Below, in pieces: positions 1-64,000 of a stretch of 64,000 nt of DNA; position 1 is the stretch's first letter; every line of letters begins with the position of its first letter. The translations under genes were made by a program, and so were the position numbers. Source of the DNA: a bacterium. GTDB lineage: Bacteria; Campylobacterota; Campylobacteria; Campylobacterales; Sulfurimonadaceae. The notes beneath the pieces were generated by a model. It searched no databases and was not told the DNA's origin. It saw only the letters and a list, made by a program, of their open reading frames with translations. The stretch lies in assembly GCA_018822665.1 (NCBI GenBank), contig JAHJJX010000008.1, positions 62,001-126,000 on the forward strand. The letters run 5' to 3'.

Positions 1-676
1 TTGGTACTATTTTATAACCGGAGCCATATTCATTATGAATTATGTCTTTTGGAAGTTTGCTTCGAATTCGTTTCACTAGAGATGTTATAGCATCCTGTGA
101 AAATTCTTTTTCACTTTGGTTGGCATAAAGTTTATAAAAAATACTCTCGCTTGAAAAGGCATGATTTACTTTTGAACATAGAATCTGCATTAGCATCGAC
201 TCTCGCTCTTTTAATATTATTTTCTCTTGGTTATTCCATAATACACAATTTTTTTTATCCCAGAAAATATCAGCACTAAGATAGATACGATTAGATTTGG
301 CTCTAATAAGAGCAACCGTATCAAATAATACTTTTTTTAAAGTTTCATTTTTTATAGGCTTAATCAAATATGTTACCAATTGAAGCTCAACTGCCTGAAG
401 AAGTTTATCCTGCTCAGAATGTGCACTCATTACAATAATCTTTGTTTCACTGTCTCGTTCTCTAATTCTAGATATTATGCTAAGCCCATCAAGATTTGGC
501 ATATTGATATCTGTTAAAATAATATCAGGCCGCTTATCTAAATAATGGACGAATGCATCATGTCCGCATTTTGCCACATAAACATGCTTAAAAAATATTT
601 GAAGATACTCATCCAAATAGAATCTTAACTCTGCTTCATCCTCAGCGATTAGTATACTAATATCTTTAATCTGCAT
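1..676 (-). CDS. Response regulator, REC plus winged-helix DNA-binding domain (partial, runs off window start)
   Basis: About 225 codons are visible with no stop, and the gene continues beyond position 1. The ATG at 676 opens MQIKDISILIAEDE, where the acidic E-D pair starts a receiver domain. The phospho-acceptor is about D56 in LTDINMPNLDG and the conserved Lys lies in YLIKPIKN. Residues ~135-225 read as an OmpR-type winged helix ending in ITSLVKRIRSKLP and NEYGSGYKIVP. The start overlaps the end of the upstream kinase gene by 11 bases, so the two are a translationally coupled sensor-regulator pair. Because it is at the end of the nor-nir cluster and coupled to a di-iron sensor kinase, control of denitrification or of the O2/NO response is a reasonable inference; the targets are unknown. 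Confidence 0.9.
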   Translation of the reverse strand, partial: MQIKDISILIAEDEAELRFYLDEYLQIFFKHVYVAKCGHDAFVHYLDKRPDIILTDINMPNLDGLSIISRIRERDSETKIIVMSAHSEQDKLLQAVELQLVTYLIKPIKNETLKKVLFDTVALIRAKSNRIYLSADIFWDKKNCVLWNNQEKIILKERESMLMQILCSKVNHAFSSESIFYKLYANQSEKEFSQDAITSLVKRIRSKLPKDIIHNEYGSGYKIVP

Positions 677-2177
677 ACGGTACCCTTATAGTAAATAATG
701 CCCCTTCCTTGCTATTTTGTGCAATAAGCGAGCCTTGCATATTATCTTCAATAATCATTTTAGCTATATATAGCCCTAGTCCTGTTCCCATAGATTGATG
801 TTTCGTTGTGAAATAGGGAGTGAATATTTTAGGTAATACCTCCTCTTGTATTCCCCCTGCATTATCTCCAATGGATAACACAACTTCATTGTTCTCCTTT
901 TTTAATAAAATATCAATCTGAATATTAATAAGGTTTCTTTGAATTTTTATATCATGAATATTTGAAAGTATAGATACAATAACCTGTACATATTCATTCA
1001 TCAAGCCATAAATCTTTATTGTTTTGTCTGCTGAAACATTAAGCAATAATGTTTCATTTTCAGTTGTAAAATTAACAATTTCAAGTGCTTTGCTGAGTGC
1101 ATCAAAGAGGCTAAAAATAGATTTTTCTTTATCCGGCCTATAATAATTCATAAAATCCTCAATGGTTTCAGACATATAGACTATGCGCTTTTCCATTTTT
1201 TCAAGTTTATCTGAGAGTTCTGTTTGTGTTAAAATATTTATCTCATTTTTCTCTTTTAAGATTGCTACAATCGCATTAATTATCGCTAATGGCTGACGCC
1301 ACTGATGTGCAATATTACCAATCATTTCACCTATTTCAGCTCTTTTTGATTGCTCAAACAGCTGTCTGTCACGCTCCTTGATTGTTCTTTCTTTTCCTTG
1401 AAGCTCTTTAATAGTATCTATAAGTTCTTGATTGTATTTATCTTCTATATAAAGTCCGCAATCGAGATTTTTCATTTTTCCAATAAGGTCAGGAATGTAT
1501 TTTTTTTCTATAATAGAGCCATGCTGAGGAGCGATGAGATTTATATCCAGTTTTTCGATTTTAGATAATGCGTAATTAAATATATCTTTACTTGGCATGT
1601 ATTCTTGATGGAATTGCTTCGCTTTTTCAAAATAACTCTCATCCGCATAAAATTCCCAAGACTCTTCAATACCGCCAAAAATATCTCCGGAAAAAAGTGT
1701 TTTTGTTTTTGCATCATAACTAACAAAGGCTCCGGGTGAGTGGCAATATGGAGTAGTAAGAAAATCAAGTCTAAAATGATTATCCGTTATAAGGGTATTG
1801 TTATGCTTATCAATTTCATAGTATTTAGAGGTGACAAGATAATGCTTTATTAAAACAGACATTCTTGAATGAGTGACAATAAGCAAGTCCTCTCTATCTA
1901 TTAATTTTTCTATTTCCGGTACCGCTGCTGCTAAATCAGGGTCTTGATGATGCAAGATTATATATTTAATAGATTTAATATCACAGATTGTTTTAATCTT
2001 TCTAATCGTTTCATCAAACTCCAACATAGAGCCCGGGTCAATTAAAATAGATTCATCCCCATTGTTAATAAAATAAGGGTGGCATTGAAAGGGGTCATTT
2101 TTAAGGTACATCCCCACCCAGTAAATATTAGTGGCGATGCAAACAGCTTCTTTAAAATTGGAACCTTGCTTAGGCAT
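666..2177 (-). CDS. Sensor histidine kinase with N-terminal ODP/flavodiiron-like metallo-beta-lactamase-fold sensor domain
   Basis: The protein has 503 residues from the ATG at 2177. A longer TTG-initiated reading from 2213 is possible, but the ATG overlaps the nirE stop by 8 bases and follows GAAGG. Residues ~15-235 form a metallo-beta-lactamase fold with the di-iron ligand series H77-x-D79-x-D81, H146 (YCHSP), D165 (FSGD) and H219 (PQHGS). The 18-residue gap between H146 and D165 is the flavodiiron spacing. No flavodoxin domain follows; instead there is a coiled coil (~245-280), a HisKA domain with H291 in NIAHQWRQPL, and a HATPase domain with DNAGG and GTGLGLYIAK. No membrane segments are seen, so it should be cytoplasmic. 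The architecture matches ODP oxygen/iron sensors; sensing O2 or NO via a di-iron site is inferred. It sits between nirE and its response regulator. Confidence 0.88.
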   Translation of the reverse strand: MPKQGSNFKEAVCIATNIYWVGMYLKNDPFQCHPYFINNGDESILIDPGSMLEFDETIRKIKTICDIKSIKYIILHHQDPDLAAAVPEIEKLIDREDLLIVTHSRMSVLIKHYLVTSKYYEIDKHNNTLITDNHFRLDFLTTPYCHSPGAFVSYDAKTKTLFSGDIFGGIEESWEFYADESYFEKAKQFHQEYMPSKDIFNYALSKIEKLDINLIAPQHGSIIEKKYIPDLIGKMKNLDCGLYIEDKYNQELIDTIKELQGKERTIKERDRQLFEQSKRAEIGEMIGNIAHQWRQPLAIINAIVAILKEKNEINILTQTELSDKLEKMEKRIVYMSETIEDFMNYYRPDKEKSIFSLFDALSKALEIVNFTTENETLLLNVSADKTIKIYGLMNEYVQVIVSILSNIHDIKIQRNLINIQIDILLKKENNEVVLSIGDNAGGIQEEVLPKIFTPYFTTKHQSMGTGLGLYIAKMIIEDNMQGSLIAQNSKEGALFTIRVPYAD

Positions 2178-2910
2178 GACCTTCAAACCATTTAAGCTGC
2201 TCTCGAAGTTCAACTACTTTGCCGACAATAATCAAAGCAGGAGTAGGTACTCCCTCTGCTTTTTCTACTATATTTTCTAAAGTTCCTACAACTACAAGTT
2301 GATCTTTTGTTGTTCCTTTAGAAATTACGGCGCATGGATAATCTTTATTTTTTCCTATTTCTATAAGTTTTTTAGTAATTTTAGGAAGATTGTGTAATCC
2401 CATGAGAAAAACAATTGTATCATCCGTTTTAAAGTTTTCCCATGGGATTTGAGACTCTTTTTTATTTGGTGATTCATGCGCTGTTACCACACGAAAGGAG
2501 ACAGCTACACCACGATGCGTTACTGGAATGCCAGCGTATGCAGGAGCACTAATCGCCGATGTTATTCCTGGAATAATTTCAAATTTAACGCCTCTTTCAT
2601 AAAGATATGCTGCTTCCTCCCCTCCGCGTCCAAAAACAAAAGGGTCTCCCCCTTTAAGACGCACAACCGTTTCATATTTAAGTGCATTCTGATAGATTGC
2701 TTCATTTATATCGTCTTGAGGCATGATATGGCGACCATCTTCTTTACCCACATATACAAACTCACATCCACTTTTTGCTTCTTGCAAAATATCAGGATTC
2801 GCAAGGCGATCGTAGATAATTACATCCGCTTCTCTCACGACTCGCAAAGCCTTTACCGTCATCAACTCCAAGTCACCGGGACCGGCGCCTGTTAAGTATA
2901 CTTTTGCCAT
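2170..2910 (-). CDS. cobA: Uroporphyrinogen-III C-methyltransferase (SUMT), NirE/CobA type
   Basis: This 246-residue protein transfers two methyl groups from SAM to uroporphyrinogen III, giving precorrin-2, the branch point to siroheme and heme d1. Visible family motifs are VYLTGAGPGDLELMTVKAL near the N-terminus, ADVIIYDRLA, and the SAM-site block LKGGDPFVFGRGGEEA near residue 85, followed by PGITSAISAPAYAGIPVTHR. The length is that of a stand-alone SUMT with no CysG dehydrogenase or synthase domain. The start overlaps the nirF stop as TAATG, with AAAGGA upstream. Its position directly after nirJ and nirF argues that it works as NirE for heme d1, although it could also feed siroheme or cobalamin synthesis. 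Confidence 0.93.
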   Translation of the reverse strand: MAKVYLTGAGPGDLELMTVKALRVVREADVIIYDRLANPDILQEAKSGCEFVYVGKEDGRHIMPQDDINEAIYQNALKYETVVRLKGGDPFVFGRGGEEAAYLYERGVKFEIIPGITSAISAPAYAGIPVTHRGVAVSFRVVTAHESPNKKESQIPWENFKTDDTIVFLMGLHNLPKITKKLIEIGKNKDYPCAVISKGTTKDQLVVVGTLENIVEKAEGVPTPALIIVGKVVELREQLKWFEGHA

Positions 2911-4010
2911 TATTTAGTTCCTTCAAAGATAAATATACCAGATGGTTTTTTGATTTGAAAAATTTCACGAGCCACATACCATTCTTGCGTATTAATAACT
3001 GCAATTTTATTTGTATCATTTACCGAAACATAAAGATTTGGCTTTTCATTTGACCATCTCACATGCAATACTTTCCCGTCAAATTCAAATCGTTTCACTA
3101 TTTGAAGCGATGCAGTATCAATTATCTGAATTACAGGAAATTTTTTACCGCTAAATGTAACAGCCATAAATTTTTCATCAGGACTTAAAGATGTAAAAAC
3201 GGGAAGTCCTTCAGTTTCTATATTTTTTACAAAATTAAATTGAGAATCATATACCAAAACTTTATTATCACCAACAGCCGGTATAAATACGCTCCCTTTA
3301 CTAATGCTCCAAAATCCAAAATGTGGCACTTTTAAGACAGGTTTACGGTCTCCAAGCATAATTTTGATTTTAGAGTATTTCATGGTATCTAAATCAACTA
3401 CTCCAAAATGTTCACTGCTAAAAAATCCTGTAATAAAATGATTGTCTTTTATCATAGCATCAAAAGGCATCACTCCAACATCTTCAAATTCTTTGTATAT
3501 TTCAAAGTCCGGAATTTTTTTACCCATATTTTTATCATGAAGCACTGTTATTTTGTCATTATCCATCTGGGAGAAAATCAGATAATTTTTATATATTTTT
3601 ATTCCAACATTCTTTGAACCGGTTACAAATGATTTGATTGGATTTAAATCACGATCCAAAATATCAACACTTTTTTTATCATAATTTGCCACAGCAACAT
3701 AATACTCACTAATTACAAAACCGATTGCACTATCGCTTGTTTTATACTCTTTAATTATTTTTTCACTTTGTGGATCAAATTTTATTACATAACCATCGCG
3801 ACTGATTACATAGCCGTCTTTTCCATAAAATTTTACAACTCCATGGTTCATATCCTTCATGTTTACAATATGATTACCAGGCAAACCGCCTTCTATAATA
3901 GCTAAAGAATTACTTTCTCTCTCCACAACAAATATTTTCTCCGCCGCACTTATATCTATAAATAAAGAAAATATAAGGGCCGTGCTTAATAATATTTTAT
4001 TTAAATTCAT
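2910..4010 (-). CDS. nirF: NirF-like heme d1 biosynthesis protein
   Basis: A 366-residue protein with an N-terminal hydrophobic export signal (residues ~5-22, ending SAAEK) followed by WD/YVTN-like beta-propeller repeats such as NSLAIIEGG, KSVDILDRD and NKIAVINTQ. NirF is a periplasmic cytochrome-d1-like propeller that acts late in heme d1 synthesis. There is no CxxCH motif, which separates it from NirN and NirS. The motif PHFGFW and the surrounding propeller are consistent with NirF. The start overlaps the nirJ stop as ATGA. The nirJ-nirF-nirE order directly follows nirS and nirC, so it serves the same cytochrome cd1. NirD/L/G/H-type decarboxylases are not in the window. Confidence 0.86.
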   Translation of the reverse strand: MNLNKILLSTALIFSLFIDISAAEKIFVVERESNSLAIIEGGLPGNHIVNMKDMNHGVVKFYGKDGYVISRDGYVIKFDPQSEKIIKEYKTSDSAIGFVISEYYVAVANYDKKSVDILDRDLNPIKSFVTGSKNVGIKIYKNYLIFSQMDNDKITVLHDKNMGKKIPDFEIYKEFEDVGVMPFDAMIKDNHFITGFFSSEHFGVVDLDTMKYSKIKIMLGDRKPVLKVPHFGFWSISKGSVFIPAVGDNKVLVYDSQFNFVKNIETEGLPVFTSLSPDEKFMAVTFSGKKFPVIQIIDTASLQIVKRFEFDGKVLHVRWSNEKPNLYVSVNDTNKIAVINTQEWYVAREIFQIKKPSGIFIFEGTK

Positions 4011-5128
4011 TCATTGTTCCTTCTTTCATCTAGGCTTAAATAACAAGAGGGGTCTTCACTCCATAAATCACCCGTAATTGCATAAGCACGCGCACGCGAA
4101 CCACCATTGCATATATCAATTTGTTCGCAATCCGCACATATCCCAGAGATTTTTCTCGGATGCACCCTGAGCGCATCGAGCAACTCTCCCTGTTTCCAAA
4201 TATCACCAAAATTTTTCTCAATAATATTTCCGACAGTAAGCGGAAAAAATGGATCTGGCCGAACATCCCCTTCACTGTTAATATTTAAAAGTTTGCGTCC
4301 TGCGCTATTGCCGCCCCATGAAACCAATCTGTCTCTCATAGTTCCTTTTAACTGAGGATACTCTTGGGCGAAACGATTTAAAAATAAAATCGCATCCTGT
4401 TCCATATTTCCCGTAACAATTTCAATATCTCTGCCGGTTTTATAGTATTCAAAGGCCTTGTCTAAAATAAAATTTACAGATTTTCTTCTTTCCTCTTTAC
4501 TTAAATCCATCTTCAAATTATCTAAACCCCGACCGGAATATACAAGATGAGAGATATAAATTTTTGGTATGTTGTGCTCTTCTACAAGATTAAAAATATA
4601 CTCTAGCGAGTTTATAGTTTCTTTGGTTACAGTAAAACGAATACCAACTTTTGCTCCGGTTGAGTTTGCCAAAAGTACAGCTTTGAGAGTTTCCCTAAAA
4701 GCACCTTTTAACCCACGGAAGTAATCATGTGTTTCTTCATCTCCATCGATACTTATTCCAACATAATTAAAAGTATCTACAATACGCTGCACATTTTTAG
4801 TTGTGAAATAAAGACCATTACTCGAAAGGTACGTGATTATGCCATTATCTTTACAAAAGTCCGCTATTTCAAAAAGGTCTTTTCTGGTTAACGGTTCCCC
4901 TCCTGAGAAAATAATAAATTTGACTCCGTTATCTTTCATTTCTAAAATTGTTTTTTTTATCTGCTGCGTAGTCAAAGTATCCACTTCATCTAAAGTTGAT
5001 TTTGAATAGCAGTGCATACATGAGAGATTACATCTATTGGTAAAGTTCCAAATAGCTATAGACCCGCCAAGAACTCTCTCAGGTTTTCCCTCAATCACCG
5101 AAGCCAATAAATTTGAAAGCCTAAACAT
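4007..5128 (-). CDS. nirJ: Radical SAM protein NirJ, heme d1 biosynthesis
   Basis: A 373-residue radical SAM enzyme. The [4Fe-4S]-SAM cluster motif is C33-x3-C37-x2-C40 within NRCNLSCMHCYSKS, followed by the glycine motif FSGGEPLTR and the ISIDG strand. A C-terminal cysteine cluster (GICADCEQIDICNGG plus a later SC) is the auxiliary-cluster region typical of NirJ and SPASM proteins. NirJ removes the propionate groups of the d1 precursor and installs the oxo groups. The ATG shares a base with the upstream stop (TAATG at 5126-5130) and the end overlaps nirF by four bases, so translation is tightly coupled through nirC-nirJ-nirF-nirE. Related SPASM enzymes are possible, but the neighbours decide for NirJ. 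Confidence 0.92.
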   Translation of the reverse strand: MFRLSNLLASVIEGKPERVLGGSIAIWNFTNRCNLSCMHCYSKSTLDEVDTLTTQQIKKTILEMKDNGVKFIIFSGGEPLTRKDLFEIADFCKDNGIITYLSSNGLYFTTKNVQRIVDTFNYVGISIDGDEETHDYFRGLKGAFRETLKAVLLANSTGAKVGIRFTVTKETINSLEYIFNLVEEHNIPKIYISHLVYSGRGLDNLKMDLSKEERRKSVNFILDKAFEYYKTGRDIEIVTGNMEQDAILFLNRFAQEYPQLKGTMRDRLVSWGGNSAGRKLLNINSEGDVRPDPFFPLTVGNIIEKNFGDIWKQGELLDALRVHPRKISGICADCEQIDICNGGSRARAYAITGDLWSEDPSCYLSLDERRNNE

Positions 5129-5451
5129 TATTTGCTGCCTTTATACGAATAGATATATTTTGCGATAGAGTCTCTTTCTTTGTCTGTAATATTCAGTTGC
5201 GGCATAGCAGAACGCTTATACCCAAAAGCTTTATACATAGCTTTTGGCTCTATTATGTAGGCCTGTATCTCTTCTAATGTACGCTTTGAAGCAATTTCCT
5301 TAAAAGAGGGACCAAATGCCTCTGCCTTTTGATGATGACAACCCCAACAATACGTTTCAAAAACTTTTTTTCCGTCTAACTCTTGAGCGAACAATACAGA
5401 ACAAAAAGTTAATATCAATATAAAACCAATTCTCATAAGTTCATCTTTCAT
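5128..5451 (-). CDS. nirC: Small periplasmic c-type cytochrome, NirC-like
   Basis: A 107-residue monoheme cytochrome. It has a hydrophobic export signal (FILILTFCSVLFAQE), a heme c site C35-W-G-C38-H39, and a likely axial Met in SAMPQL. The length and position between nirS and nirJ fit NirC, which can donate electrons to cytochrome cd1 or assist its maturation. The ATG at 5451 has no clear Shine-Dalgarno sequence; an internal ATG at 5436 (MRIGF) is an alternative that keeps the whole signal peptide. The gap before it holds a strong hairpin, so its level may differ from nirS. The assignment to NirC rather than a generic class I cytochrome rests on context. Confidence 0.82.
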   Translation of the reverse strand: MKDELMRIGFILILTFCSVLFAQELDGKKVFETYCWGCHHQKAEAFGPSFKEIASKRTLEEIQAYIIEPKAMYKAFGYKRSAMPQLNITDKERDSIAKYIYSYKGSK

Positions 5452-5501
5452 GTTAATTTATAGTTATTTATTATACTAGCTTATAATAAATAACAATAAA
5501 T

Positions 5502-5528
5502 TAATTTCTCCCCGAAGAGGAGAAATTA
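5502..5528 (-). terminator. Hairpin between nirS and nirC (terminator or attenuator)
   Basis: A perfect 10-bp stem TAATTTCTCC/GGAGAAATTA with a 7-base loop begins a few bases past the nirS stop. The T-tract after it on the minus strand is weak (AATTTATTG), so partial read-through into nirC is likely. Such an element would let nirS mRNA accumulate above the downstream assembly genes. Confidence 0.7.
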
Positions 5529-5532
5529 CAGA

Positions 5533-7173
5533 TTATGCACCTGGAATTGTTTGTCTATGCTCGATAGAGTAAGTAAACGTAGGAGTTACTAAACCTTCGA
5601 TATATTTAACAAAATTACCTGTTTTAGCTTCATAAATACCGATACGACCTGCATTCCACTCAGAAATCATAGTCCAGTGACCGTGATTTGCCGGCTCTGC
5701 ATGCAAGATACGAGGCGTAACCGCATTACCTTTATCATCTTTTACTGTAGGAACTTTCCAGCTGTAAAGCTCTTTATGAGTTACAGGATCAGTTACCGTA
5801 CCTTTAGTTGTGCCAACTGTAATAATTCTATCTAATTCAAGAGTTTGCTTGTTAATTAAATGTATTTTATTCCAGTTATCTTCACCGCCAAGAACATTAT
5901 CTGCCCAAAGGAATGGAGTGTGCTCAGATGTACCGATAAATAGTCCACCGCCGCCGATTGGAATTTGACGAACAACATCAAAGTTGTCATCCCAAATTGT
6001 AACTTGACCTAAATTCATGTTAACTGTAGCACCAAGTTGTTTACCTAGGTGTTCGTTATACCAAGAAGAACCTTGACCTGGGTGTGGCTTAGCTGCTGGA
6101 CCAGTATAAATTTTAGTAACTAAAGATTTAGTTTTAAAGTCAACTACACCAACAACGTCGCTTCCTTGAGAAGCTATAAATAAGTAACGACCAATTTCTT
6201 TACCTTCATTTAAGAAACCATCATGAAGAATTTTACCAATGTTTGGAATATCACCAACAATCGGGAAACCTGGTTTAGAATAATCTACGATATATACATG
6301 TCCACCATCTTTAAGTGCAAATGCAATATAAGGACCGTATGGAGTATCAAATATACCTGCTACACGAGATGAACCAATGTTTCCATCAGGGTCAATTACG
6401 CTTGAAGTAGGATAAACTTTAAGTGGCTCTAATGTCATTGCATCCATTAAAACAGCACCGCCCGGCACGTAGTTACCAGCCATTAGGTATTTACCGTCCG
6501 GAGAAACTGCAAGACCACGTGATTCAGAACCAACTTGACATTCAGCAATTTTTTGTTGACCAGGAGTATTAAGGTCGAACATCGTTACTAAACCTGAACG
6601 AGAAATTGAATACGCATAACGAGGTTGACGTTTATTTGTTACAGTTACGTGAACAGCAAAACCAGCTGGGTGTTTAGATAAAACTTTACCTGTTGTACCA
6701 TCTAAGAAAACAACACGCGCTGCATCTCTTTCAGTTACGAAAACAATGTCTGTATTTTTCTTAACATCCGCGGCATGTGGATATTTTGAAAAAAGAGCCA
6801 TTCTATCGTTAAGAGATTTCCATCCCTCTTTTACAGTTTCTAATGATAACTGAGTGATTTTTTTACCTTTAAAACTTTGAAGGTAATCAACCATTTTATC
6901 AGCATCTGCTTTAGAAAATGATTCTTTAAATTGAGGCATTGCCGTACCTGGACGGCCGTTAAGAATTGCCTCAGCAAGTGAATAAGAATTTTTCTTTTCA
7001 ATAACACCAGGACGAAGATCAGAACCAACACCACCCTCATGGTTTGGTCCGTGGCAACCCTGACACTCTTTCTCAAAAACTTTCTCAACATCCATAGCTG
7101 AAGTATCAGCCAACAAACCCGACGAAACAACTGCCATTGCGGCAACCGACATAAATAACTTACTAAATCTCAT
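5533..7173 (-). CDS. nirS: Cytochrome cd1 nitrite reductase NirS
   Basis: This 546-residue periplasmic enzyme reduces nitrite to nitric oxide. It has a signal peptide (residues 1-22), a heme c domain with C37-Q-G-C40-H41, and an eight-bladed d1 propeller. Likely d1 residues are the proximal H175 (GFAVHVT) and the two active-site histidines H317 (KILHDGF) and H364 (KPHPGQG). The length is normal for the family. A strong RBS (AGGAGGAAG) precedes the ATG, and stable hairpins lie just before and just after the gene, suggesting a separately stabilised nirS segment within the nor-nir transcript. Codons for Y131-P132-H133-A134 contain a near-copy of the GGCATGTGGAA word. Confidence 0.98.
   Translation of the reverse strand: MRFSKLFMSVAAMAVVSSGLLADTSAMDVEKVFEKECQGCHGPNHEGGVGSDLRPGVIEKKNSYSLAEAILNGRPGTAMPQFKESFSKADADKMVDYLQSFKGKKITQLSLETVKEGWKSLNDRMALFSKYPHAADVKKNTDIVFVTERDAARVVFLDGTTGKVLSKHPAGFAVHVTVTNKRQPRYAYSISRSGLVTMFDLNTPGQQKIAECQVGSESRGLAVSPDGKYLMAGNYVPGGAVLMDAMTLEPLKVYPTSSVIDPDGNIGSSRVAGIFDTPYGPYIAFALKDGGHVYIVDYSKPGFPIVGDIPNIGKILHDGFLNEGKEIGRYLFIASQGSDVVGVVDFKTKSLVTKIYTGPAAKPHPGQGSSWYNEHLGKQLGATVNMNLGQVTIWDDNFDVVRQIPIGGGGLFIGTSEHTPFLWADNVLGGEDNWNKIHLINKQTLELDRIITVGTTKGTVTDPVTHKELYSWKVPTVKDDKGNAVTPRILHAEPANHGHWTMISEWNAGRIGIYEAKTGNFVKYIEGLVTPTFTYSIEHRQTIPGA
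6772..6782 (+). repeat. GGCATGTGGAT, 10/11 match to the iterated word
   Basis: Inside nirS; the coding strand reads Tyr-Pro-His-Ala. It is one of only two core copies in the first 11 kb. Confidence 0.7.
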
Positions 7174-7202
7174 TTTATTCTTCCTCCTAAAATTAAGATT
7201 AA

Positions 7203-7220
7203 ACAGGCCCGAAGGCCCGT
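7203..7220 (-). terminator. UUCG-capped hairpin between the nor genes and nirS
   Basis: On the minus strand ACGGGCC-UUCG-GGCCTGT pairs as a 7-bp stem (one G-U pair) closed by a C(UUCG)G tetraloop, the most stable RNA tetraloop class. A short T/A run (TTTAATC) follows. It may act as a partial terminator after norB and the small peptide gene, or protect the 5' end of a processed nirS mRNA. Confidence 0.6.
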
Positions 7221-7223
7221 CAC

Positions 7224-7376
7224 CTATTTTTCGTTTTCTAAGCGATTTTTTTCTTGTTTATAAATCCAAAACATTGGAAGTATAATAACAGTGTGAAGAA
7301 AAATCGTTAGCGTCAAAGGGCCCTGATTCAACCAAGCAAAAAAGCTTGGGACTATATCTGTCATTGGTTCAAACAT
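7224..7376 (-). CDS. Small single-span membrane protein between norB and nirS
   Basis: A 50-residue protein starting MFEPMTDIVPSFF, preceded by a good RBS (AAGGAGAGAT) 2-3 bases after the norB stop. One hydrophobic span (about residues 20-40, LTLTIFLHTVIILPMFWIY) is followed by a charged tail (KQEKNRLENEK), giving a likely cytoplasmic C-terminus. The longer open frame upstream (to 7505) lies inside norB and is not the start. I do not recognise a named family. Its tight fit between nitric oxide reductase and nitrite reductase suggests a subunit or assembly factor of one of them, like the small subunits seen with heme-copper oxidases. Confidence 0.72.
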   Translation of the reverse strand: MFEPMTDIVPSFFAWLNQGPLTLTIFLHTVIILPMFWIYKQEKNRLENEK

Positions 7377-7387
7377 AATATCTCTCC

Positions 7388-8812
7388 TTATCTTTGGTGT
7401 GCAGCATCTTTGCCGGTACTTAAGAAATCTTTTATTAGGAATAAGAAACCTGCGAATGTAACTGCACCCATTAGAAGTCTCCAATCCATTGCTTGCGCAA
7501 ACCACATGCCGCTTTGACCATCAAAATATCCGGCCCAAGTTGCACCCATTTGTGCACGAGAAACAAGAACTTGAACATATCCAGCGATAGTAAGCGCAAC
7601 AGTCATTCCCATAACACCGATAGTAATTAGGCTAACAGCCCAAATAGATGCTTTTGTATGTTTCATAACTTTAATGCCGTTTGTACCTTGGATAGCCATA
7701 TACATCATACCGATTAAGATAGTCGCATACGCACCAAAGAAAGCAAGGTGTCCGTGCGCCGATGTAAATTGCGTACCGTGTGTATAAAGGTTTACTTGTG
7801 GCAGAGTGTGGAAAAATCCCCAAACACCAGCACCCAAGAAGTTACCAAAAGCTTGAAGTACGAACCAAGTAAATGCCGGTTTATTGTTAATAACCGAAAC
7901 TTTTTCACCTAATGCATTTTGTTCACCTTGTTGTTTTCCCCAGTCATAAAGAACGTGGATAAACATTGCTACAAGAGGTAATGGTTCAAGCGCACTAAAT
8001 AATGCCCCAATTTCCCACCAGTATTCAGGTGTTCCAATCCAAAAGTAGTGGTGACCCATACCAAGGATACCCGAACCAAAAAGCATCGCTACTTCAATCC
8101 ATAGCCACATTTCAACAACTTGACGGCGCGCACCAATCATTTTGATAAGACCATAAGCAGCGATAGCACCAACAAAAACTTCCCATGTTGCTTCAACCCA
8201 TAAGTGGATTACCCACCACCACCAGTATTGGTCAACTGTAATATTATCAGTAAAAAACATACCAGCCAAATAAAGACCTGCAAATGCAATCATATCTGCC
8301 ATAAGTACAGTTACTATACCTGTTTGCTTGCCTTTCATTCCTGTTAGGAAAAGGTTGGCAACGAAACCAAGAGCTACAATGACGATACCGATATCTGCCC
8401 AACGAGGCGCTTCGATATATTCACGACCCTCAGTAATAAACCATATTGTTGTTTCATCAGCCGGTCCAACTTGAATAAATAGATAAACCAATACAACAAT
8501 AACGATAGCCGCTACAAAAACCCAATATAATAATTTTCCAATTTTTATACCAACAGTTTCGATACCTGTTTCATCAGGTAAAAGCCAATAAACTGAACCA
8601 AACATTGCGAAAACCATCCATACAACAAGTGAATTGATGTGTAAAATTCTAGCAATTGAAAAGTCTATTATCTCAAAAAGAAAACCTGGCATTACATATT
8701 GAATAGCCGCTACTAAACCAAAAAGTAACTGAGCACCAAAAATAATTGCAGCAAAAGAAAAATACCATGTCGCTAATTGTTTTGATTCAGATGTTAAGTG
8801 ATTATTTGCCAT
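7388..8812 (-). CDS. norB: Nitric oxide reductase large subunit NorB (cNOR)
   Basis: This heme-copper-family membrane enzyme reduces two NO to N2O at a heme b3/FeB centre. From the ATG at 8812 the protein has 474 residues with about 12 transmembrane spans. Metal-binding histidines are visible in HINSLVVW, HLWVEATWEVF (FeB ligand region, with the NorB-type Glu residues), MGHHYFWIG and the late helix TSAHGHLAFFGAY. The upstream in-frame codons to 8854 lie within norC; AAGGAG six bases before 8812 fixes the start, giving an 11-base overlap with norC. The short length and a separate cytochrome subunit identify cNOR, not quinol-dependent qNOR. A near-copy of the iterated word occurs in codons for Gly-Met-Trp-Phe. 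Confidence 0.97.
   Translation of the reverse strand: MANNHLTSESKQLATWYFSFAAIIFGAQLLFGLVAAIQYVMPGFLFEIIDFSIARILHINSLVVWMVFAMFGSVYWLLPDETGIETVGIKIGKLLYWVFVAAIVIVVLVYLFIQVGPADETTIWFITEGREYIEAPRWADIGIVIVALGFVANLFLTGMKGKQTGIVTVLMADMIAFAGLYLAGMFFTDNITVDQYWWWWVIHLWVEATWEVFVGAIAAYGLIKMIGARRQVVEMWLWIEVAMLFGSGILGMGHHYFWIGTPEYWWEIGALFSALEPLPLVAMFIHVLYDWGKQQGEQNALGEKVSVINNKPAFTWFVLQAFGNFLGAGVWGFFHTLPQVNLYTHGTQFTSAHGHLAFFGAYATILIGMMYMAIQGTNGIKVMKHTKASIWAVSLITIGVMGMTVALTIAGYVQVLVSRAQMGATWAGYFDGQSGMWFAQAMDWRLLMGAVTFAGFLFLIKDFLSTGKDAAHQR
7500..7510 (-). repeat. GGCATGTGGTT, 9-base core copy of the iterated word
   Basis: Minus-strand orientation inside norB, read as Gly-Met-Trp-Phe. Only the 9-base core is retained; the last two bases differ. 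Confidence 0.55.
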
Positions 8813-9455
8813 GAACTGCTCCTTGCATTTTTCCAAAGTTTCTTGGGAAACCATTTGTATCTATTGATGACATATGTTTTAAAAATGCAACTAAACCGAT
8901 AGCTTCTTTTTCTGTTATACCAAGATTAGGCATCATACGCTCATGTGTTGGATACTGTGACGGATGTTGTAAAAATTCAGCCATTGCTTCTTCTTTAGTA
9001 TTTTTTCCAGTCATTGCTTGCAAAGAACCTTCTGGTCCCCATGCTGGATCCAACCACGCTTTTGTAAGGTCAGGCGCATAATAAGCTCCATTTCCTAATA
9101 ATGTATGACAATCCATACAATTTTTTGCTTGTGAGCCTAGCTTACCTAAGTGAAGTAGCTCCGCTGCTTCTTCCTCAGACCAGTCGTCACGTCCAAAAAA
9201 CTTTTCTTTTTCCCCTATTACCGGAACTTCATGTCCACGTTTTGTACTCATTTCATAAGTAATTTTATAATTAATAACTGTAGGTCCTGGAACCCTTTTT
9301 GTTACGCCATCTTTCAAATCTGCGTCAGTACCCATTGATATCTGTGCCGATGTATCAAACGTCAACCAAATCAATAGAACCGCTGCGAATCCTGTAACCC
9401 ACGCCGCTGTTCGTTGCCAAAAGCGATTGTCACTCCATACGGATTTATTAGCCAC
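8802..9455 (-). CDS. norC: Nitric oxide reductase cytochrome c subunit NorC
   Basis: A 217-residue membrane-anchored cytochrome with one N-terminal span (about residues 17-33) and a periplasmic heme c domain with C113-M-D-C116-H117. The probable axial Met lies in HERMMPNLG. It passes electrons from periplasmic carriers to NorB. It is longer than the common ~150-residue NorC: extra periplasmic sequence between the anchor and the heme site (about residues 40-105) accounts for this. AGGAGGAAAG precedes the start, and the end overlaps norB by 11 bases. Confidence 0.94.
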   Translation of the reverse strand: MANKSVWSDNRFWQRTAAWVTGFAAVLLIWLTFDTSAQISMGTDADLKDGVTKRVPGPTVINYKITYEMSTKRGHEVPVIGEKEKFFGRDDWSEEEAAELLHLGKLGSQAKNCMDCHTLLGNGAYYAPDLTKAWLDPAWGPEGSLQAMTGKNTKEEAMAEFLQHPSQYPTHERMMPNLGITEKEAIGLVAFLKHMSSIDTNGFPRNFGKMQGAVHGK

Positions 9456-9490
9456 TCTTTCCTCCTAAAATTATAGTTGTTACTGTACGC

Positions 9491-9820
9491 TTATACATGT
9501 TCATTCTCTTCATGAACCTGATGTTGCATATAATAAACTGCATGAGGGAGTAATAAATACCCAATCATTGCAACAACTAAAGCTTTTGCTGTAAAGTCAC
9601 CTACATGCATTAGACTCCCCATTACATATAGACAATAAGAAGTTAACACCCAAAACAGATATGCCAAAGGCATAGTCCATTTTTGAAGTATTCCAACTTT
9701 TACAGCTGTGTATATTCCAACGTAAAACCCTCCAAAAACTAAAACAAGTGCAGAAGACACAAAGATGGGTAAAAAATCATCTAAAGCTATCTCTGGTCTA
9801 AGAATAGATGGATCAACCAT
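9491..9820 (-). CDS. Small multi-span membrane protein, first gene of the nor-nir operon
   Basis: A 109-residue protein with three hydrophobic spans: about residues 18-40 (IFVSSALVLVFGGFYVGIYTA), 50-70 (MPLAYLFWVLTSYCLYVMGSL) and 78-98 (AKALVVAMIGYLLLPHAVYYM). The C-terminal tail has several histidines (QHQVHEENEHV). No named family is recognised. It is the promoter-proximal gene just upstream of norC and is preceded by the FNR-type promoter. A role as an accessory subunit or assembly factor of nitric oxide reductase is inferred from position alone. Confidence 0.8.
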   Translation of the reverse strand: MVDPSILRPEIALDDFLPIFVSSALVLVFGGFYVGIYTAVKVGILQKWTMPLAYLFWVLTSYCLYVMGSLMHVGDFTAKALVVAMIGYLLLPHAVYYMQHQVHEENEHV

Positions 9821-9856
9821 TGCGAAACTCCTTTTGTCGTATTAATATTTCAGAAT

Positions 9857-9905
9857 CATTTGAAGTTTAGTGTGTTTTTTAGGTAAACCGCTTGACATAA
9901 ATCAA
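9857..9905 (-). promoter_or_regulatory. FNR/CRP-family-dependent promoter of the nor-nir operon
   Basis: The box TTGAT-TTAT-GTCAA (minus strand; plus TTGACATAAATCAA, 9892-9905) differs by one base from the FNR consensus TTGAT-N4-ATCAA. A -10-like TAAACT lies at 9864-9869. With a start near 9857, the box centre is at -41.5, the class II activator position. This leaves a leader of about 37 bases to the ATG at 9820. Anaerobic or NO-responsive activation by a CRP/FNR-family regulator is inferred. Confidence 0.7.
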
Positions 9906-9928
9906 TTATAAGAACTAATCTTATAATT
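9904..9928. promoter_or_regulatory. 10-bp perfect inverted repeat upstream of the FNR box
   Basis: AATTATAAGA-ACTAA-TCTTATAATT, a perfect 10-bp palindrome with a 5-base spacer, abuts the FNR-type box on its upstream side (two bases shared). It could be a second operator at the nor promoter, or a weak terminator for the gene ending at 10020. Confidence 0.5.
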
Positions 9929-9954
9929 TTAGAAAATTTTCAAGTATATTGTGT

Positions 9955-9968
9955 CGATTTGTAAATCG
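9955..9968. promoter_or_regulatory. Inverted repeat CGATTT-GT-AAATCG
   Basis: A perfect 6-bp arm repeat about 50 bases beyond the stop of the outer-membrane protein gene. It is imperfectly extended by TGTC...GACA. Either a weak terminator of that gene or part of the nor control region. Confidence 0.35.
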
Positions 9969-10019
9969 GTGACAATAAATCGTTCAAAAAAATAATTCAC
10001 GTGATATATCTCCATGAAA

Positions 10020-11144
10020 TTAGAAACTCCAAGTCAAACGCAACCATACAAAATCTTTAACCTGTTTTTTTCCAAATTCGCTTAAGTTTTCACCGTTATT
10101 GATGTTGTATGAAAAGTCTATTTCCATGTTGTTCCTAAAACCGTAGGTCATACCTGCTTTATTTTGCTGTGAATAATCCTGAAGATTCATCATATTTTTA
10201 TAATAAATGCTTGAGTAAAGCCAATCAAACGGCTCTTTTTGTGTGATGAGCGTAATCATGTAATCTTTGGCTATAAAAGGGAGAATGGATGTGGAATTTT
10301 CGATTTCACCCTTCGTTAAGCCATCGGAGCGAAAGAGGTATTCGCTTATGATTGTGAGTTCAAAATCTGTTAAATACCTCAAACCTGCGAGATAACTGTA
10401 TCCTGCATCAATAACTTTGGCATATTCGCCGTGAAGCTCAAAATTTGTTTGAATATTCTTTGAAAAATCTATCCCCATCTTGTCTGAAGCGACATCGCAA
10501 TAGTTGTAAATGATGTCGATGTCAGTATCATACAAAAGCAGATACACTCGCATTGCCATATTGTTTGTATTTTCATCCCCATTTGCTAAAGGAGAGAAGT
10601 CTTGGTTGATTGTTTTTGTTGATGGAAGATAAACAAAATCGATGCTTAAGTTTTTTAACTCACTTTCAAAACTTTTGTTATAGCTGTATTTTGCAATTAC
10701 AAAACCCTCTCTTGCCAGTGTCGGCTGCGTCGGGTCTTTTGCTCTATCAAAAAATGCAACCGGATTGAAAAAATAGCCTTTTCCCCATCCAAGACTTTCT
10801 TTTCCTGCTAAAAGTGAATGATTTTGTGTGAGTTTCGCTTCGAGATAAAATTCATTAAGAGGAAAGTTGTTTTTCGACATCTTATTTTCTATGTAATCAT
10901 GCGTAGCCATTGCGGAAGTCTTCAATTTCAACATCTCATAGTTGTAGGAAAAATCGAATAAACCTTCCAGATGAAGATAATTTTGATACTTCTCATCCGG
11001 ATTTAATCGCTGTGCTTTCTCTTCTAGGCGTAAATAACCGCTGTATTCATACGGTTTTTGCTCTGTTGCCCCCATATCAAAATCATATTCACCCCCATAA
11101 AGAGTAAGTGCAAAAAAGATGACACCTAATAATACGTTCCACAT
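10020..11144 (-). CDS. Outer-membrane beta-barrel protein, ABC-transporter associated
   Basis: A 374-residue protein with a short export signal (MWNVLLGVIFFALTLYGG) and then alternating amphipathic strands rich in Tyr and Asn. It ends WLRLTWSF, an aromatic C-terminus typical of Bam-inserted barrels. No specific family is recognised. It is the last gene of a set with a LolA-like carrier, an FtsX-type permease and an ATPase, and lies 7 bases after the LolA-like gene. Together these could move a lipid, lipoprotein or hydrophobic compound from the inner to the outer membrane. The start codon lies inside a perfect copy of the iterated GGCATGTGGAA word. Confidence 0.8.
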   Translation of the reverse strand: MWNVLLGVIFFALTLYGGEYDFDMGATEQKPYEYSGYLRLEEKAQRLNPDEKYQNYLHLEGLFDFSYNYEMLKLKTSAMATHDYIENKMSKNNFPLNEFYLEAKLTQNHSLLAGKESLGWGKGYFFNPVAFFDRAKDPTQPTLAREGFVIAKYSYNKSFESELKNLSIDFVYLPSTKTINQDFSPLANGDENTNNMAMRVYLLLYDTDIDIIYNYCDVASDKMGIDFSKNIQTNFELHGEYAKVIDAGYSYLAGLRYLTDFELTIISEYLFRSDGLTKGEIENSTSILPFIAKDYMITLITQKEPFDWLYSSIYYKNMMNLQDYSQQNKAGMTYGFRNNMEIDFSYNINNGENLSEFGKKQVKDFVWLRLTWSF

Positions 11145-11147
11145 GCC
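11137..11147 (-). repeat. Perfect GGCATGTGGAA word at a start codon
   Basis: The ATG inside the word is the start codon of the barrel protein gene (Met-Trp-Asn). The upstream flank is TCTT, matching the extended consensus. Confidence 0.85.
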
Positions 11148-11151
11148 AAGA

Positions 11152-11862
11152 TTATCTTCTCAAATCGGATGCTTTTTCCAGATTATCAAGGGTAAAAGCC
11201 TCATCTGCAAATTTCTTAGGAGTGATTTTTCCATAAATCATAATAGACTTAAATCCCTTGTACATAGGTGATTGCGTTTCAACAACAGAGGGTCTCACAA
11301 TCTTGTCTCCGAAATCTTTGAGCTCTTTATAATAAAGTGTTTTTATAAGCATTTTCGTTGAAGTATAGCACTCGATTTGCAGAGGTGTGAGTGTCTTTTT
11401 ATCCACTTGCATTATCAGCTTATCATACGACACCGTGTCATTTTTAGCTTTGAGCTCAAGCAGTAAATACTCTTTTTTATCTTCAGAATTGACGATGTCA
11501 TACTCTGTACTGAAATCAAGTCTCATAATGTCGGCATTATTAAAAACACCGCCCACAACGGACTGCATAGAGGTGATGCGTAAAGGTCTGCCTACATTTG
11601 GGATGTAAAGCCACATATTGTCGCCAAGACGAAGGGTGGCTCTTCCCTTTTCACTCTCCGGCTCTAAAAAAAGCGAAATCATTTTATCTTTGTCTTTTTT
11701 TGCCTGAAACAGTAAAAACTCTTTTTTTGAACCATCCGGTTCTATATTTATGAGTTTTTTATACATCTGTGCGGAAACAGGTGTCAGTTTTCTGTCTATA
11801 TCTTCGAGTATATTCGCACCCAGCATTACACCTATTGCGAGTAAAAAAATAATTGTTTTCAT
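11152..11862 (-). CDS. LolA-like outer membrane lipoprotein-sorting protein
   Basis: A 236-residue exported protein (signal about residues 1-16, MKTIIFLLAIGVMLGAN). The body has strand patterns such as MWLYIPNVGRPLRI and the RATLRLGDN stretch typical of the LolA-like family found beside FtsX permeases (annotated as outer membrane lipoprotein-sorting protein). Such proteins have an open hydrophobic barrel that carries lipid-like cargo across the periplasm. It lies 8 bases after the permease gene. It is not the housekeeping LolA by sequence or context; the cargo is unknown. Confidence 0.8.
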   Translation of the reverse strand: MKTIIFLLAIGVMLGANILEDIDRKLTPVSAQMYKKLINIEPDGSKKEFLLFQAKKDKDKMISLFLEPESEKGRATLRLGDNMWLYIPNVGRPLRITSMQSVVGGVFNNADIMRLDFSTEYDIVNSEDKKEYLLLELKAKNDTVSYDKLIMQVDKKTLTPLQIECYTSTKMLIKTLYYKELKDFGDKIVRPSVVETQSPMYKGFKSIMIYGKITPKKFADEAFTLDNLEKASDLRR

Positions 11863-11870
11863 AAAAACTC

Positions 11871-13109
11871 CTAGTTTTGTCTTAGGGCATCCACAGGATT
11901 GAGTTTTGCCGCTTTTCTCGCCGGAGAGATGGAGGCCACCAAAGAGATGATGATAACTATCAAGCTCACAAATAAAACCTCATTGAGATTTAAAACAGGA
12001 TTAAGGGTCAGGTTGTCCTGTCGGCCAAAAGAGAAAGTGATACCTATAAGATTGATAATAAACACTATTATATACGAGAGTATGCCCCCTACAATCGTTC
12101 CGAATATACCGAGCATCAAACCCTCGGTTAAAAAAAGTTTTGTAATTGTGGAGGGGGTTGTTCCCATCGCTGCGATGGTTCCAATCTCTTTGATTCTCTC
12201 ATATACGCTCATAACCATCACGTTTAAGATAGAAATGAGAACGATAGAAATTAAGATTATCTTAATAGAAATATCCATAATATCAAGCATTTTTACAATA
12301 TTATAAAAAGGGCTCAGCTTCTCCCATGTATGAATCTCAAAAACAAGTTTATCTTTTTGATTTCTAAAGATGGTGAGCGGTTTTAATTGCTCCATAGCTT
12401 TATCTAAATATTTGACATCTTTTAAACGAATCACAATCTCACTTACTTCTATCTCTTGAATACGAAGCAGTTTCTTCACATCGTTGATATGGATGTAGCC
12501 ATCGCGCCCGCCCGGTCCTGAAACTGTTTCAACTGTTCCGGCTACTTTAAAATTCAAGCCATTGACAGAACCTTTTTGGTTCGTAGCAACTAAAACTATG
12601 GTGTCATCTTTATTTATCTGCATCCCTTTTGCCAAAAGCTCTGGCACCATAATGCTTCCCTCCTGCAGAGTTGAAACATCCTCCCCTTGTATTCGGGAAG
12701 GGAAAAGAGGAAGAGTTTGTGTCTCTTTTTGAGGGTCTATTCCATTGAGTCGTATACTGGTCGATGCAACATAGTTTGAAAACATCGCTCCGAGTTTCAG
12801 ACGAAATGTATAACTCTCTATATATGGGTTTTCATTGAGGTATTCACTAATTTTTTCTATCTGTTTTTTATTAAGGTTCTTGTCAAGCGGAAGATTGTCG
12901 ATGGAAGCAACATACCCTTTTCTGTGTATCTGAATATGCCCCAGCATTGAATCTGTTATCTGCCCCACCATATAGGCTTTAAAACTTCCCGAGAGTGCCG
13001 CATAGACTAAAACAAAGATTACACCGATTGTTATCAGACTCGCTGTCAAAATAGTTCTTCTGCTGCTTCTTATCAGATTTCTAAATGATATTTTGATGAT
13101 ATTTTTCAT
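11871..13109 (-). CDS. ABC transporter permease, FtsX/LolC-MacB type
   Basis: A 412-residue permease with one N-terminal span (about residues 20-42, TILTASLITIGVIFVLVYAAL), a large periplasmic domain, and three C-terminal spans with the FtsX-type motif YERIKEIGTIAAMGT before the second. It ends SPARKAAKLNPVDALRQN, the conserved cytoplasmic tail of this family. MacB/LolCE-type proteins transmit ATPase action mechanically to the periplasm rather than forming a channel. Its start overlaps the ATPase gene by four bases. Confidence 0.92.
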   Translation of the reverse strand: MKNIIKISFRNLIRSSRRTILTASLITIGVIFVLVYAALSGSFKAYMVGQITDSMLGHIQIHRKGYVASIDNLPLDKNLNKKQIEKISEYLNENPYIESYTFRLKLGAMFSNYVASTSIRLNGIDPQKETQTLPLFPSRIQGEDVSTLQEGSIMVPELLAKGMQINKDDTIVLVATNQKGSVNGLNFKVAGTVETVSGPGGRDGYIHINDVKKLLRIQEIEVSEIVIRLKDVKYLDKAMEQLKPLTIFRNQKDKLVFEIHTWEKLSPFYNIVKMLDIMDISIKIILISIVLISILNVMVMSVYERIKEIGTIAAMGTTPSTITKLFLTEGLMLGIFGTIVGGILSYIIVFIINLIGITFSFGRQDNLTLNPVLNLNEVLFVSLIVIIISLVASISPARKAAKLNPVDALRQN

Positions 13110-13795
13110 AATGAAACCCTTTTGTCATCCGTAATCACTCCGTCTATAATTGTGATGATTCTGTCCACTACTCTTACGATTTTCTCATCATGCGTGGCAA
13201 AAATGAAAGTGGTGTTAAATTCTTGCTGGATATTTCGCATCAGAGTAATTATCTGATTTGAGGTCTTTGTGTCCAAGTTGGCGGTGGGCTCATCCGCAAA
13301 TACGATTTTAGGATTCGTAACAAGCGCTCTTGCAATGGCAACACGCTGACGCTGTCCTCCCGAGAGCTGGTCTGGAAATTTATCTTTTTGGTCGAGCATA
13401 TCCACATCTTCAAGAAGTTTCATAATCCTTTTTTTGCGCTCCTCTTTTGGAAGATTTTGAATCATAATAAGCGGATACTCTATATTTTCATAAACAGAGA
13501 GAACAGGGATAAGGTTAAAACTTTGAAAAATAAATCCTATATTTTCACCTCTAAAATTAGCCAAAGCAGTCGTGTCAAGCTGCGTCACATCGATTTCGTC
13601 TATCATTATTTTACCGCTTGTCGGTTTGTCTAAACAGCCAAGCAGATTTAAAACCGTGCTTTTACCACTCCCGCTCGGTCCGACAATGGCAACAAACTCA
13701 CCATGATTAATACTAAGATTTAAGTCATGAATGACCGTTAAATCAATCTCTCCCATCTTATAAACCTTACTCACATGCGCATTTGTAATCATCAA
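13106..13795 (-). CDS. ABC transporter ATP-binding protein, LolD/MacB type
   Basis: A 229-residue ATPase with Walker A GPSGSGKST (about residue 40), Q-loop FIFQSFNLIP, signature LSGGQRQRVAIARAL and Walker B VFADEPTANLD followed by the H-loop ATHD. The size and motifs match the LolD/MacB subfamily that partners FtsX-type permeases. It is first in a four-gene set: ATPase, permease, LolA-like carrier, outer-membrane barrel. The start could be the first or second of two adjacent ATG codons. Confidence 0.95.
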   Translation of the reverse strand: MMITNAHVSKVYKMGEIDLTVIHDLNLSINHGEFVAIVGPSGSGKSTVLNLLGCLDKPTSGKIMIDEIDVTQLDTTALANFRGENIGFIFQSFNLIPVLSVYENIEYPLIMIQNLPKEERKKRIMKLLEDVDMLDQKDKFPDQLSGGQRQRVAIARALVTNPKIVFADEPTANLDTKTSNQIITLMRNIQQEFNTTFIFATHDEKIVRVVDRIITIIDGVITDDKRVSL

Positions 13796-13824
13796 AAACT
13801 CCTTTGCGAAGATATATTCTCTTA

Positions 13825-15489
13825 TTAAAGCTGACTTTGTAGATATTCTGATATTTTATCCGCCACCCGAAAGGCATTGGCATAGATTGTAAACGTATAA
13901 GGAACGCTTCCCCCTGTTGGCATAAAACTGGCATCGGTCACATACAGGTTGTCGAGTTCATGCGCCTTGCAGTTTGCATCCAAAACAGAAGTTTTCGCAT
14001 CATTTCCAAATCTGCATCCCCCTGCAACCAAATTTGGAGGCGCTGAAGCAGAAATATTAACTGAAATTTCTTTAGCACCCATCTTTTCTAAAACTTTTAC
14101 AGCTTGTTCTGCAAGATAATTTCCCACTTTTAAATCGTGTGCATGCCCCCAAAGGTTGATTGCACCCACTGGCATGTGGAACTTGTCCTTCACTTCATCA
14201 TCAACACTGACATAACAATGTTCCGTGGGCAGCCAGTCGTTAAATACTTCAAAGGTGAGTACACGCGAAGTTGTTAGGATTTTATGGATTTTTTCTTGAA
14301 GTTCTTCACCCCAGAGAATTTTTCCCTCTTCATTATAGAACTGTTTTGTTGCACGGGAAATGATGTTGGCATGCTCAAACAAAAAGTCTATTGTGCCCCC
14401 TTTATATATTCGTTCTCCCGCATCATATTCGTACCAATCTTGCAAGGAGCGGTTAAAAAACAAACCTGGCTGCATTAATTCTTTTTGCTCCTCTTCTCTC
14501 AAGTTCTCATACATAAAACGTCCTTGCCCGCTCCCTCCCGCAGAGAAAATCAGGTTCTTTCCTACTTGATGATTATTGTTTGCCATGCCATGTGGAAAAT
14601 GTTTATTTTTAGAGTTTAAAAGCAAGCGGGAACTCTCAATGGCTTGAGCAGCCACTATAAAAATTTTTGCAGATATTGCATGGGATTTTAAATTTTTATC
14701 GTAGTAAAACGCTTCTGTTATTTTATGCGCATCACTCTCAAGTTTGTAAACGAAAGCTTCTGTGATTATTTTTGCCTTGCACTTGTTCAAAAGAGCAGCT
14801 CTTGCACCCCCTTTTGCCCCGGTTGCACATCCATAGCTTCCACAAAAGTTTGAGTAAGAACACGCTTTGCGGCCAAGTGCATCATAAGGCAGAATAGCTC
14901 TTGGAGTCGGAATGCTTTGATAGCCCAACTTCTGGCATGTGGAATCAAACCACTTCGTTACTTCGTTAACTGCCGTTGGAGGATAAGAAAAATCCTTTGT
15001 CGAGCGTGGCTCTTGGAATTTATGCGAAACAAGTTCTCCCGAAACTCCAATCACTGCTTCCACTTTGGCATAATAAGGTTCCAAATCTTCGTAACAAATT
15101 GGCCAGTCCACAATATTGGCACCCTCAATATCTCCGTAGGCACTCCGTAGACGAAAGTCGTTTGGTTTCATTCTATGAAAAAATCCGCTCATTAAATTGG
15201 ATGAGCCTCCCACCATGGAGCCATTCCAAAAACTCCAATTATACTCACTTCCCACATGCCGAGTGATTGTGCCATCCGACTCTCGCTGATTTATAATATG
15301 CTGTTCTTCTTTGAGCAATGGAGTAAACAAACTTCTGCGGCTCACCGCAATCTCATCTTTTGAAAAATCTTCCTCCCTAAAGAGCCTTCCTTTTTCAAGC
15401 ACGACTACATTGTAACCGGCATTAGAAAGCTCATATGCAAGGGGTGAGGCTCCGGCCCCACTTCCGATGATGCAAACATCATACATCAT
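13825..15489 (-). CDS. GMC-type flavoprotein oxidoreductase, sugar/alcohol dehydrogenase large subunit
   Basis: A 554-residue FAD enzyme. The dinucleotide motif is IIGSGAGASPLAYELS near the N-terminus. The region CSYSNFCGSYGC (C-x5-C-x4-C) resembles the cysteine cluster that binds an Fe-S centre in FAD-dependent glucose/gluconate dehydrogenases. The C-terminus carries the GMC blocks GHAHDL, VAGGCRFG and VTDASFMPTGG. The ATG at 15489 overlaps the small-subunit stop as ATGA; the 18 extra upstream codons lie inside that gene. The substrate is unknown and no cytochrome c subunit is encoded next to it. The gene holds four copies or near-copies of the iterated word, the highest density in the window. 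Confidence 0.9.
   Translation of the reverse strand: MMYDVCIIGSGAGASPLAYELSNAGYNVVVLEKGRLFREEDFSKDEIAVSRRSLFTPLLKEEQHIINQRESDGTITRHVGSEYNWSFWNGSMVGGSSNLMSGFFHRMKPNDFRLRSAYGDIEGANIVDWPICYEDLEPYYAKVEAVIGVSGELVSHKFQEPRSTKDFSYPPTAVNEVTKWFDSTCQKLGYQSIPTPRAILPYDALGRKACSYSNFCGSYGCATGAKGGARAALLNKCKAKIITEAFVYKLESDAHKITEAFYYDKNLKSHAISAKIFIVAAQAIESSRLLLNSKNKHFPHGMANNNHQVGKNLIFSAGGSGQGRFMYENLREEEQKELMQPGLFFNRSLQDWYEYDAGERIYKGGTIDFLFEHANIISRATKQFYNEEGKILWGEELQEKIHKILTTSRVLTFEVFNDWLPTEHCYVSVDDEVKDKFHMPVGAINLWGHAHDLKVGNYLAEQAVKVLEKMGAKEISVNISASAPPNLVAGGCRFGNDAKTSVLDANCKAHELDNLYVTDASFMPTGGSVPYTFTIYANAFRVADKISEYLQSQL
14171..14181 (+). repeat. Perfect GGCATGTGGAA word
   Basis: Antisense to the GMC gene, whose strand reads Phe-His-Met-Pro. 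It is preceded by ACT rather than CTT. Confidence 0.85.
14587..14597 (+). repeat. GCCATGTGGAA, 10/11 match
   Basis: In the GMC gene, where the coding strand reads Phe-Pro-His-Gly. The mismatch is in the second base, so the 9-base core is broken. Confidence 0.5.
14934..14944 (+). repeat. Perfect GGCATGTGGAA word
   Basis: In the GMC gene in a third reading phase: the coding strand reads Ser-Thr-Cys-Gln. With 14171 this shows that the word is not tied to one peptide. Confidence 0.85.
15250..15260 (-). repeat. GGCATGTGGGA, 10/11 match
   Basis: In the sense direction of the GMC gene, read as Arg-His-Val-Gly-Ser. Confidence 0.65.
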
Positions 15490-15977
15490 AAAAAAGCCTT
15501 TGTAGGACGGGGTAATCCGCTGGAGTGATGAAGCCATGTCCAACCAGCTTCATTTTTATTAATGCCGTAAATCGGATCGCCAAGCATAGCTTCCATGATG
15601 TAGCTTAAAAGAGTTTCTATCCAACGCTCTCCCCATCTCTCTTGGGCAATGTGAATGAGTACATTTTGTCTTTGGGTTGGGGTTAATTTTATGTAAGTTG
15701 TTTTGTAGAGCGCGACAGCTTCTTCATTGAGCCACTGCACTCCGTTTCGTATAAAGTTTTTTTCTTCTTCGCTGACACGGCTGTGATGAAAAACGGTTGA
15801 TACATATGCTGAAGCGTTTGCACCTAAACTCTTGGCATGTGGAAATAAATCTTCCTGCACCGCCGTTATTGTCTGCAAGGGAGTCACTGCACCAAAAAGC
15901 TTCGTTCCCGACATAACAAGAACAGCCCCTGTAAAAAAAGTTTCTTTTAAAAAAGTTCTACGTGATTTTAAAACCAA
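15486..15977 (-). CDS. Gluconate 2-dehydrogenase subunit 3-like protein with Tat signal
   Basis: A small subunit of about 163 residues from a proposed TTG at 15977, which has GGAG about 7 bases upstream; a farther TTG at 16010 is also open. The N-terminus has the twin-arginine motif SRRTFLK followed by a hydrophobic stretch (TGAVLVMSGTKLFG). In this family the Tat signal on the small subunit carries the signal-less flavoprotein across the membrane, which fits the overlapping GMC gene. Later blocks such as NFIRNGVQWLNEEA and PIYGINKNEAGWTWL are typical of the family. A perfect copy of the iterated word encodes Phe-Pro-His-Ala-Lys. Confidence 0.85.
   Translation of the reverse strand: MVLKSRRTFLKETFFTGAVLVMSGTKLFGAVTPLQTITAVQEDLFPHAKSLGANASAYVSTVFHHSRVSEEEKNFIRNGVQWLNEEAVALYKTTYIKLTPTQRQNVLIHIAQERWGERWIETLLSYIMEAMLGDPIYGINKNEAGWTWLHHSSGLPRPTKAFL
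15834..15844 (+). repeat. Perfect GGCATGTGGAA word
   Basis: In the small-subunit gene; the coding strand reads Phe-Pro-His-Ala-Lys. Flank CTCTT. Confidence 0.85.
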
Positions 15978-16022
15978 AATTCTCACTCCGTTTAACTCTA
16001 ATATCGTCAACCGATTTTATGG

Positions 16023-17309
16023 CTACTCATAGCCTCCACATCTTACACATCGAGCTTTAAAGTAAGGTTCTGTAGTAATTTTATCATAAGGGTTTACATC
16101 CACTTCAAGATTTTCCGTAACTAAATTATCAAGATATCCGCATGCATTAAGCTGTAAATTTTTTTGACTGCAATTTTCACCGAAACACAGGTTGGATGAT
16201 GAATGAAACTTGTTTGCACTTTTATATAAAAAAGTATCATTCACGGCGTATGTACTATTATTGCCAATATCGACTATGGTAAGAAGTTCGCTTATTGTAG
16301 GGGTTCTCCAGTCATCATATCCGGCTAAATTTAATTCGCTGCAATATTTTACAGCTTCACCCCATTTGTATTTTTTATTGATAACATCACTGTTATCTTG
16401 CCACATTAGGCTTGTTGCTCTATCAACGACGACACCGTTTTTATTGTCTCTGCTAAAATTAAAACCGCCCACTTCGGCACCGCTTACACATTTAATATAT
16501 GAATCTTGTATTTGAATAACATCCGGCGCTTTAGTTTCAATTTTTTGTACTATAAACGGCCCATCTGTACTGACTAGTGTGCCATTGATATCAAATGTAT
16601 CTATATACGAAATTGTAGTAGATACACTTGTTTTAAAGTAAAAATAAGTTTTTTTGTCCAGTATCTGCAGTAGGTAACCGTCTCTTGCGTATGTCGGCTC
16701 TTGCGATACACCAACCAATACTCCGTATATAGGATTCGTTTGATTTAAATCATATTCTTTATCTATTTTATTGATACTAAATTTATTTTGCTCAAACCCC
16801 ACAACATACGTTTTTGAAGTTTTTTGAACTTCATTACTGCTATAATAAAACCCTTCGGGCACGGTATTGAAAGATAAATCCACCAAAGTATCCCTTGCAT
16901 TTAAAGCAAGCAATGTAGTGAGTTCATAAATATTTGGCAGTCTCCAGTCACTTTTGCCGGCTAAGATTAAATTTTCACAATAATCCTTAGCCCTGCTTAC
17001 ATTATTCTCTAATTGAACTTCATTATCTTGCCAATAGAGATTATAATTAGCATTATAAACTGTTCCATCAGCCATATTCTTAAAATCTCTATCAGCTCCG
17101 CTTCTATTATTGAAATATCCATCATCATAATAAAATGTTGAGGGCTGTGTAGTTATATCTTCATATACAAAGGTATCCGTTTGAGCGGTTTTAACAGGGT
17201 ACTTTAAAAAAGCATTTTGGTCACAACTAGACAAATCTTTATTTGATGAAGCACCTTGCTGACAAGCACTAAAAAATATCAAGATAAAAATCAGTAAAAT
17301 TGCTTTCAT
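16023..17309 (-). CDS. Outer-surface lipoprotein with two DUF1566 (Lcl-type) domains
   Basis: A 428-residue predicted lipoprotein: hydrophobic signal then lipobox FFSAC with C16 as the lipidated residue. Two DUF1566 domains are seen, each with the signature WQDN...Y(C)...L.LAG..DWRLP/TP..YEL: the first around residues 92-135 (LYWQDNEVQ, SDWRLPNIYEL) and the second around 302-350 (LMWQDNSDV, DDWRTPTISEL). In Legionella, Lcl-type domains take part in adhesion and biofilm formation. It is the last gene of the cellulose-type operon, 2 bases after the SH3 gene, so a surface or matrix-binding role is inferred. Confidence 0.8.
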   Translation of the reverse strand: MKAILLIFILIFFSACQQGASSNKDLSSCDQNAFLKYPVKTAQTDTFVYEDITTQPSTFYYDDGYFNNRSGADRDFKNMADGTVYNANYNLYWQDNEVQLENNVSRAKDYCENLILAGKSDWRLPNIYELTTLLALNARDTLVDLSFNTVPEGFYYSSNEVQKTSKTYVVGFEQNKFSINKIDKEYDLNQTNPIYGVLVGVSQEPTYARDGYLLQILDKKTYFYFKTSVSTTISYIDTFDINGTLVSTDGPFIVQKIETKAPDVIQIQDSYIKCVSGAEVGGFNFSRDNKNGVVVDRATSLMWQDNSDVINKKYKWGEAVKYCSELNLAGYDDWRTPTISELLTIVDIGNNSTYAVNDTFLYKSANKFHSSSNLCFGENCSQKNLQLNACGYLDNLVTENLEVDVNPYDKITTEPYFKARCVRCGGYE

Positions 17310-17311
17310 GG

Positions 17312-17767
17312 CTATTCTTTGTCTTTAAATATAACTTTTGCACTATCTAATGAAAAATACTCTTTATGCGTATCAACATTCTCTTGCTTGTGAGTTTGCT
17401 CAACGATTTTGTCCGTAACTTTTACAAGCTCTACAGTTACCTCTTTTGGAACATTTTCTTTACTACTTTCGAGTACCGGAGAAGGAGTTTCCTTCTCTAT
17501 TATCGGCTGTTCATATCGCGGAGCTACAATCTTCAGTGCATCTTTTTTCAAATAGCCATTTTTGGTTTTACACCACTGATATTGGTCACAATAATAGATT
17601 TGCACCATATCCCCTTTTTTGAAATAATCCGCTTTTTTATCAGAAGATGGATATGGTTTATTGTACAAATCACAACTTTGTGAAATGATATGCGCATACA
17701 CCTGCGTTTTATCCACCTGAGCGTTTAATGACAAAATCATTAAAGTTAATACTATTAAATATTTCAT
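17312..17767 (-). CDS. Exported SH3-like domain protein
   Basis: A 151-residue protein with a signal peptide (about residues 1-17, ending SLNAQ) and one bacterial SH3-like region (residues ~30-80) with LYNKPYPSSD, FKKGDMVQIYYCDQYQWCKT and GYLKKDALKIV. The remainder is Glu/Lys/Val-rich and probably disordered. Four cysteines or so could form disulfides. Such domains often bind cell-wall or matrix components. It lies in the cellulose-type operon between a FlgO-like lipoprotein and the DUF1566 lipoprotein. Confidence 0.75.
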   Translation of the reverse strand: MKYLIVLTLMILSLNAQVDKTQVYAHIISQSCDLYNKPYPSSDKKADYFKKGDMVQIYYCDQYQWCKTKNGYLKKDALKIVAPRYEQPIIEKETPSPVLESSKENVPKEVTVELVKVTDKIVEQTHKQENVDTHKEYFSLDSAKVIFKDKE

Positions 17768-17777
17768 AATATCTCTC

Positions 17778-18350
17778 CTATTGCTGCGTAAGCAGATACA
17801 TTATTTCACATGTCATTGGAAGCTTTTTGGCATAAGAACCTTCTATAATACCTGTTTGTAAATCAATAAGCTTCACAAATACAATTATCTCTTCCTCCGT
17901 ATAAGTATATGTTCCTACTACCGCTCTATTTAATTCAAAACTATCCGCACGAAGCAATTTAATATCTCTGGACAATACGCGAAGTCCATTGCCTGAAATT
18001 TCAAAGTATTTTGAAATCTCAGCCTCAACCACCTTGGAGCTATGTTTTTGGATTAAAGAATTTTTTATGCTATTTGACAAAATATATCCAAGTTTTGAAT
18101 AATTTTGAAGCGATGTCAAATCTACAAAATCTGTAACAATGAAATTTTTAGGTTCAACGCTAGCTGTTTTAAATAAAGCATCCACCGCATTATCAGCCAA
18201 AAGAATATAATCTACATCATAATCGTAATATTCTTTTATACCGCGATTTACTTCACACTCTTTTTTTTCATAACTTTTTTTATTGACTACTGCACTCCCA
18301 CATCCACCCAATAAGAATGCACTCAATATTATATAAATAACTTTATTCAT
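17778..18350 (-). CDS. FlgO-like lipoprotein (second copy)
   Basis: A 190-residue predicted lipoprotein (lipobox LLGGC, C17). The middle follows the FlgO pattern seen in the neighbour: IVTDFVDLTSLQNYSKLGYILSN, then ELNRAVVGTYTYTEEEIIVFVKLIDLQTG. FlgO proteins are outer-membrane lipoproteins first seen with the Vibrio flagellum, but the fold is widespread. Here the pair lies in a cellulose-type operon, so a role in building or gating the outer-membrane export site is more likely than a flagellar one. It overlaps the first copy by 8 bases. Confidence 0.75.
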   Translation of the reverse strand: MNKVIYIILSAFLLGGCGSAVVNKKSYEKKECEVNRGIKEYYDYDVDYILLADNAVDALFKTASVEPKNFIVTDFVDLTSLQNYSKLGYILSNSIKNSLIQKHSSKVVEAEISKYFEISGNGLRVLSRDIKLLRADSFELNRAVVGTYTYTEEEIIVFVKLIDLQTGIIEGSYAKKLPMTCEIMYLLTQQ

Positions 18351-18927
18351 CTAAATCCTTCCAGCAATATTCACTCTTTGAACAACGAGACGGCACTAGC
18401 TGTACCATAAACTTGTCTTTTTCCTTAATTATCTTTGGTTTTTGAGTTTCTGTGAATGGTATGTATGCACTCGCTGCCGAAACTAAAATATTGCTATTTT
18501 TTTCGATGATTCTTACATTTACGATAACGCTGTCGTCCATTTTAGAATACGTACCCACGAGTATTAAAATATCTTTATCTTCAATGGATTGAATTCTGGC
18601 TCTGTTTAATTTAAATTCGCCGTGTTGCGTTTTAGTCACTATATCATCGCCTCTAAATTCGATAACATGATTTCCTCTGAGCGTCATTTGAGTCATTAAA
18701 GATTCAGAAAAGAGTCTTCCAAAATTTGAACTCTCTTTAAAGTTGTTTAAATCAACTAAAGAAGTCAGTACCAGCTTGTGATTTCTATAATCCAACATCC
18801 CTTTTGAGAGTTCATCTGCAACAATTTTAACACCACTTGGAAAAGTTGGCGCATAGTGCAAAGATTTTGACTGACAACCTGTCAGCAAAAATAAACCAAT
18901 CACCAATATTAATATATTTCTCATCAT
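18343..18927 (-). CDS. FlgO-like lipoprotein (first copy)
   Basis: A 194-residue predicted lipoprotein (lipobox LLTGC, C18). FlgO-type blocks are LVLTSLVDLNNFKESSNFGRLFSESL and ILVGTYSKMDDSVIVNVRIIEKNSN. It is clearly related to the following gene in overall pattern, so the two look like a tandem duplication that has diverged. It starts 8 bases after the bcsC-like gene. Confidence 0.76.
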   Translation of the reverse strand: MMRNILILVIGLFLLTGCQSKSLHYAPTFPSGVKIVADELSKGMLDYRNHKLVLTSLVDLNNFKESSNFGRLFSESLMTQMTLRGNHVIEFRGDDIVTKTQHGEFKLNRARIQSIEDKDILILVGTYSKMDDSVIVNVRIIEKNSNILVSAASAYIPFTETQKPKIIKEKDKFMVQLVPSRCSKSEYCWKDLDE

Positions 18928-18935
18928 TTTATCCC

Positions 18936-21900
18936 TTATTTTATAATTTGATCTACTCTATGATTTAATCTAAAAGTATTAAAAGTTCTATACTTATTCG
19001 ATTCAAATCTATAGACAAGTGCAAAAGAAGCCTGTTTCACTTCATAACCGTTCATTTTTTCCATCGAAAGTCCTGATATCAAATCTAAGCTGTCTGTTAA
19101 ATTATACCCCAACTGTATCGCACCCTTATATGTAATACCGCCATCACTGTAACCGTTTTGGACTCCTGCCAATGCTACATCGTTGGACAATGGAAATTTT
19201 TCAGCACTTTCGACAATAAAACCTTCAAATCCTAATGCTAACTTTGCTTGATAATATAATTTACTATTCACCATATCGCCAAACTGGGTATAAAGAGATC
19301 CTAACCAGAAATCTTGCGGACTAAAATATCCCCCATGCCCATAGGTAAATAAATTAGTATTTTTTTCATAACTGTCATACGCGATAACAGCTCCAATATC
19401 CACATAAGAAACTGAATCTACTTGAGGATGATAAATCGCAGTAACAGTTGATTTAAACTCGCTGTTATCAATTATATTCAAACCAAATATTTGTGGATAA
19501 TATCCAACATTTAGTGACAATATTATGTTGCCATCATAACTCACGCCTGCTTCAAATCCTCTTTTTACTACCCTTCCCCAGTTTACTTCCAAGGAATCCT
19601 TTGTCGCTGTCTCGCCAACAAAAGAGAGCATAGTTTCATCTATTTCTTTTTGTTCAAATAAAAGGCTAAACCTCCACTGTTCGTATGGTATATAGCCGGA
19701 TAAAATCCAAGTTGCTTCAGGGGTAATCTTCGCACCGACAGGAGTAAGACCAATTTGAGCTTTAATATTATTATAATCAATTCCTATTTTTGGCATAAAC
19801 CCGATATCACTTGTTAAATCATTCTCTTTGGTGGTTGAATTGAGTCCAAAATCTATCGGTGTTCCACCATTGTCCGTCAAATATCCATTATACAAATAAA
19901 GTAAATCTCCATCAAAGTACATATGATATTTATCTTCTTTGTCGTAATAATCGTAATCTATCGGAACAACATATTTATCAAATCTGTTTTTCCCGCTTTC
20001 TCCGCTTTGTGATTGATAATACATGCCGACTGACACTGAATTTTCATACTCTTCTTTTTTAAAACTCTTATTAATTTCGACAAGCAGCGCATCTCTTTTT
20101 TTAGATTCAGGCAGTTTTAAAAGTATCTTTTTTGCGCTCTCTTGTTTATATAAATCCATATAAAGAGAAGAAATTAGTAAAGCATCTCTTTCGTTATCTA
20201 CTACTCTAATTCTATCTAAGGCTTCAATCGCTCTATCATCTTCTTGATTTTGGTAGCAATTCAGAGCATACGCATAAACATCTTCCGTACTTTCACCAAA
20301 AAGAAGATTTATTTTTGCAAACTTTGCCTTAGATTCATCATATTTTTGGAGTGAATAAGCGCACCAGCCACCCATTCTGTAAATATCTTTATCCTTGTGC
20401 TCATCTTCAATAATATTTGAATATCTGTAACACATTGAATAGAGTTTATTTTTATAATAGCTGTACAGCCTGTCTTTTTCATAATCTGCTTTAAATATAT
20501 CCAACTCTTTTTTATTTAATGGGTATGTATTGTAGGCATGTTTTAACTCTTTATCTAATTCATCATCTTTTTCAAAATCTTTTAGCGCATATAAAAGAAT
20601 AATTTCAAAGTTAAAATCATCGCTCTTATACTTTTTTGCTTCCTTATATGCCCTTATGGCCTCTGTATTTCCTTTATTTTTATATATATTTCCAATATCT
20701 AAATAAAATGCAGATTTCGTGTCATTGTCATCAATCTTTTCTATCCAAGAGATAGCATTGTTCACATCTTTTTTATTTGCATACACATACGCTCGACATC
20801 GATTATAAAGTTCTTTTTGATAATCCTGAGTCAAATTGGAATCACTTAGTCTTTGTGTGCAGCTCTCATAGTCTTTGTGTTGAAATTCGTACAGAGCAAG
20901 TGTGTATTTTGCTTCCAATGAATTTTTATCTATCAATAAAATATCGGAGGCTAGGTTTTGCGCGTCATCATACTGCTGTAAAATAACAAACAACTGCATC
21001 TGTTTTTTCAGCACTTCAATATTTTGAGGATATAAACTTATCAAATAATCAACTATATTTTTAGCTTCTTTATAGTTTTTGATTTTTATATATTCATCTA
21101 CAGTTAGAAAGTTTTCTAAAAGATATGGATTCGCTATTCCTTGTTTATTTTTAGTAGCTTCGAACCAATATTTGGCGGTATCTAACTGCTCCAATGCAAT
21201 GGCACTCCTCATAGCTACTGTTGACAATTCATCCGTTTTTTCGGTTTCATACAGTTTTGAAGCAAGATAGAGCGATTGTTCATACATTTTTAAATTAAAA
21301 TAACTGTACATCATGCCGCTGTAGCAACTGTAATCTTTTTTTATTCTACATGACTCTTTAAAAAAAACCAAGGCTTGCGTTGGAGCCTCTTCAACAAGCT
21401 TCCATCCATTTTCCAATGCTCTGCTGTATTCTATGTCATTATATAAATCTATAATTTTTTGTGAATACTCAAAATAACCCTTGAGCTTATCCAATGCTTC
21501 TTGGTATCTTTTTTGTTTATAATATTCTGATGCAATTGACAATACATTTGCAATCAGTAAATTTTTTGCCTCTTTTTCTTTATTAATATAAGGGGCTAAA
21601 ACCATATTTGCCTCTTGATATTTTTTCAATTTAACTAAATCAAGTGCTTTTAAATAATCAATATCGAAAATTTTGTTTGCTAATTTGTAAGTTTTTGCCA
21701 ATTGTGTTGCATTTTCATACTCTTTTAGTTCTATTAAATCAGCTATCTCTCTCTCATTTATTATCGTATGGAGTTTTGCATTTTTAGATAAATGAGCATC
21801 TACTATATTATGCGCAGTGATATAATTTTTCTTATTTAATTCATTATACATGTATCCAGATGCTATATCTTTGTATAAACTATTTGCTTTTTTATCTTTT

Positions 21901-22406
21901 TTATATTCTTGCAAGACTTTTAATGCTTTATCATATTGTGAATTTTTCATCAATGCCAATGCATAAGCAAACGCATGTTCATAATTATTTACTTCATTAT
22001 AGTTGTATTCAAATATCTGCAATGCTTTTTTATAATCTTTTCTATCGAATGCTGCATATCCAAGATAAAACTCATTTGCAGTTTTATATTGTTTGCTCTG
22101 TGTATTTTCGTTATACTCTTTATTGATTATCAAATATGAGACATTTTTATCATTAAACTTTTCGATATTTTCTTGCATCTGTTCCGTAGAAGATGAATCA
22201 TTACATCTTAAAGACATGTCGTCATTATTTTTAATTATATAACAATCAAAGCCGTCAAGCTTTAGCTTTAATGCTTTTTTTTGAATAACATCCAAATAAT
22301 TACTTTTTGCATTTAATACCTCAAAAGTAATGTCTATATTTTTGGAATAAACAAAAGTACTAATTAAAAGTAGTAAAAAGATATATCGAATATGCGTAAT
22401 AGTCAT
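18936..22406 (-). CDS. BcsC-like outer-membrane exporter: TPR superhelix plus beta-barrel
   Basis: A 1156-residue protein with a signal peptide (ending VYSKN), a long run of TPR-like helical repeats (about residues 110-790, for example FYLGYAAFDRKDYKKALQIF and LYEFQHKDYESCTQRL), and a C-terminal beta-barrel (about 800-1156) with strands such as GDLLYLYNGY and KAQIGLTPVG. This is the layout of BcsC, whose periplasmic repeats bind peptidoglycan and synthase while the barrel exports glucan. AAGGAG nine bases before the ATG supports the start even though it overlaps bcsZ by 47 bases. Confidence 0.85.
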   Translation of the reverse strand: MTITHIRYIFLLLLISTFVYSKNIDITFEVLNAKSNYLDVIQKKALKLKLDGFDCYIIKNNDDMSLRCNDSSSTEQMQENIEKFNDKNVSYLIINKEYNENTQSKQYKTANEFYLGYAAFDRKDYKKALQIFEYNYNEVNNYEHAFAYALALMKNSQYDKALKVLQEYKKDKKANSLYKDIASGYMYNELNKKNYITAHNIVDAHLSKNAKLHTIINEREIADLIELKEYENATQLAKTYKLANKIFDIDYLKALDLVKLKKYQEANMVLAPYINKEKEAKNLLIANVLSIASEYYKQKRYQEALDKLKGYFEYSQKIIDLYNDIEYSRALENGWKLVEEAPTQALVFFKESCRIKKDYSCYSGMMYSYFNLKMYEQSLYLASKLYETEKTDELSTVAMRSAIALEQLDTAKYWFEATKNKQGIANPYLLENFLTVDEYIKIKNYKEAKNIVDYLISLYPQNIEVLKKQMQLFVILQQYDDAQNLASDILLIDKNSLEAKYTLALYEFQHKDYESCTQRLSDSNLTQDYQKELYNRCRAYVYANKKDVNNAISWIEKIDDNDTKSAFYLDIGNIYKNKGNTEAIRAYKEAKKYKSDDFNFEIILLYALKDFEKDDELDKELKHAYNTYPLNKKELDIFKADYEKDRLYSYYKNKLYSMCYRYSNIIEDEHKDKDIYRMGGWCAYSLQKYDESKAKFAKINLLFGESTEDVYAYALNCYQNQEDDRAIEALDRIRVVDNERDALLISSLYMDLYKQESAKKILLKLPESKKRDALLVEINKSFKKEEYENSVSVGMYYQSQSGESGKNRFDKYVVPIDYDYYDKEDKYHMYFDGDLLYLYNGYLTDNGGTPIDFGLNSTTKENDLTSDIGFMPKIGIDYNNIKAQIGLTPVGAKITPEATWILSGYIPYEQWRFSLLFEQKEIDETMLSFVGETATKDSLEVNWGRVVKRGFEAGVSYDGNIILSLNVGYYPQIFGLNIIDNSEFKSTVTAIYHPQVDSVSYVDIGAVIAYDSYEKNTNLFTYGHGGYFSPQDFWLGSLYTQFGDMVNSKLYYQAKLALGFEGFIVESAEKFPLSNDVALAGVQNGYSDGGITYKGAIQLGYNLTDSLDLISGLSMEKMNGYEVKQASFALVYRFESNKYRTFNTFRLNHRVDQIIK

Positions 22407-23364
22407 CTTTATTTTCTCCTTTTAATTTTTTAATTTTAGAACTGAACGACTCTGTATTGTTAAAATATTTATCGAGCATATTGTAAATACTTAAATGCGC
22501 AACAGAATAGTTATACATACTAATTGTTCCATTCTTCAGGTCTATTACTCCAAAAACGGCATCTGCTGCTTTCATACTCTGTATATACCTTTTATAGGAT
22601 TCTAAAAGTTTATCCTTATCTTGAATATCACTTTTTAATAGATTATACGGGATTCTCAAAGCGTCATACCCAAAAGAACTATTTTTTGTTAATTCAACTT
22701 TTAAAGTTTTTTTATCTATCTTTATCCAGTCTGGATGCAATCCCAAAGATGTAAATCTTGCCTCTTGAAGAAGCTGTATTCCATGCTCCTTTAATCTGCT
22801 CCATGTATCGTCATCATCATATTGTTTAAACTTATCAAATATAAAAAAAAGATAATAAGAAAGATTTATTTCAAAATAGCTGTCTTTTACGAAACCATGT
22901 TTGCCGGGAAGCAAATAAAGACGCTCTTTTTCTTCTATAATAAGATACTTTTTTATGCTCTTCATAATATTAAAAGCTTCTTGTTTATAATGAATTTTAT
23001 TCGTCTTTTCAAACATCAGTAAACAATCATAAGCTATCCACAAATCTCCGTCGGTTGCATTATTTAAATCTAACACATGCCAACTCTGATTGCTGTCTTT
23101 ACCCCATTTCCAACTAATAAGTCCAAAATCATTTATTGTAAGATTATCTTTATACCATTTATATATTTTTTCAAAACTTTCAACATCATTATGCATCAAA
23201 GAAAGGTATAAAGCGTAGCCCACGGATTCACTATGCGTTATATCACTATTCACTCTATCTATTACTCTTCCGTCTTTAGCAACGTAGAGTGATTTGTATT
23301 CACTCCAGTCTGCATGCAACAAAGTATTCATAATAAAAAGAATAAAAAGTAATTTATTCAGCAT
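22360..23364 (-). CDS. bcsZ: Glycoside hydrolase family 8 endoglucanase, BcsZ-like
   Basis: A 334-residue periplasmic endo-beta-1,4-glucanase. After a signal peptide (residues 1-18), the family 8 catalytic acid is E46 in HSESVGYAL and the second acidic residue is about D105 in NNATDGDLWIA. BcsZ trims cellulose during export and is needed for normal fibre assembly. It overlaps bcsB by 11 bases and bcsC by 47. Its presence shows that the polymer made by this BcsA is a beta-1,4-glucan or close relative. Confidence 0.9.
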   Translation of the reverse strand: MLNKLLFILFIMNTLLHADWSEYKSLYVAKDGRVIDRVNSDITHSESVGYALYLSLMHNDVESFEKIYKWYKDNLTINDFGLISWKWGKDSNQSWHVLDLNNATDGDLWIAYDCLLMFEKTNKIHYKQEAFNIMKSIKKYLIIEEKERLYLLPGKHGFVKDSYFEINLSYYLFFIFDKFKQYDDDDTWSRLKEHGIQLLQEARFTSLGLHPDWIKIDKKTLKVELTKNSSFGYDALRIPYNLLKSDIQDKDKLLESYKRYIQSMKAADAVFGVIDLKNGTISMYNYSVAHLSIYNMLDKYFNNTESFSSKIKKLKGENKDDYYAYSIYLFTTFN

Positions 23365-26230
23365 CTTTATGATGCTCCTCTTTAAATTTATTTAATAATG
23401 TTTTTACTATCCATACAAAAATTATAAGCAATATGATAAATGCAAAGATATATCTAACAGGGTGCGCACCTATTGTCAAAGCAATTGTTTCAAACCAACC
23501 GAGATGTGATAATATGTACTTATCCTTAATATTATAAGACACTCCCTCTTCATCAACATAATCATAAATAACTGTGTCCCCTAATATGTTATTTCTATTC
23601 TTATATTTAAATATTGAGGTAATCCCTTTGTCTAAACAACTTGGATTGTTTGCACTGAATAACAATACCGTTTTATCATTGTCATACGGTGATCTAGCCA
23701 TTTGCATTATAATTGAGCTGTCGACTAAATTTGTTTCTTGCATTGAAGTAAGGAATCTATATTTTTTGAGTCTGTCTTTGTTTAATATATCTTGATTCTC
23801 TACAAATCTATTAATATACGGATAATCTTTTTTCATAAGCTTTTTATCAAAAACAATAGGAGTGCTCTTGCTTATCTCTTGAAGCTTATCATCGTAGATT
23901 GTTCCAAATACAATTATATTTTTGCCTTTGTCTTCTTCTTTGAGCTCACTAGTTATTGCTAAGTAATAGGGGAATGAACCCAGCTCTTGCGTTAAGAAAA
24001 ATAAAAAATTCATAGCACTTGAGATAGTTTCGTTATCGTTATTTGTAAGATAAATGACAGTATCTTGTAAATCTGGATATATAGAGTACGGGTACTGTGC
24101 ATTCGCGATTAACTGCATATAAGGAAGTTCTATCCATTTTTTTGCTTTAGGTAAAATAAAATACGAATCATCCAAAACAGACGCAACAAGATTTTCTGTA
24201 TTATATACTTCACATGTCCCTTTTTTTAATGGAACCAGTGAAAAATCTAGTCTCAATTCATTATATCCTTTGCCGATTAAATAGGCCGGCATTTCAGATA
24301 TTACATCAAAATTAAAAAGCTTATTTGCTGCAATATCAATCTTTGATTCCTCTGCACTTCTGGAAATATCAATCTGTTTTGCGAATATGTCATTCAAAAA
24401 TATATTCACGACAGAATCTTCATGTATAACAGTCGGGAATACATAATTTAAATGTGTATCGATTCTATCTTTAGTGTCAAAATAATTATCCGGATACACT
24501 TTAAATTTTAGATTAATCTTAGGTGGATACCAGCCTTTTAAGAATGTCGTTTCATACCCAAGTTCTTTAAAATATACTTTTTTATCAAGAGGCACAAAAT
24601 CTTTTGCACTGTAGGCTTGAGCAGGCTCCGGGATTTCAACACTTTTTATATCCAAGCCCTGTCTTTTATATTTGTTTAGGTCATTTTTGTATAGGGCATA
24701 GATAGCTTCTTTTTTCTTTGTATCATCTGCGGGTGCTACTATAATAATTGCTTTATCAACACTATATGGATTCTGTATTACATTTATGTCATGTGCTAAT
24801 TTATCATCCAAATATAAGCTTTCGGTAGCTCGTTCGTTTTTATGTTTTAAGCTGTATTTATATAATTTATTTGCGCTAATCGTGGTAATTGAATGATCAA
24901 ACATATAAAATTGATCAATATACCCGTGAAAATTGAACTGATTACTCGCTCCAAAACTTCCTATGTACCCATTTCCTGAAAGCTTTGCATTATCGGATAT
25001 AGAATTACCGTAAACTTGTTTTAGATTCAATGACTGTCCGTTTATCATAAGAGAGTTTTTATCTATATTCCCATTATGAAATGTTGCAACGACGTGGTAC
25101 CACTCATCTTTATTTAAATTATATTTAGCAGCATATAAATCTTTATTCGACGTATTAAACCCTACGTAACCGTCATACATCATTAATGAATACGTATCAA
25201 ATCCAAAGAGAATGGATTGTTTCACATCCTTTGCGTTAAACCAAAATGCAACACTCACGGCATCACTATCTTTTATTTTCAAATCTTTCAGCGCAACTTT
25301 TGATTTATTTAAATAAAGACTTTTATCAAAAAAAGCACCCTTTTCCACTATCTCGACATCATTGTCCGGTTCAACTTTTGCAAAATCCGATTTATTTAAC
25401 CATGCACTGCATGTATTCGCATTGAAAAACATTGATAACGATGGTTTTTCATCGGTTATATAACTTTCACTAAGCCCCAAAAGCATTTCTCTTGCTTTTT
25501 CTTTTGTAGATATAATTACATTGTGATTGAGCATATCTAACGTTTCTGAAGCTTTTATTTCTTCGAGTCTGTATTTTAAATGTGTGGATGCTACCGAACT
25601 AAATAATGCAAAGTTTTTTAAACTATCGTCATCCTTCTTGTCTAAAACAAAATTGAGTGGTGTTACAGAATATTGTTTATGGTCAAATACATCTGTTTGA
25701 ATTGAACTAATTTGCTCTTTAATAGGCTTAGGACGAACAAGCAACTCTAGATAACTATTCGCTAAATCTATATCGCTCCATAAAGATGAATGCGCACCGT
25801 CTTCACACTCGTATGTATAGTGTTGAATGGCCTCAAATGTCAATACATTATTATCATAAAAAAGCGTCTTGTCTATATCAAATTTTATTCCACTATTTTG
25901 ATTATCAAATATTCTAAATTGAGTAACAACTACATCATTAAAAGAAACAATAGCAGATGATAAATCTTTTAAAAGCAAAATCGACGGTGTATATTGTATA
26001 TACCCATTTGCTTTTAATATTTCCCATTTATTTGGTAATGGAAAATCAAGGTTATAAAAGCCGTCTATTCCCCTTACTCTTTGTATGTTTTGATATGAAT
26101 TTAAATAATTAAAATGAATTCTAAGGATAGAATTTCCATTGTCTAAATCAACTCTTTGAATTGGATCTTGCTTAATATTTTTTCCATAAAGACTTAAAAA
26201 AGCCATTAAAAGTACTACGATAAGTTTCAT
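23354..26230 (-). CDS. bcsB: Cellulose synthase regulatory subunit BcsB with inserted LamG-like domain
   Basis: A 958-residue periplasmic protein with a signal peptide and a C-terminal membrane anchor (about residues 925-948, YIFAFIILLIIFVWIVKTLL). The carbohydrate-binding and flavodoxin-like domains of BcsB can be traced on both sides of an insertion. That insertion, about residues 285-465, is a LamG/concanavalin-type lectin fold: SVAFWFNAKD, YDGYVGFNTS, EWYHVVATFHNG, LMINGQ and YIDQFYMFDHS are its standard strands. I do not know this insertion from textbook BcsB (usually 750-800 residues), and it accounts for the extra length. BcsB is needed for BcsA activity and guides the glucan through the periplasm. 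Confidence 0.88.
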   Translation of the reverse strand: MKLIVVLLMAFLSLYGKNIKQDPIQRVDLDNGNSILRIHFNYLNSYQNIQRVRGIDGFYNLDFPLPNKWEILKANGYIQYTPSILLLKDLSSAIVSFNDVVVTQFRIFDNQNSGIKFDIDKTLFYDNNVLTFEAIQHYTYECEDGAHSSLWSDIDLANSYLELLVRPKPIKEQISSIQTDVFDHKQYSVTPLNFVLDKKDDDSLKNFALFSSVASTHLKYRLEEIKASETLDMLNHNVIISTKEKAREMLLGLSESYITDEKPSLSMFFNANTCSAWLNKSDFAKVEPDNDVEIVEKGAFFDKSLYLNKSKVALKDLKIKDSDAVSVAFWFNAKDVKQSILFGFDTYSLMMYDGYVGFNTSNKDLYAAKYNLNKDEWYHVVATFHNGNIDKNSLMINGQSLNLKQVYGNSISDNAKLSGNGYIGSFGASNQFNFHGYIDQFYMFDHSITTISANKLYKYSLKHKNERATESLYLDDKLAHDINVIQNPYSVDKAIIIVAPADDTKKKEAIYALYKNDLNKYKRQGLDIKSVEIPEPAQAYSAKDFVPLDKKVYFKELGYETTFLKGWYPPKINLKFKVYPDNYFDTKDRIDTHLNYVFPTVIHEDSVVNIFLNDIFAKQIDISRSAEESKIDIAANKLFNFDVISEMPAYLIGKGYNELRLDFSLVPLKKGTCEVYNTENLVASVLDDSYFILPKAKKWIELPYMQLIANAQYPYSIYPDLQDTVIYLTNNDNETISSAMNFLFFLTQELGSFPYYLAITSELKEEDKGKNIIVFGTIYDDKLQEISKSTPIVFDKKLMKKDYPYINRFVENQDILNKDRLKKYRFLTSMQETNLVDSSIIMQMARSPYDNDKTVLLFSANNPSCLDKGITSIFKYKNRNNILGDTVIYDYVDEEGVSYNIKDKYILSHLGWFETIALTIGAHPVRYIFAFIILLIIFVWIVKTLLNKFKEEHHKDAE

Positions 26231-28443
26231 CTGTTTTCCTTAACTAAAAAGTTTTTTATCTTAAAAAATGTAAAGATGTACGCATCTTTAAACATTGCAT
26301 TTTTAAAGCTTTGCTTCATAATATATGCAAAGCTCATTAGTGGCGACATGATAGGTTTTGCATCTTCAATCTCTTTCCATTTTGTTGTATTCCCGTATAT
26401 GATTTGTATCAGATTTTGTCTGGTGACTATATTGTCCTTAATATCATCAAATACAAAAACAAGTTTTTTACCCCAAGCAAATGCTTTTAAAAATTTTGAT
26501 GGAATTCTAAATGGCTTTCCGTCAATGTCATTGAGTTCAATTTCTACTTTTGAAAATTTCAATAAAATCTCTTCATATTTTATTGAGCTGTCTTGTGGGG
26601 TTATATTTAATCCGCCTTCGCTTATATCTGTGATAGAGCCTGCATAAGATTCATTATTAACTATAATATTGCAACTCGCATGAATGGGCACTCTTATACT
26701 TCTTCTAACCTCTCTTTTTTCACTTACAACCCCGATTGCCGCAACCAATAACAATATATTTAAAAGATTCCAAGCACTCGTCATAAGAATAACTTCTAAT
26801 TCATCTGAATAGAAATAAAGTCTATAGATAGATGCGAAAAATCCCAAGAAAACAAAAGTAAACACAATAACAAAAGGAACTGCCAATTCTGAAGTATGAT
26901 TATCCATCATCTCCTGTCCTTTTGGCGTAACATTAAAGGTTGGCTTTCTTGGATTAAGCAAAACAGAAATAATAGCAGGCAGAGTAAAAAACGCTAAAAC
27001 TGTTTCGTATAATTCTGAGAAAAATGGATTTCTAACTTTTGCATATAAAAAATAGGACATCATAACCGCCATGGTCATATGCGGTACAACATAAGCGAGC
27101 ATCTCAATGCCATTTGCATTGTATATGCGAAGTCCAAAAAATAGATATAACAATGGTGCGATGTAAAAAATCACCCTTGAATATGCGAAAAACCAGAAAA
27201 AACTTGCACTCAAATAACTTAATTGCTGGTACCATTTTAATTTTTTAGACAGCAAAGGATTTCTAAGTAAAAATATCTGAACCATCCCTTGTGTCCATCT
27301 TATTCTCTGAATAACCAAGGCTCCAAAACTTTCTGTTTGAAGCCCCCTAACCATTGCTTCACTTATGTATACACTTTTATAACCCTCATCATGTAATTTA
27401 ATAGCAGTTTCTGCATCCTCGGTAATTGTATCACCGGATATTCCACCAACTTCATCAATATATTTTCTTTTTAAAATAGCTGCGGACCCGCAAAAAAATG
27501 AACTTTCCCAAAAATCATGCCCTAGCTGAATATTTTTATAAAACATATCATTTTCACTTAAAGCGGTATCTCCCATCCTTAAATTTCTTTCAATCGGATC
27601 AGGATTATAAAATGCGTGAGGTGTTTGAACTAAAAATATTTTTTCATCTTTTAAAAACCAACCCGTTGTTTTTTTTAAAAATTGCTTTGCCGGGACATGG
27701 TCGGTGTCCAAAATTAATATGAGTTCCGATTTTACACTTTTGAGTCCATGATTGAGATTACCTGCTTTTGCATTTTCATTTCTTTCTCTTGTTATATAAG
27801 TTGCACCTACAAAATCACAAAACTTGCGAAGAGCTGCCTTTCTTTCAATAGCTTCTTTGGATTTTACCGGATCAGTATCATTACATTTCTGATCAGTTCC
27901 ACCATCATCAAGTAAATTAACACTGAATTTATCCTGTGGGTAATCAATTGCCAAGGCAGCAAGAACCGTATTTTCGATAACTATCTGCGGTTCATTATAT
28001 GTAGGAATGAGAATATCAACACAAGGCCACTCCTCTTGCGGATAATTTTCTAAGTCTATAGGCTTTCGATTTAATAAGTTTAAAGAAGTGAATATCCCAA
28101 GAAGGTAGATAATGATTGCAAAGACTTCAGCTAAATATAGCAGTATAGCACCGATAAAGTCAAAAAAACCATCATATGTTAAGGATTGAAAAGTTCTCCA
28201 ATAAATGTATCTCATAACTATTATAAAACCCATAAATTTTATAAACAAAACAACATAATCGGGTAGGTTTTTAAACTGAAAAGCGACAAACATAACGAGA
28301 ATAGCGCCATAACCAATAGCAAATTGAGTATCAACGTTATATTGAGAACTGATGAGTAGATATGTTATTAAAAACAAAAGTGCAAACATCAGCACTCTTG
28401 TTATAGTATTTGAGTAAAGATAATCTACAACTTTTTCATACAT
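26227..28443 (-). CDS. bcsA: Cellulose synthase catalytic subunit BcsA (UDP-forming), c-di-GMP-activated
   Basis: A 738-residue inner-membrane processive glycosyltransferase. GT2 motifs are present in order: the UDP-binding DDGGTD, the DxD-type LDTDHVPA, the catalytic TEDAET and the acceptor motif QRIRW. Four or so spans precede and follow the GT domain. A PilZ domain near the C-terminus carries RRSIR (RxxxR) and DISEGG (DxSxxG), so c-di-GMP activation is expected. It overlaps bcsB by 4 bases and follows the SPOR-like gene by 8. Confidence 0.95.
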   Translation of the reverse strand: MYEKVVDYLYSNTITRVLMFALLFLITYLLISSQYNVDTQFAIGYGAILVMFVAFQFKNLPDYVVLFIKFMGFIIVMRYIYWRTFQSLTYDGFFDFIGAILLYLAEVFAIIIYLLGIFTSLNLLNRKPIDLENYPQEEWPCVDILIPTYNEPQIVIENTVLAALAIDYPQDKFSVNLLDDGGTDQKCNDTDPVKSKEAIERKAALRKFCDFVGATYITRERNENAKAGNLNHGLKSVKSELILILDTDHVPAKQFLKKTTGWFLKDEKIFLVQTPHAFYNPDPIERNLRMGDTALSENDMFYKNIQLGHDFWESSFFCGSAAILKRKYIDEVGGISGDTITEDAETAIKLHDEGYKSVYISEAMVRGLQTESFGALVIQRIRWTQGMVQIFLLRNPLLSKKLKWYQQLSYLSASFFWFFAYSRVIFYIAPLLYLFFGLRIYNANGIEMLAYVVPHMTMAVMMSYFLYAKVRNPFFSELYETVLAFFTLPAIISVLLNPRKPTFNVTPKGQEMMDNHTSELAVPFVIVFTFVFLGFFASIYRLYFYSDELEVILMTSAWNLLNILLLVAAIGVVSEKREVRRSIRVPIHASCNIIVNNESYAGSITDISEGGLNITPQDSSIKYEEILLKFSKVEIELNDIDGKPFRIPSKFLKAFAWGKKLVFVFDDIKDNIVTRQNLIQIIYGNTTKWKEIEDAKPIMSPLMSFAYIMKQSFKNAMFKDAYIFTFFKIKNFLVKENR

Positions 28444-28451
28444 GCATGAAC

Positions 28452-29192
28452 CTACGGTAAGAACTGTTCATTGATATTAAATTTATTTTGCTTATCTGTA
28501 TTGTTGCTTTTACTTTTAGCTATCTCTTCTGCCCAAAATGAATTTTTTTCCGGTTGTTTTTCATGAACTCTTACTTCGATTTCATTGTCAATTTCTGCTT
28601 GATTTTGAACAACTTTTATTGGTTCTTTTTCTACATCTTGGCGATCATCTTCTTCATATATAGGTATAAAGCATTTTTTGCAATCTTCCCATAAAGTCTT
28701 TTCTACACTCTGAGACGTGTAAGACAGTTCTCTCTTTTTAATATACTGCTTGTCTTGAGTCTTTTCTTCTTCCTGAGATACATCCCTATACGTTTGATTA
28801 CTTGCTTCTTGCCTTGATACATCATTGTATATCGGCTGAACAACTTCTTTATAAGCATTGTTGTTTATCTTGGTATTTCTTGTGTATATAGTTTTTTCGT
28901 TGATAAAATCACACTTTCTTATAAAAGCGTCCCTCACCGATTTTCTTACAAATGCAAGATCAGCCCCGGCATCGCTGTAATTTAAATAGTCACCGACTCT
29001 TAAAACTAAATATCTGCCGCGACCCTCTACGCGAATATTGGAAAACTGATTATATTTTTCACTTTTCGCTTCATTCAGAATTAAATTCCTCTCAGACTCA
29101 TCCATACTCGAAACTTGGATACAATAGTCAGCTTCTAACACAATAGATGCAAATAATAACATCACAATTAATTTAATTTTTCTCAACCCCAC
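28452..29192 (-). CDS. Exported SPOR-like protein, first gene of the cellulose-type operon
   Basis: A 246-residue protein with a signal peptide (LIVMLLFASIVLEADY) and one SPOR-like fold (residues ~22-95: YCIQVSSMDESER, NIRVEGRGRYLVLRVGDYLNYSDA). The rest is polar, Gln/Glu/Asn-rich and probably disordered. The start is uncertain: a GTG at 29192 and a TTG at 29186 (with GGGAG upstream) are both possible. SPOR domains bind denuded peptidoglycan, so it may place the synthase complex at the cell wall. The same fold appears twice in the divergent gene at 29476. Confidence 0.72.
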   Translation of the reverse strand: MGLRKIKLIVMLLFASIVLEADYCIQVSSMDESERNLILNEAKSEKYNQFSNIRVEGRGRYLVLRVGDYLNYSDAGADLAFVRKSVRDAFIRKCDFINEKTIYTRNTKINNNAYKEVVQPIYNDVSRQEASNQTYRDVSQEEEKTQDKQYIKKRELSYTSQSVEKTLWEDCKKCFIPIYEEDDRQDVEKEPIKVVQNQAEIDNEIEVRVHEKQPEKNSFWAEEIAKSKSNNTDKQNKFNINEQFLP

Positions 29193-29332
29193 ACTCCCAC
29201 TCTTTTATATAGACGTAATTTGTTTATCTAAAACTAAAGTGTGACTCCAGCTTGACAATTAGCCACATTTTCCATTGTAATAAACGGAAAATAATCTAAA
29301 GCCACTACTCTATTTACTTTGCTATAGTTTCC

Positions 29333-29444
29333 TATAATTGTAACATACAATAGCGGTAATTCAGTTAGTTTTATAACAAAAAATTAATTTTCACAACAAA
29401 AAAATGTTTCCAAAACAGGGAAGTTTTATAATTTTTGCTATAAT
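29333..29444 (+). promoter_or_regulatory. Promoter region of the TolC-like gene
   Basis: A TATAAT at 29439-29444 preceded by TGC (extended -10) would start transcription near 29451, 25 bases before the TTG at 29476. A second TATAAT lies at 29333-29338. The rest of the 29193-29475 divergent region shows no other strong signal. Confidence 0.6.
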
Positions 29445-29475
29445 TACAGACAAATTAATATCACAAAGGTGTATC

Positions 29476-31338
29476 TTGAAAAATATATTATTTTTTATAC
29501 TTTTTTTAACACTACCGTCTTATCTTTTTTCAAAAAGCTATTGTATTTATATTGGAACCATTGACATGGATACGGAAAATAAAAGTAAAATTCATTCAAT
29601 CCTCTCGGATGTTGCGCATCCCTCTATTAAAATAAATGATAATAAATTATCTATCTATAGCGGTGAGTTTAAAAAGTACAGCGATGCAAACAAGCTTTTA
29701 AGCCTTACAAAAACCAGATATAAGGATGCTAAAGTAACATCTTGTATTGATACAAAAAAATATAATAATGAGTTTCTTTTTAAAGATGATTCAAATGATA
29801 AAATTCCTCTCAGCAATCCAGTCGCTAGCGTTATGAAAAATAAATCCGATAATAACACCGACTATTGCCTCAAAGTCTTCGAGATAGATTTAATAAAAAG
29901 CTCAAAACAAAAGGATAAAATTCAATATATTTTGAACCGATTGCCAAATTCGCATACAAAAATTCAAGCAGACAAACTTGTTGTCTATAGTGGAATTTTC
30001 AAATCTCTTGAAAGTGCGGAAGTAATCGCAAGTATAGTAAAAAGAGAATTCAAAAACACTATAGTTTCAACATGCGCTTTAGAAGTGATGCAAGAAGAAT
30101 CTACCTACACAGAAAACAAATATGATGATAAAGTACATGCCATAAAAGAAATAACTGCTGAAAATTTCATTATAGACTCTTTGGATGAAAAAGGATTAAT
30201 TAGTGCAGAAATTGCATCAGAAACCCCAAGCCAAAACAAAGATGAAATTCAAAAATCGGATATTAGACATGCATTTGATACACAACGAGAAGATCAATTT
30301 AATGGATTGTACCTCAAATTCAATGCAGCGTGGGATACGCTTAACAGCACCTCTGCCTATGACGCTCGACTAGAATTTGACATATTCGATCAAGGGTATT
30401 ATCAAATCAAAAAAAACAATGAAAAGAATGCAGTCGAAAACAAAATAAATTTCTTTAAAACTCTCAAAAATATTGAAATATTAAAAAAAGAGCAGGAACT
30501 TTTAAAAATTAAAAAATATTCAAACTCTATTGATGTTTCAACTCTTCTTTTAAAATTACAGGTAATAGAAAACAATCTCAATAGTGCAAAAATCAGACTA
30601 GAAAATGGTCTTATAACAAATTATGAATACGATATTTACGAACTGTCTCTTCAACAAATAAAAGATGAATTGCTACTGTTTAAAAATATGACATTGTTAA
30701 AAATTCCAAAAAATTTATGGATTCTTTTAAATCAGATAGAAAATATAAGGCTAATAGATGAAGATATCTTAATTGGTGCGCTTGAAGAAAATAGTATAGA
30801 CCTTAAACTAGCACAGACATTGAAAGAAAAGAAGCCTTTACTGGAAGATTGGAGTGATAAACTAAGGGTAAATGTTTATGTTGGACAAAGAAAAATGTAC
30901 CTGTCTCAAGACCAAAATCTTATAGGTGTTGAAGCAAAAATACCTCTTTCAAATTATACAAGAACAAATGAACTGGATAATATTCAAAATACTATTGCAT
31001 CCAGTCAAGTTATACTTCAACATAGCCAGACAAAAGAAATTTTAAAAGACAGCATTGCAACTTTTAAATATAAACAACAAAAACTCAAAACATATAAATA
31101 TGAGCTTATGGGGATTAAAAAACATCTCAAAAATTTAAATATTATCAACAATTCTGCATTTGCTTTATATGCAAATTCAAGTGTTAACGATGAACAAAAA
31201 AGTATAGATAACTATTTGAACAAATATACACAAATTCAGCAAGAGAGAATAAACACATATAAAGAACTCATCAACATAATGCATTTAATCCATTCAAGCA
31301 ATATAAGTGATATTTTACTTTATGCTATAGATAAATAA
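29476..31338 (+). CDS. TolC-like outer-membrane factor with two N-terminal SPOR-like domains
   Basis: About 620 residues from a TTG at 29476 with AAAGGTG upstream and directly followed by a signal peptide (KNILFFILFLTLPSYLFSKS). An ATG at 29404 is open but would lie upstream of the predicted transcription start. Two SPOR-like repeats follow (SYCIYIGTID...AKVTSC and DYCLKVFEID...TIVSTC), then a TolC-type alpha-helical coiled-coil region (about residues 270-600: GLYLKFNAAWDTL, YDARLEFDIFDQGYY, LENGLITNYEYDIYEL). This fusion is unusual. It is convergent with the Alg8-like gene (stops 2 bases apart) and next to an HlyD-like Alg44, so it may be the outer-membrane exit for the second polymer. Confidence 0.7.
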   Translation: MKNILFFILFLTLPSYLFSKSYCIYIGTIDMDTENKSKIHSILSDVAHPSIKINDNKLSIYSGEFKKYSDANKLLSLTKTRYKDAKVTSCIDTKKYNNEFLFKDDSNDKIPLSNPVASVMKNKSDNNTDYCLKVFEIDLIKSSKQKDKIQYILNRLPNSHTKIQADKLVVYSGIFKSLESAEVIASIVKREFKNTIVSTCALEVMQEESTYTENKYDDKVHAIKEITAENFIIDSLDEKGLISAEIASETPSQNKDEIQKSDIRHAFDTQREDQFNGLYLKFNAAWDTLNSTSAYDARLEFDIFDQGYYQIKKNNEKNAVENKINFFKTLKNIEILKKEQELLKIKKYSNSIDVSTLLLKLQVIENNLNSAKIRLENGLITNYEYDIYELSLQQIKDELLLFKNMTLLKIPKNLWILLNQIENIRLIDEDILIGALEENSIDLKLAQTLKEKKPLLEDWSDKLRVNVYVGQRKMYLSQDQNLIGVEAKIPLSNYTRTNELDNIQNTIASSQVILQHSQTKEILKDSIATFKYKQQKLKTYKYELMGIKKHLKNLNIINNSAFALYANSSVNDEQKSIDNYLNKYTQIQQERINTYKELINIMHLIHSSNISDILLYAIDK

Positions 31339-31340
31339 GG

Positions 31341-34022
31341 TTATTTTTTAACTGTTATGTCTTGGGCAAAATTTCTCTCTCCGTCAGGCGGCGCCCATTT
31401 TGCGTCAGGTGGAGTTAAGACTATTCCGTCCCATAAGTGAAATGACGGAATATCAAATCTGATATCTCGGATATTGTTATCATGAGAATATCCGCCATGA
31501 AGGTTAATATCAACCTTCATGTCCAAGTTTGCAAATATATTGTTTGCGCTACTCCATTGAATTGTTAAATGTCTTATATTTTTGATAGTTGAATTTATTA
31601 ATTGTGAACTAAAAGCTCTTGAGAACTTCACATATCCATTTCCGCCTTTTCCTTTATTCCAAGAACCATTAATATATAAATTTTCTCCGATACATCCATA
31701 AACGTTTTCAAACACCAAGGGATGACTTCCTGCATTTAATATTTTTAAATTCTTTATATGGGAATTTGCGGCATATTCCAACCTAATCATATCAACCATA
31801 AAAGAAGGAAATAAGTTTTGATATATTCCGACACTCTCTTGAATATGATGCCCCTCAATATCTTGATAGATTGTAAAGTCTTGCAAGCTTATATTTTCAA
31901 TCATATTCAGAGTGTATATCTCACTTTTATTTTTTTCAAATTGTGTAGTTATCCTATTGTTTAAGTAGAGTATGCCTCCATGTGCAGATACAATCGGTGC
32001 TATCTCTTGTCTTAAATACGGATATTCTTTCCTCCAAACAATTGAATTTATAGAATTAAAAAAAATCTCATCATTGGGCTCCCTTATCTTTACCCATTTT
32101 ATATTGCTGCTGTCTTTTAAATCTGTATCTAAAATGCTATCTCCATATTTCACTTCTCTTTTTAAATGTCCTATCTTTTTTAATTTTTCGCCTTTAATAT
32201 ATATTGCGGCCACGTCTTGAGTCTTTAAATGAGACACGACTACAGTCTCATCTTTTGACATACCTTGTATAGTGATATTTGATCTCCTAATTTCTATCGG
32301 TGAATATAAATCAATGGTACCTTTGGGTAAAAGAATCGTACTGTTCTCTTTTGCATTATTTATTAGTTTATTAAGAGCGGTGGAATCATCTTTGTTGTCA
32401 TCAGCGATAACTCCGAACTCTTTTGCATCAAGGATAATCTCTTTTTTTTCTACTTTTTTATCCTCTTTTAATATATCAATATCAGGAAAAGCTATGGCAT
32501 CATGCGAGATAAGCATTATAAAAAAGAAAAATACATATGACATAGTCATTAAATAATCCGGCATATAACTAAATAACGGATGCTTAATTTTTGCTACACT
32601 GTCATCACTTTTTTGAGTCTCATTTCCTTTTGACCATTGCTGGTCAGATAAATTAAAAAGTGCTTTTATCTTCACAAATGAACCTATCCACTGCCCATAG
32701 AGCATCAGAGGTATGGTTTTCAGAGAGACAGGGTGTCCATTGTACGCAATAACCGCTAACTGAAATGTTCTTACATAAAAAATCCAGACGATATAAAATA
32801 TAAAATAAAAATATGCCTTAAATATTCCTAAAATTATTGCCCCGCTTATTCCAACAAGCGATGTCCACATGGATATTCTTTGATCCAAAATAGCCCACCA
32901 AATGAAAAAACTTTTTATTTTTTTAGGGCCTAATGCGAGGGCTCTATTTGAATTTCTAAGCGTATTTCCATACCATCTATAGGGCAAAGAACGACTAAGC
33001 TCTAAAAAATCAGCATCCCTGCTCTCTAAGGAGTAACACAAAGCATCGGGAAGATATCTCATGTTCCAGCCATCTTTCAAAAGACTGAACCATGTTGTTT
33101 TATCATCCCCCATAAGAAATCTAAATTTTCCATGCATAACTGTTGTGATAATATCATTTTCAACGCGTTTAATAAATTCATCTTTTATTATAATATCTGT
33201 TCTATATGCTGAGAGCCTACCCGTCAAAGTTAAAACTTTATTAGAAAGTGAATGTGACTGAAAAAGCGTATGCCTTTGTCCAAATTTTAAATTAAACCAA
33301 TCTTTGTACCAATTTGAATTAGTGTGTATAAACGCTGCTTCATTTGTAGTTACGGCGCCCAGTTCTTTATCTATGGCAAAATGAGGCAAAAGCTTTTGAA
33401 AAAAACCACGCTCTAGATAGCTGTCTCCATCCATAAAAAAAGTTACACTATTGTAATCCGTATCTTTTTTCAAATATCGTCTCGATATTGCACGCATCGC
33501 ATGCCCCATGGCAATTCTCTTCCCCTCTTTTTGATGCTGAAAAACAAGTTCAACCTTATCAAAAGCATAATGGGCCTTACAGGTTTGATAAATAACCGAA
33601 TCTTCATAAGGGTCACCAGAGGTGGAGACAACAATAGTTGCGCTTGATGGTATAGTCGCAAGTTCATTCATAATCGATTTAAATGTCTCTATACTTACCC
33701 AAGATTCCTCTTTATAGGATGGAATAGAAAAATAAACATGTGAAGGATATTTTGATTTTTCATCAAGTTTATCTATTTTTCTTTTTAACCCCGGATAGAC
33801 AAATTTTGCATAAATAAAAGCTCTAACGAAATTTATAAGCAACCAGCCATATCTCCAACCGGCGAATATACCCAAAACTAAAATTGTTTCATTTTTTGCA
33901 TAATAAACATAGGGCCACATCACGTACAAAAGTAATGAACCGATAGTTATATAAACGAAAGAAGGCTCAATTAAACTTAAAAGAGCATCTTTTCTTCCAA
34001 ATCTTCTTTTAAGATATGCCAT
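31341..34022 (-). CDS. Alg8-like glycosyltransferase fused to a beta-helix (pectate lyase/epimerase-like) domain
   Basis: An 893-residue protein. The first ~520 residues are a membrane GT2 synthase: two N-terminal spans, FSIPSYKEES, the metal-binding MDGDSYLE, GRLSAYRTD, MGDDKTTW and SLPYRWYGN, then further spans. This order matches mannuronan synthase Alg8. After a last span (~residue 490) and a linker, residues ~545-893 form a right-handed beta-helix starting DAKEFGVIADDNKDDSTAL, the usual entry of pectate-lyase-superfamily domains, with repeats such as ISLQDFTIY and NLKILNAGSHPLVFENVYG. The helix would lie in the periplasm and could epimerise, lyse or bind the nascent chain. The polymer is inferred, not proven, to be an alginate-like uronan. 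Confidence 0.82.
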   Translation of the reverse strand: MAYLKRRFGRKDALLSLIEPSFVYITIGSLLLYVMWPYVYYAKNETILVLGIFAGWRYGWLLINFVRAFIYAKFVYPGLKRKIDKLDEKSKYPSHVYFSIPSYKEESWVSIETFKSIMNELATIPSSATIVVSTSGDPYEDSVIYQTCKAHYAFDKVELVFQHQKEGKRIAMGHAMRAISRRYLKKDTDYNSVTFFMDGDSYLERGFFQKLLPHFAIDKELGAVTTNEAAFIHTNSNWYKDWFNLKFGQRHTLFQSHSLSNKVLTLTGRLSAYRTDIIIKDEFIKRVENDIITTVMHGKFRFLMGDDKTTWFSLLKDGWNMRYLPDALCYSLESRDADFLELSRSLPYRWYGNTLRNSNRALALGPKKIKSFFIWWAILDQRISMWTSLVGISGAIILGIFKAYFYFIFYIVWIFYVRTFQLAVIAYNGHPVSLKTIPLMLYGQWIGSFVKIKALFNLSDQQWSKGNETQKSDDSVAKIKHPLFSYMPDYLMTMSYVFFFFIMLISHDAIAFPDIDILKEDKKVEKKEIILDAKEFGVIADDNKDDSTALNKLINNAKENSTILLPKGTIDLYSPIEIRRSNITIQGMSKDETVVVSHLKTQDVAAIYIKGEKLKKIGHLKREVKYGDSILDTDLKDSSNIKWVKIREPNDEIFFNSINSIVWRKEYPYLRQEIAPIVSAHGGILYLNNRITTQFEKNKSEIYTLNMIENISLQDFTIYQDIEGHHIQESVGIYQNLFPSFMVDMIRLEYAANSHIKNLKILNAGSHPLVFENVYGCIGENLYINGSWNKGKGGNGYVKFSRAFSSQLINSTIKNIRHLTIQWSSANNIFANLDMKVDINLHGGYSHDNNIRDIRFDIPSFHLWDGIVLTPPDAKWAPPDGERNFAQDITVKK

Positions 34023-34030
34023 TAAATATC

Positions 34031-35419
34031 CTAAATAAGCGGTCTATAAAACCACAATTTCACTCTTTCATTTAAAGGAAGTCTTACATCAGCCTCATCA
34101 AAAACAACTTTTATTGTGACCTCTTTTAGACTAACTTCATTTGTTATTTCTGACTCTGTGTTAAGAGAAAGGTTACCTATGGTTTCTATATGTGCACTAT
34201 ATGTTTTATCTTTGCTTGCGGAATAAACTTTAACACTCATCCCTTTTTGTATATCAACAGATTCTTCCTGCTGTAATTTACATACTATAAATGAAGCTTC
34301 ATTTGTTTCTATGACCATAACCTCATCACTTGAACCGACATAATTGCCTACGCGTGATTTGATAGCATAAACTACTCCCTCTGTCTCGCTAAAAACTCTT
34401 AAATAGTTAAGTTTATTTATAAGGTCTTCTCTTTTTAATTCAAGTTCTGTTTTTAAACTAATAATATTCGATTCACCGCCTTGAGATATATTTAATCTCT
34501 CAATGCTGCTTTTTTCTTGTAAATATTTTACTTTTGCTTTGGAATAATCGTTAGAAACCCTTTCTAAATCATAAATAGAAATAAGCCTGCTTTGATGAAG
34601 CTTGCTTGCGGATGTATATGATTTATAAGCCTTTTCCATATCTCTTTTTAGTATATTCAGTACTTCCGTATCCGGCTGAGAAGCTGTTTTTACTTCTTTA
34701 TACCGACTGTTTAAATCAGCCAGTTTCTTATCTATAATCTCAATCTGATTTAAAATCATCTTATCATCAAGTTCAAATAATACCGTTTTAGGCTGAACTT
34801 TATCCCTAACATTTACAGAGATTTTACTTACCTTTCCACTAATACTTGGAGAAATTTTTACAAAATTACCCGATACCGTTCCTATAGACCGATAGACATA
34901 CGCTGTATTATAATAAATTGTTGCAACAAGAACAATAAAAAATACTATCCCTATTCTGATGTATAATTTTGACCTCTTAACAAATTCTCTTTTTAAACTA
35001 CTTTCTTCTTCATCGCTTAAAACGACAGATTCTTTGATGGGGCTGTCAACAATTGGCTCGTTGTAGATACTTAAAAGCCCATCTATCTGATCGAGCTTCC
35101 CTTCAATAGAAAGCTCTAAAAATTCTCTTAAAACCCTTTTGTTTTTTTGAGATATTGTTGCAAATTCAAATCCGCTCACATCACCTCTTTTTACTTTAAA
35201 CTGAAGTTTTACGGGCATTTCTATTTTTGCTTCTTGCAGAGACAGAACTATGGACGCATCTATGATATCGTCCTTTTTTAATTCTTTATTTAGATTCTCT
35301 ACCCCCGCACCGGTCATAGACCAGTCTTTAGACCTATATGCAACAGCATCAATAACAATAATTAAAGGAATATCAACCCTATGAGCACGACGCATATGAT
35401 TTACTTCAATTGTGGCCAT
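34031..35419 (-). CDS. Alg44-like protein: PilZ domain plus HlyD-type membrane fusion domain
   Basis: A 462-residue protein. Residues ~1-110 are a PilZ-like domain (HMRRAHRVDIPL, with DWSMTGAGV in the place of DxSxxG). One span follows (about 155-175, YIRIGIVFFIVLVATIYY), then a periplasmic HlyD/biotinyl-lipoyl-like domain (ISGKVSKISVNVRDKVQPKTVLFELDD) with a helical hairpin. This is the architecture of Alg44, the c-di-GMP-binding co-polymerase of alginate synthase. It is directly upstream of the Alg8-like gene (8-base gap), which makes a two-subunit synthase. A promoter with TATAAT at 35458-35463 precedes it. Confidence 0.85.
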   Translation of the reverse strand: MATIEVNHMRRAHRVDIPLIIVIDAVAYRSKDWSMTGAGVENLNKELKKDDIIDASIVLSLQEAKIEMPVKLQFKVKRGDVSGFEFATISQKNKRVLREFLELSIEGKLDQIDGLLSIYNEPIVDSPIKESVVLSDEEESSLKREFVKRSKLYIRIGIVFFIVLVATIYYNTAYVYRSIGTVSGNFVKISPSISGKVSKISVNVRDKVQPKTVLFELDDKMILNQIEIIDKKLADLNSRYKEVKTASQPDTEVLNILKRDMEKAYKSYTSASKLHQSRLISIYDLERVSNDYSKAKVKYLQEKSSIERLNISQGGESNIISLKTELELKREDLINKLNYLRVFSETEGVVYAIKSRVGNYVGSSDEVMVIETNEASFIVCKLQQEESVDIQKGMSVKVYSASKDKTYSAHIETIGNLSLNTESEITNEVSLKEVTIKVVFDEADVRLPLNERVKLWFYRPLI

Positions 35420-35457
35420 AAAACACCTTTTTTTTTAATTACTTTACAGTTTTTACA

Positions 35458-35488
35458 ATTATAACTAAAATATTACTTGTATATACAA
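35458..35488 (-). promoter_or_regulatory. Promoter with 12-bp palindrome upstream of the alg44-like gene
   Basis: A minus-strand TATAAT lies at 35458-35463, giving a leader of about 30 bases. The perfect palindrome TTGTATATACAA at 35477-35488 covers the -35 position and could be an operator for the alginate-type operon. Confidence 0.5.
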
Positions 35489-35595
35489 TATCCGAAATAA
35501 AGGCATACCCTCAAGCCTCCTGAATAAATATTAATTATGATTGTTTATGTTTTTGACGCGTTAGGTTCTAAGGCAGTATGAAGGTTAAAAGAATG

Positions 35596-35619
35596 AGGGA
35601 GACAACGGTGTGCCTCCCT
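35596..35619 (-). terminator. Rho-independent terminator of the KCG-repeat peptide gene
   Basis: AGGGAG...CTCCCT (extended by three inner pairs, one G-U) closes a short loop just after the stop at 35630 and is followed on the minus strand by CATTCTTTT. Confidence 0.72.
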
Positions 35620-35629
35620 TCCATGAAGT

Positions 35630-35902
35630 CTATTTCTCAGTGCCGCATTTTGCAGGTTTTGCAGGAGCTTTTTTATCACCGCCACACTTACCGTCATTAG
35701 CTTTTTTCTCTTCATTGCATTCAGGAAGATTACATTTTGCTTTATCTTTTTTGTCTGCACCACATTTTGTTGCAGGTTTACTCATAGATGCTCCGCATTT
35801 GCCATCACCGCATTTCATCGCTTCTGCGCTTAGAGTAGTTGTGCCGACAGCCATAAATAAAGCTGCACCAAGAAGAAGTGCTGTAAGATTTAATTTTTTC
35901 AT
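35630..35902 (-). CDS. Exported Cys-rich KCG-repeat peptide, bufferin/HvfA-like precursor
   Basis: A 90-residue protein with an N-terminal signal (residues 1-26, LTALLLGAALFMAVGTTTLSA) and a Lys/Cys/Gly-rich mature part: MKCGDGKCG, TKCGADKK, a CNLPEC pair, GKCGGDKK and AKCGTEK. The repeated KCG with acidic/Gly neighbours resembles HvfA/bufferin-type precursors, whose Cys residues are modified by DUF692 (MNIO) enzymes to copper-binding groups. No DUF692 or DUF2063 partner lies in the window. A monocistronic unit is suggested by its own RBS (AAAGG), a possible TGCTAGTAT promoter and a terminator. It could alternatively be an unmodified metal-binding peptide. Confidence 0.75.
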   Translation of the reverse strand: MKKLNLTALLLGAALFMAVGTTTLSAEAMKCGDGKCGASMSKPATKCGADKKDKAKCNLPECNEEKKANDGKCGGDKKAPAKPAKCGTEK

Positions 35903-36032
35903 TTTTTGCCTTTAAGAATTATTTTGAAGCAAATACTAGCACAAAATAAGAAATAATTATATGCTATCTGTTACATTCTCTGTAACTATACAGAGAAAGC
36001 GTGCAAGGTTTGTGTAGTTATTTTCATACCTA

Positions 36033-39000
36033 TTATTTAAAGTCTTTAAAATCTTTAACATAAATAATATTTATTCCCTGCCCCGTTTCGTGAGAGTCAA
36101 CATCGATTCTAATCGATTTACTCAAACTATATTGCAAAATAACACTTGAAACTGTATCATTTTTATATACAACGCGAATCTGCTTGTTAAAGCGAGCGCC
36201 GACCTCATACCCCAAAGTACCTTCTTTATTTGTCAAAATATTTAAAGTATCAACCTTGACGCCCGTTGTCTCGTTAAAAATCTGTTTCAGCCCTGTTCCT
36301 AAAAGCAAATTACTAAGTGAGGTTCTCGTTGTACTCTCACCCGAACTATCAAACACCGAAGAAGCGGTATCACCAAAAAGTATATAAGACATAATGTCAT
36401 TTTGACTCATGGCAGGCTTGGAAGAGAGAATAATAACAGGAGCATTGAGTGTATTGGTGATGAAAATTTCTATGTCAATATAGTTAATTGTATAGTAATG
36501 AAGGTTGAGATTTAAATGTGGATTGATGGGTTTTGCACCGTAAAAGTAAATTTCACTTTTATCAAACTCAAATGTTTTCCCCCCTCCGCTAACTTCACCT
36601 TTATCTATACTTACCATTCCTAAAACCTGCAATGATGTCCCCGGTTCTTCAAAAACGGTTATATCCGGTGAAAAACTTATATCAACATCTTTAATTTTAT
36701 AAGAGATCGGTTTTATAGAATTTACATGAATATTAATAAAACGGTTTACATTCCTTTTGTCTTTAATATCTTGTATGATGATGATATCTTCATCGCTGAT
36801 TATATAATCTTTTTTTGGTAAATATGAAACGACACCATCAAGAATAGTGATGCTTCCTTCTATTTTTTGTTTGCCTTTTGCATCAAAACTAGCCCTTAAA
36901 TCGGCCTTTGCCGTAAGATTTCCCTCTTCCCCCTCATAACTGAACTTCTCACTTTTTATTTTTATATCGCCCTGCATTTTAGAGGACTCAAGCAAACCGC
37001 TTAAAAGTAAATTATCATAAATCCAAAACTCTTTAAGCTCCACGTTCAAATCAGGGCTGATAAACAGTCTTGAAGGTTTTTGAGAATGGATTTTATAGTT
37101 CATAACCTCAAAATTGTAACTGCTGATACGAATCTCGTTATCGTCTAAGGTCGATTCTACAAAATTGTTTTCACCTATGTAGCTTGTTTGCGAATCAAGT
37201 TCCAGAAGATACCAAGGCAGTTCTATACGACTTTTGATTTGCATCTTATCTTTGTACACAAGTGTTGCATTTATATCCATCTTCGCATCAAAAAAGAGTT
37301 CATCCTCTTTTGAAACGAACTCAAAATCTAACAATACGTCATGGACGGAAGGGATACTTGCAAATACATTTGCACTTTGATTTACAATATTTCCCGACAC
37401 ATCAAAACTGCTTGAACTTAAATTACCCCAACCACTTAAGGAATCATCTTTTTTAAAGAGCGTGATATTGAGTAACTTTGCATCAAAATTGAATATGTCA
37501 GTCTCTTGCGCATCATAAAAAGTAAACTCAAACGGTGTAAAGTTTCCAATCTTATACTCTTTAAAAAGTTCGCTTTCTTGTTTTGGGTCTATGGAGGCCT
37601 GATAAAGTGCGCTATGTTTGTCAATATCAAAATTTGCATCTATGGTAGAATAAAGCCCTTGTGCATGTACAACTCCCCTCGCATTCAACGGTGAAATATG
37701 CAAGCGCATCTCTGATTTAAAAGAAAGCTCCTCTTTTTGCAGTATTTCAGGAATATTATCTAAGAACGAGAGTTTAAATTTATCTCCCTGCATCTTCACA
37801 ATAAAGCGGTTATACCCCTCACCTAAAATGAAAAGTTTTAAACTCTCTGCTTTTATATTTGCTACTATTGCCTCAACATCCCCTGCTAGCTCCCCGGTGA
37901 AAGTTTTAAAAGGCAAGGGCATTGGATGTTTCGTTAATGTTGCGTTGAATGTAGAGGCATACGCCCCGCTAAGCGTAAATAAAACATCCTGCTGTGCCAA
38001 AAGAGCATACGCGTTATAAGATAACCGATAGTTTGTTTTTGCTTTAAAATAAGCATCTTCAATAAAATAGGAAAGATTCACATCGGCATTTTCAACACTC
38101 AAATTTTCATCTGCACTCAAAGTGATTTTTTCAAGGTTTGTATGCATCCATACTTTTTGCGTTGTTACGTCCAAATCTACCTTGAGAGTTTGTGGAATCC
38201 CTTTTATAAAGGGAAGATACTCGGTGTATATAAAGTCATCCAAATCAAGAAACGATTTTGCCCTCAGTCTGCTAGAAGAGACTTCTCCATCAAGAACACC
38301 TTTTCCATAAGGGGATGCCGCTAATTTCAATGTCAATTTTTTTACGTCCAATGCTTTATTGTAAACAATATCTGAAGCATTCGAATCAAAAGAATACACA
38401 TCTTTTGCCAGCATTATTTTTGCATTTTTGAGTGAAAGTTTTGAAGCAGCATAAGAAGCGGAGAGGTTTTCATCTCTGCCCAATATATTTTTCAAACCCA
38501 AATGAACAATTTCCGTATTCAACTGGAGAATTCTTGGTTTTGAAGCTATATTCACATCTGAAACTGTTTCCAAAGAAAATGATTTTAAATTCAGAGCCAA
38601 TTTTTTGATATCAACATCACCCTTTTGATGGTAAATATTATAACTCTCCGAATCAAAGGTATACACTTCATTATCAAAAAGAACTTTTGTATTTTTGAGT
38701 GTAATTTTAGATGCGAAGTAAGAAGCAAACACATTTGCATTCTCGGCAAATATATTTTTTGCAGCAAATTCGGATACTTGGACATTTGCCTGAATGATGC
38801 TTGGACGTGAAGGTGCATTCATATCTTCCTTGGAAGATGTTTTCAAACGAATTGCTAATTTTTTTATATCAAGATTACCATGATAGTGATGAATATTTGT
38901 GCTGTTTAAATCAAAGGCAAAGGTCTCATCCTCTAGGACTATCTTTGTATCTTTGAGTTTTAACTGTGAAATGCTAAATGAAAGAAGAGAAAATTTTGTT

Positions 39001-39338
39001 GCCTTATCATCGGATGATGGCAGTTTGTTTACATCTACATAAACTCCATCGGCCATAATTAAAGAAACCTTTGGGGTCGGTTTTATAAGCATTAAAAAGC
39101 TGTACTTTATTTGCAGAGTTTTTATACGTATTGCCTCTTTATATTTCAGGTCATTTACCGTAATGCCGCCAAAAAAAGTACCTTCAATTTTCGTATATTC
39201 TACGCCGAACTCTTTCAAATATTTTTGTGCCAAATACGGGACAACTTCCTTATGCGTAAATAAAAATACCATAATACTCAGCATTGCTATGGTTAAAATA
39301 GTAGTACATCTAAAAAATAGGTAAACTTTTTTAATCAA
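36033..39338 (-). CDS. tamB: Translocation and assembly module protein TamB
   Basis: A 1101-residue AsmA/DUF490-family protein anchored by one N-terminal span (TILTIAMLSIMVFLFTH). The body is a long series of beta-strand repeats (including several near-repeats such as DTKIVLEDETFAFD, NTKVLFDNEVYTFD and NAKIMLAKDVYSFD around residues 115-330), forming the groove that spans the periplasm and carries phospholipid. The conserved C-terminal TamB block has GEVSGGGKTFEF, MSQNDIMSYILFGD and GYEVGARFNKQIRV. The start overlaps tamA by 4 bases. The threefold internal repeat near the N-terminus is a local amplification worth noting. Confidence 0.93.
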   Translation of the reverse strand: MIKKVYLFFRCTTILTIAMLSIMVFLFTHKEVVPYLAQKYLKEFGVEYTKIEGTFFGGITVNDLKYKEAIRIKTLQIKYSFLMLIKPTPKVSLIMADGVYVDVNKLPSSDDKATKFSLLSFSISQLKLKDTKIVLEDETFAFDLNSTNIHHYHGNLDIKKLAIRLKTSSKEDMNAPSRPSIIQANVQVSEFAAKNIFAENANVFASYFASKITLKNTKVLFDNEVYTFDSESYNIYHQKGDVDIKKLALNLKSFSLETVSDVNIASKPRILQLNTEIVHLGLKNILGRDENLSASYAASKLSLKNAKIMLAKDVYSFDSNASDIVYNKALDVKKLTLKLAASPYGKGVLDGEVSSSRLRAKSFLDLDDFIYTEYLPFIKGIPQTLKVDLDVTTQKVWMHTNLEKITLSADENLSVENADVNLSYFIEDAYFKAKTNYRLSYNAYALLAQQDVLFTLSGAYASTFNATLTKHPMPLPFKTFTGELAGDVEAIVANIKAESLKLFILGEGYNRFIVKMQGDKFKLSFLDNIPEILQKEELSFKSEMRLHISPLNARGVVHAQGLYSTIDANFDIDKHSALYQASIDPKQESELFKEYKIGNFTPFEFTFYDAQETDIFNFDAKLLNITLFKKDDSLSGWGNLSSSSFDVSGNIVNQSANVFASIPSVHDVLLDFEFVSKEDELFFDAKMDINATLVYKDKMQIKSRIELPWYLLELDSQTSYIGENNFVESTLDDNEIRISSYNFEVMNYKIHSQKPSRLFISPDLNVELKEFWIYDNLLLSGLLESSKMQGDIKIKSEKFSYEGEEGNLTAKADLRASFDAKGKQKIEGSITILDGVVSYLPKKDYIISDEDIIIIQDIKDKRNVNRFINIHVNSIKPISYKIKDVDISFSPDITVFEEPGTSLQVLGMVSIDKGEVSGGGKTFEFDKSEIYFYGAKPINPHLNLNLHYYTINYIDIEIFITNTLNAPVIILSSKPAMSQNDIMSYILFGDTASSVFDSSGESTTRTSLSNLLLGTGLKQIFNETTGVKVDTLNILTNKEGTLGYEVGARFNKQIRVVYKNDTVSSVILQYSLSKSIRIDVDSHETGQGINIIYVKDFKDFK

Positions 39339-41029
39339 AACAGCTCTCCAATATGGAAATGAAATGCGTATTGTTTCATAGGATTGGAGATATCAAAGCC
39401 GGCATCAAGGGCTATAGGTCCTATTGGTGTGACATAACGCAGACCGATTCCGCCGCTGTAATATCCTTGATTATAATCCGGAACTTCGCTTGTGCCTATA
39501 AAGGTGTTATCGTTAAAAACAACACCTCTTAAATCACCATAAACCGGAAACCTGTATTCAACCGTTGTCTCCAAAACAGAATCGGAGCCTATGGGGTCTC
39601 CTTCATTGTTTGTCGGGCCGAGTTTACGATAGCCATAAGCGCGATTGCTATACATACCTCCCGTATAAAAGCGATAAGAAGCAGGGATATCACCCTGATA
39701 CAGACGCAAAGAGCCAAAGCTAGCCTTCATTGCCAAGATGGAGGGAGATATCGGTAAAATGTACCCGCCTGAGAGTTTAAATTTATAGTAGGACGCATCC
39801 GAGATTTCATTCAGTAAAGAACCCATCACTTCGGAGCGGATAAAATACCCTTTGCTTGGGTCTAAGATTTTATCTCTTGTATCATAATCCCACTCCAATT
39901 TTGGAGATAAAACAAATAAACTTCCTTCAGGGAAAAGAAGCGTATCATCACTGTCATAAGTGTAGGAACTGTCAAATACTAAACCCTCTTTAAAAGTGTG
40001 TGGAATATCTCTTTGCTTAAGAAACACACCTCCAAAGACTCTATTTTCTTTAAACCCCTCAAAGAGTTCGTTTTCAAGCCCCAATTCCACACCGGTGGAG
40101 TTTCTGTTTTCAAGAGGCATATCAAAATTTGTTTTCACATTCTGCTTAATCTGAGTGACCCGCGTAGTAAGACTCACCGTTTTTAAATTCCCAAATAAAT
40201 TTCTGTGCTTCACGCCAAGCGAAGCCATCGCTCCCTCATCACTGCTGACACCGACACCTATTTGAAAACGGATTGGCTTTTCATTTTCAGTGATGCTCAC
40301 ATCAACATTCACACTATTGTTATCATCTATTTTTGTATCTATACTCGCCTTGGATATCCCTTCATAACCATAAAGGCTTTCATAGCTTTGAGTTATTTTT
40401 TGAACAGAAAAAGGTTCATCCTCTTTCATGTACAACAAGGATTCTATTATTTTTGCTTCCACGTTTTCTGAAGAAGTTATTTTTATGAAACCAAAATGAC
40501 ATACTTTATTTGGAGTAACTTCATACATCAGATAAGCGTAATTTGTTTGTATATCAATCCATGCTTTAGAGTTTAACCGTGCGTTACAATAATTTTTATT
40601 CGCATAAAACAAGCTTATATCTTTTTTGCTTTGGGCAAATATATCAGCATCAAAGACATCCCCTTTTATAAAAGGGATTTGAGAAGTAAGTTCGTATTGA
40701 GATATTGTTGTCACATCCGCGATACGGATAGGTTTTTCTTCCTCAATTACAATCACAATCTCATTTTCACTTGAGGCATTCGTCACCTTGACGTTGAAAA
40801 AACCTTTGCGTTTATAGTAATTTTTTATTGTCTCGACAAGCAACATAAGGGTTTTTGGATCCGCGGCAGGCTCATCTTTGTAAAATTCATAAAAGTAGGG
40901 TTTGTGAAGACCAAGGGCACCGTACAATTCTCTTTCTTTAATGTGCTTATTGCCTTTGAAAAAAAGTGCTATTGTCTCGCCATGGAGAAGTGATGAAAAT
41001 AAAATAAAAAATATAAGTATTTTTTTCAC
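39335..41029 (-). CDS. tamA: TamA-like outer-membrane protein, BamA/Omp85 family
   Basis: A 564-residue protein starting with GTG after GGAGCGAGA. It has a signal peptide, three POTRA-like domains (about residues 18-260) and an Omp85 barrel. Barrel signatures include PSKGYFIRSE, YRFYTGGMYSNRAYGY (the VRGY-like motif), GIGLRYVTPIGPIALDAGF and the C-terminal FHFHIGELF. It partners TamB, encoded directly downstream, in outer-membrane assembly or lipid transport. Confidence 0.93.
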   Translation of the reverse strand: MKKILIFFILFSSLLHGETIALFFKGNKHIKERELYGALGLHKPYFYEFYKDEPAADPKTLMLLVETIKNYYKRKGFFNVKVTNASSENEIVIVIEEEKPIRIADVTTISQYELTSQIPFIKGDVFDADIFAQSKKDISLFYANKNYCNARLNSKAWIDIQTNYAYLMYEVTPNKVCHFGFIKITSSENVEAKIIESLLYMKEDEPFSVQKITQSYESLYGYEGISKASIDTKIDDNNSVNVDVSITENEKPIRFQIGVGVSSDEGAMASLGVKHRNLFGNLKTVSLTTRVTQIKQNVKTNFDMPLENRNSTGVELGLENELFEGFKENRVFGGVFLKQRDIPHTFKEGLVFDSSYTYDSDDTLLFPEGSLFVLSPKLEWDYDTRDKILDPSKGYFIRSEVMGSLLNEISDASYYKFKLSGGYILPISPSILAMKASFGSLRLYQGDIPASYRFYTGGMYSNRAYGYRKLGPTNNEGDPIGSDSVLETTVEYRFPVYGDLRGVVFNDNTFIGTSEVPDYNQGYYSGGIGLRYVTPIGPIALDAGFDISNPMKQYAFHFHIGELF

Positions 41030-41063
41030 TCTCGCTCCCGGCTTTATGGTGTAATTATACCCT

Positions 41064-41261
41064 TTAATATATCTCTTTGACTCGTCCGACTTCTCCGCTC
41101 ATAAGACGAACTTTTATGCCATGGGGATGTGTAGCCGAATTTGTCAAAACATCTCTCACAATCCCATCAGTAAGCCGTCCCGTGTCTTGGTCTTGTTTTA
41201 AAACTATGGCCACGCTTACTCCGTGTTTTATATTTTTTCTCTCTTTTGCATCTAGCATCAT
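41064..41261 (-). CDS. YwbE-family protein (DUF2196)
   Basis: A 65-residue protein that matches the YwbE family along its length: KHGVSVAIVLKQDQDTGRLTDGIVRDVLTNS and HPHGIKVRLMSGEVGRVKEI. The family is small, widespread and of unknown function; the KOW-like beta content suggests nucleic-acid or protein binding. Two adjacent ATG codons are possible starts. It is the first gene before tamA-tamB. Confidence 0.9.
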   Translation of the reverse strand: MMLDAKERKNIKHGVSVAIVLKQDQDTGRLTDGIVRDVLTNSATHPHGIKVRLMSGEVGRVKEIY

Positions 41262-41379
41262 CGCTGCCTTCGTGTGATTTATATGTAATTATAGTCAAAA
41301 AAAATAGATAGTTTTTGAATCTGATTTTAGATTATCTTGAAATTGATATACTTACAAATAAAGATGCAAAAGGAAAGAG

Positions 41380-41928
41380 ATGCAGAAAAAAGTTTTACTG
41401 CTTCACGGCTGGGGCGGAAGTGATTTTCCCCATTGGCAGAGTTGGCTGGCAGGTGAACTTGCCAAAGGTTACGCAACCATCAGCTTTTTAAAATTTTCCA
41501 ATCCTGACTTTCCGGAGCTTGGCATGTGGAAAAAAGAACTCAAAGAGCATTTGCAAGATTTTAAACCCGATATTGTGATTTGCCACTCTTTGGCAAATAC
41601 CCTTTGGTTTCATCTGTGTAACGAAGAAAGCTTTGAAGATATCAAAAAACTTTATCTTGTTGCTCCTCCTAAGCTCAACTCTGAGATAGAAGAACTTAAA
41701 AGCTTTTTTCCTGTACAAGCGCCAGAAGTTCCACATGCCAAAGAAATTTTGCTTATTGTTTCAACGAACGACCCCTATATGACGCTTCAAGAAGCAAAAG
41801 ATTTACAGTGTTCACTCAAAGTCGAGATGAAAGTTTTAAACAATGCAGGACATATAAATGCAACAAGCGGCTACGGTGCGTGGCCATGGATGTTAGAAGA
41901 GTTACGCAAAGATTTACAAAATGGATAA
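41380..41928 (+). CDS. RBBP9/YdeN-family serine hydrolase
   Basis: A 182-residue alpha/beta hydrolase. The oxyanion motif is LLHGWGGSDFPHWQ, the nucleophile is in CHSLANTLW, the acid in STNDPYM, and the catalytic His in NNAGHINATSGYGAW. The family is small single-domain hydrolases of mostly unknown substrate. AAAGGAAAGAG precedes the ATG. It carries two perfect copies of the iterated word 208 bases apart in opposite orientation, coding Gly-Met-Trp and Val-Pro-His-Ala-Lys. The gene is followed 3 bases later by pyruvate kinase. Confidence 0.9.
   Translation: MQKKVLLLHGWGGSDFPHWQSWLAGELAKGYATISFLKFSNPDFPELGMWKKELKEHLQDFKPDIVICHSLANTLWFHLCNEESFEDIKKLYLVAPPKLNSEIEELKSFFPVQAPEVPHAKEILLIVSTNDPYMTLQEAKDLQCSLKVEMKVLNNAGHINATSGYGAWPWMLEELRKDLQNG
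41521..41531 (+). repeat. Perfect GGCATGTGGAA word
   Basis: In the hydrolase gene, read as Leu-Gly-Met-Trp-Lys. Flank GCTT. Confidence 0.85.
41729..41739 (-). repeat. Perfect GGCATGTGGAA word with long shared flank
   Basis: Read as Val-Pro-His-Ala-Lys. From 41729 to 41750 the sequence is identical at 21 of 22 bases to the copy at 63517-63538. Confidence 0.88.
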
Positions 41929-41931
41929 TAC

Positions 41932-43389
41932 ATGAAAAAAAGAACAAAAATCATAGCAACCATCGGGCCGGCATCTGATACGCAAGAAAAAATAGAAGCG
42001 TTGATGCATGCGGGTGTAAATGTATTCAGGCTCAATTTCAGTCACGCAACGCATGCGTACCATTGGGAAGTTTTACAAAGAATCCGTTTAGCGATTGAAA
42101 ATACAGGGCTTATAACCGGTGTGCTTCAAGATATCAGCGGTCCAAAAATTCGCATTGGAATGCTTGAAGAAGATTTTACACTCCGAGTGGGAGATATTTT
42201 AGAGTTTGTCAAAGAGGAGATTGTGGGGAGTAAAATCCAAGAGGGCTATTACCGCTTAACCATCAATCAAAAATCAATTCTGGACAGACTCAATACCGGT
42301 GATTATATCTATCTTTATGACGGAATTATCCGTTCAAAAGTGATAGAAGTATCAGACAAAGGGGTCAAAATAGAGATTGAAAATGATGGTATTTTAAGCT
42401 CTAAAAAAGGTCTCAACTTTCCAAACACAAAACTGGGCATTGACATCATCACACAAAAAGATAAAGAAGATATGCTTTGGGGAATTAACAACGGCGTTGA
42501 TTTTATGGCTATCTCTTTTGTTCAAAGTGCTTCAGATATGAGAATTGCGCGCTCCATCGTGGAAGAACACGGAGGAATAACACAGCTTTTTGCAAAAATT
42601 GAAAAATTTGATGCTCTGGAAAATATCGATGAAATACTTGAAGCAAGCGACGGTATTATGGTGGCCCGCGGTGATTTGGGAATAGAAATACCGTATTACG
42701 ATGTTCCAAATGTACAAAAAATGCTCATAAAAAAAGCAAACAATTTAAGCAAGCCTGTCATCACGGCAACGCAAATGCTCCTCTCCATGACAAAAAACGA
42801 TACTGCGACAAGAGCAGAAATCAGCGACATTGCCAATGCTGTTTTAGATGGAACGGATGCGGTGATGCTCTCAGAAGAGAGCGCAATGGGACACAACCCT
42901 GTTTTGGCAGTGCAGACAATGGTCAATACTATCAAAGCGACGGAAAAAAACTACCCCTTTCACAGGCTGTCTGGTTTTACACAAGGAGACAAGGCGGATA
43001 AAATAAACGATTCGGCAGTTCGCCTGAGCCTAAGCTTAGGCACCGCAGGAATCTTAACAATAACTTCCTCAGGCAATTCAGCAAAAAAAATAGCCCGCTA
43101 CCGCCCGAATATTCCAATTTATGCAGTGACCCATGACCATCGCATTGCGCGTTCTTTAACTATTGTCTGGGGTGTAGTTCCCGCCTTTTCCGTCAATAGC
43201 GAAAATTTGGAAATGATGATGAATGAACTTGTAACGGAAGGTTTAAAGCGGGGGGTGTTAAATATAGAAAGCAACTACATTCTAACCGCAGGCGACCCTC
43301 TTGGAGTCGTAGGTTCTACAAATATGATACGCATCATCAGTCATAACGAGATGGAATATTTCAAATCATTGAAAGTAAACAGGAATTAA
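41932..43389 (+). CDS. pyk: Pyruvate kinase
   Basis: A 485-residue enzyme that converts phosphoenolpyruvate and ADP to pyruvate and ATP. Conserved blocks are TKIIATIGPAS at the N-terminus, NVFRLNFSHA, ARGDLGIEIPY, the signature KPVITATQMLLSM, NAVLDGTDAVMLSEESA, and a C-terminal allosteric domain. Length is standard. It lies between a hydrolase and a thioredoxin-like gene with gaps of 3 bases, so the five genes from 41380 to 44890 probably form one operon. Confidence 0.98.
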   Translation: MKKRTKIIATIGPASDTQEKIEALMHAGVNVFRLNFSHATHAYHWEVLQRIRLAIENTGLITGVLQDISGPKIRIGMLEEDFTLRVGDILEFVKEEIVGSKIQEGYYRLTINQKSILDRLNTGDYIYLYDGIIRSKVIEVSDKGVKIEIENDGILSSKKGLNFPNTKLGIDIITQKDKEDMLWGINNGVDFMAISFVQSASDMRIARSIVEEHGGITQLFAKIEKFDALENIDEILEASDGIMVARGDLGIEIPYYDVPNVQKMLIKKANNLSKPVITATQMLLSMTKNDTATRAEISDIANAVLDGTDAVMLSEESAMGHNPVLAVQTMVNTIKATEKNYPFHRLSGFTQGDKADKINDSAVRLSLSLGTAGILTITSSGNSAKKIARYRPNIPIYAVTHDHRIARSLTIVWGVVPAFSVNSENLEMMMNELVTEGLKRGVLNIESNYILTAGDPLGVVGSTNMIRIISHNEMEYFKSLKVNRN

Positions 43390-43392
43390 ATT

Positions 43393-43815
43393 ATGAAACA
43401 AATATTACTTTTGCTGCTTTTTACCTTTTCGCTTTTTGGAGCGAAAATTGACGAGTATGCAGAGCAGATGCATTTTTCAAGAGACTACAACAGTTCTCTA
43501 GAGCAGGCAAAAAAAGCCAATAAACCTTTGATGTTAGTGTTGGTGGCAGACTACTGCCCTTGGTGTAGAAAACTTGAACGCAACACTTTGGGAGCAAGCG
43601 AGGTTCAGCAAAAACTCTCGGAAGTCGTCACGGTTATCATGGACCAAAAATATGATACAGATAAATTTCCGCAAAAATATTTAACACCGAGAAATCCGAC
43701 CATATTTTTTATAAACCCGAATACGGACGAAAAATTTTATGAAAATATCGGTTATCTCAAAAAAAAGGATTTTTTAGAGGTACTTGAGATGATGCAAAAG
43801 GAGTTTAAAAAATGA
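43393..43815 (+). CDS. Exported thioredoxin-fold protein
   Basis: A 140-residue protein with a signal peptide (residues 1-17, ending LFGAK) and a thioredoxin-like domain with the redox pair C55-P-W-C58 in VADYCPWCRKLE, then the cis-Pro region RNPTIFFINP. Its type is that of SoxW/DsbD-gamma-like periplasmic reductases. It overlaps the next gene by four bases. Confidence 0.9.
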   Translation: MKQILLLLLFTFSLFGAKIDEYAEQMHFSRDYNSSLEQAKKANKPLMLVLVADYCPWCRKLERNTLGASEVQQKLSEVVTVIMDQKYDTDKFPQKYLTPRNPTIFFINPNTDEKFYENIGYLKKKDFLEVLEMMQKEFKK

Positions 43816-44258
43816 AAAATATAAAACCTTTTTTTGCAATAATCCTGCTCTGTGCTTCCCTTCAGGCAAGCGGCCCTTATACGCTCACCAACTTAGAATG
43901 TGCCAATGTTTTTGTAAAAAGCAACTCCAATGTTTTTGACAAAGAGGATATTGGAAAAATCAAAGCTATTTTGGCAAAAGTTATTGAAGTAAGTAAACTC
44001 CAAACAAACCAAAGAGACTGCTCCACCTTGATGGTTAAACTCGATGCCATCCATGCAAAGCCAAACTATTACATCTACACAAAATTGGCTCTGGGAGAGG
44101 AAGTTATAACACACAGAAAAGATAAAAGTGAAACTTTTTCCCTTACCTATGACTCTTCTGATTTTACCCAAAGTGAGAATCCAAAAGTGGATGTTTTGGA
44201 GAGTGTGCAATACTTGGCAGACGAGTTTATAGAGCATTATAAAAATGACAACGAGTAA
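43812..44258 (+). CDS. Exported protein of unknown function
   Basis: A 148-residue protein with an export signal (FFAIILLCASLQASGPY). I do not recognise a family. Two cysteines (LECANVF, RDCSTLM) might form a disulfide, and the gene overlaps the upstream periplasmic thioredoxin by four bases (ATGA), so it may be a substrate or partner of that protein. The remainder is a mixed alpha/beta pattern with LTNLECANVFVKSN and VLESVQYLADEFIEHYK. Confidence 0.7.
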   Translation: MKNIKPFFAIILLCASLQASGPYTLTNLECANVFVKSNSNVFDKEDIGKIKAILAKVIEVSKLQTNQRDCSTLMVKLDAIHAKPNYYIYTKLALGEEVITHRKDKSETFSLTYDSSDFTQSENPKVDVLESVQYLADEFIEHYKNDNE

Positions 44259-44269
44259 GAGGTTTAAAT

Positions 44270-44890
44270 ATGAGAGATGACCACAAAGCGGCTTCAGCTT
44301 GGTTTGAAGAACTTTATAAAGAAAACTACAATAAAAATGAAAATATTCCATGGGCTAAAATGCAGCCCAACGAGCATTTGCTTGAATATATAAAAAACAA
44401 CCTTCTTGGTAAAAGATGTTTGGTTGTCGGCTGTGGCTTGGGCGATGATGCCATCACTCTGAGCGAAGCAGGAGCCGATGTGACCGCCATAGATATTTCG
44501 CACTCTGCCATAAAATGGTGCAAAGAAAGATTTGACGGGTACGGGGTAAATTTTATAGTTCAAGACATTTTTGAACTGCCTCCAGAGATGATAGGTGCTT
44601 ATGATTTTGTTTTTGAGTCTTTAACCATCCAGTCTCTGCCTTTGGTTTTTAGAAATAAAATAATTACCGCAATCAGCTCACTTTTATCCCCGGACGGGAA
44701 AATACTTATTGTGGCTCACGGGAAAAAAGAGGGTGAAAAAAAAGAGGGACCACCTTGGCCGCTCGAAATAAACGAGCTTAAACTCTTTGGAACAAAAGGG
44801 CTCAACGAGCTAGAATTTAGCATTATGGAAGAGATGTCCAACATCTCCGCCTACAAGTTTAAAGCTGTCTATCAAAAAGAAAGAAGCTAA
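44270..44890 (+). CDS. SAM-dependent methyltransferase, TPMT/TehB-like
   Basis: A 206-residue class I methyltransferase. The SAM motif is LVVGCGLGDDAITL followed by the acidic strand end VTAIDIS and the motif FIVQDIFELP. The N-terminal region (WFEELYKENYNKNENIPWAKMQPNEHL) resembles thiopurine/tellurite-type methyltransferases. The substrate is unknown. It is last in the 41380-44890 gene run and convergent with the next gene (6-base gap). Confidence 0.88.
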   Translation: MRDDHKAASAWFEELYKENYNKNENIPWAKMQPNEHLLEYIKNNLLGKRCLVVGCGLGDDAITLSEAGADVTAIDISHSAIKWCKERFDGYGVNFIVQDIFELPPEMIGAYDFVFESLTIQSLPLVFRNKIITAISSLLSPDGKILIVAHGKKEGEKKEGPPWPLEINELKLFGTKGLNELEFSIMEEMSNISAYKFKAVYQKERS

Positions 44891-44896
44891 TCTTTT

Positions 44897-45121
44897 TTAG
44901 GCGTAAACATCCAAAAGCTGGGTTGAATTCACACTTGTCTGAACCTCTTGCTCAAGTGAAGTCTTCAATTCCTGAGCCTTTTGCAACGGTTCGTTTGTCT
45001 TTTTGATAAGAGACGAATCGTCCTGCTGAGGTTTTTCTTCTTTTTTTACGCTAGCATCCAACTTGCCTATTTGAACCTGATTATAATAAGGCGACTCAAA
45101 TGTATAACGAGCGACATCCAT
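44897..45121 (-). CDS. Small hydrophilic protein of unknown function
   Basis: A 74-residue protein, MDVARYTFESPYYNQ..., with no signal or membrane span. The C-terminal half is Glu/Gln/Lys/Ser-rich and probably helical (NEPLQKAQELKTSLEQEVQ). GAGGAGGAGG provides a strong RBS. I recognise no family. Upstream is a 13-bp palindrome over its likely -10, so it may be specifically regulated. Confidence 0.65.
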   Translation of the reverse strand: MDVARYTFESPYYNQVQIGKLDASVKKEEKPQQDDSSLIKKTNEPLQKAQELKTSLEQEVQTSVNSTQLLDVYA

Positions 45122-45138
45122 AACATCCTCCTCCTCAC

Positions 45139-45173
45139 TTTTACATATTATAGCATAGCAATAATATGTAAAA
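45139..45173 (-). promoter_or_regulatory. 13-bp palindrome overlapping an extended -10
   Basis: TTTTACATATTAT and ATAATATGTAAAA form perfect 13-bp arms around a 9-base centre. The minus strand reads TGCTATAAT here (TATAAT at 45147-45152), an extended -10 for the 74-residue gene. An operator or a 5' mRNA hairpin are both possible. Confidence 0.6.
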
Positions 45174-45400
45174 ATTAAACCTTTAAATTATTTGGTTTGG
45201 CATGTGACGGCTGAAATAAGGTGAATGAGTTCACGTTATTTTAGACTATGATGTTCGGCATGTGGAAATGTTCGCTCGTCCCATCTCTCCTGACTTAAAG
45301 GCTTTTTTATAAAGTCTTTGCAAGAGTAAAGTACCTCTTAGCAATCATCCAAAACAAATTTCTTAGGCTCTTCTTTTATCTCTTCTACAAATTCAGTTGG
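45174..45400. other. Intergenic region with one perfect and one degenerate copy of the iterated word
   Basis: No open frame with an RBS is seen. GGCATGTGACG (9/11) lies at 45199-45209 and a perfect copy at 45257-45267, so this is the only intergenic place with the word. No terminator hairpin with a T-run was found for the porin gene. Confidence 0.5.
45257..45267 (+). repeat. Perfect GGCATGTGGAA word, intergenic
   Basis: The only perfect copy entirely outside a gene. Flank TTC; it is followed by ATG. Confidence 0.85.
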
Positions 45401-46759
45401 TTATTTTGATGAAAATTTATATAAAAATTGAAAAAACATTTTAGTAGCATCATTTTGAGCAATGTCATTCTTCGTGATAAAATCACCTGCATTGAGATAA
45501 GTCCAGATTGCCGTAAAATCAAGATTATTTGTAGCCTTGTACTTTAGCGTAACATCATATTCATCCCCTATATCTGCATAATTGTTCCCTGGTAGATTAG
45601 CATAGTTAAAAGGGTACCACTTGTCATTTGCCTCTGCAAGTTCGTAGCGATGGTAGGCTGTCTCTAATAAAAGCTCTTTTGTAGGTTTGAATGAAAATGC
45701 CGCTTGAGAATCCTTCATATTTGACCAGACCATAATATCCATACGGCCATAATGCGGACCGGTAATAGCTCCAAAAGGTGTTGCAAAAGTCTGTTTCTTT
45801 GAGTCAGTTGGATTTTTATCTCCGGTAGCGTAAATTGAGCCTATGGTAAATTTGGATTTGTACACATTGTCAAATTGATATCCCACTTTGAGGGCGTAGC
45901 CGTAGGCATCTATCTCCAAATCTCCATTACTTCCTATTTCCTTTGCGAAAGTCGCATCATAAACAAAACCCGGACTCTCATCATAAGAGCGCGCTCCGTA
46001 GTAATATGCATTTTCATTTGCTACAGTATCATGAAATAGTGTATTTCTCCAAACGGCGAAAGGCTCAAAATTGAGATTTGATTTTTCATAATGGCTATAT
46101 AAGCCGATACCTTGGTATTGGTGCTTATTTACAAGACTAAACTCATCAGCATCTTTTGTTCTCGTCTGTCCGTACCATACATCAACGAAATTTTTTTCCT
46201 GCTTATAAGAGAGATGTGCTGCGTCCCAAAGAAAACCAATAGTATTTCCCCAAACACCCGGAGCTATTATTCTACTGTCACCATACTCTAACTGAAGTCG
46301 TCCAATAGTAAAAGTTAATTCTTTTGTTAAAAAATTATGTTTTTTAAGATATGTTTCATGAAGTTCGAAGTGTTCATCATAATAACTGGCTCCATACTCA
46401 TCAGATGTACCTATATTTTTTGTAAAATCATCAGGCTTTAAAGAAGAACCCCAAGAGCGAGCATCATACATGTAAACTTTTATTTCCCAGTCTGCACTTG
46501 GGGTATAGGTAAAACCCGCAACAATCTGATGCAGATATATCGTGTCATTAGAAGAACCTTTTATATTCCCTTTTGAATTTATAGAAGCGTCTCCATAAGC
46601 AAGCATATTAACACCGCTATATATATCAAAACGACCTCTGTAATAACCGTCGAAAATGAGATTATCAGATACTTTTTCTTGAGTCTCCTCCCCAGAAACA
46701 GATATTTCGCTAAGAAGAAGAAAAAAGAAGATAGAAAAAGCAAAAAAGAGTTTATGCAT
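45401..46759 (-). CDS. Outer-membrane porin, alginate-export (AlgE-like) family
   Basis: A 452-residue barrel protein with a signal peptide (about residues 1-22). The most telling block is FTIGRLQLEYGDSRIIAPGV followed by WGNTIGF, the GRxEL.YGD.R..G...W.N pattern of the alginate-export porin family, then WDAAHLSYKQ. It ends QFLYKFSSK. Despite the family name, many members transport small anions or aromatics. A ModE-like box covers the -10 of its promoter, so repression by molybdate- or tungstate-bound ModE is inferred, and a role in oxyanion uptake is more likely than alginate export. Confidence 0.85.
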   Translation of the reverse strand: MHKLFFAFSIFFFLLLSEISVSGEETQEKVSDNLIFDGYYRGRFDIYSGVNMLAYGDASINSKGNIKGSSNDTIYLHQIVAGFTYTPSADWEIKVYMYDARSWGSSLKPDDFTKNIGTSDEYGASYYDEHFELHETYLKKHNFLTKELTFTIGRLQLEYGDSRIIAPGVWGNTIGFLWDAAHLSYKQEKNFVDVWYGQTRTKDADEFSLVNKHQYQGIGLYSHYEKSNLNFEPFAVWRNTLFHDTVANENAYYYGARSYDESPGFVYDATFAKEIGSNGDLEIDAYGYALKVGYQFDNVYKSKFTIGSIYATGDKNPTDSKKQTFATPFGAITGPHYGRMDIMVWSNMKDSQAAFSFKPTKELLLETAYHRYELAEANDKWYPFNYANLPGNNYADIGDEYDVTLKYKATNNLDFTAIWTYLNAGDFITKNDIAQNDATKMFFQFLYKFSSK

Positions 46760-46785
46760 TGTTTATCCTATTTTTTGTCATATTA

Positions 46786-46809
46786 CGATATATATAAGAT
46801 TATATAACG
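46786..46809 (-). promoter_or_regulatory. ModE-like operator over the porin promoter
   Basis: CGATATATA-N6-TATATAACG, an 8/9-base inverted repeat, matches the ModE pattern CGnTATATA-N6-TATATAnCG. A further half-site CGATATATA follows at 46808-46816. On the minus strand a TATAAT (46799-46804) lies within the box, so binding should block transcription of the porin gene 27 bases downstream. Confidence 0.75.
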
Positions 46810-46963
46810 ATATATATTAATTTTTTCTTTTTTCTACAAATGCCAATCATATTTTAAATCAGTACCCCTATACAAAAGCGATATCATAAAAGATGCAACA
46901 CTCCGGTATTCTCTGCCCGGGCGTACAAAACAGCCAAAAACAAATATTTCAACATAATTCAAG

Positions 46964-46969
46964 TATAAT
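46964..46969 (+). promoter_or_regulatory. -10 element of the DUF234 gene
   Basis: TATAAT 28 bases before the ATG at 46997, giving a short leader. It is divergent from the ModE-controlled porin promoter. Confidence 0.5.
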
Positions 46970-46996
46970 TACGAAAACAAATCAAAGGCTCTTCTT

Positions 46997-47911
46997 ATGG
47001 CTAAATACCCTACACTCTTAGAACAATTTCGCTCTTTTTGCTTTCAAAACAACCCTAAAGACCTTGAAGAGGCTATTGAGTATTTTGCTATTTTTGGCGG
47101 GATGGGCTGGAGTGTTGACACGAGTGTGCCTCTTGTGAACCTGATAGAGAGTAAAATCTTAAAAAATTACACCTATATTCATGGAGATATCACCAAAGTT
47201 ACAAAGAGCGATAAGGTAAGTCATTCTCTTCTTAGCGGCATAGCTACGGGAGACCGCCGCACGCACTCTGCTTTTAAACGTGCACGTATCTCTCGGGCTG
47301 AGGGTGAAAATGCCATAGAGAGTCTTTGTGATATGGGATTTTTAAAAGTGGAGCGTTCTTTGGAAGGCCCTCCGCTAGAAGATGACAACATTGCCGACAA
47401 GCTAAACTTCAGTGTTCCTTTTATGCGATTTTGGTTCTCTTTTATCTCCCCGTTTTTCAAGGGTATCAAAGAGGGTGATTTTAAAGAAGTTAAAGAGCGT
47501 TTTTTAAACCGTGAGCAAGGTTTTTCGGATTTAATCTTCCAAAAACTTTCCGTCGAACTGCTTAAAAAGAGCTTCAAAGAAGACCCTGTTGTAGAGATTG
47601 GAAGTTATTGGGACAGAAACGTTGAGATAGATATTTTAGCCAAAACAAAGTCCGGCAAAATCATAGTTGCCACGTGCAAATATTCCAATGCCAAGGCAAA
47701 AAAAAGTGAACTTACCAAACTCAAAGAAAAGAGTGTTTTAGCGGAGATAAGCCCTGATATCTTTGTAATTTTTTCTAAAAGCGGTTTTTCAAATGAACTT
47801 AAAACCGAAAAAGGTGAAAACTTAAAACTCTTTTCACTTAAAAACTTCAAAACACTTATAGAAGATTTAAGTGAAAAAGATTTTATTGAATGTATCGGAA
47901 AAAAATACTAA
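46997..47911 (+). CDS. DUF234 domain protein, nuclease-like fold without ATPase domain
   Basis: A 304-residue protein. Residues ~65-135 are a winged-helix-like part (RRTHSAFKRARISRAEGENAIESLCDMGFL). Residues ~195-270 show a PD-(D/E)xK-like core: VEIGSYWDRNVEIDILAKT then GKIIVATCKY. This is the C-terminal part of the archaeal-type AAA ATPase/DUF234 family, but the N-terminal P-loop ATPase domain is absent. The active-site residues E, D and K are retained by eye. Function unknown; DNA or RNA cleavage is possible. It is flanked by the Mo/W-related genes but is transcribed alone. Confidence 0.75.
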   Translation: MAKYPTLLEQFRSFCFQNNPKDLEEAIEYFAIFGGMGWSVDTSVPLVNLIESKILKNYTYIHGDITKVTKSDKVSHSLLSGIATGDRRTHSAFKRARISRAEGENAIESLCDMGFLKVERSLEGPPLEDDNIADKLNFSVPFMRFWFSFISPFFKGIKEGDFKEVKERFLNREQGFSDLIFQKLSVELLKKSFKEDPVVEIGSYWDRNVEIDILAKTKSGKIIVATCKYSNAKAKKSELTKLKEKSVLAEISPDIFVIFSKSGFSNELKTEKGENLKLFSLKNFKTLIEDLSEKDFIECIGKKY

Positions 47912-47937
47912 TTATTTTCTATTGAGTATTTGAAAAT

Positions 47938-48681
47938 TTATACGAGATAACCGTACTTTCTTAAAACAGCTTTTCCCTTTTCGCTCAATATAAAGTCATA
48001 AAATACTTTATATTCACTCTGCCCCTCTCCATATTTTAAAAGAACCATACCCTGTTGTATGGGTGTGTATAATTTTGCGTCTACCGTCTTCCAGTTGATT
48101 CCCTCTTTGAACTGCGCCATCTTTGAGCTATACAAAGATGATTTGGCAATAAATCCTATGTCAGCGGCCGTAACCGTATAAGCAACAGTTTGAGAAACCG
48201 ATTCTGCAAAAACAAATTTCTCTTTCACGCTTTCATAAACACCGCCATTTTTCATAGCTTCTACAGCCGCTTTTCCATAAGGTGCCGTAGCCGGATTTGC
48301 TACTGCTATTCTTGAGACAGAACTCTCTTTGAGCACTTCCATCCCTTTGGAAAAATCTATGGGCTTCACGCTAAGATATGCAAGTTCACCCTGTGCATAC
48401 ACAACCTCTTTTGTTATAGCTATTTTCTTCGCATGCAGGGCATGTGGAAAATTCATATCCGCCGACATAAAAAGCCCATAAGGCGCACCGTTTAATATCT
48501 GCGCATTCAGCTTTCCGCTGCTGCCGAGGGTTACTTGCACCTGTGTTTGAGGGTTGCTCTTCTCAAACTCTTCTTTCAAGGCATCCATCGCATAACTGAC
48601 ATTTGCCGCTACGGCTATGTTGATTTTTCCCGCTAAAAGAGCAGAACTTGCAAGGAGCAGGGTAAGTATCCATTTCTTCAT
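47938..48681 (-). CDS. modA: Molybdate/tungstate-binding periplasmic protein ModA
   Basis: A 247-residue substrate-binding protein with signal MKKWILTLLLASSALLAGK. Family motifs are VAANVSYAMDAL, LGSSGKLNAQILNGAPYGLFMSAD, and AVANPATAPYGKAAVEAM. The oxyanion-contact Ser residues (SYAM, GSSG) are present. The permease ModB and ATPase ModC genes are not adjacent nor in the window, which is unusual because modA normally leads a modABC operon. modE lies directly upstream. A perfect copy of the iterated word encodes Phe-Pro-His-Ala-Leu. Confidence 0.93.
   Translation of the reverse strand: MKKWILTLLLASSALLAGKINIAVAANVSYAMDALKEEFEKSNPQTQVQVTLGSSGKLNAQILNGAPYGLFMSADMNFPHALHAKKIAITKEVVYAQGELAYLSVKPIDFSKGMEVLKESSVSRIAVANPATAPYGKAAVEAMKNGGVYESVKEKFVFAESVSQTVAYTVTAADIGFIAKSSLYSSKMAQFKEGINWKTVDAKLYTPIQQGMVLLKYGEGQSEYKVFYDFILSEKGKAVLRKYGYLV
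48439..48449 (+). repeat. Perfect GGCATGTGGAA word
   Basis: In modA; the coding strand reads Asn-Phe-Pro-His-Ala-Leu. Flank CAG instead of CTT. Confidence 0.85.
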
Positions 48682-48714
48682 TTTTTTCCTTTTAAAATAA
48701 ATAGTTCAGTTTAA

Positions 48715-48732
48715 AACGGCCTTATAGCCGTT
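48715..48732 (-). terminator. Hairpin between modE and modA
   Basis: AACGGC-CTTATA-GCCGTT, a 6-bp stem followed on the minus strand by TTAAAC. It lies in the 119-base gap after modE and may terminate part of the modE transcripts before modA. Confidence 0.5.
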
Positions 48733-48800
48733 CACATCTTAATGCACTCAGCAGTCATTAAAATAAAAAATATATCGGTAATGAGAATGCAATTTCCATA

Positions 48801-49592
48801 CTACCAGATACCAATCATGATGCTCTTTGGCTTACAAAATCCAACAACTTGCATCCCGTTTTTAAGTTGAAGTTCCTCAAGTGTATCCATAGGCATCGTA
48901 GAACAAATGGTGTTTGCGCATCCTAATGTAATAACCACCTCCGCATCAAAATTCCCGCGGCTGATGCGGCTCACATTTCCTACAAAACGGTTTCTGCCGC
49001 TTTTTTTCAGTTCCATCTCTGTGCTTAAAACCACCGCATTTGCTTTAAAGAGCGCATGTACTTCTGTGCCGACTTTCAAATCAAGTGCATCAAGTGAATC
49101 ATTCGTAATAATCGCCATAAAAATATCTTCGCCGTGAAGTTGTAAAAAAATTTCACTCTCAACCACACCTTTTTGAATTTCAATCACTTTTGCTTTTAGC
49201 TGATTTCTTGCACTCATTCGGACATTCATACTTTCTAAAAGACGAAAATGACCCTTTTCTTGAGAGATGCGCTGAGAAAGATTATTTAAAAAAGCCGTAT
49301 GTTCCTCTTCTAAAATTTTATAGGTGGCTATAAGCTCCTTGGCATACTCCGTGATATGTGTTCCCCCTCCCCCTTTGCCGCCTTTAGAGCGCAAAACAAG
49401 AGAATACTCAGATAAATTGTTCATTGCATCCACTGCGTCCCAGGCCGCCTTATAACTCATCTTCATCATTTTAGCGGCTTGGGTAATCGAGCCGCTCTCC
49501 TGAATGCGCAGCAAAAGCTCTATGCGTCCTCTTCCGAGAAAGCTGTGCTCTTGCTTGCTCATCCAAAAACGCCCCTCTAAATTGTTATCCAT
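48801..49592 (-). CDS. modE: Molybdate/tungstate-responsive regulator ModE
   Basis: A 263-residue regulator. Residues ~15-90 are the winged-helix domain (GRGRIELLLRIQESGSITQAAKMMKMSYKAAWDAVDAMN, then RSKGGKGGGGTHIT). Two C-terminal molbindin (TOBE) repeats follow, with ARNQLKAKVIEIQKGVVESEI and GRNRFVGNVSRISRGNFDAEV. Full-length ModE binds DNA when loaded with molybdate or tungstate. It lies upstream of modA, and ModE-like sites stand before its own gene and before the porin, so a small regulon is visible here. Confidence 0.95.
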   Translation of the reverse strand: MDNNLEGRFWMSKQEHSFLGRGRIELLLRIQESGSITQAAKMMKMSYKAAWDAVDAMNNLSEYSLVLRSKGGKGGGGTHITEYAKELIATYKILEEEHTAFLNNLSQRISQEKGHFRLLESMNVRMSARNQLKAKVIEIQKGVVESEIFLQLHGEDIFMAIITNDSLDALDLKVGTEVHALFKANAVVLSTEMELKKSGRNRFVGNVSRISRGNFDAEVVITLGCANTICSTMPMDTLEELQLKNGMQVVGFCKPKSIMIGIW

Positions 49593-49617
49593 TTTTTGTC
49601 CGAATTTATTTAATTTT

Positions 49618-49641
49618 CAAAGTATATTAAAATATATATCG
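49618..49641 (-). promoter_or_regulatory. ModE-like half-conserved box upstream of modE
   Basis: On the minus strand CGATATATA-N6-TATACTTTG: the left arm is identical to the porin box, the right arm keeps only TATA. It lies 26-49 bases upstream of the modE start, so autoregulation is possible. Confidence 0.5.
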
Positions 49642-49708
49642 CTTGTCAAGTTAAAGAAATATTTCATTTTATAATGAATTAAATACACTGCTTACAGAAT
49701 CCATAGAG

Positions 49709-49714
49709 TATAAT
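49709..49714 (+). promoter_or_regulatory. -10 element of tex
   Basis: TATAAT 21 bases before the ATG at 49735. A TTG at 49714 would be within the -10, which rules it out as the start. Confidence 0.55.
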
Positions 49715-49734
49715 TGCCAAAAAAAAGAAAAAAT

Positions 49735-51831
49735 ATGAACAATTTAATACATCTGCTTACAGAAAAAACGAAACTAAACAATGAGCACATTCAAAATATT
49801 TTAAAACTTCTTGAAGAGGGTGCCACCATCCCCTTTATCGCACGATATCGCAAAGAGATGACGGGCGGAGCAGATGATGAAGTGCTGCGTGAATTTGAAG
49901 ATATTTATGCAAGTACAAAAAATCTTTTAGAGAGAAAAGCAGATATCCTGAGACTTATCGAAGAAAAAGGTGTTTTAACCCAAGAGATAAAAAAGAGCGT
50001 AGAAATGGCACAGACTCTCAGAGAAGCAGAAGATATCTATCGCCCTTTTAAAGAGAAAAAAAGTTCCCGTGCGGCAACTGCCATCACAAATGGTTTAGAC
50101 CCCTTAGCCGACATTTTAGAGAGTGCAAAACTCAGTAAAGAAGCGTTCATTCCACATGCCCAAAGTTTTGTAAAAGAGGGTGTGTCCTGCGTGGAAGATG
50201 CCATCAAAGGGGCTCAAGATATTTTAGCGCAGAGATATGCCGACTTGCCCAAAGAGCGTGAAGCGATTCGCAACAACATGCTTCGTCACGGTATTTTAGA
50301 AACCAAGGAAGCTAAAAGTTTTGATGAAAAGGGTGTTTTTGCAAATTTTAGAAACCACTCTGAAAAAGTTTCATACATCCCTTCTCACCGCTATTTGGCA
50401 ATTATGCGCGGAGTCAAAGAGAAGGAACTCTCGGTAAAAATAAGCGTAGACACCGACTATTTTGAAGAAAATATCAGGCAGTATAAAATTCCTCGAAATG
50501 CTTCAAGCTCTAAAGAACTCCTTTTTGAAGCTTACAAAGATGGACTTAAGCGCCTTATGCTTCCCTCCATCGAGAGAGAAGTTCATGCCCAGCTCAAAGA
50601 AAAGGCAGACCTCTCCGCTATCTCGGTTTTTGGTAAAAATCTTCACCAGCTTCTTATGACTCCCCCCGTCACAAAAAGAGTTCTCTTAGGCGTTGACCCT
50701 GCGTATGTAAGCGGATGCAAACTTGCTGTTATTGATGAAAACGGAACCTATTTGGAATCAGCCGTCATTTACCCCACTCAGCCAAAAAATGACTACAACA
50801 ACGCAAAAGCAAAGGTGCTCTTTCTTTCTAAAAAATACAACATTAGCGGGGTTGCCATCGGCAACGGAACCGGTTCAAGAGAAACACAGGAGTTTTTTGC
50901 GCGCCTCAACCGTGAAGAAAATGCGAACCTGAGCTACACGGTTGTCTCAGAAGCAGGCGCTTCCGTGTATTCCGCTTCAAAAATTGCAACCCAAGAATAC
51001 CCTACACTTGATGTGACCATACGAGGTGCCATTTCTATTGCCGCAAGGCTTCGCGATCCCATGGCGGCTTTAGTCAAAATTGACCCGAAATCTCTTGGAA
51101 TTGGGCAGTATCAGCACGATGTCGACCAAAAACTTTTAGAAAAAAAACTCACGGATGTCACGCAGGACCTCGTCAACCGCGTAGGTGTCGACATTAACTC
51201 GGCATCTGCTTCTCTTTTAGCTTATGTGGCGGGCGTAGGAGCTAAAGTAGCACAAAATATCATCGCTTTTCGAGAAGAGTTTGGAAGTTTTCAAAGCAAA
51301 GAACAGCTCTTAAAGGTCAAAGGTTTGGGAAAAAAAGCGTATGAACAAGCCTCGGGATTCATTCGCATTAAAGATGGCAAAAGTATTTTTGACAATACCG
51401 GAATTCACCCTGAGAGTTACGAGATAGCCAAAAAACTTCAAGGTTTGGATTTGGCGCGTGTGGATATAAACGAAAAAGCGCAACTCTGGCATGTGGGAAT
51501 CGAGACTTTAAAAGATATTATAAAAGAGTTGCAAAAGCCCGGTTTTGACCCAAGAGAGGAGCTGCCTGCCATCCCTTTTAAAGAGGGAGTAACCGATATT
51601 AAAATGCTGAGTGTCGGCAGTTTTGTTTCGGGTATTGTTCGCAATATCGCTGATTTTGGCGCTTTTGTAGACATCGGGCTCAAAAATGACGGGATGATTC
51701 ATATCTCAAAAATGAGCTCCAAACGGATTTCCCATCCGCTTGAAGTACTGTCACTCAACCAATACCTGCCACAAATCGAAGTGATTTCTATTGATACGCA
51801 AAAAGGGAAAGTGGGTTTGAGTCTGGTGTGA
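49735..51831 (+). CDS. tex: Transcription accessory protein Tex (S1 RNA-binding)
   Basis: A 698-residue nucleic-acid-binding protein with the full Tex layout: N-terminal helical region with EEGATIPFIARYRKE (about residue 28), a YqgF/RNase H-like domain (LLGVDPAYVSGCKLAV), a helix-hairpin-helix module (SASLLAYVAGVGAKVAQNII and KGLGKKAYEQ), and a C-terminal S1 domain (GSFVSGIVRNIADFGAFVDIG). The start is ATG 49735 because a -10 element overlaps the earlier TTG. It contains two copies of the iterated word, one perfect. Confidence 0.96.
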   Translation: MNNLIHLLTEKTKLNNEHIQNILKLLEEGATIPFIARYRKEMTGGADDEVLREFEDIYASTKNLLERKADILRLIEEKGVLTQEIKKSVEMAQTLREAEDIYRPFKEKKSSRAATAITNGLDPLADILESAKLSKEAFIPHAQSFVKEGVSCVEDAIKGAQDILAQRYADLPKEREAIRNNMLRHGILETKEAKSFDEKGVFANFRNHSEKVSYIPSHRYLAIMRGVKEKELSVKISVDTDYFEENIRQYKIPRNASSSKELLFEAYKDGLKRLMLPSIEREVHAQLKEKADLSAISVFGKNLHQLLMTPPVTKRVLLGVDPAYVSGCKLAVIDENGTYLESAVIYPTQPKNDYNNAKAKVLFLSKKYNISGVAIGNGTGSRETQEFFARLNREENANLSYTVVSEAGASVYSASKIATQEYPTLDVTIRGAISIAARLRDPMAALVKIDPKSLGIGQYQHDVDQKLLEKKLTDVTQDLVNRVGVDINSASASLLAYVAGVGAKVAQNIIAFREEFGSFQSKEQLLKVKGLGKKAYEQASGFIRIKDGKSIFDNTGIHPESYEIAKKLQGLDLARVDINEKAQLWHVGIETLKDIIKELQKPGFDPREELPAIPFKEGVTDIKMLSVGSFVSGIVRNIADFGAFVDIGLKNDGMIHISKMSSKRISHPLEVLSLNQYLPQIEVISIDTQKGKVGLSLV
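50150..50160 (-). repeat. Perfect GGCATGTGGAA word
   Basis: In tex, where the coding strand reads Ile-Pro-His-Ala-Gln. Flank CTTTG. Confidence 0.85.
51488..51498 (+). repeat. GGCATGTGGGA, 10/11 match
   Basis: In tex, read as Trp-His-Val-Gly. Confidence 0.65.
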
Positions 51832-51844
51832 TATAATTGCGCCT
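51832..51844 (+). promoter_or_regulatory. -10 element giving a near-leaderless mRNA
   Basis: TATAAT at 51832-51837 across the end of tex, with the expected start at 51843-51845 and the GNAT ATG at 51845. No Shine-Dalgarno sequence can fit. Confidence 0.5.
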
Positions 51845-52396
51845 ATGAAACCGATACTTTACTTTTTAAGATCAACAGAACAAAAAATCGCAACCGGCAT
51901 GCTTCACTATGCAAAACGTCTTGATGCATACAACAAGACGCTCGCAGATTTTCCCCAACTCTGCATTTACGAAAAGCACTATGGACTCACACAAAAAGAC
52001 CTCGGGCTTTATGCCCTGCTTGAACATGAGATTGCAGGTGCGGCATGGATACGTCTGCTAAGAGAAGAGGATGGGGCAAACGCTTATGTGGATGAGAAAA
52101 CACCGGTTCTCATTATAGGCATAAAACCGGAGTTTAGAGCCCAAGGCATCGGTTCTGCCATGCTTGAGCAACTTCTCCTCGAAGCAGGAGCGCTTTATGA
52201 GCAGATAAGCGTGAGCGTAGTCAAGGACTCGCCGGCAATAAAATTTTATGAGCGTTTTGGATTTAGTATTACACAGGGGTCTGTGAAAAAAAGCATCGTC
52301 GATGATTCAGATGTTGTTACTCTGACAAAAAAACTGATACAGCAAGAGGTCAAACGCCCTAGCGACGGGTATGACCCAAAAAAGTGGATGGACTAA
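51845..52396 (+). CDS. GNAT-family acetyltransferase
   Basis: A 183-residue protein. The acetyl-CoA site is IKPEFRAQGIGSAMLEQLL (RxxGxG) around residues 96-114, with the following strand ISVSVVKDSPAIKFYERFGF typical of GNAT enzymes. The acceptor is unknown. It has its own -10 element immediately upstream and probably a leaderless or very short leader mRNA. The end overlaps the convergent metallopeptidase gene by 4 bases. Confidence 0.88.
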   Translation: MKPILYFLRSTEQKIATGMLHYAKRLDAYNKTLADFPQLCIYEKHYGLTQKDLGLYALLEHEIAGAAWIRLLREEDGANAYVDEKTPVLIIGIKPEFRAQGIGSAMLEQLLLEAGALYEQISVSVVKDSPAIKFYERFGFSITQGSVKKSIVDDSDVVTLTKKLIQQEVKRPSDGYDPKKWMD

Positions 52397-52905
52397 TTCC
52401 ACTCCTCTATTTTTCCAAAAAGGTCAACATGCGTCAGATAAAGACGCAAATCAAACTCCAGCTGATGATACGTCGGCTCCATATATTCACACAAGTTATA
52501 AAATGCTTTGTTATGCTCTTTTTCTCTAAAGTGCGCAAGCTCATGCACAACAATCATCCGCAAAAACTCTTGCGGAACGCTCTTAAACAAAGAAGCGATT
52601 CGAATCTCGTTTTTAGCTTTAAGCTTGCTTCCCTGCACTCTTGAGATAAAATGGTGCGTGCCCAAAGCGTTATGAATCACATTTATTTTACCGTCATACA
52701 GAACTTTGCTCAGGGGTGATGCTTTTTTTATATACGCATTTTTCAGCTCACTCACATAAGAAAAAAGTGTCTTGTCATTTTTTATGGCATGTGGAGATGC
52801 GTATTTTTTTAAAAGGTGCTGGGTGAGTTTATCTTGTTTTATAAGCCCGTGAACTTGGGCTTGTGTTTGCTCGTGATAATGACTGAGGTATTTGAGCTTG
52901 TTCAT
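52393..52905 (-). CDS. YgjP-like metallopeptidase domain protein (M48-type motif)
   Basis: A 170-residue protein with the zinc motif VHELAHFREKEHNKAFY: H-E-x-x-H followed six residues on by a further His, as in the YgjP/DUF45 family. Conserved upstream region SRVQGSKLKAKNEIRIASLF. Related proteins are small cytoplasmic zinc peptidases of unclear substrate. The gene lies 12 bases after dbpA on the same strand. A word copy at 52786 encodes Ser-Pro-His-Ala. Confidence 0.85.
   Translation of the reverse strand: MNKLKYLSHYHEQTQAQVHGLIKQDKLTQHLLKKYASPHAIKNDKTLFSYVSELKNAYIKKASPLSKVLYDGKINVIHNALGTHHFISRVQGSKLKAKNEIRIASLFKSVPQEFLRMIVVHELAHFREKEHNKAFYNLCEYMEPTYHQLEFDLRLYLTHVDLFGKIEEWN
52786..52796 (+). 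repeat. GGCATGTGGAG, 10/11 match
   Basis: In the metallopeptidase gene; the coding strand reads Ser-Pro-His-Ala-Ile. Confidence 0.65.
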
Positions 52906-52917
52906 GGCTTGCGGTTT

Positions 52918-54291
52918 TTAGAGTATCCAAACAGAAAATTTCTTACCCTTGATTTTTCCGTCTTTGAGCTTCTTATAGGCTTCATCTATTTGGTTTCTCT
53001 GTATGGCGACATAACTTTGTCTGTCGTAAATATCTATCTTGCCTATGCAATCTCCTAAAAGTCCCGCTTCTCCTGTTAATGCGCCCAGTAAATCCCCTGC
53101 GCGGACTTTGTCTTTTTTACCACCTTCGATAACAAGGGTTACATTGAGGGGTCTCATCTCAAAGTTGTTTACTTTTTTCAAAGAAGTGTATGCTTCAAAA
53201 GAGCGAGTTTCATTTTTATAAAATTCTGCTGATTGCGCCTCATCTTCACTGTAAAGAGTCATTGCAAGCCCTTCTTTTCCGGCTCTCGCCGTTCTGCCTA
53301 TACGGTGCGTATATGTTTCTTGGGAGTGCGGAAGGTCATAATTTACAACCATCGCAAGTTCTTTGATGTCAAGTCCACGAGCCGCGACATCGGTTGCGAC
53401 TAAAACCGAACAGCTGCGGTTTGCAAACTGAACCAAAACATCATTTCTCTCATACTGTTCCAAATCGCCGTGGATAGCTAGGGCATCTATCTTTTTATCT
53501 TGCATCATGTTTGCAATCTCATCCGCTTCTATTTTTGTATTACAAAAAACGATGGCATTTTCCGGATTGAAGGCACTGAATATATTTACCAGAGTTTGGA
53601 GTTTTTCTCCTCGTGGAGTTTCATAAAATTTTTCAGTGATACGATTTGCGCTCTCGTGGGAAGTGGTTTTTATATCTATTGCATCTTTTTGTATGGATGC
53701 GCTGAGCTCGACTATCTCATCCGGAAACGTTGCCGAAAAGAGAAGCGTTTGACGCTCTTTTTTTGCATAGGATATAACCTTCTCAATCTCTTCTATAAAT
53801 CCCATATCTAGCATACGGTCTGCTTCATCAAGCACAAGCGTGTCCAAATCTTCCAAATGGAGCGTTGCTTTATCCAGATGTTTAAGAACCCTTCCCGGCG
53901 TTCCAACAATAATGTGTGCGCCATGACGAAGGGAGCCTAACTGTGGTCCAAAAGCAGTTCCTCCACACAAAGTGAGAATCTTCACGTTATGTGCAAATCT
54001 GGCAATACGTCGAAGCTCTTTTGCCACTTGGTCCGCCAATTCACGCGTAGGGCAAAGAACAAGCGACTGCACTCTGAATTTTTTAACGTCCAGCTTATTT
54101 AACAGCCCTATTCCAAAAGCCGCTGTTTTTCCGCTTCCCGTTTTTGCCTGTGCAATTACATCACGCCCTTGTAAAATAAAAGGCAAAGCCTGCTCCTGAA
54201 CAGCAGTCATTTCGGCAAAACCTAATTCATTGAGGTTTTCAAGCATGGCATGTGGAAGTTGAAGTGTGGAGAAGTCTTTAGATTTCATGTG
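52918..54291 (-). CDS. dbpA: DEAD-box ATP-dependent RNA helicase DbpA
   Basis: A 457-residue helicase. Motifs in order: Q-motif AVQEQALPF, Walker A AKTGSGKT, PTRELA, DEAD in VLDEADRML, SAT in LFSATFP, and the late HRIGRTARAG. The C-terminal domain (MRPLNVTLVIEGGKKDKVRAGDLLGAL) is the DbpA RNA-binding fold that directs the helicase to hairpin 92 of 23S rRNA. The ATG at 54291 is preferred over 54297 because AAGAAAAG lies at the right distance; codons before it are probably untranslated. Confidence 0.95.
   Translation of the reverse strand, partial: HMKSKDFSTLQLPHAMLENLNELGFAEMTAVQEQALPFILQGRDVIAQAKTGSGKTAAFGIGLLNKLDVKKFRVQSLVLCPTRELADQVAKELRRIARFAHNVKILTLCGGTAFGPQLGSLRHGAHIIVGTPGRVLKHLDKATLHLEDLDTLVLDEADRMLDMGFIEEIEKVISYAKKERQTLLFSATFPDEIVELSASIQKDAIDIKTTSHESANRITEKFYETPRGEKLQTLVNIFSAFNPENAIVFCNTKIEADEIANMMQDKKIDALAIHGDLEQYERNDVLVQFANRSCSVLVATDVAARGLDIKELAMVVNYDLPHSQETYTHRIGRTARAGKEGLAMTLYSEDEAQSAEFYKNETRSFEAYTSLKKVNNFEMRPLNVTLVIEGGKKDKVRAGDLLGALTGEAGLLGDCIGKIDIYDRQSYVAIQRNQIDEAYKKLKDGKIKGKKFSVWIL
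54247..54257 (+). repeat. Perfect GGCATGTGGAA word
   Basis: In dbpA; the coding strand reads Leu-Pro-His-Ala-Met. Flank CAT. Confidence 0.85.
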
Positions 54292-54425
54292 CATTCTTTT
54301 CTTGAAATTATAGCATGTGTTGTTGAGAAGAAGGTTGGGCAACGATACAATAACTACGCTTTTACTTTAAATCATTATTAATTATTATAATGTTAGTATT
54401 AAATAATTTATGTTAAGCGGGTTGT

Positions 54426-57080
54426 ATGAAATTACTATTTTTGGTGCTCTTTTTTTTATTTTATTTCTCTGCACAGCTTCAGGCGCAAAACACGCAAAAA
54501 GAATTTTTACAATTACCGCAGAAGGTATCTTTGCAACTGCAATGGAAACACCAGTTTGAAAATGCGGGTTTTTATGCTGCGATTGAGCAGGGCTACTACG
54601 AAGAAGAAGGTCTTGAAGTTGAGCTAAGAGAGATACAGCCAACACTCATTCCCGTACAAGAGGTCATTGAACAAAGAGCTACCTTCGGTCTTACCTATTC
54701 AAGTCTGGTTGCCGATTATCTGCAGGGAAAACCTGTCGTCATGCTTGCAAATATTTTTAAACATTCGGCTCTGGTTCTCATCTCTCAAAAAGAGTTGAAT
54801 CTGCCTTCGGATTTAGTTGGCAAAAGAGTGATGGGAAGCAAGACGGAGCTTCAAAACTCAGGTATCACTTTAATGTTTCATAAATTCAATATGAGCACAG
54901 ATGATATTGTTGCCATAGAGCCTACCTACGCCATTGATGATTTTGTTAATAAAAAAGTGGACGCAATGACCGCTTTTATTACAAATCAGCCCTATCTTTT
55001 AAATAAGAAAAAAATCAAATACACCCTCCACAATCCGACAAACTACGGTTCCCAGTTTTATGATGTCAATCTTTTTACATCAAAAGAGGAGCTGCAAAAT
55101 AATCCAAAAAGAGTCGAAGCCTTTACAAGAGCCAGTATAAAAGGCTGGACCTATGCGCTTGAGCACAGCAATGAAATCATTGAGCTCATTTTAAAAAAAT
55201 ACAACACCCAAAACAAGAGCAAAGAAGCTCTCCTTTATGAAGCCGAGATGACAAAAAGTTTGATTCTTCCAAATATATATAAAATCGGAAGTATCAACTG
55301 CGACATACTTCAAGATATGGCAAACAATTTTATACACCTTGGGCTCATTCCCGACAATCATGATGTGAATTTCAAAAATTTTACGCTCCATGATATTTGC
55401 AAATCCGATGAAATATCCCAGTTTACAAAAGAAGAAAAAAAATATCTCAAGCAAAAAAAAGAACTCAAAGTTTGTGTCGACCCAAACTGGATGCCTTTTG
55501 AGGGGATTAAAAATGGGCTCCATATCGGCATGAGTTCAGATTATATGAGAATCATAGAATCAAAAATACAGATACCCATCACACTAGTACCCACTCAAAG
55601 CTGGAATGAATCTTTGAAATTTGCAAAAAGCGGCATGTGCGATATTCTGCCTCTTGTGATGAATACGCCCCAAAGACAAGAGTATTTTAATGTTACAAAA
55701 CCTTACCTAATCTCCTCCTTGGTGATTGCAACAAGCAATGATAAATTTTTTATAGCAGATATTGCGGATGTTCTTGATAAAAAATTTGCAGTTGTAAAAG
55801 GCTACGCATTTATTGAGGTACTCAAGATGAAATATCCTTCTATTAAATTAGTAGAGGTAGAAAATATCAGCGAGGGTCTTGAGGAGGTATCCAAAGGAAA
55901 TATCTATGGTTTAATTGACAATTTGACTACCATCGGCTATCTTATACAAAAAAAATATCTGGGCACTCTTAAAATTGCAGGAAAAATTGATCAGACTTGG
56001 GGGCTTGGCGCAGGCGTAAAAAAAGACAATCTTGTGCTTTTGAGTATTTTAGACAAAACAATTGATACCATTGATGAAAAGCAAAAACAGACCATTTTGA
56101 ACCAATGGACAAGCATTAACTATGACCGAGGTTACGACTACACTTTATTATGGCAGATTTTCGGTGCTTTATGTTTAATTTTTCTTTTCATTTTATATCG
56201 CTACCGACTCATAGTGCAATACAATAAAAAGATTAAAAGATATCTGAGTGTAATCAATAAAAATATACTTATGCTTTCCATAGATTTACACGGCATTGTG
56301 ACAGATGTAAGCGAAGCATTTTGCGAAACAACCGATTATTCTAAAAATGAAATTATCGGGCACAAATACAACTTGCTCCAAAGCGATAACAAGACAGATG
56401 TTCTTTTTAAAAAAATGCACAAAGCCGTAAGAAATGGGGAAAGCTGGCATGGAGAAGTTAGAAACAAGAAAAAAGACGGCTCCTTTTATTGGGCAGACAT
56501 CGTGATAAGTGCGATATTCAATCCAAGCGGTTCCATAGAAGGCTATCACGTTATTCAGCACGATATTACCGATAAAAAACGCATAGAAGAACTCTCCGTA
56601 ACAGACCAGCTTACACAAATATCCAACAGATTGCATCTTGAGAACAGTTTTGACATCGAATCAAAAAGGGCAAAAAGATACAATAAAATTTACTCCGTCA
56701 TCATTCTCGATATTGACTTTTTCAAAGCGATAAACGATGAACACGGGCATCTTGTAGGGGATACCGTCTTGGTAAATATAGCGAAAATATTAAGCCAAAA
56801 CATACGAGACACAGATGTTATAGGACGCTGGGGAGGAGAGGAGTTTTTAATTATCTGTCCTCTTACGGCTGCAAATATTGCAAAAGGCATTGCCGAAAAA
56901 CTAAGAAAAAAAATAGAAGCTTTTGATTTTTGCAAAGCAGGCAAAGTAACCTGCAGTTTTGGTATCTCAGAATTTAAGCTTGAAGATAAAGATAAAAATG
57001 AAGTGATTAAAAGAGCAGATACCGCCCTTTACATCGCTAAAGAGAAGGGGAGAAATAAAGTTGTTGTCTTAACAAACTAA
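54426..57080 (+). CDS. Diguanylate cyclase with two periplasmic binding-protein sensors and a PAS domain
   Basis: An 884-residue membrane protein. After a signal/anchor (residues 1-21) come an NMT1/THI5-like domain (about 33-265: VSLQLQWKHQFENAGFYAAIEQGYYEEEGLEV), an SBP_bac_3-type domain (about 335-560: ELKVCVDPNWMPFEGI), one span (~568-588), a PAS domain (~600-715, with NEIIGHKYNLLQ), and GGDEF (~720-884). The active site is GGEEF, preceded at the standard five-residue distance by an RDTD inhibitory site. It should make c-di-GMP in response to two periplasmic ligands. Neighbouring PilZ proteins (BcsA, Alg44-like, REC-PilZ) are possible users. Confidence 0.92.
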   Translation: MKLLFLVLFFLFYFSAQLQAQNTQKEFLQLPQKVSLQLQWKHQFENAGFYAAIEQGYYEEEGLEVELREIQPTLIPVQEVIEQRATFGLTYSSLVADYLQGKPVVMLANIFKHSALVLISQKELNLPSDLVGKRVMGSKTELQNSGITLMFHKFNMSTDDIVAIEPTYAIDDFVNKKVDAMTAFITNQPYLLNKKKIKYTLHNPTNYGSQFYDVNLFTSKEELQNNPKRVEAFTRASIKGWTYALEHSNEIIELILKKYNTQNKSKEALLYEAEMTKSLILPNIYKIGSINCDILQDMANNFIHLGLIPDNHDVNFKNFTLHDICKSDEISQFTKEEKKYLKQKKELKVCVDPNWMPFEGIKNGLHIGMSSDYMRIIESKIQIPITLVPTQSWNESLKFAKSGMCDILPLVMNTPQRQEYFNVTKPYLISSLVIATSNDKFFIADIADVLDKKFAVVKGYAFIEVLKMKYPSIKLVEVENISEGLEEVSKGNIYGLIDNLTTIGYLIQKKYLGTLKIAGKIDQTWGLGAGVKKDNLVLLSILDKTIDTIDEKQKQTILNQWTSINYDRGYDYTLLWQIFGALCLIFLFILYRYRLIVQYNKKIKRYLSVINKNILMLSIDLHGIVTDVSEAFCETTDYSKNEIIGHKYNLLQSDNKTDVLFKKMHKAVRNGESWHGEVRNKKKDGSFYWADIVISAIFNPSGSIEGYHVIQHDITDKKRIEELSVTDQLTQISNRLHLENSFDIESKRAKRYNKIYSVIILDIDFFKAINDEHGHLVGDTVLVNIAKILSQNIRDTDVIGRWGGEEFLIICPLTAANIAKGIAEKLRKKIEAFDFCKAGKVTCSFGISEFKLEDKDKNEVIKRADTALYIAKEKGRNKVVVLTN

Positions 57081-58333
57081 TATTCCCTTTTTAAAGAAAG
57101 AGCGTTCTCAAAAATATTCACGTTTTCTATGCTCTTCATTACAATTGCTTCGATAGTTCCTGCTTTTAAATTATGTTTATCTGTAAAATCAGCAATAGCA
57201 TGTGTGTTGAATTTTTCAATTTCGCACACCAAGACATATAATTCTCCCAAAATACCCTTATGCTTGAGCAAGGCATCTTTGACCTCATCCGTAACTTGGA
57301 TATGCTCCAAGATTTCTTCCATTTTCTTCCCAAAAAGCGTATCCATTAAGGATAACACACCCACGAAATACGCCTCGCCAAGAGCATCATGTTTAGCATC
57401 CGGATGGAGGGCTTTTAAAAAGCCCTCCATAAGTTCGGTGCGACTTTTAACCAGAAGCATCAAAGGAGGGCTCTCGTTTGCATTAGAAATAGACTTTGAA
57501 TATATCATCAGCATCAGCCACTGGGCAAGAGGTTTGCGCCCCACAAGCACCAGTATATGATGTATAGAAGAGATTCTGTTTCTAAAATGAAAAGCGCAGG
57601 AGTTGACAAACTGAAGCAACTGCACGGTTATGGCATGATTATGTTCAAACTCAGACGTTATTTCATCTATGTTGGTGTCCTGAATCAATAAATTATAAAG
57701 TTTTAAAACATGAAACCGACTAGGTTCATACTTTGCACTTTCTATAATATTGGGCTTTGCAAAAAAATAACCCTGAAAGAAATCACATCCATTTTTTTTG
57801 GCCAAATCGTAATGGAAACTATCTTCAATTGAAGTACCGATTACTTTGATATTGTGAGATTTTAAAGCAGAAATCAAATTTTTTATTTGCGTGTCCATAT
57901 CGTTTTTTAAACGCAGTTTGAAAAAAGACAATTCTTTAAAAACTTTTGTGTATTTATTGAATGTATCTTCACTAAGAGAAATATCATGAATTCCAAGTAT
58001 ATAATCTTTTGCAAAAAGCTGCTGAATCCTTTCAACAACCTTCTCATTCATCTCAACATTCCCAAGTATGGAAAAAACGAAAAATTGATTTGGAATGGAA
58101 AAAATAATATCGTTCATTAAAAATTTTTCATCAATTTTCACAAACCCTCTTCGCCCACCGAGCAATGCATCCGTGCCGAATTTGTTTAAAACATTGTTTA
58201 TCACATACGCACTCGCAAAACGGTCATCTACAACATTGCTTTGCTTGTTTTTATCCCGATATAAAATCTCATACGCAAAGATACCCCCTTTGCCCTCAAG
58301 AATAGGCTGTCGCCCAAGATATATATTTTCCAT
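57077..58333 (-). CDS. EAL/HDOD domain signalling protein, YuxH-like
   Basis: A 418-residue protein from the ATG at 58333 (MENIYLGRQPIL); an earlier ATG at 58369 adds 12 codons. Residues ~5-195 are an EAL-like fold with FAYEILYRD in place of EAL-type catalytic sequence, so phosphodiesterase activity is doubtful. Residues ~200-400 are an HDOD domain (NHAITVQLLQFVNSCAFHFRNRISSIHHILVLVGRKPLAQW). The family regulates motility or surface behaviour. It overlaps the end of the convergent GGDEF gene by four bases. Confidence 0.88.
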   Translation of the reverse strand: MENIYLGRQPILEGKGGIFAYEILYRDKNKQSNVVDDRFASAYVINNVLNKFGTDALLGGRRGFVKIDEKFLMNDIIFSIPNQFFVFSILGNVEMNEKVVERIQQLFAKDYILGIHDISLSEDTFNKYTKVFKELSFFKLRLKNDMDTQIKNLISALKSHNIKVIGTSIEDSFHYDLAKKNGCDFFQGYFFAKPNIIESAKYEPSRFHVLKLYNLLIQDTNIDEITSEFEHNHAITVQLLQFVNSCAFHFRNRISSIHHILVLVGRKPLAQWLMLMIYSKSISNANESPPLMLLVKSRTELMEGFLKALHPDAKHDALGEAYFVGVLSLMDTLFGKKMEEILEHIQVTDEVKDALLKHKGILGELYVLVCEIEKFNTHAIADFTDKHNLKAGTIEAIVMKSIENVNIFENALSLKREY

Positions 58334-58475
58334 ACTGCTCCCGTGGCTTAATAAGATAACGTACCTCATTTTATTACATAACTACAAATAATTCTATTAA
58401 ATAAAAACGTTCCAGCGCTTACACTCAGCTAACATTCCCACGTTACAATATCGTAACTCAAAACAAAGGAACGAC

Positions 58476-58610
58476 ATGAAGAAATTTATTACGATAGCGC
58501 TACTTACAGGGGCTTTAGCTTCAAGCGCATTTGCACATCACATGGCTGCTTATGAGGATGCGGGTGTTAACATCCCTACTTGGTCGCCGCATTTGTTAAT
58601 GGTGTTTTAG
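58476..58610 (+). CDS. 44-residue exported peptide
   Basis: ATG with AAAGGA upstream opens MKKFITIALLTGALASSAFA, a textbook signal peptide with an AFA cleavage site, followed by a 24-residue mature part HHMAAYEDAGVNIPTWSP-HLLMVF. The His-His-Met N-terminus after cleavage could bind a metal. A TACAAT (58444-58449) is a possible -10 and a strong terminator follows, so this is a complete transcription unit. No family is recognised. Confidence 0.72.
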   Translation: MKKFITIALLTGALASSAFAHHMAAYEDAGVNIPTWSPHLLMVF

Positions 58611-58637
58611 GACCCTTTTTATTTTCACTCTTTTCTC

Positions 58638-58669
58638 TGAATCACGCCTCTTTAAAGGGGTGTGATTCA
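58638..58669. terminator. Bidirectional terminator between the 44-residue gene and the RNA methyltransferase gene
   Basis: TGAATCAC...GTGATTCA, a 13-bp stem with two G-U pairs and a TTTAAA-like loop. It is flanked by T-rich sequence on both sides (CTCTTTTC and ATCTCTAATTTTTA). Confidence 0.8.
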
Positions 58670-58680
58670 ATCTCTAATTT

Positions 58681-59460
58681 TTAAATCCCTTTTTTAAACC
58701 GATACATCATAATGGACGCGGCGACACCGACATTAAAACTTTTTATCCCTTCTTGCATCTCAATATGAACTATTTCATCACAAACACTAAGAACATCTTC
58801 TAAAATCCCTTTACCCTCATGCCCCATAAGCAAAACCCATTTTTGCGGAATTTTTACTTCCATCAGCGCCACCGAATGCGCATTTATCTCTGCCGCAAAA
58901 ATTTTATACCCCCTTGCTTTGAGTGCATCTATAGTAGAAAATATATCTTCATAAATATGCACGTTTAGCTTAGACACATAACCCATAGAAACCCTAAGAG
59001 CACGCCTTCCATAAGGGTGCGGACCTTGTTTTGGCACTACAAAAGAGTTCACTCCCAGTGCTGCGGCGCTTCTGGAAATAGAACCCATGTTTTCTGTTGA
59101 GGAGATGGCATCAAGCATAATGATATTGTCTCCAAGATTTTGAAGCGGTGTTTCATCGGGACGGGTTCCGTACATCATCACATTGTGATGGATTTTATGC
59201 CCGACTATCCCCTGCATAATCTTTCTGTCCGCCAGATAAAGACGGGGAATATCTTTGTGTGAGATTAAATCTTCAAATTCTTCATAATACTCTTTGGTAG
59301 CCAAAATACTTTTGATTTTTATATCGCTTTGCAAGAGCATATTGACCACTTTCGGGCTGTCTGCTATAAAGCTGTTATCTTCGTCAAAAGCATTATCTCT
59401 GAGCTTATGATAGATTTCCAGCTCTTTTATATTTATATCATCGATTTTTATTAAATTCAT
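58681..59460 (-). CDS. TrmH/SpoU-family RNA 2'-O-methyltransferase
   Basis: A 259-residue SPOUT methyltransferase. The knot motifs are MLDAISSTENMGSISRSAAALGV, LLMGHEGKGI and IEMQEGIKSFNVGVAASIM. An N-terminal substrate-binding part precedes. The target (tRNA or rRNA ribose) is unknown from sequence. Confidence 0.9.
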   Translation of the reverse strand: MNLIKIDDINIKELEIYHKLRDNAFDEDNSFIADSPKVVNMLLQSDIKIKSILATKEYYEEFEDLISHKDIPRLYLADRKIMQGIVGHKIHHNVMMYGTRPDETPLQNLGDNIIMLDAISSTENMGSISRSAAALGVNSFVVPKQGPHPYGRRALRVSMGYVSKLNVHIYEDIFSTIDALKARGYKIFAAEINAHSVALMEVKIPQKWVLLMGHEGKGILEDVLSVCDEIVHIEMQEGIKSFNVGVAASIMMYRFKKGI

Positions 59461-59537
59461 GCGGCTCCGTTAGTGTTTGCAAATTGTACATCATTTATAA
59501 ATTATATGCTAAAATCTTCCAACTTAAAGGCGAAAAA

Positions 59538-60191
59538 ATGAAAATACTTTTAATGGAAGATGATGCTGTTCTCTCGGATATATTGCTGGATTATCTAAGA
59601 GAATCTTGGCATGTGGACTATGCCTTTAACCATGAAGAGGTGTATAAGAAGCTTGAAACTTCCAGGTATGACCTTTTTATTTTCGATATCAATGTTGCCG
59701 GAAAAAGCGGTTTGGAACTGCTTCAGGAATTAAGAGAATTCAACAATACCACTCCGACCATCATCATCACGGCATATACAGATACGGCGTATCTCAAAAA
59801 AGCATTCGCCATGGGTGCACATGACTATATCAAAAAACCTTTTGAGCTTGAAGAGCTTAATGCAAGGATTCAAAACACTCAAAAACTATTTAATATCGAT
59901 GTTGATACGAAAATAAATATTACTCCCGAAATATTATTTTTACCCGAACTCAAAAAAATTCAAAAAAATTCAATCAGTTTTTCCCTCTCAGCAAAAGACA
60001 ATGCAATCCTGATGTATTTTATCGCTAATAAAAAAAGAGTTATAAGCAATGATGAGCTTATTCAAAATATATGGGATTTTGACTCCATGCCAAGCGATGC
60101 AACTATCCGTTCCCACATAAGAACCCTTAGAGAGCTCCTAGGCAAAGAGCGCATCAAAACCATTCGCGCCAACGGATATTTGTATGAATAA
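59538..60191 (+). CDS. OmpR-family response regulator
   Basis: A 217-residue regulator from the ATG at 59538 (MKILLMEDDAVL) with AAAGGCG upstream; in-frame codons back to 59484 are likely leader. REC domain: E-D-D, D in FIFDINVAGKSG, K in YIKKPFEL. The C-terminal winged helix ends SDATIRSHIRTLRELLGKERIKTIRANGYLYE. It overlaps its cognate kinase gene by 8 bases. A near-copy of the iterated word encodes Trp-His-Val-Asp. Confidence 0.94.
   Translation: MKILLMEDDAVLSDILLDYLRESWHVDYAFNHEEVYKKLETSRYDLFIFDINVAGKSGLELLQELREFNNTTPTIIITAYTDTAYLKKAFAMGAHDYIKKPFELEELNARIQNTQKLFNIDVDTKINITPEILFLPELKKIQKNSISFSLSAKDNAILMYFIANKKRVISNDELIQNIWDFDSMPSDATIRSHIRTLRELLGKERIKTIRANGYLYE
59608..59618 (+). repeat. 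GGCATGTGGAC, 10/11 match
   Basis: In the response regulator gene, read as Trp-His-Val-Asp. Flank TCTT, as in the extended consensus. Confidence 0.7.
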
Positions 60192-61323
60192 ACTCACAAA
60201 AAAATCATTTTACTCCTTTTTAACTCTTTATCTTGTGTCCTCTTTTATCTTTTTGGCAGCCGCAAGCTACTGGTTTTATTCTGCGCAAGTATCGACGCAA
60301 AAAAGCAACAACTACTATAAAATGAGCCATATTGCAGATATGGTCAGCTCCAAAGTCATTTATGCCCACATGATGGATGAAGTATTTAGCTTGGAAGAAT
60401 TTCCACATGCCAAGGTGGGGCTCTACGATAAAAAGCAAAATCTCCAATACGGCTCTAGTATCCAAAATGTCAATTTTACAAGCGATTTCTATATGAAGGA
60501 TGGAGTTTTCACTCTTATCTCACAGGGAACGGCATCGCACCTCAACATAGCGTATGTAGTCATTCAGAGTAAAGAATATGCGCAAGAAATCTCAAAAATA
60601 AAACAAAATATTATCTCTACGACACTCATTGTAGCCATCAGCATTATTATTATTGCAGTCATTTTATCGCATATCTTTTTACGTCCCATCAAAGAGAAGA
60701 TTCAAGAGATAGAAAATTTTGTAAAAGACACGACGCATGAGTTAAACACGCCTATAACCGCACTTATGATGAGCACTTCTAGAGCCAAAAGCAAAAAAGT
60801 GTATGATGAAAAAATTATAAAAAACATCTCCATAAGCACCAAACAGCTCTATGACATCTATTCTTCTCTCAGTTATCTAAGTTTTGACGCCCAAAAAGAA
60901 GATGCGCAAGAGTTATTGTTAGATGAAGTTGTAAAAGAAAGCATAGAGTATTTCAATGAACTTTTAGAGAAAAAAAACATCGCCTTAGAGTTTGATTCAA
61001 ATGAATGCAAATTAAAAATAGCCCCAAACAAAGCTAAAATGCTGGTCAATAATCTTTTGAGCAATGCCATAAAGTATTCCACTCCCAATACAAAAATCTT
61101 CATTCGAACAACAAAAAACTCATTCACTCTCAAAGATGAGGGGATAGGGATAGCAAAAGAGAAGCTTCATACTATTTTCGAAAGATTCACAAGGGCAAAC
61201 TCTTACGCAGGGGGTTTTGGCGTAGGACTCAACATAGTCGATTCGATAGTTAAAGAATATAAATATACAATTCAAATTGATTCGCAGGAGAACAAAGGAA
61301 CAACCGTTTTATTGATGTTTTAA
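60184..61323 (+). CDS. Membrane sensor histidine kinase
   Basis: A 379-residue kinase with two spans (about residues 12-33 and 142-165), a ~105-residue periplasmic sensor between them, a HisKA domain with DTTHELNTPITAL (H-box) and a HATPase domain with NNLLSNAIKYS, LKDEGIGIA and FGVGLNIVDS. Probable partner of the regulator encoded just upstream. A perfect word copy encodes Phe-Pro-His-Ala-Lys in the periplasmic part. Confidence 0.94.
   Translation: MNKLTKKSFYSFLTLYLVSSFIFLAAASYWFYSAQVSTQKSNNYYKMSHIADMVSSKVIYAHMMDEVFSLEEFPHAKVGLYDKKQNLQYGSSIQNVNFTSDFYMKDGVFTLISQGTASHLNIAYVVIQSKEYAQEISKIKQNIISTTLIVAISIIIIAVILSHIFLRPIKEKIQEIENFVKDTTHELNTPITALMMSTSRAKSKKVYDEKIIKNISISTKQLYDIYSSLSYLSFDAQKEDAQELLLDEVVKESIEYFNELLEKKNIALEFDSNECKLKIAPNKAKMLVNNLLSNAIKYSTPNTKIFIRTTKNSFTLKDEGIGIAKEKLHTIFERFTRANSYAGGFGVGLNIVDSIVKEYKYTIQIDSQENKGTTVLLMF
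60401..60411 (-). repeat. Perfect GGCATGTGGAA word
   Basis: In the kinase gene, read as Phe-Pro-His-Ala-Lys. Flank CCTT. Confidence 0.85.
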
Positions 61324-61331
61324 ATTTTCAT

Positions 61332-62837
61332 TTATCCTTCATGGCATAAGCCCTTAAATTCTCTTATGATGTTCATTTGTCTTGTCGTTATATACCGCAT
61401 CATTTCACTTTTTTTATTCCCATCAAACTTAAACATAAATACCACGCTGAAATTATGGGCATTCTCACTTTTTCTGAGCATCACGGCTTTTGTATTTATG
61501 ATAAGAGGTGTTTTATCTAAGGTCAACACCATATCAATGATAACCTCATCATTATTTCTCAAACCTGCCGGATAGGCATTCAATTTGAGTTTCACTGCAT
61601 CGAGTGAGATATCTTCAATCCGCACCTTGCCTCGAAACTTATTTTCTTTAATGAACAATGTGACTCTGTGTTCGTTTTCAGGCACTACACGGATTGTTTT
61701 GCGCATCATGGGAGAGTCTTTAATAAAACGCAACTCTTTAAATCCCACAGTCTGCTTCTCGAAGCTTAACTGCGTCATTTCACTGCATAAAATAGCTCGT
61801 GGAAGAACCTCTGAGATAATAAGCGTTTTTTTCTCATACTGTATAGCTTTTTCTTGCAAAAAATTTGTTTTGAGAATGATGTGTCCATCTTCCACTTGAA
61901 GTATTTGAGCGTCATTGGTAATGCTCAGCCCTTTATAATAATTGTGAAGATGTACTTTTGCCTTATCTTTTTTTATGCCCTCAAGCAGATTTATTATTAA
62001 GTCGCCTTCTTGTGCTTCTTGGGAATCTATTGCATCTTGAGCGCAATGTTTTAAAAGATACAGCTCCGTCACATCATTAAAGGACATAATTTTATATACA
62101 TTTTCTTGGGGAATATTTTTATACCCGACTATAAAATGTCTGGGGGAGTGTTTTTTGTCTCTCATTTTCACATGATAAATACTTTGCTCGCTCTGGCTTA
62201 GCAAATCAAACCAATCTTTATCTTCTTTGCTGTACAAAAACTCTTCGTGTTCGAGAAATAAATTTCCCAATTCATTGTGTATGGTTAAAAAATCTTCAAT
62301 ACTTTGCACACCAAAAAAATCTAAAAACATTTTATTTGCCAAAACCGGTATCTTACCTTTTAACATAACTATCATCGAAGTTTGATAATTAAAAATATTT
62401 TCTAAATGTGTATAATAAAGCTTCTGCTGATTTTCTTCATTGAGTTTCATCATCGCAAGATTGAGCACTTGTGCGAGCTCAGATATATGAACCGGTTTTT
62501 TCAAAAATCTAAAAACACCGACCTCAATAGCGTCTAAAAGAGTCTCTTTTTCATCATGTGCCGACATAAAAATAATTTTTGTTTCCGGTGCGGTTTGTAT
62601 AATATGCCGACTCAATTCCATTGCATCGATATGCAGCATTTTTATATCTGTTATCACTATTTGAGGATGATACTTTTCAAAAAGTTCCAAAGCTTCTTTA
62701 CCCTGTGTTGCAGAATAAACATTATGAAAAAACTTTCTAAGCAATTGTAAAACATTTGCCTTCAATACTTCATTGTCTTCGGCATAAAGAACACTAAAGT
62801 CCTTTGCAAGCATTTGTAACTTTTTGAGTTCCGGCAT
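61332..62837 (-). CDS. Receiver-domain protein with C-terminal PilZ-like domain
   Basis: A 501-residue cytoplasmic protein. The receiver domain (~1-130) has YAEDNEVL, the phospho-acceptor D in IVITDIKML and K in RFLKKPVHI. A central part (~140-270) looks PAS-like (LENIFNYQTSMIVMLKGK). The C-terminal ~130 residues are PilZ-like with RKTIR (RxxxR), but EDISLDAV lacks the Gly of DxSxxG, so c-di-GMP binding may be weak or lost. It could link a phosphorelay to c-di-GMP signalling. It is convergent with the kinase gene at 60184. Confidence 0.85.
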   Translation of the reverse strand: MPELKKLQMLAKDFSVLYAEDNEVLKANVLQLLRKFFHNVYSATQGKEALELFEKYHPQIVITDIKMLHIDAMELSRHIIQTAPETKIIFMSAHDEKETLLDAIEVGVFRFLKKPVHISELAQVLNLAMMKLNEENQQKLYYTHLENIFNYQTSMIVMLKGKIPVLANKMFLDFFGVQSIEDFLTIHNELGNLFLEHEEFLYSKEDKDWFDLLSQSEQSIYHVKMRDKKHSPRHFIVGYKNIPQENVYKIMSFNDVTELYLLKHCAQDAIDSQEAQEGDLIINLLEGIKKDKAKVHLHNYYKGLSITNDAQILQVEDGHIILKTNFLQEKAIQYEKKTLIISEVLPRAILCSEMTQLSFEKQTVGFKELRFIKDSPMMRKTIRVVPENEHRVTLFIKENKFRGKVRIEDISLDAVKLKLNAYPAGLRNNDEVIIDMVLTLDKTPLIINTKAVMLRKSENAHNFSVVFMFKFDGNKKSEMMRYITTRQMNIIREFKGLCHEG

Positions 62838-62901
62838 GGGATAAAACCTTTATAAATACTTCTGATATGATATCATACACTATTTCTTTTAGAGGTAACC
62901 A

Positions 62902-63483
62902 ATGAAATATTCACTCTCTTTTCGGATTTGGCACTGGCTCAACGCAACTGTTGTTTTTGGGCTTTTAGCAACTGTATTTTTACGAAAAACATTTCTTAGC
63001 TGGAGAGAAAACTCTGAAATACTCATGATGCAGCTTTCACAAATGAGCATAGAAATCACGGCAGAACAAGCGAAGGTTTTAGCAAAAGCAGTTCGCGCGG
63101 GCATGTGGGAATGGCATATTATTTTAGGATACGCGCTGGTTCTTTTAGTGTTTTTTAGAATCTATCTTTTTTTTAAAGACGCAAGCGTTAAAGAAAACTT
63201 CAACACTTTGTCTTTGCACAAAAAAGGAGTTCAATCCCTCTATTATCTGTTTTATGGAACCTTACTTTTTATGAGCATAAGCGGACTTCTTATCCATTTT
63301 CATCAGGAGTTGCAAATAAGCAAAGCCTTGGCGGAGGAGATAAAAGAGCTTCATGAATTTGTTTTTAATGCTATTATGATTTTTGTACCTCTGCATATAG
63401 CAGGAGTTATTATTGCTGAGAGCAAAGAGGAAAAGGGTCTTGTTTCGAGTATGATAAACGGAAAAACAAAAGAGAATTTTTAA
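62902..63483 (+). CDS. Four-helix b-type cytochrome, b561/HyaC-like
   Basis: A 193-residue membrane protein with four spans. Likely heme ligands are H11 (FRIWHWLN), the His in MWEWHIILGYALVL, HFHQEL, and LHIAGVII in the last span. The pattern is that of di-heme b561 or hydrogenase-type cytochrome b subunits, which pass electrons between quinone and a periplasmic partner. No partner is adjacent. Its stop overlaps that of the convergent aldolase gene (TTAA, 63480-63483). Confidence 0.85.
   Translation: MKYSLSFRIWHWLNATVVFGLLATVFLRKTFLSWRENSEILMMQLSQMSIEITAEQAKVLAKAVRAGMWEWHIILGYALVLLVFFRIYLFFKDASVKENFNTLSLHKKGVQSLYYLFYGTLLFMSISGLLIHFHQELQISKALAEEIKELHEFVFNAIMIFVPLHIAGVIIAESKEEKGLVSSMINGKTKENF
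63100..63110 (+). repeat. GGCATGTGGGA, 10/11 match
   Basis: In the cytochrome b gene, read as Gly-Met-Trp-Glu. Confidence 0.65.
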
Positions 63484-64000
63484 CTCTTTTTTATTCCGTA
63501 GTTCTCTGCTCTGTTTAAAATCTCTTTGGCATGTGGAAGCATAGTAACCACCTCTGCCATTTTTCCATCTTGCGCAAAAACAGACTCTTTGCTTTTACAA
63601 ATCTGTCGTGCATGCGCAAGCTCTTTTTGCGTAACTTTATATACTTCATGCGTCAAATCTATCTGAGCCGGATGGATGATAGTTTTAGAAAAAAGACCCT
63701 CTTGCAAATCTCTTTGCACCTCTTTTAAAAAACCTTTCTCATCTTTAAAACACGGATAAACGCCGCCGCTCACGGCAAAACCTGCACTTTTAAAAGTGGC
63801 TATAAAATTTCCAAGTACATAAGAAGTTGCACAAATATCAAAAAGACTTCTCTCACAATCTCTTCGCATTCCAAGCACGCGCAGCATGTCTTCCAAACCA
63901 AAACGCACCAGTGGAATCCTTTCCTTGTGTTGAAGTAAAATATCTCTTAGTTCAAACAGTTTTACAGGATTGAAAAGTTCTTCCCCCTCTATGCTGGGCA
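63480..64000 (-). CDS. HpcH/HpaI aldolase/citrate lyase family protein (partial, start beyond the window)
   Basis: The last 173 codons or so are visible and the frame stays open to the window end; the GTG at 63908 is internal. Visible blocks are EELFNPVKLFELRDILL, VRFGLEDMLRVLG (the acidic metal-site region), AVSGGVYPCFKDEKGF and KTIIHPAQIDL, typical of the CitE-like C-C lyase family. Reaction and substrate cannot be fixed from the fragment. A perfect copy of the iterated word encodes Leu-Pro-His-Ala-Lys. Confidence 0.85.
   Translation of the reverse strand, partial: PSIEGEELFNPVKLFELRDILLQHKERIPLVRFGLEDMLRVLGMRRDCERSLFDICATSYVLGNFIATFKSAGFAVSGGVYPCFKDEKGFLKEVQRDLQEGLFSKTIIHPAQIDLTHEVYKVTQKELAHARQICKSKESVFAQDGKMAEVVTMLPHAKEILNRAENYGIKKS
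63528..63538 (+). repeat. Perfect GGCATGTGGAA word with long shared flank
   Basis: In the aldolase gene; the coding strand reads Leu-Pro-His-Ala-Lys-Glu-Ile-Leu, the same PHAKEIL peptide as at 41729 in an unrelated hydrolase. Confidence 0.88.

Follow-up and report, generated by a model that had tools for sequence, protein, structure and literature searches.

An exopolysaccharide locus of a Sulfurimonadaceae bacterium joins a cellulose operon to a second synthase system, in which an Alg8-type glycosyltransferase (GT2) is fused to a beta-helix domain and accompanied by an Alg44-like PilZ protein and a TolC-type channel with SPOR domains. Our overall explanation is that two c-di-GMP-switched polymers are made, cellulose and a glucuronan-like polyanion handled by the fusion/TolC machine, and we put its chances at about even. 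The genome under study (2.5 Mb in 44 contigs, 99.99% complete) has its nearest relatives among Sulfurimonas and Sulfuricurvum MAGs according to the homologue search and the GT2 tree. The window analyzed here is the whole stretch of 64,000 nucleotides at positions 62001-126000 of one contig, and feature positions are counted from its first letter. The coordinates and ORFs of the initial annotation agree with the sequence. All genes of the locus lie on the minus strand except the TolC-like gene, which is separated from the bcs side by a divergent gap (29193-29403). A promoter and terminator scan of this gap gave hits at chance level, and an Rfam search of positions 13000-42000 returned no match.

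The alg44-like gene (34031-35419) encodes an N-terminal PilZ domain (35114-35392; PF07238) and a HlyD-type membrane-fusion domain (HlyD_3), both over the Pfam cut-off. The adjacent gene (31341-34022) had been annotated as alg8-like, and its GT2 domain (residues ~1-510; PF13641, 97.9 bits) indeed bears the Alg8 motifs DGDS and GDDK; what had been overlooked is its main feature, the C-terminal fusion to a beta-helix (residues ~528-893; PF12708, 29.3 bits). In an alignment of 15 sequences, the 14 relatives of the fusion protein, which derive from Campylobacterota, Gammaproteobacteria, Desulfocapsa and Pseudodesulfovibrio MAGs, were co-linear with it, one of them ending at a contig edge. The fusion is thus conserved over its full length in MAGs of Campylobacterota, Gammaproteobacteria and Desulfobacterota. 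The hydropathy profile places the last transmembrane segment at residues ~492-506, right ahead of the beta-helix and preceded by a basic loop, so that the beta-helix is probably periplasmic, a placement drawn from hydropathy alone.

A TolC-like protein had been proposed as the exporter, and the fold search agrees. Its gene (29404-31338, plus strand) is predicted to encode two N-terminal SPOR domains (~29539-29742 and ~29860-30075) followed by a TolC-type outer-membrane channel (~30301-31287). The AlphaFold2 model, whose pLDDT of 71.8 is moderate, shows two SPOR-like folds and then TolC topology; the two beta-hairpin and long-helix repeats of the OEP fold were found both in this model and by Foldseek. 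In the Foldseek search the best 39 PDB matches were all TolC-type channels (TolC, E 1.7e-9), and the SPOR domain of CwlC was matched with a TM of 0.66. Pfam gave no match in the protein itself and detected OEP in 2 of 14 relatives, and a profile of the TolC-like family searched against PDB sequences returned coiled-coil noise only. The initial annotation was also right that AlgK and AlgE are missing here: neither is found among the locus proteins, and the TolC fold stands in their place. The control alginate locus L158 has AlgE, AlgK and an AlgG-like beta-helix. In the relatives alg44 adjoins the fusion gene, as does the TolC homologue in most, in two gene orders. The TolC homologue neighbours the alg44-fusion pair in Campylobacterota as well as Gammaproteobacteria; it is mostly convergent with the fusion gene and co-directional in a second lineage. 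Like tripartite MFP-TolC exporters, the locus combines a HlyD-type adaptor with a TolC-fold channel, but its inner-membrane part is a polysaccharide synthase and its TolC protein carries two SPOR domains.

The cellulose half was confirmed by family searches. BcsA (26227-28443) passes the TIGR03030 cellulose-synthase equivalog (804 bits against a cut-off of 699) and has a PilZ domain at 26434-26709. Its partners are BcsB (23354-26230; PF03170, 304 bits), a BcsZ-like GH8 endoglucanase (22360-23364; PF01270, 170 bits; PRK11097, 173.8 bits, which is below the cut-off of 299 for that model) and a BcsC-like protein with TPRs and an outer-membrane barrel (18936-22406; PF05420, 128 bits). A lectin-like LamG_3 domain (PF13385, 43 bits) is inserted in BcsB at 24884-25303. 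As in bcsABZC systems, BcsA, BcsB, GH8 and BcsC are encoded in one operon, whereas bcsD, bcsE/F/G and bcsN/K are not among the locus genes. The locus differs further in the LamG insert of BcsB, the pairing with a second synthase, and its accessory genes. The latter include two FlgO-family lipoproteins as annotated, one with the lipobox LTGC (18343-18927; PF17680, 89.9 bits) and one with LGGC (17778-18350; 70.1 bits), which are the sole two FlgO proteins of the genome. The lipoprotein at 16023-17309 was likewise correctly described as a double DUF1566 protein, since Pfam finds Lcl_C in two stretches (PF07603, 121 bits). The C-terminal domain of Legionella Lcl, which includes DUF1566, binds sulphated glycosaminoglycans (PMC11162425), and by analogy the double Lcl_C lipoprotein may retain a polyanion at the cell surface. 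The small secreted protein at 17312-17767 had been called an SH3 protein; it resembles SH3 by eye only and belongs to no Pfam family, but it is kept at the same place in the dual loci whose contigs reach there. Two SPOR proteins had been claimed as well. The assignment is borne out by fold for the TolC-like protein and is weak for the putative periplasmic protein at 28452-29192 (PF05036, E 0.028), which has a WxxCxxC motif conserved in the alignment.

Both synthase systems had been said to carry PilZ domains, and the PilZ domains of BcsA and the Alg44-like protein both exceed the Pfam cut-off and contain the c-di-GMP motifs RxxxR and [DN]xSxxG, in the Alg44-like protein as DxSxxG. The genome yields 48 GGDEF matches against two PilZ matches, both of which are in the locus. 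Among PilZ-type receptors, the c-di-GMP output of this genome is thus predicted to reach only the locus synthases. The mixed-linkage beta-glucan synthase BgsA of Sinorhizobium is likewise a c-di-GMP-activated GT2 exopolysaccharide synthase, an activation predicted from motifs in our case. BgsA senses c-di-GMP with a C-terminal domain of its own rather than a predictable one such as PilZ, and no beta-helix fusion has been described for it (PMC5567048); the systems studied here have PilZ, and one synthase is fused to a beta-helix.

We surveyed 200 genomes of the family for the two halves. The fusion was found in 11, bcsA in 10 and both in seven (Fisher p = 1.6e-8, a value that ignores kinship and is weakened by phylogenetic non-independence). 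In the lineage of the window, the gene order alg44, fusion, tolC, SPOR, bcsA, bcsB, GH8, bcsC, flgO, flgO, SH3-like, Lcl_C is kept in 7/7 genomes, counting informative contigs as far as they extend (that of G135 breaks inside tolC). This order is preserved across three genera even though identity falls to 27-60%. Four genomes of the family (G170, G008, G026 and G192) and others beyond it have the fusion without bcsA, and three (G045, G082 and G187) have bcsA without the fusion; no FlgO, SH3-like or Lcl genes were seen in the bcs-only loci of the latter. Independent occurrence of the halves in most genomes had been named as grounds for rejecting the link, and the outcome of this check is mixed: the halves are linked in Sulfurimonadaceae, but the alg-like half occurs without bcs in a second lineage of the family, in Gammaproteobacteria and in Desulfobacterota, and bcs occurs alone elsewhere. 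The alg-like half stands alone outside this lineage, and no further fusion was found among 347 sampled Campylobacteria genomes; on all these data, the pairing is real but lineage-specific. That either half can be found alone would fit mere neighbours, each making a polymer for its own purpose. We regard this as distinctly unlikely in view of the co-occurrence, even with its weakened p value, the order kept through such divergence, and the confinement of the FlgO, SH3-like and Lcl genes to the dual loci of the sample.

The relationships of the beta-helix domain (31344-32441) were found by profile and fold searches; a PDB sequence search with the single fusion protein returned one weak beta-helix match only. 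The AlphaFold2 model (pLDDT 94.2, 29 sequences) and Foldseek both gave the right-handed beta-helix fold of lyases and epimerases. The best Foldseek matches were polysaccharide lyases and depolymerases, including the Klebsiella K1 capsule lyase (7w1c, E 5e-11), followed by the mannuronan epimerases AlgE4/AlgE6 and by RbmB, with identities of about 9-14% throughout and about 13% for the top match; hydrolases and tailspikes also occur among beta-helix folds. The domain shares its fold with these enzymes but has its own motif set and no specific Pfam family. The 29 aligned sequences comprise fusions and free-standing secreted proteins from Streptomyces, Cellvibrio, Saccharophagus and others, and 24 columns are invariant among them, including K790, Y797, R817, H818, D838 and H842. 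Such a pattern is expected of an active enzyme. No biochemical work on any member was found. The domain could instead bind or guide the chain, as it has no known catalytic activity and tailspike proteins have beta-helices as well, but invariant polar residues common to fusions and free-standing secreted proteins make this very improbable.

Which polymer the second synthase makes was approached through its donor sugar. The sole NDP-sugar dehydrogenase of the genome over the family cut-off is a UDP-glucose dehydrogenase (Ugd), scoring 633 bits with Klebsiella Ugd and 118 bits with GDP-mannose dehydrogenase; the same search found no AlgD for GDP-ManA in this ~100% complete genome. Each further carrier with a detectable enzyme of the family has Ugd, and the AlgD-type GGSCLPKD enzyme is absent from all fusion carriers examined. 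Class-1 Ugd was present in 9/11 fusion carriers against 62/189 other genomes (p = 0.0017), although Ugd is common among the relatives (71/200 genomes) and is also used for LPS or capsule. In two related gammaproteobacterial MAGs, the Ugd gene lies beside alg44. Conversely, algD is next to alg8 in most true alg8 loci found and adjoins non-fusion alg8 in L093, L158, L159 and L161. G032 was considered as a fusion carrier and dropped; its locus, L093, is a genuine algD-alg8-alg44 set without a beta-helix. L163, taken for an AlgD locus by its N-terminus, was left uncounted: its ORF encodes CBM96 together with an AlgG-like beta-helix and has no AlgD match, and it still bears the AlgD label on the GT2 tree. 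In that tree, 17 of the 19 fusion proteins cluster together (100/99), as do six alginate-side Alg8 proteins (100/99); the remaining two fusions, both from Pseudodesulfovibrio, and a single non-fusion protein fall outside these clusters. The GT2 domain is about 31-36% identical to the alg8 proteins of algD loci.

Two neighbourhoods bear on the same question. In the bcs-free lineage a PL7 (Alginate_lyase2) gene lies directly downstream of the fusion gene, and members of this enzyme family are known mainly as alginate lyases; a PL7 search of the genome under study gave no match, but the control likewise matched nowhere. The free-standing beta-helix homologue of Cellvibrio is encoded amid KdgK, a fructuronate-reductase-like (UxuB-like) protein, the mannonate dehydratase UxuA, an ExuR-like regulator and a PL14 lyase. 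A KdgK/UxuB/UxuA-type gene set is the glucuronate branch of hexuronate breakdown. Taken together, the Ugd/AlgD evidence, the PL7 neighbours and the Cellvibrio cluster suggest a second polymer of glucuronic acid, and not the alginate that the earlier label 'alginate-type' had implied. Against this reading, the nearest non-fusion GT2s of known context accompany alginate-precursor genes.

An alginate system with another exporter, in which GDP-mannuronate is polymerized and the beta-helix is an AlgG- or AlgL-like enzyme, would account for several features that the locus shares with Alg8-Alg44-AlgK-AlgE secretion in Pseudomonas and Azotobacter: the DGDS/GDDK GT2, the PilZ-HlyD-type partner and a predicted periplasmic tailoring enzyme. 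The PL7 neighbours in sister loci and the mannuronan epimerases among the fold matches also point that way. Yet GDP-mannose dehydrogenase was not detected in this genome or in the other carriers examined, the fusion GT2s form a clade apart from AlgD-linked Alg8, and AlgX and AlgL, as well as AlgK and AlgE, are not among the locus proteins. The tailoring beta-helix is fused to the synthase, it matches PF12708 rather than the AlgG-type NosD/Beta_helix families, and no AlgG was among the best 50 Foldseek matches. Alginate is thus quite improbable. A neutral or amino-sugar beta-glycan made from UDP-Glc or UDP-GlcNAc and trimmed by a beta-helix hydrolase seems unlikely too. Hydrolases are numerous among beta-helix enzymes, some relatives of the fusion bear a CBM2 cellulose-binding module, and the cellulose half adjoins, but the PL7 neighbours of the sister loci, the uronate-catabolism cluster around the free-standing relative and the Ugd gene beside alg44 in the gammaproteobacterial MAGs argue against such a product.

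In the glucuronan-like reading that we prefer, the bcs half would make cellulose and export it via BcsC, while the Alg44-like PilZ-HlyD protein would switch on the Alg8-type GT2. The most likely donor would be UDP-glucuronic acid, giving a glucuronan-like polyanion, rather than GDP-mannuronic acid. The growing chain would cross the inner membrane and pass the beta-helix of its own synthase in the periplasm, which may cut or epimerize it during export. The HlyD part would then pass the chain to the TolC-fold channel, anchored to peptidoglycan by its SPOR domains, and the FlgO, Lcl_C and SPOR proteins probably secure the polymers or the exit complex to the outer membrane. More broadly, and at somewhat less than even chances, the locus may represent a novel kind of exopolysaccharide machine, gated by c-di-GMP and spread over several phyla. 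Its synthase would be covalently linked to a periplasmic lyase or epimerase of its own and, together with a membrane-fusion protein and a TolC channel held to peptidoglycan, would yield a polymer of glucuronate (or glucuronate/iduronate); in Sulfurimonadaceae this machine would have been combined with the cellulose operon for a composite matrix.

The locus is a variant of the synthase-dependent exopolysaccharide systems, and its claim to a new polymer is plausible. A literature search found nothing on this gene set or on glucuronan synthase genes. In the known synthase-dependent polysaccharide systems, the chain leaves by a porin-TPR exit, and the tailoring enzymes are separate proteins. If our reading is true, the synthase-tailoring fusion and TolC would be a different way to process a charged polymer and lead it out of the cell, and the locus would open bacterial glucuronan to genetic study. 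With so many GGDEF matches facing two PilZ domains, both in the locus, this bacterium would also be a simple place to study how c-di-GMP is wired to matrix output.

Just upstream of the alg44-like gene of the exopolysaccharide locus, and on its strand, are TamB- and TamA-like genes (36033-41029). Directly downstream of the locus are a GMC oxidoreductase gene and a gluconate 2-dehydrogenase subunit 3-like gene (13825-16010). In two other genera, a protein of ~820 aa is encoded 3′ of the Lcl gene (2311-4776 in locus L117, and at the same place in L110 and L119), and five Big_2 Ig-like stretches were found in the L117 protein, the one scanned among the three. No counterpart of this protein was seen in the window.

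The BcsB gene contains an inserted LamG_3 lectin-like domain (24884-25303). The lengths of BcsB in other Sulfurimonadaceae genomes suggest that the insert is also present in G135, G144, G005 and G187, and that BcsB of G002, G020, G045 and G082 is devoid of it. Across the whole genome there are 48 GGDEF domains, whereas PilZ is limited to two domains, both of which are located within the exopolysaccharide locus.

A genuine alginate-type algD-alg8-alg44 set was found in another member of the family, G032 (locus L093, contig C186). The beta-helix, which is fused to the Alg8-type synthase in the window, occurs as a stand-alone copy of 388 aa in locus L118 (G144, contig C61), where it adjoins two PL7 genes; this locus also has a polysaccharide deacetylase gene, and its GT2 is encoded separately. 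The large secreted beta-helix proteins of loci L018-L082, from Actinomycetes, Cellvibrio, Saccharophagus and Paraglaciecola, constitute one family marked by WNKGKGGNGY and D(I/L)NLHGG motifs, and some members carry the cellulose-binding module CBM2. These proteins match no specific Pfam family and may be polyuronate-active enzymes that have so far gone unassigned.
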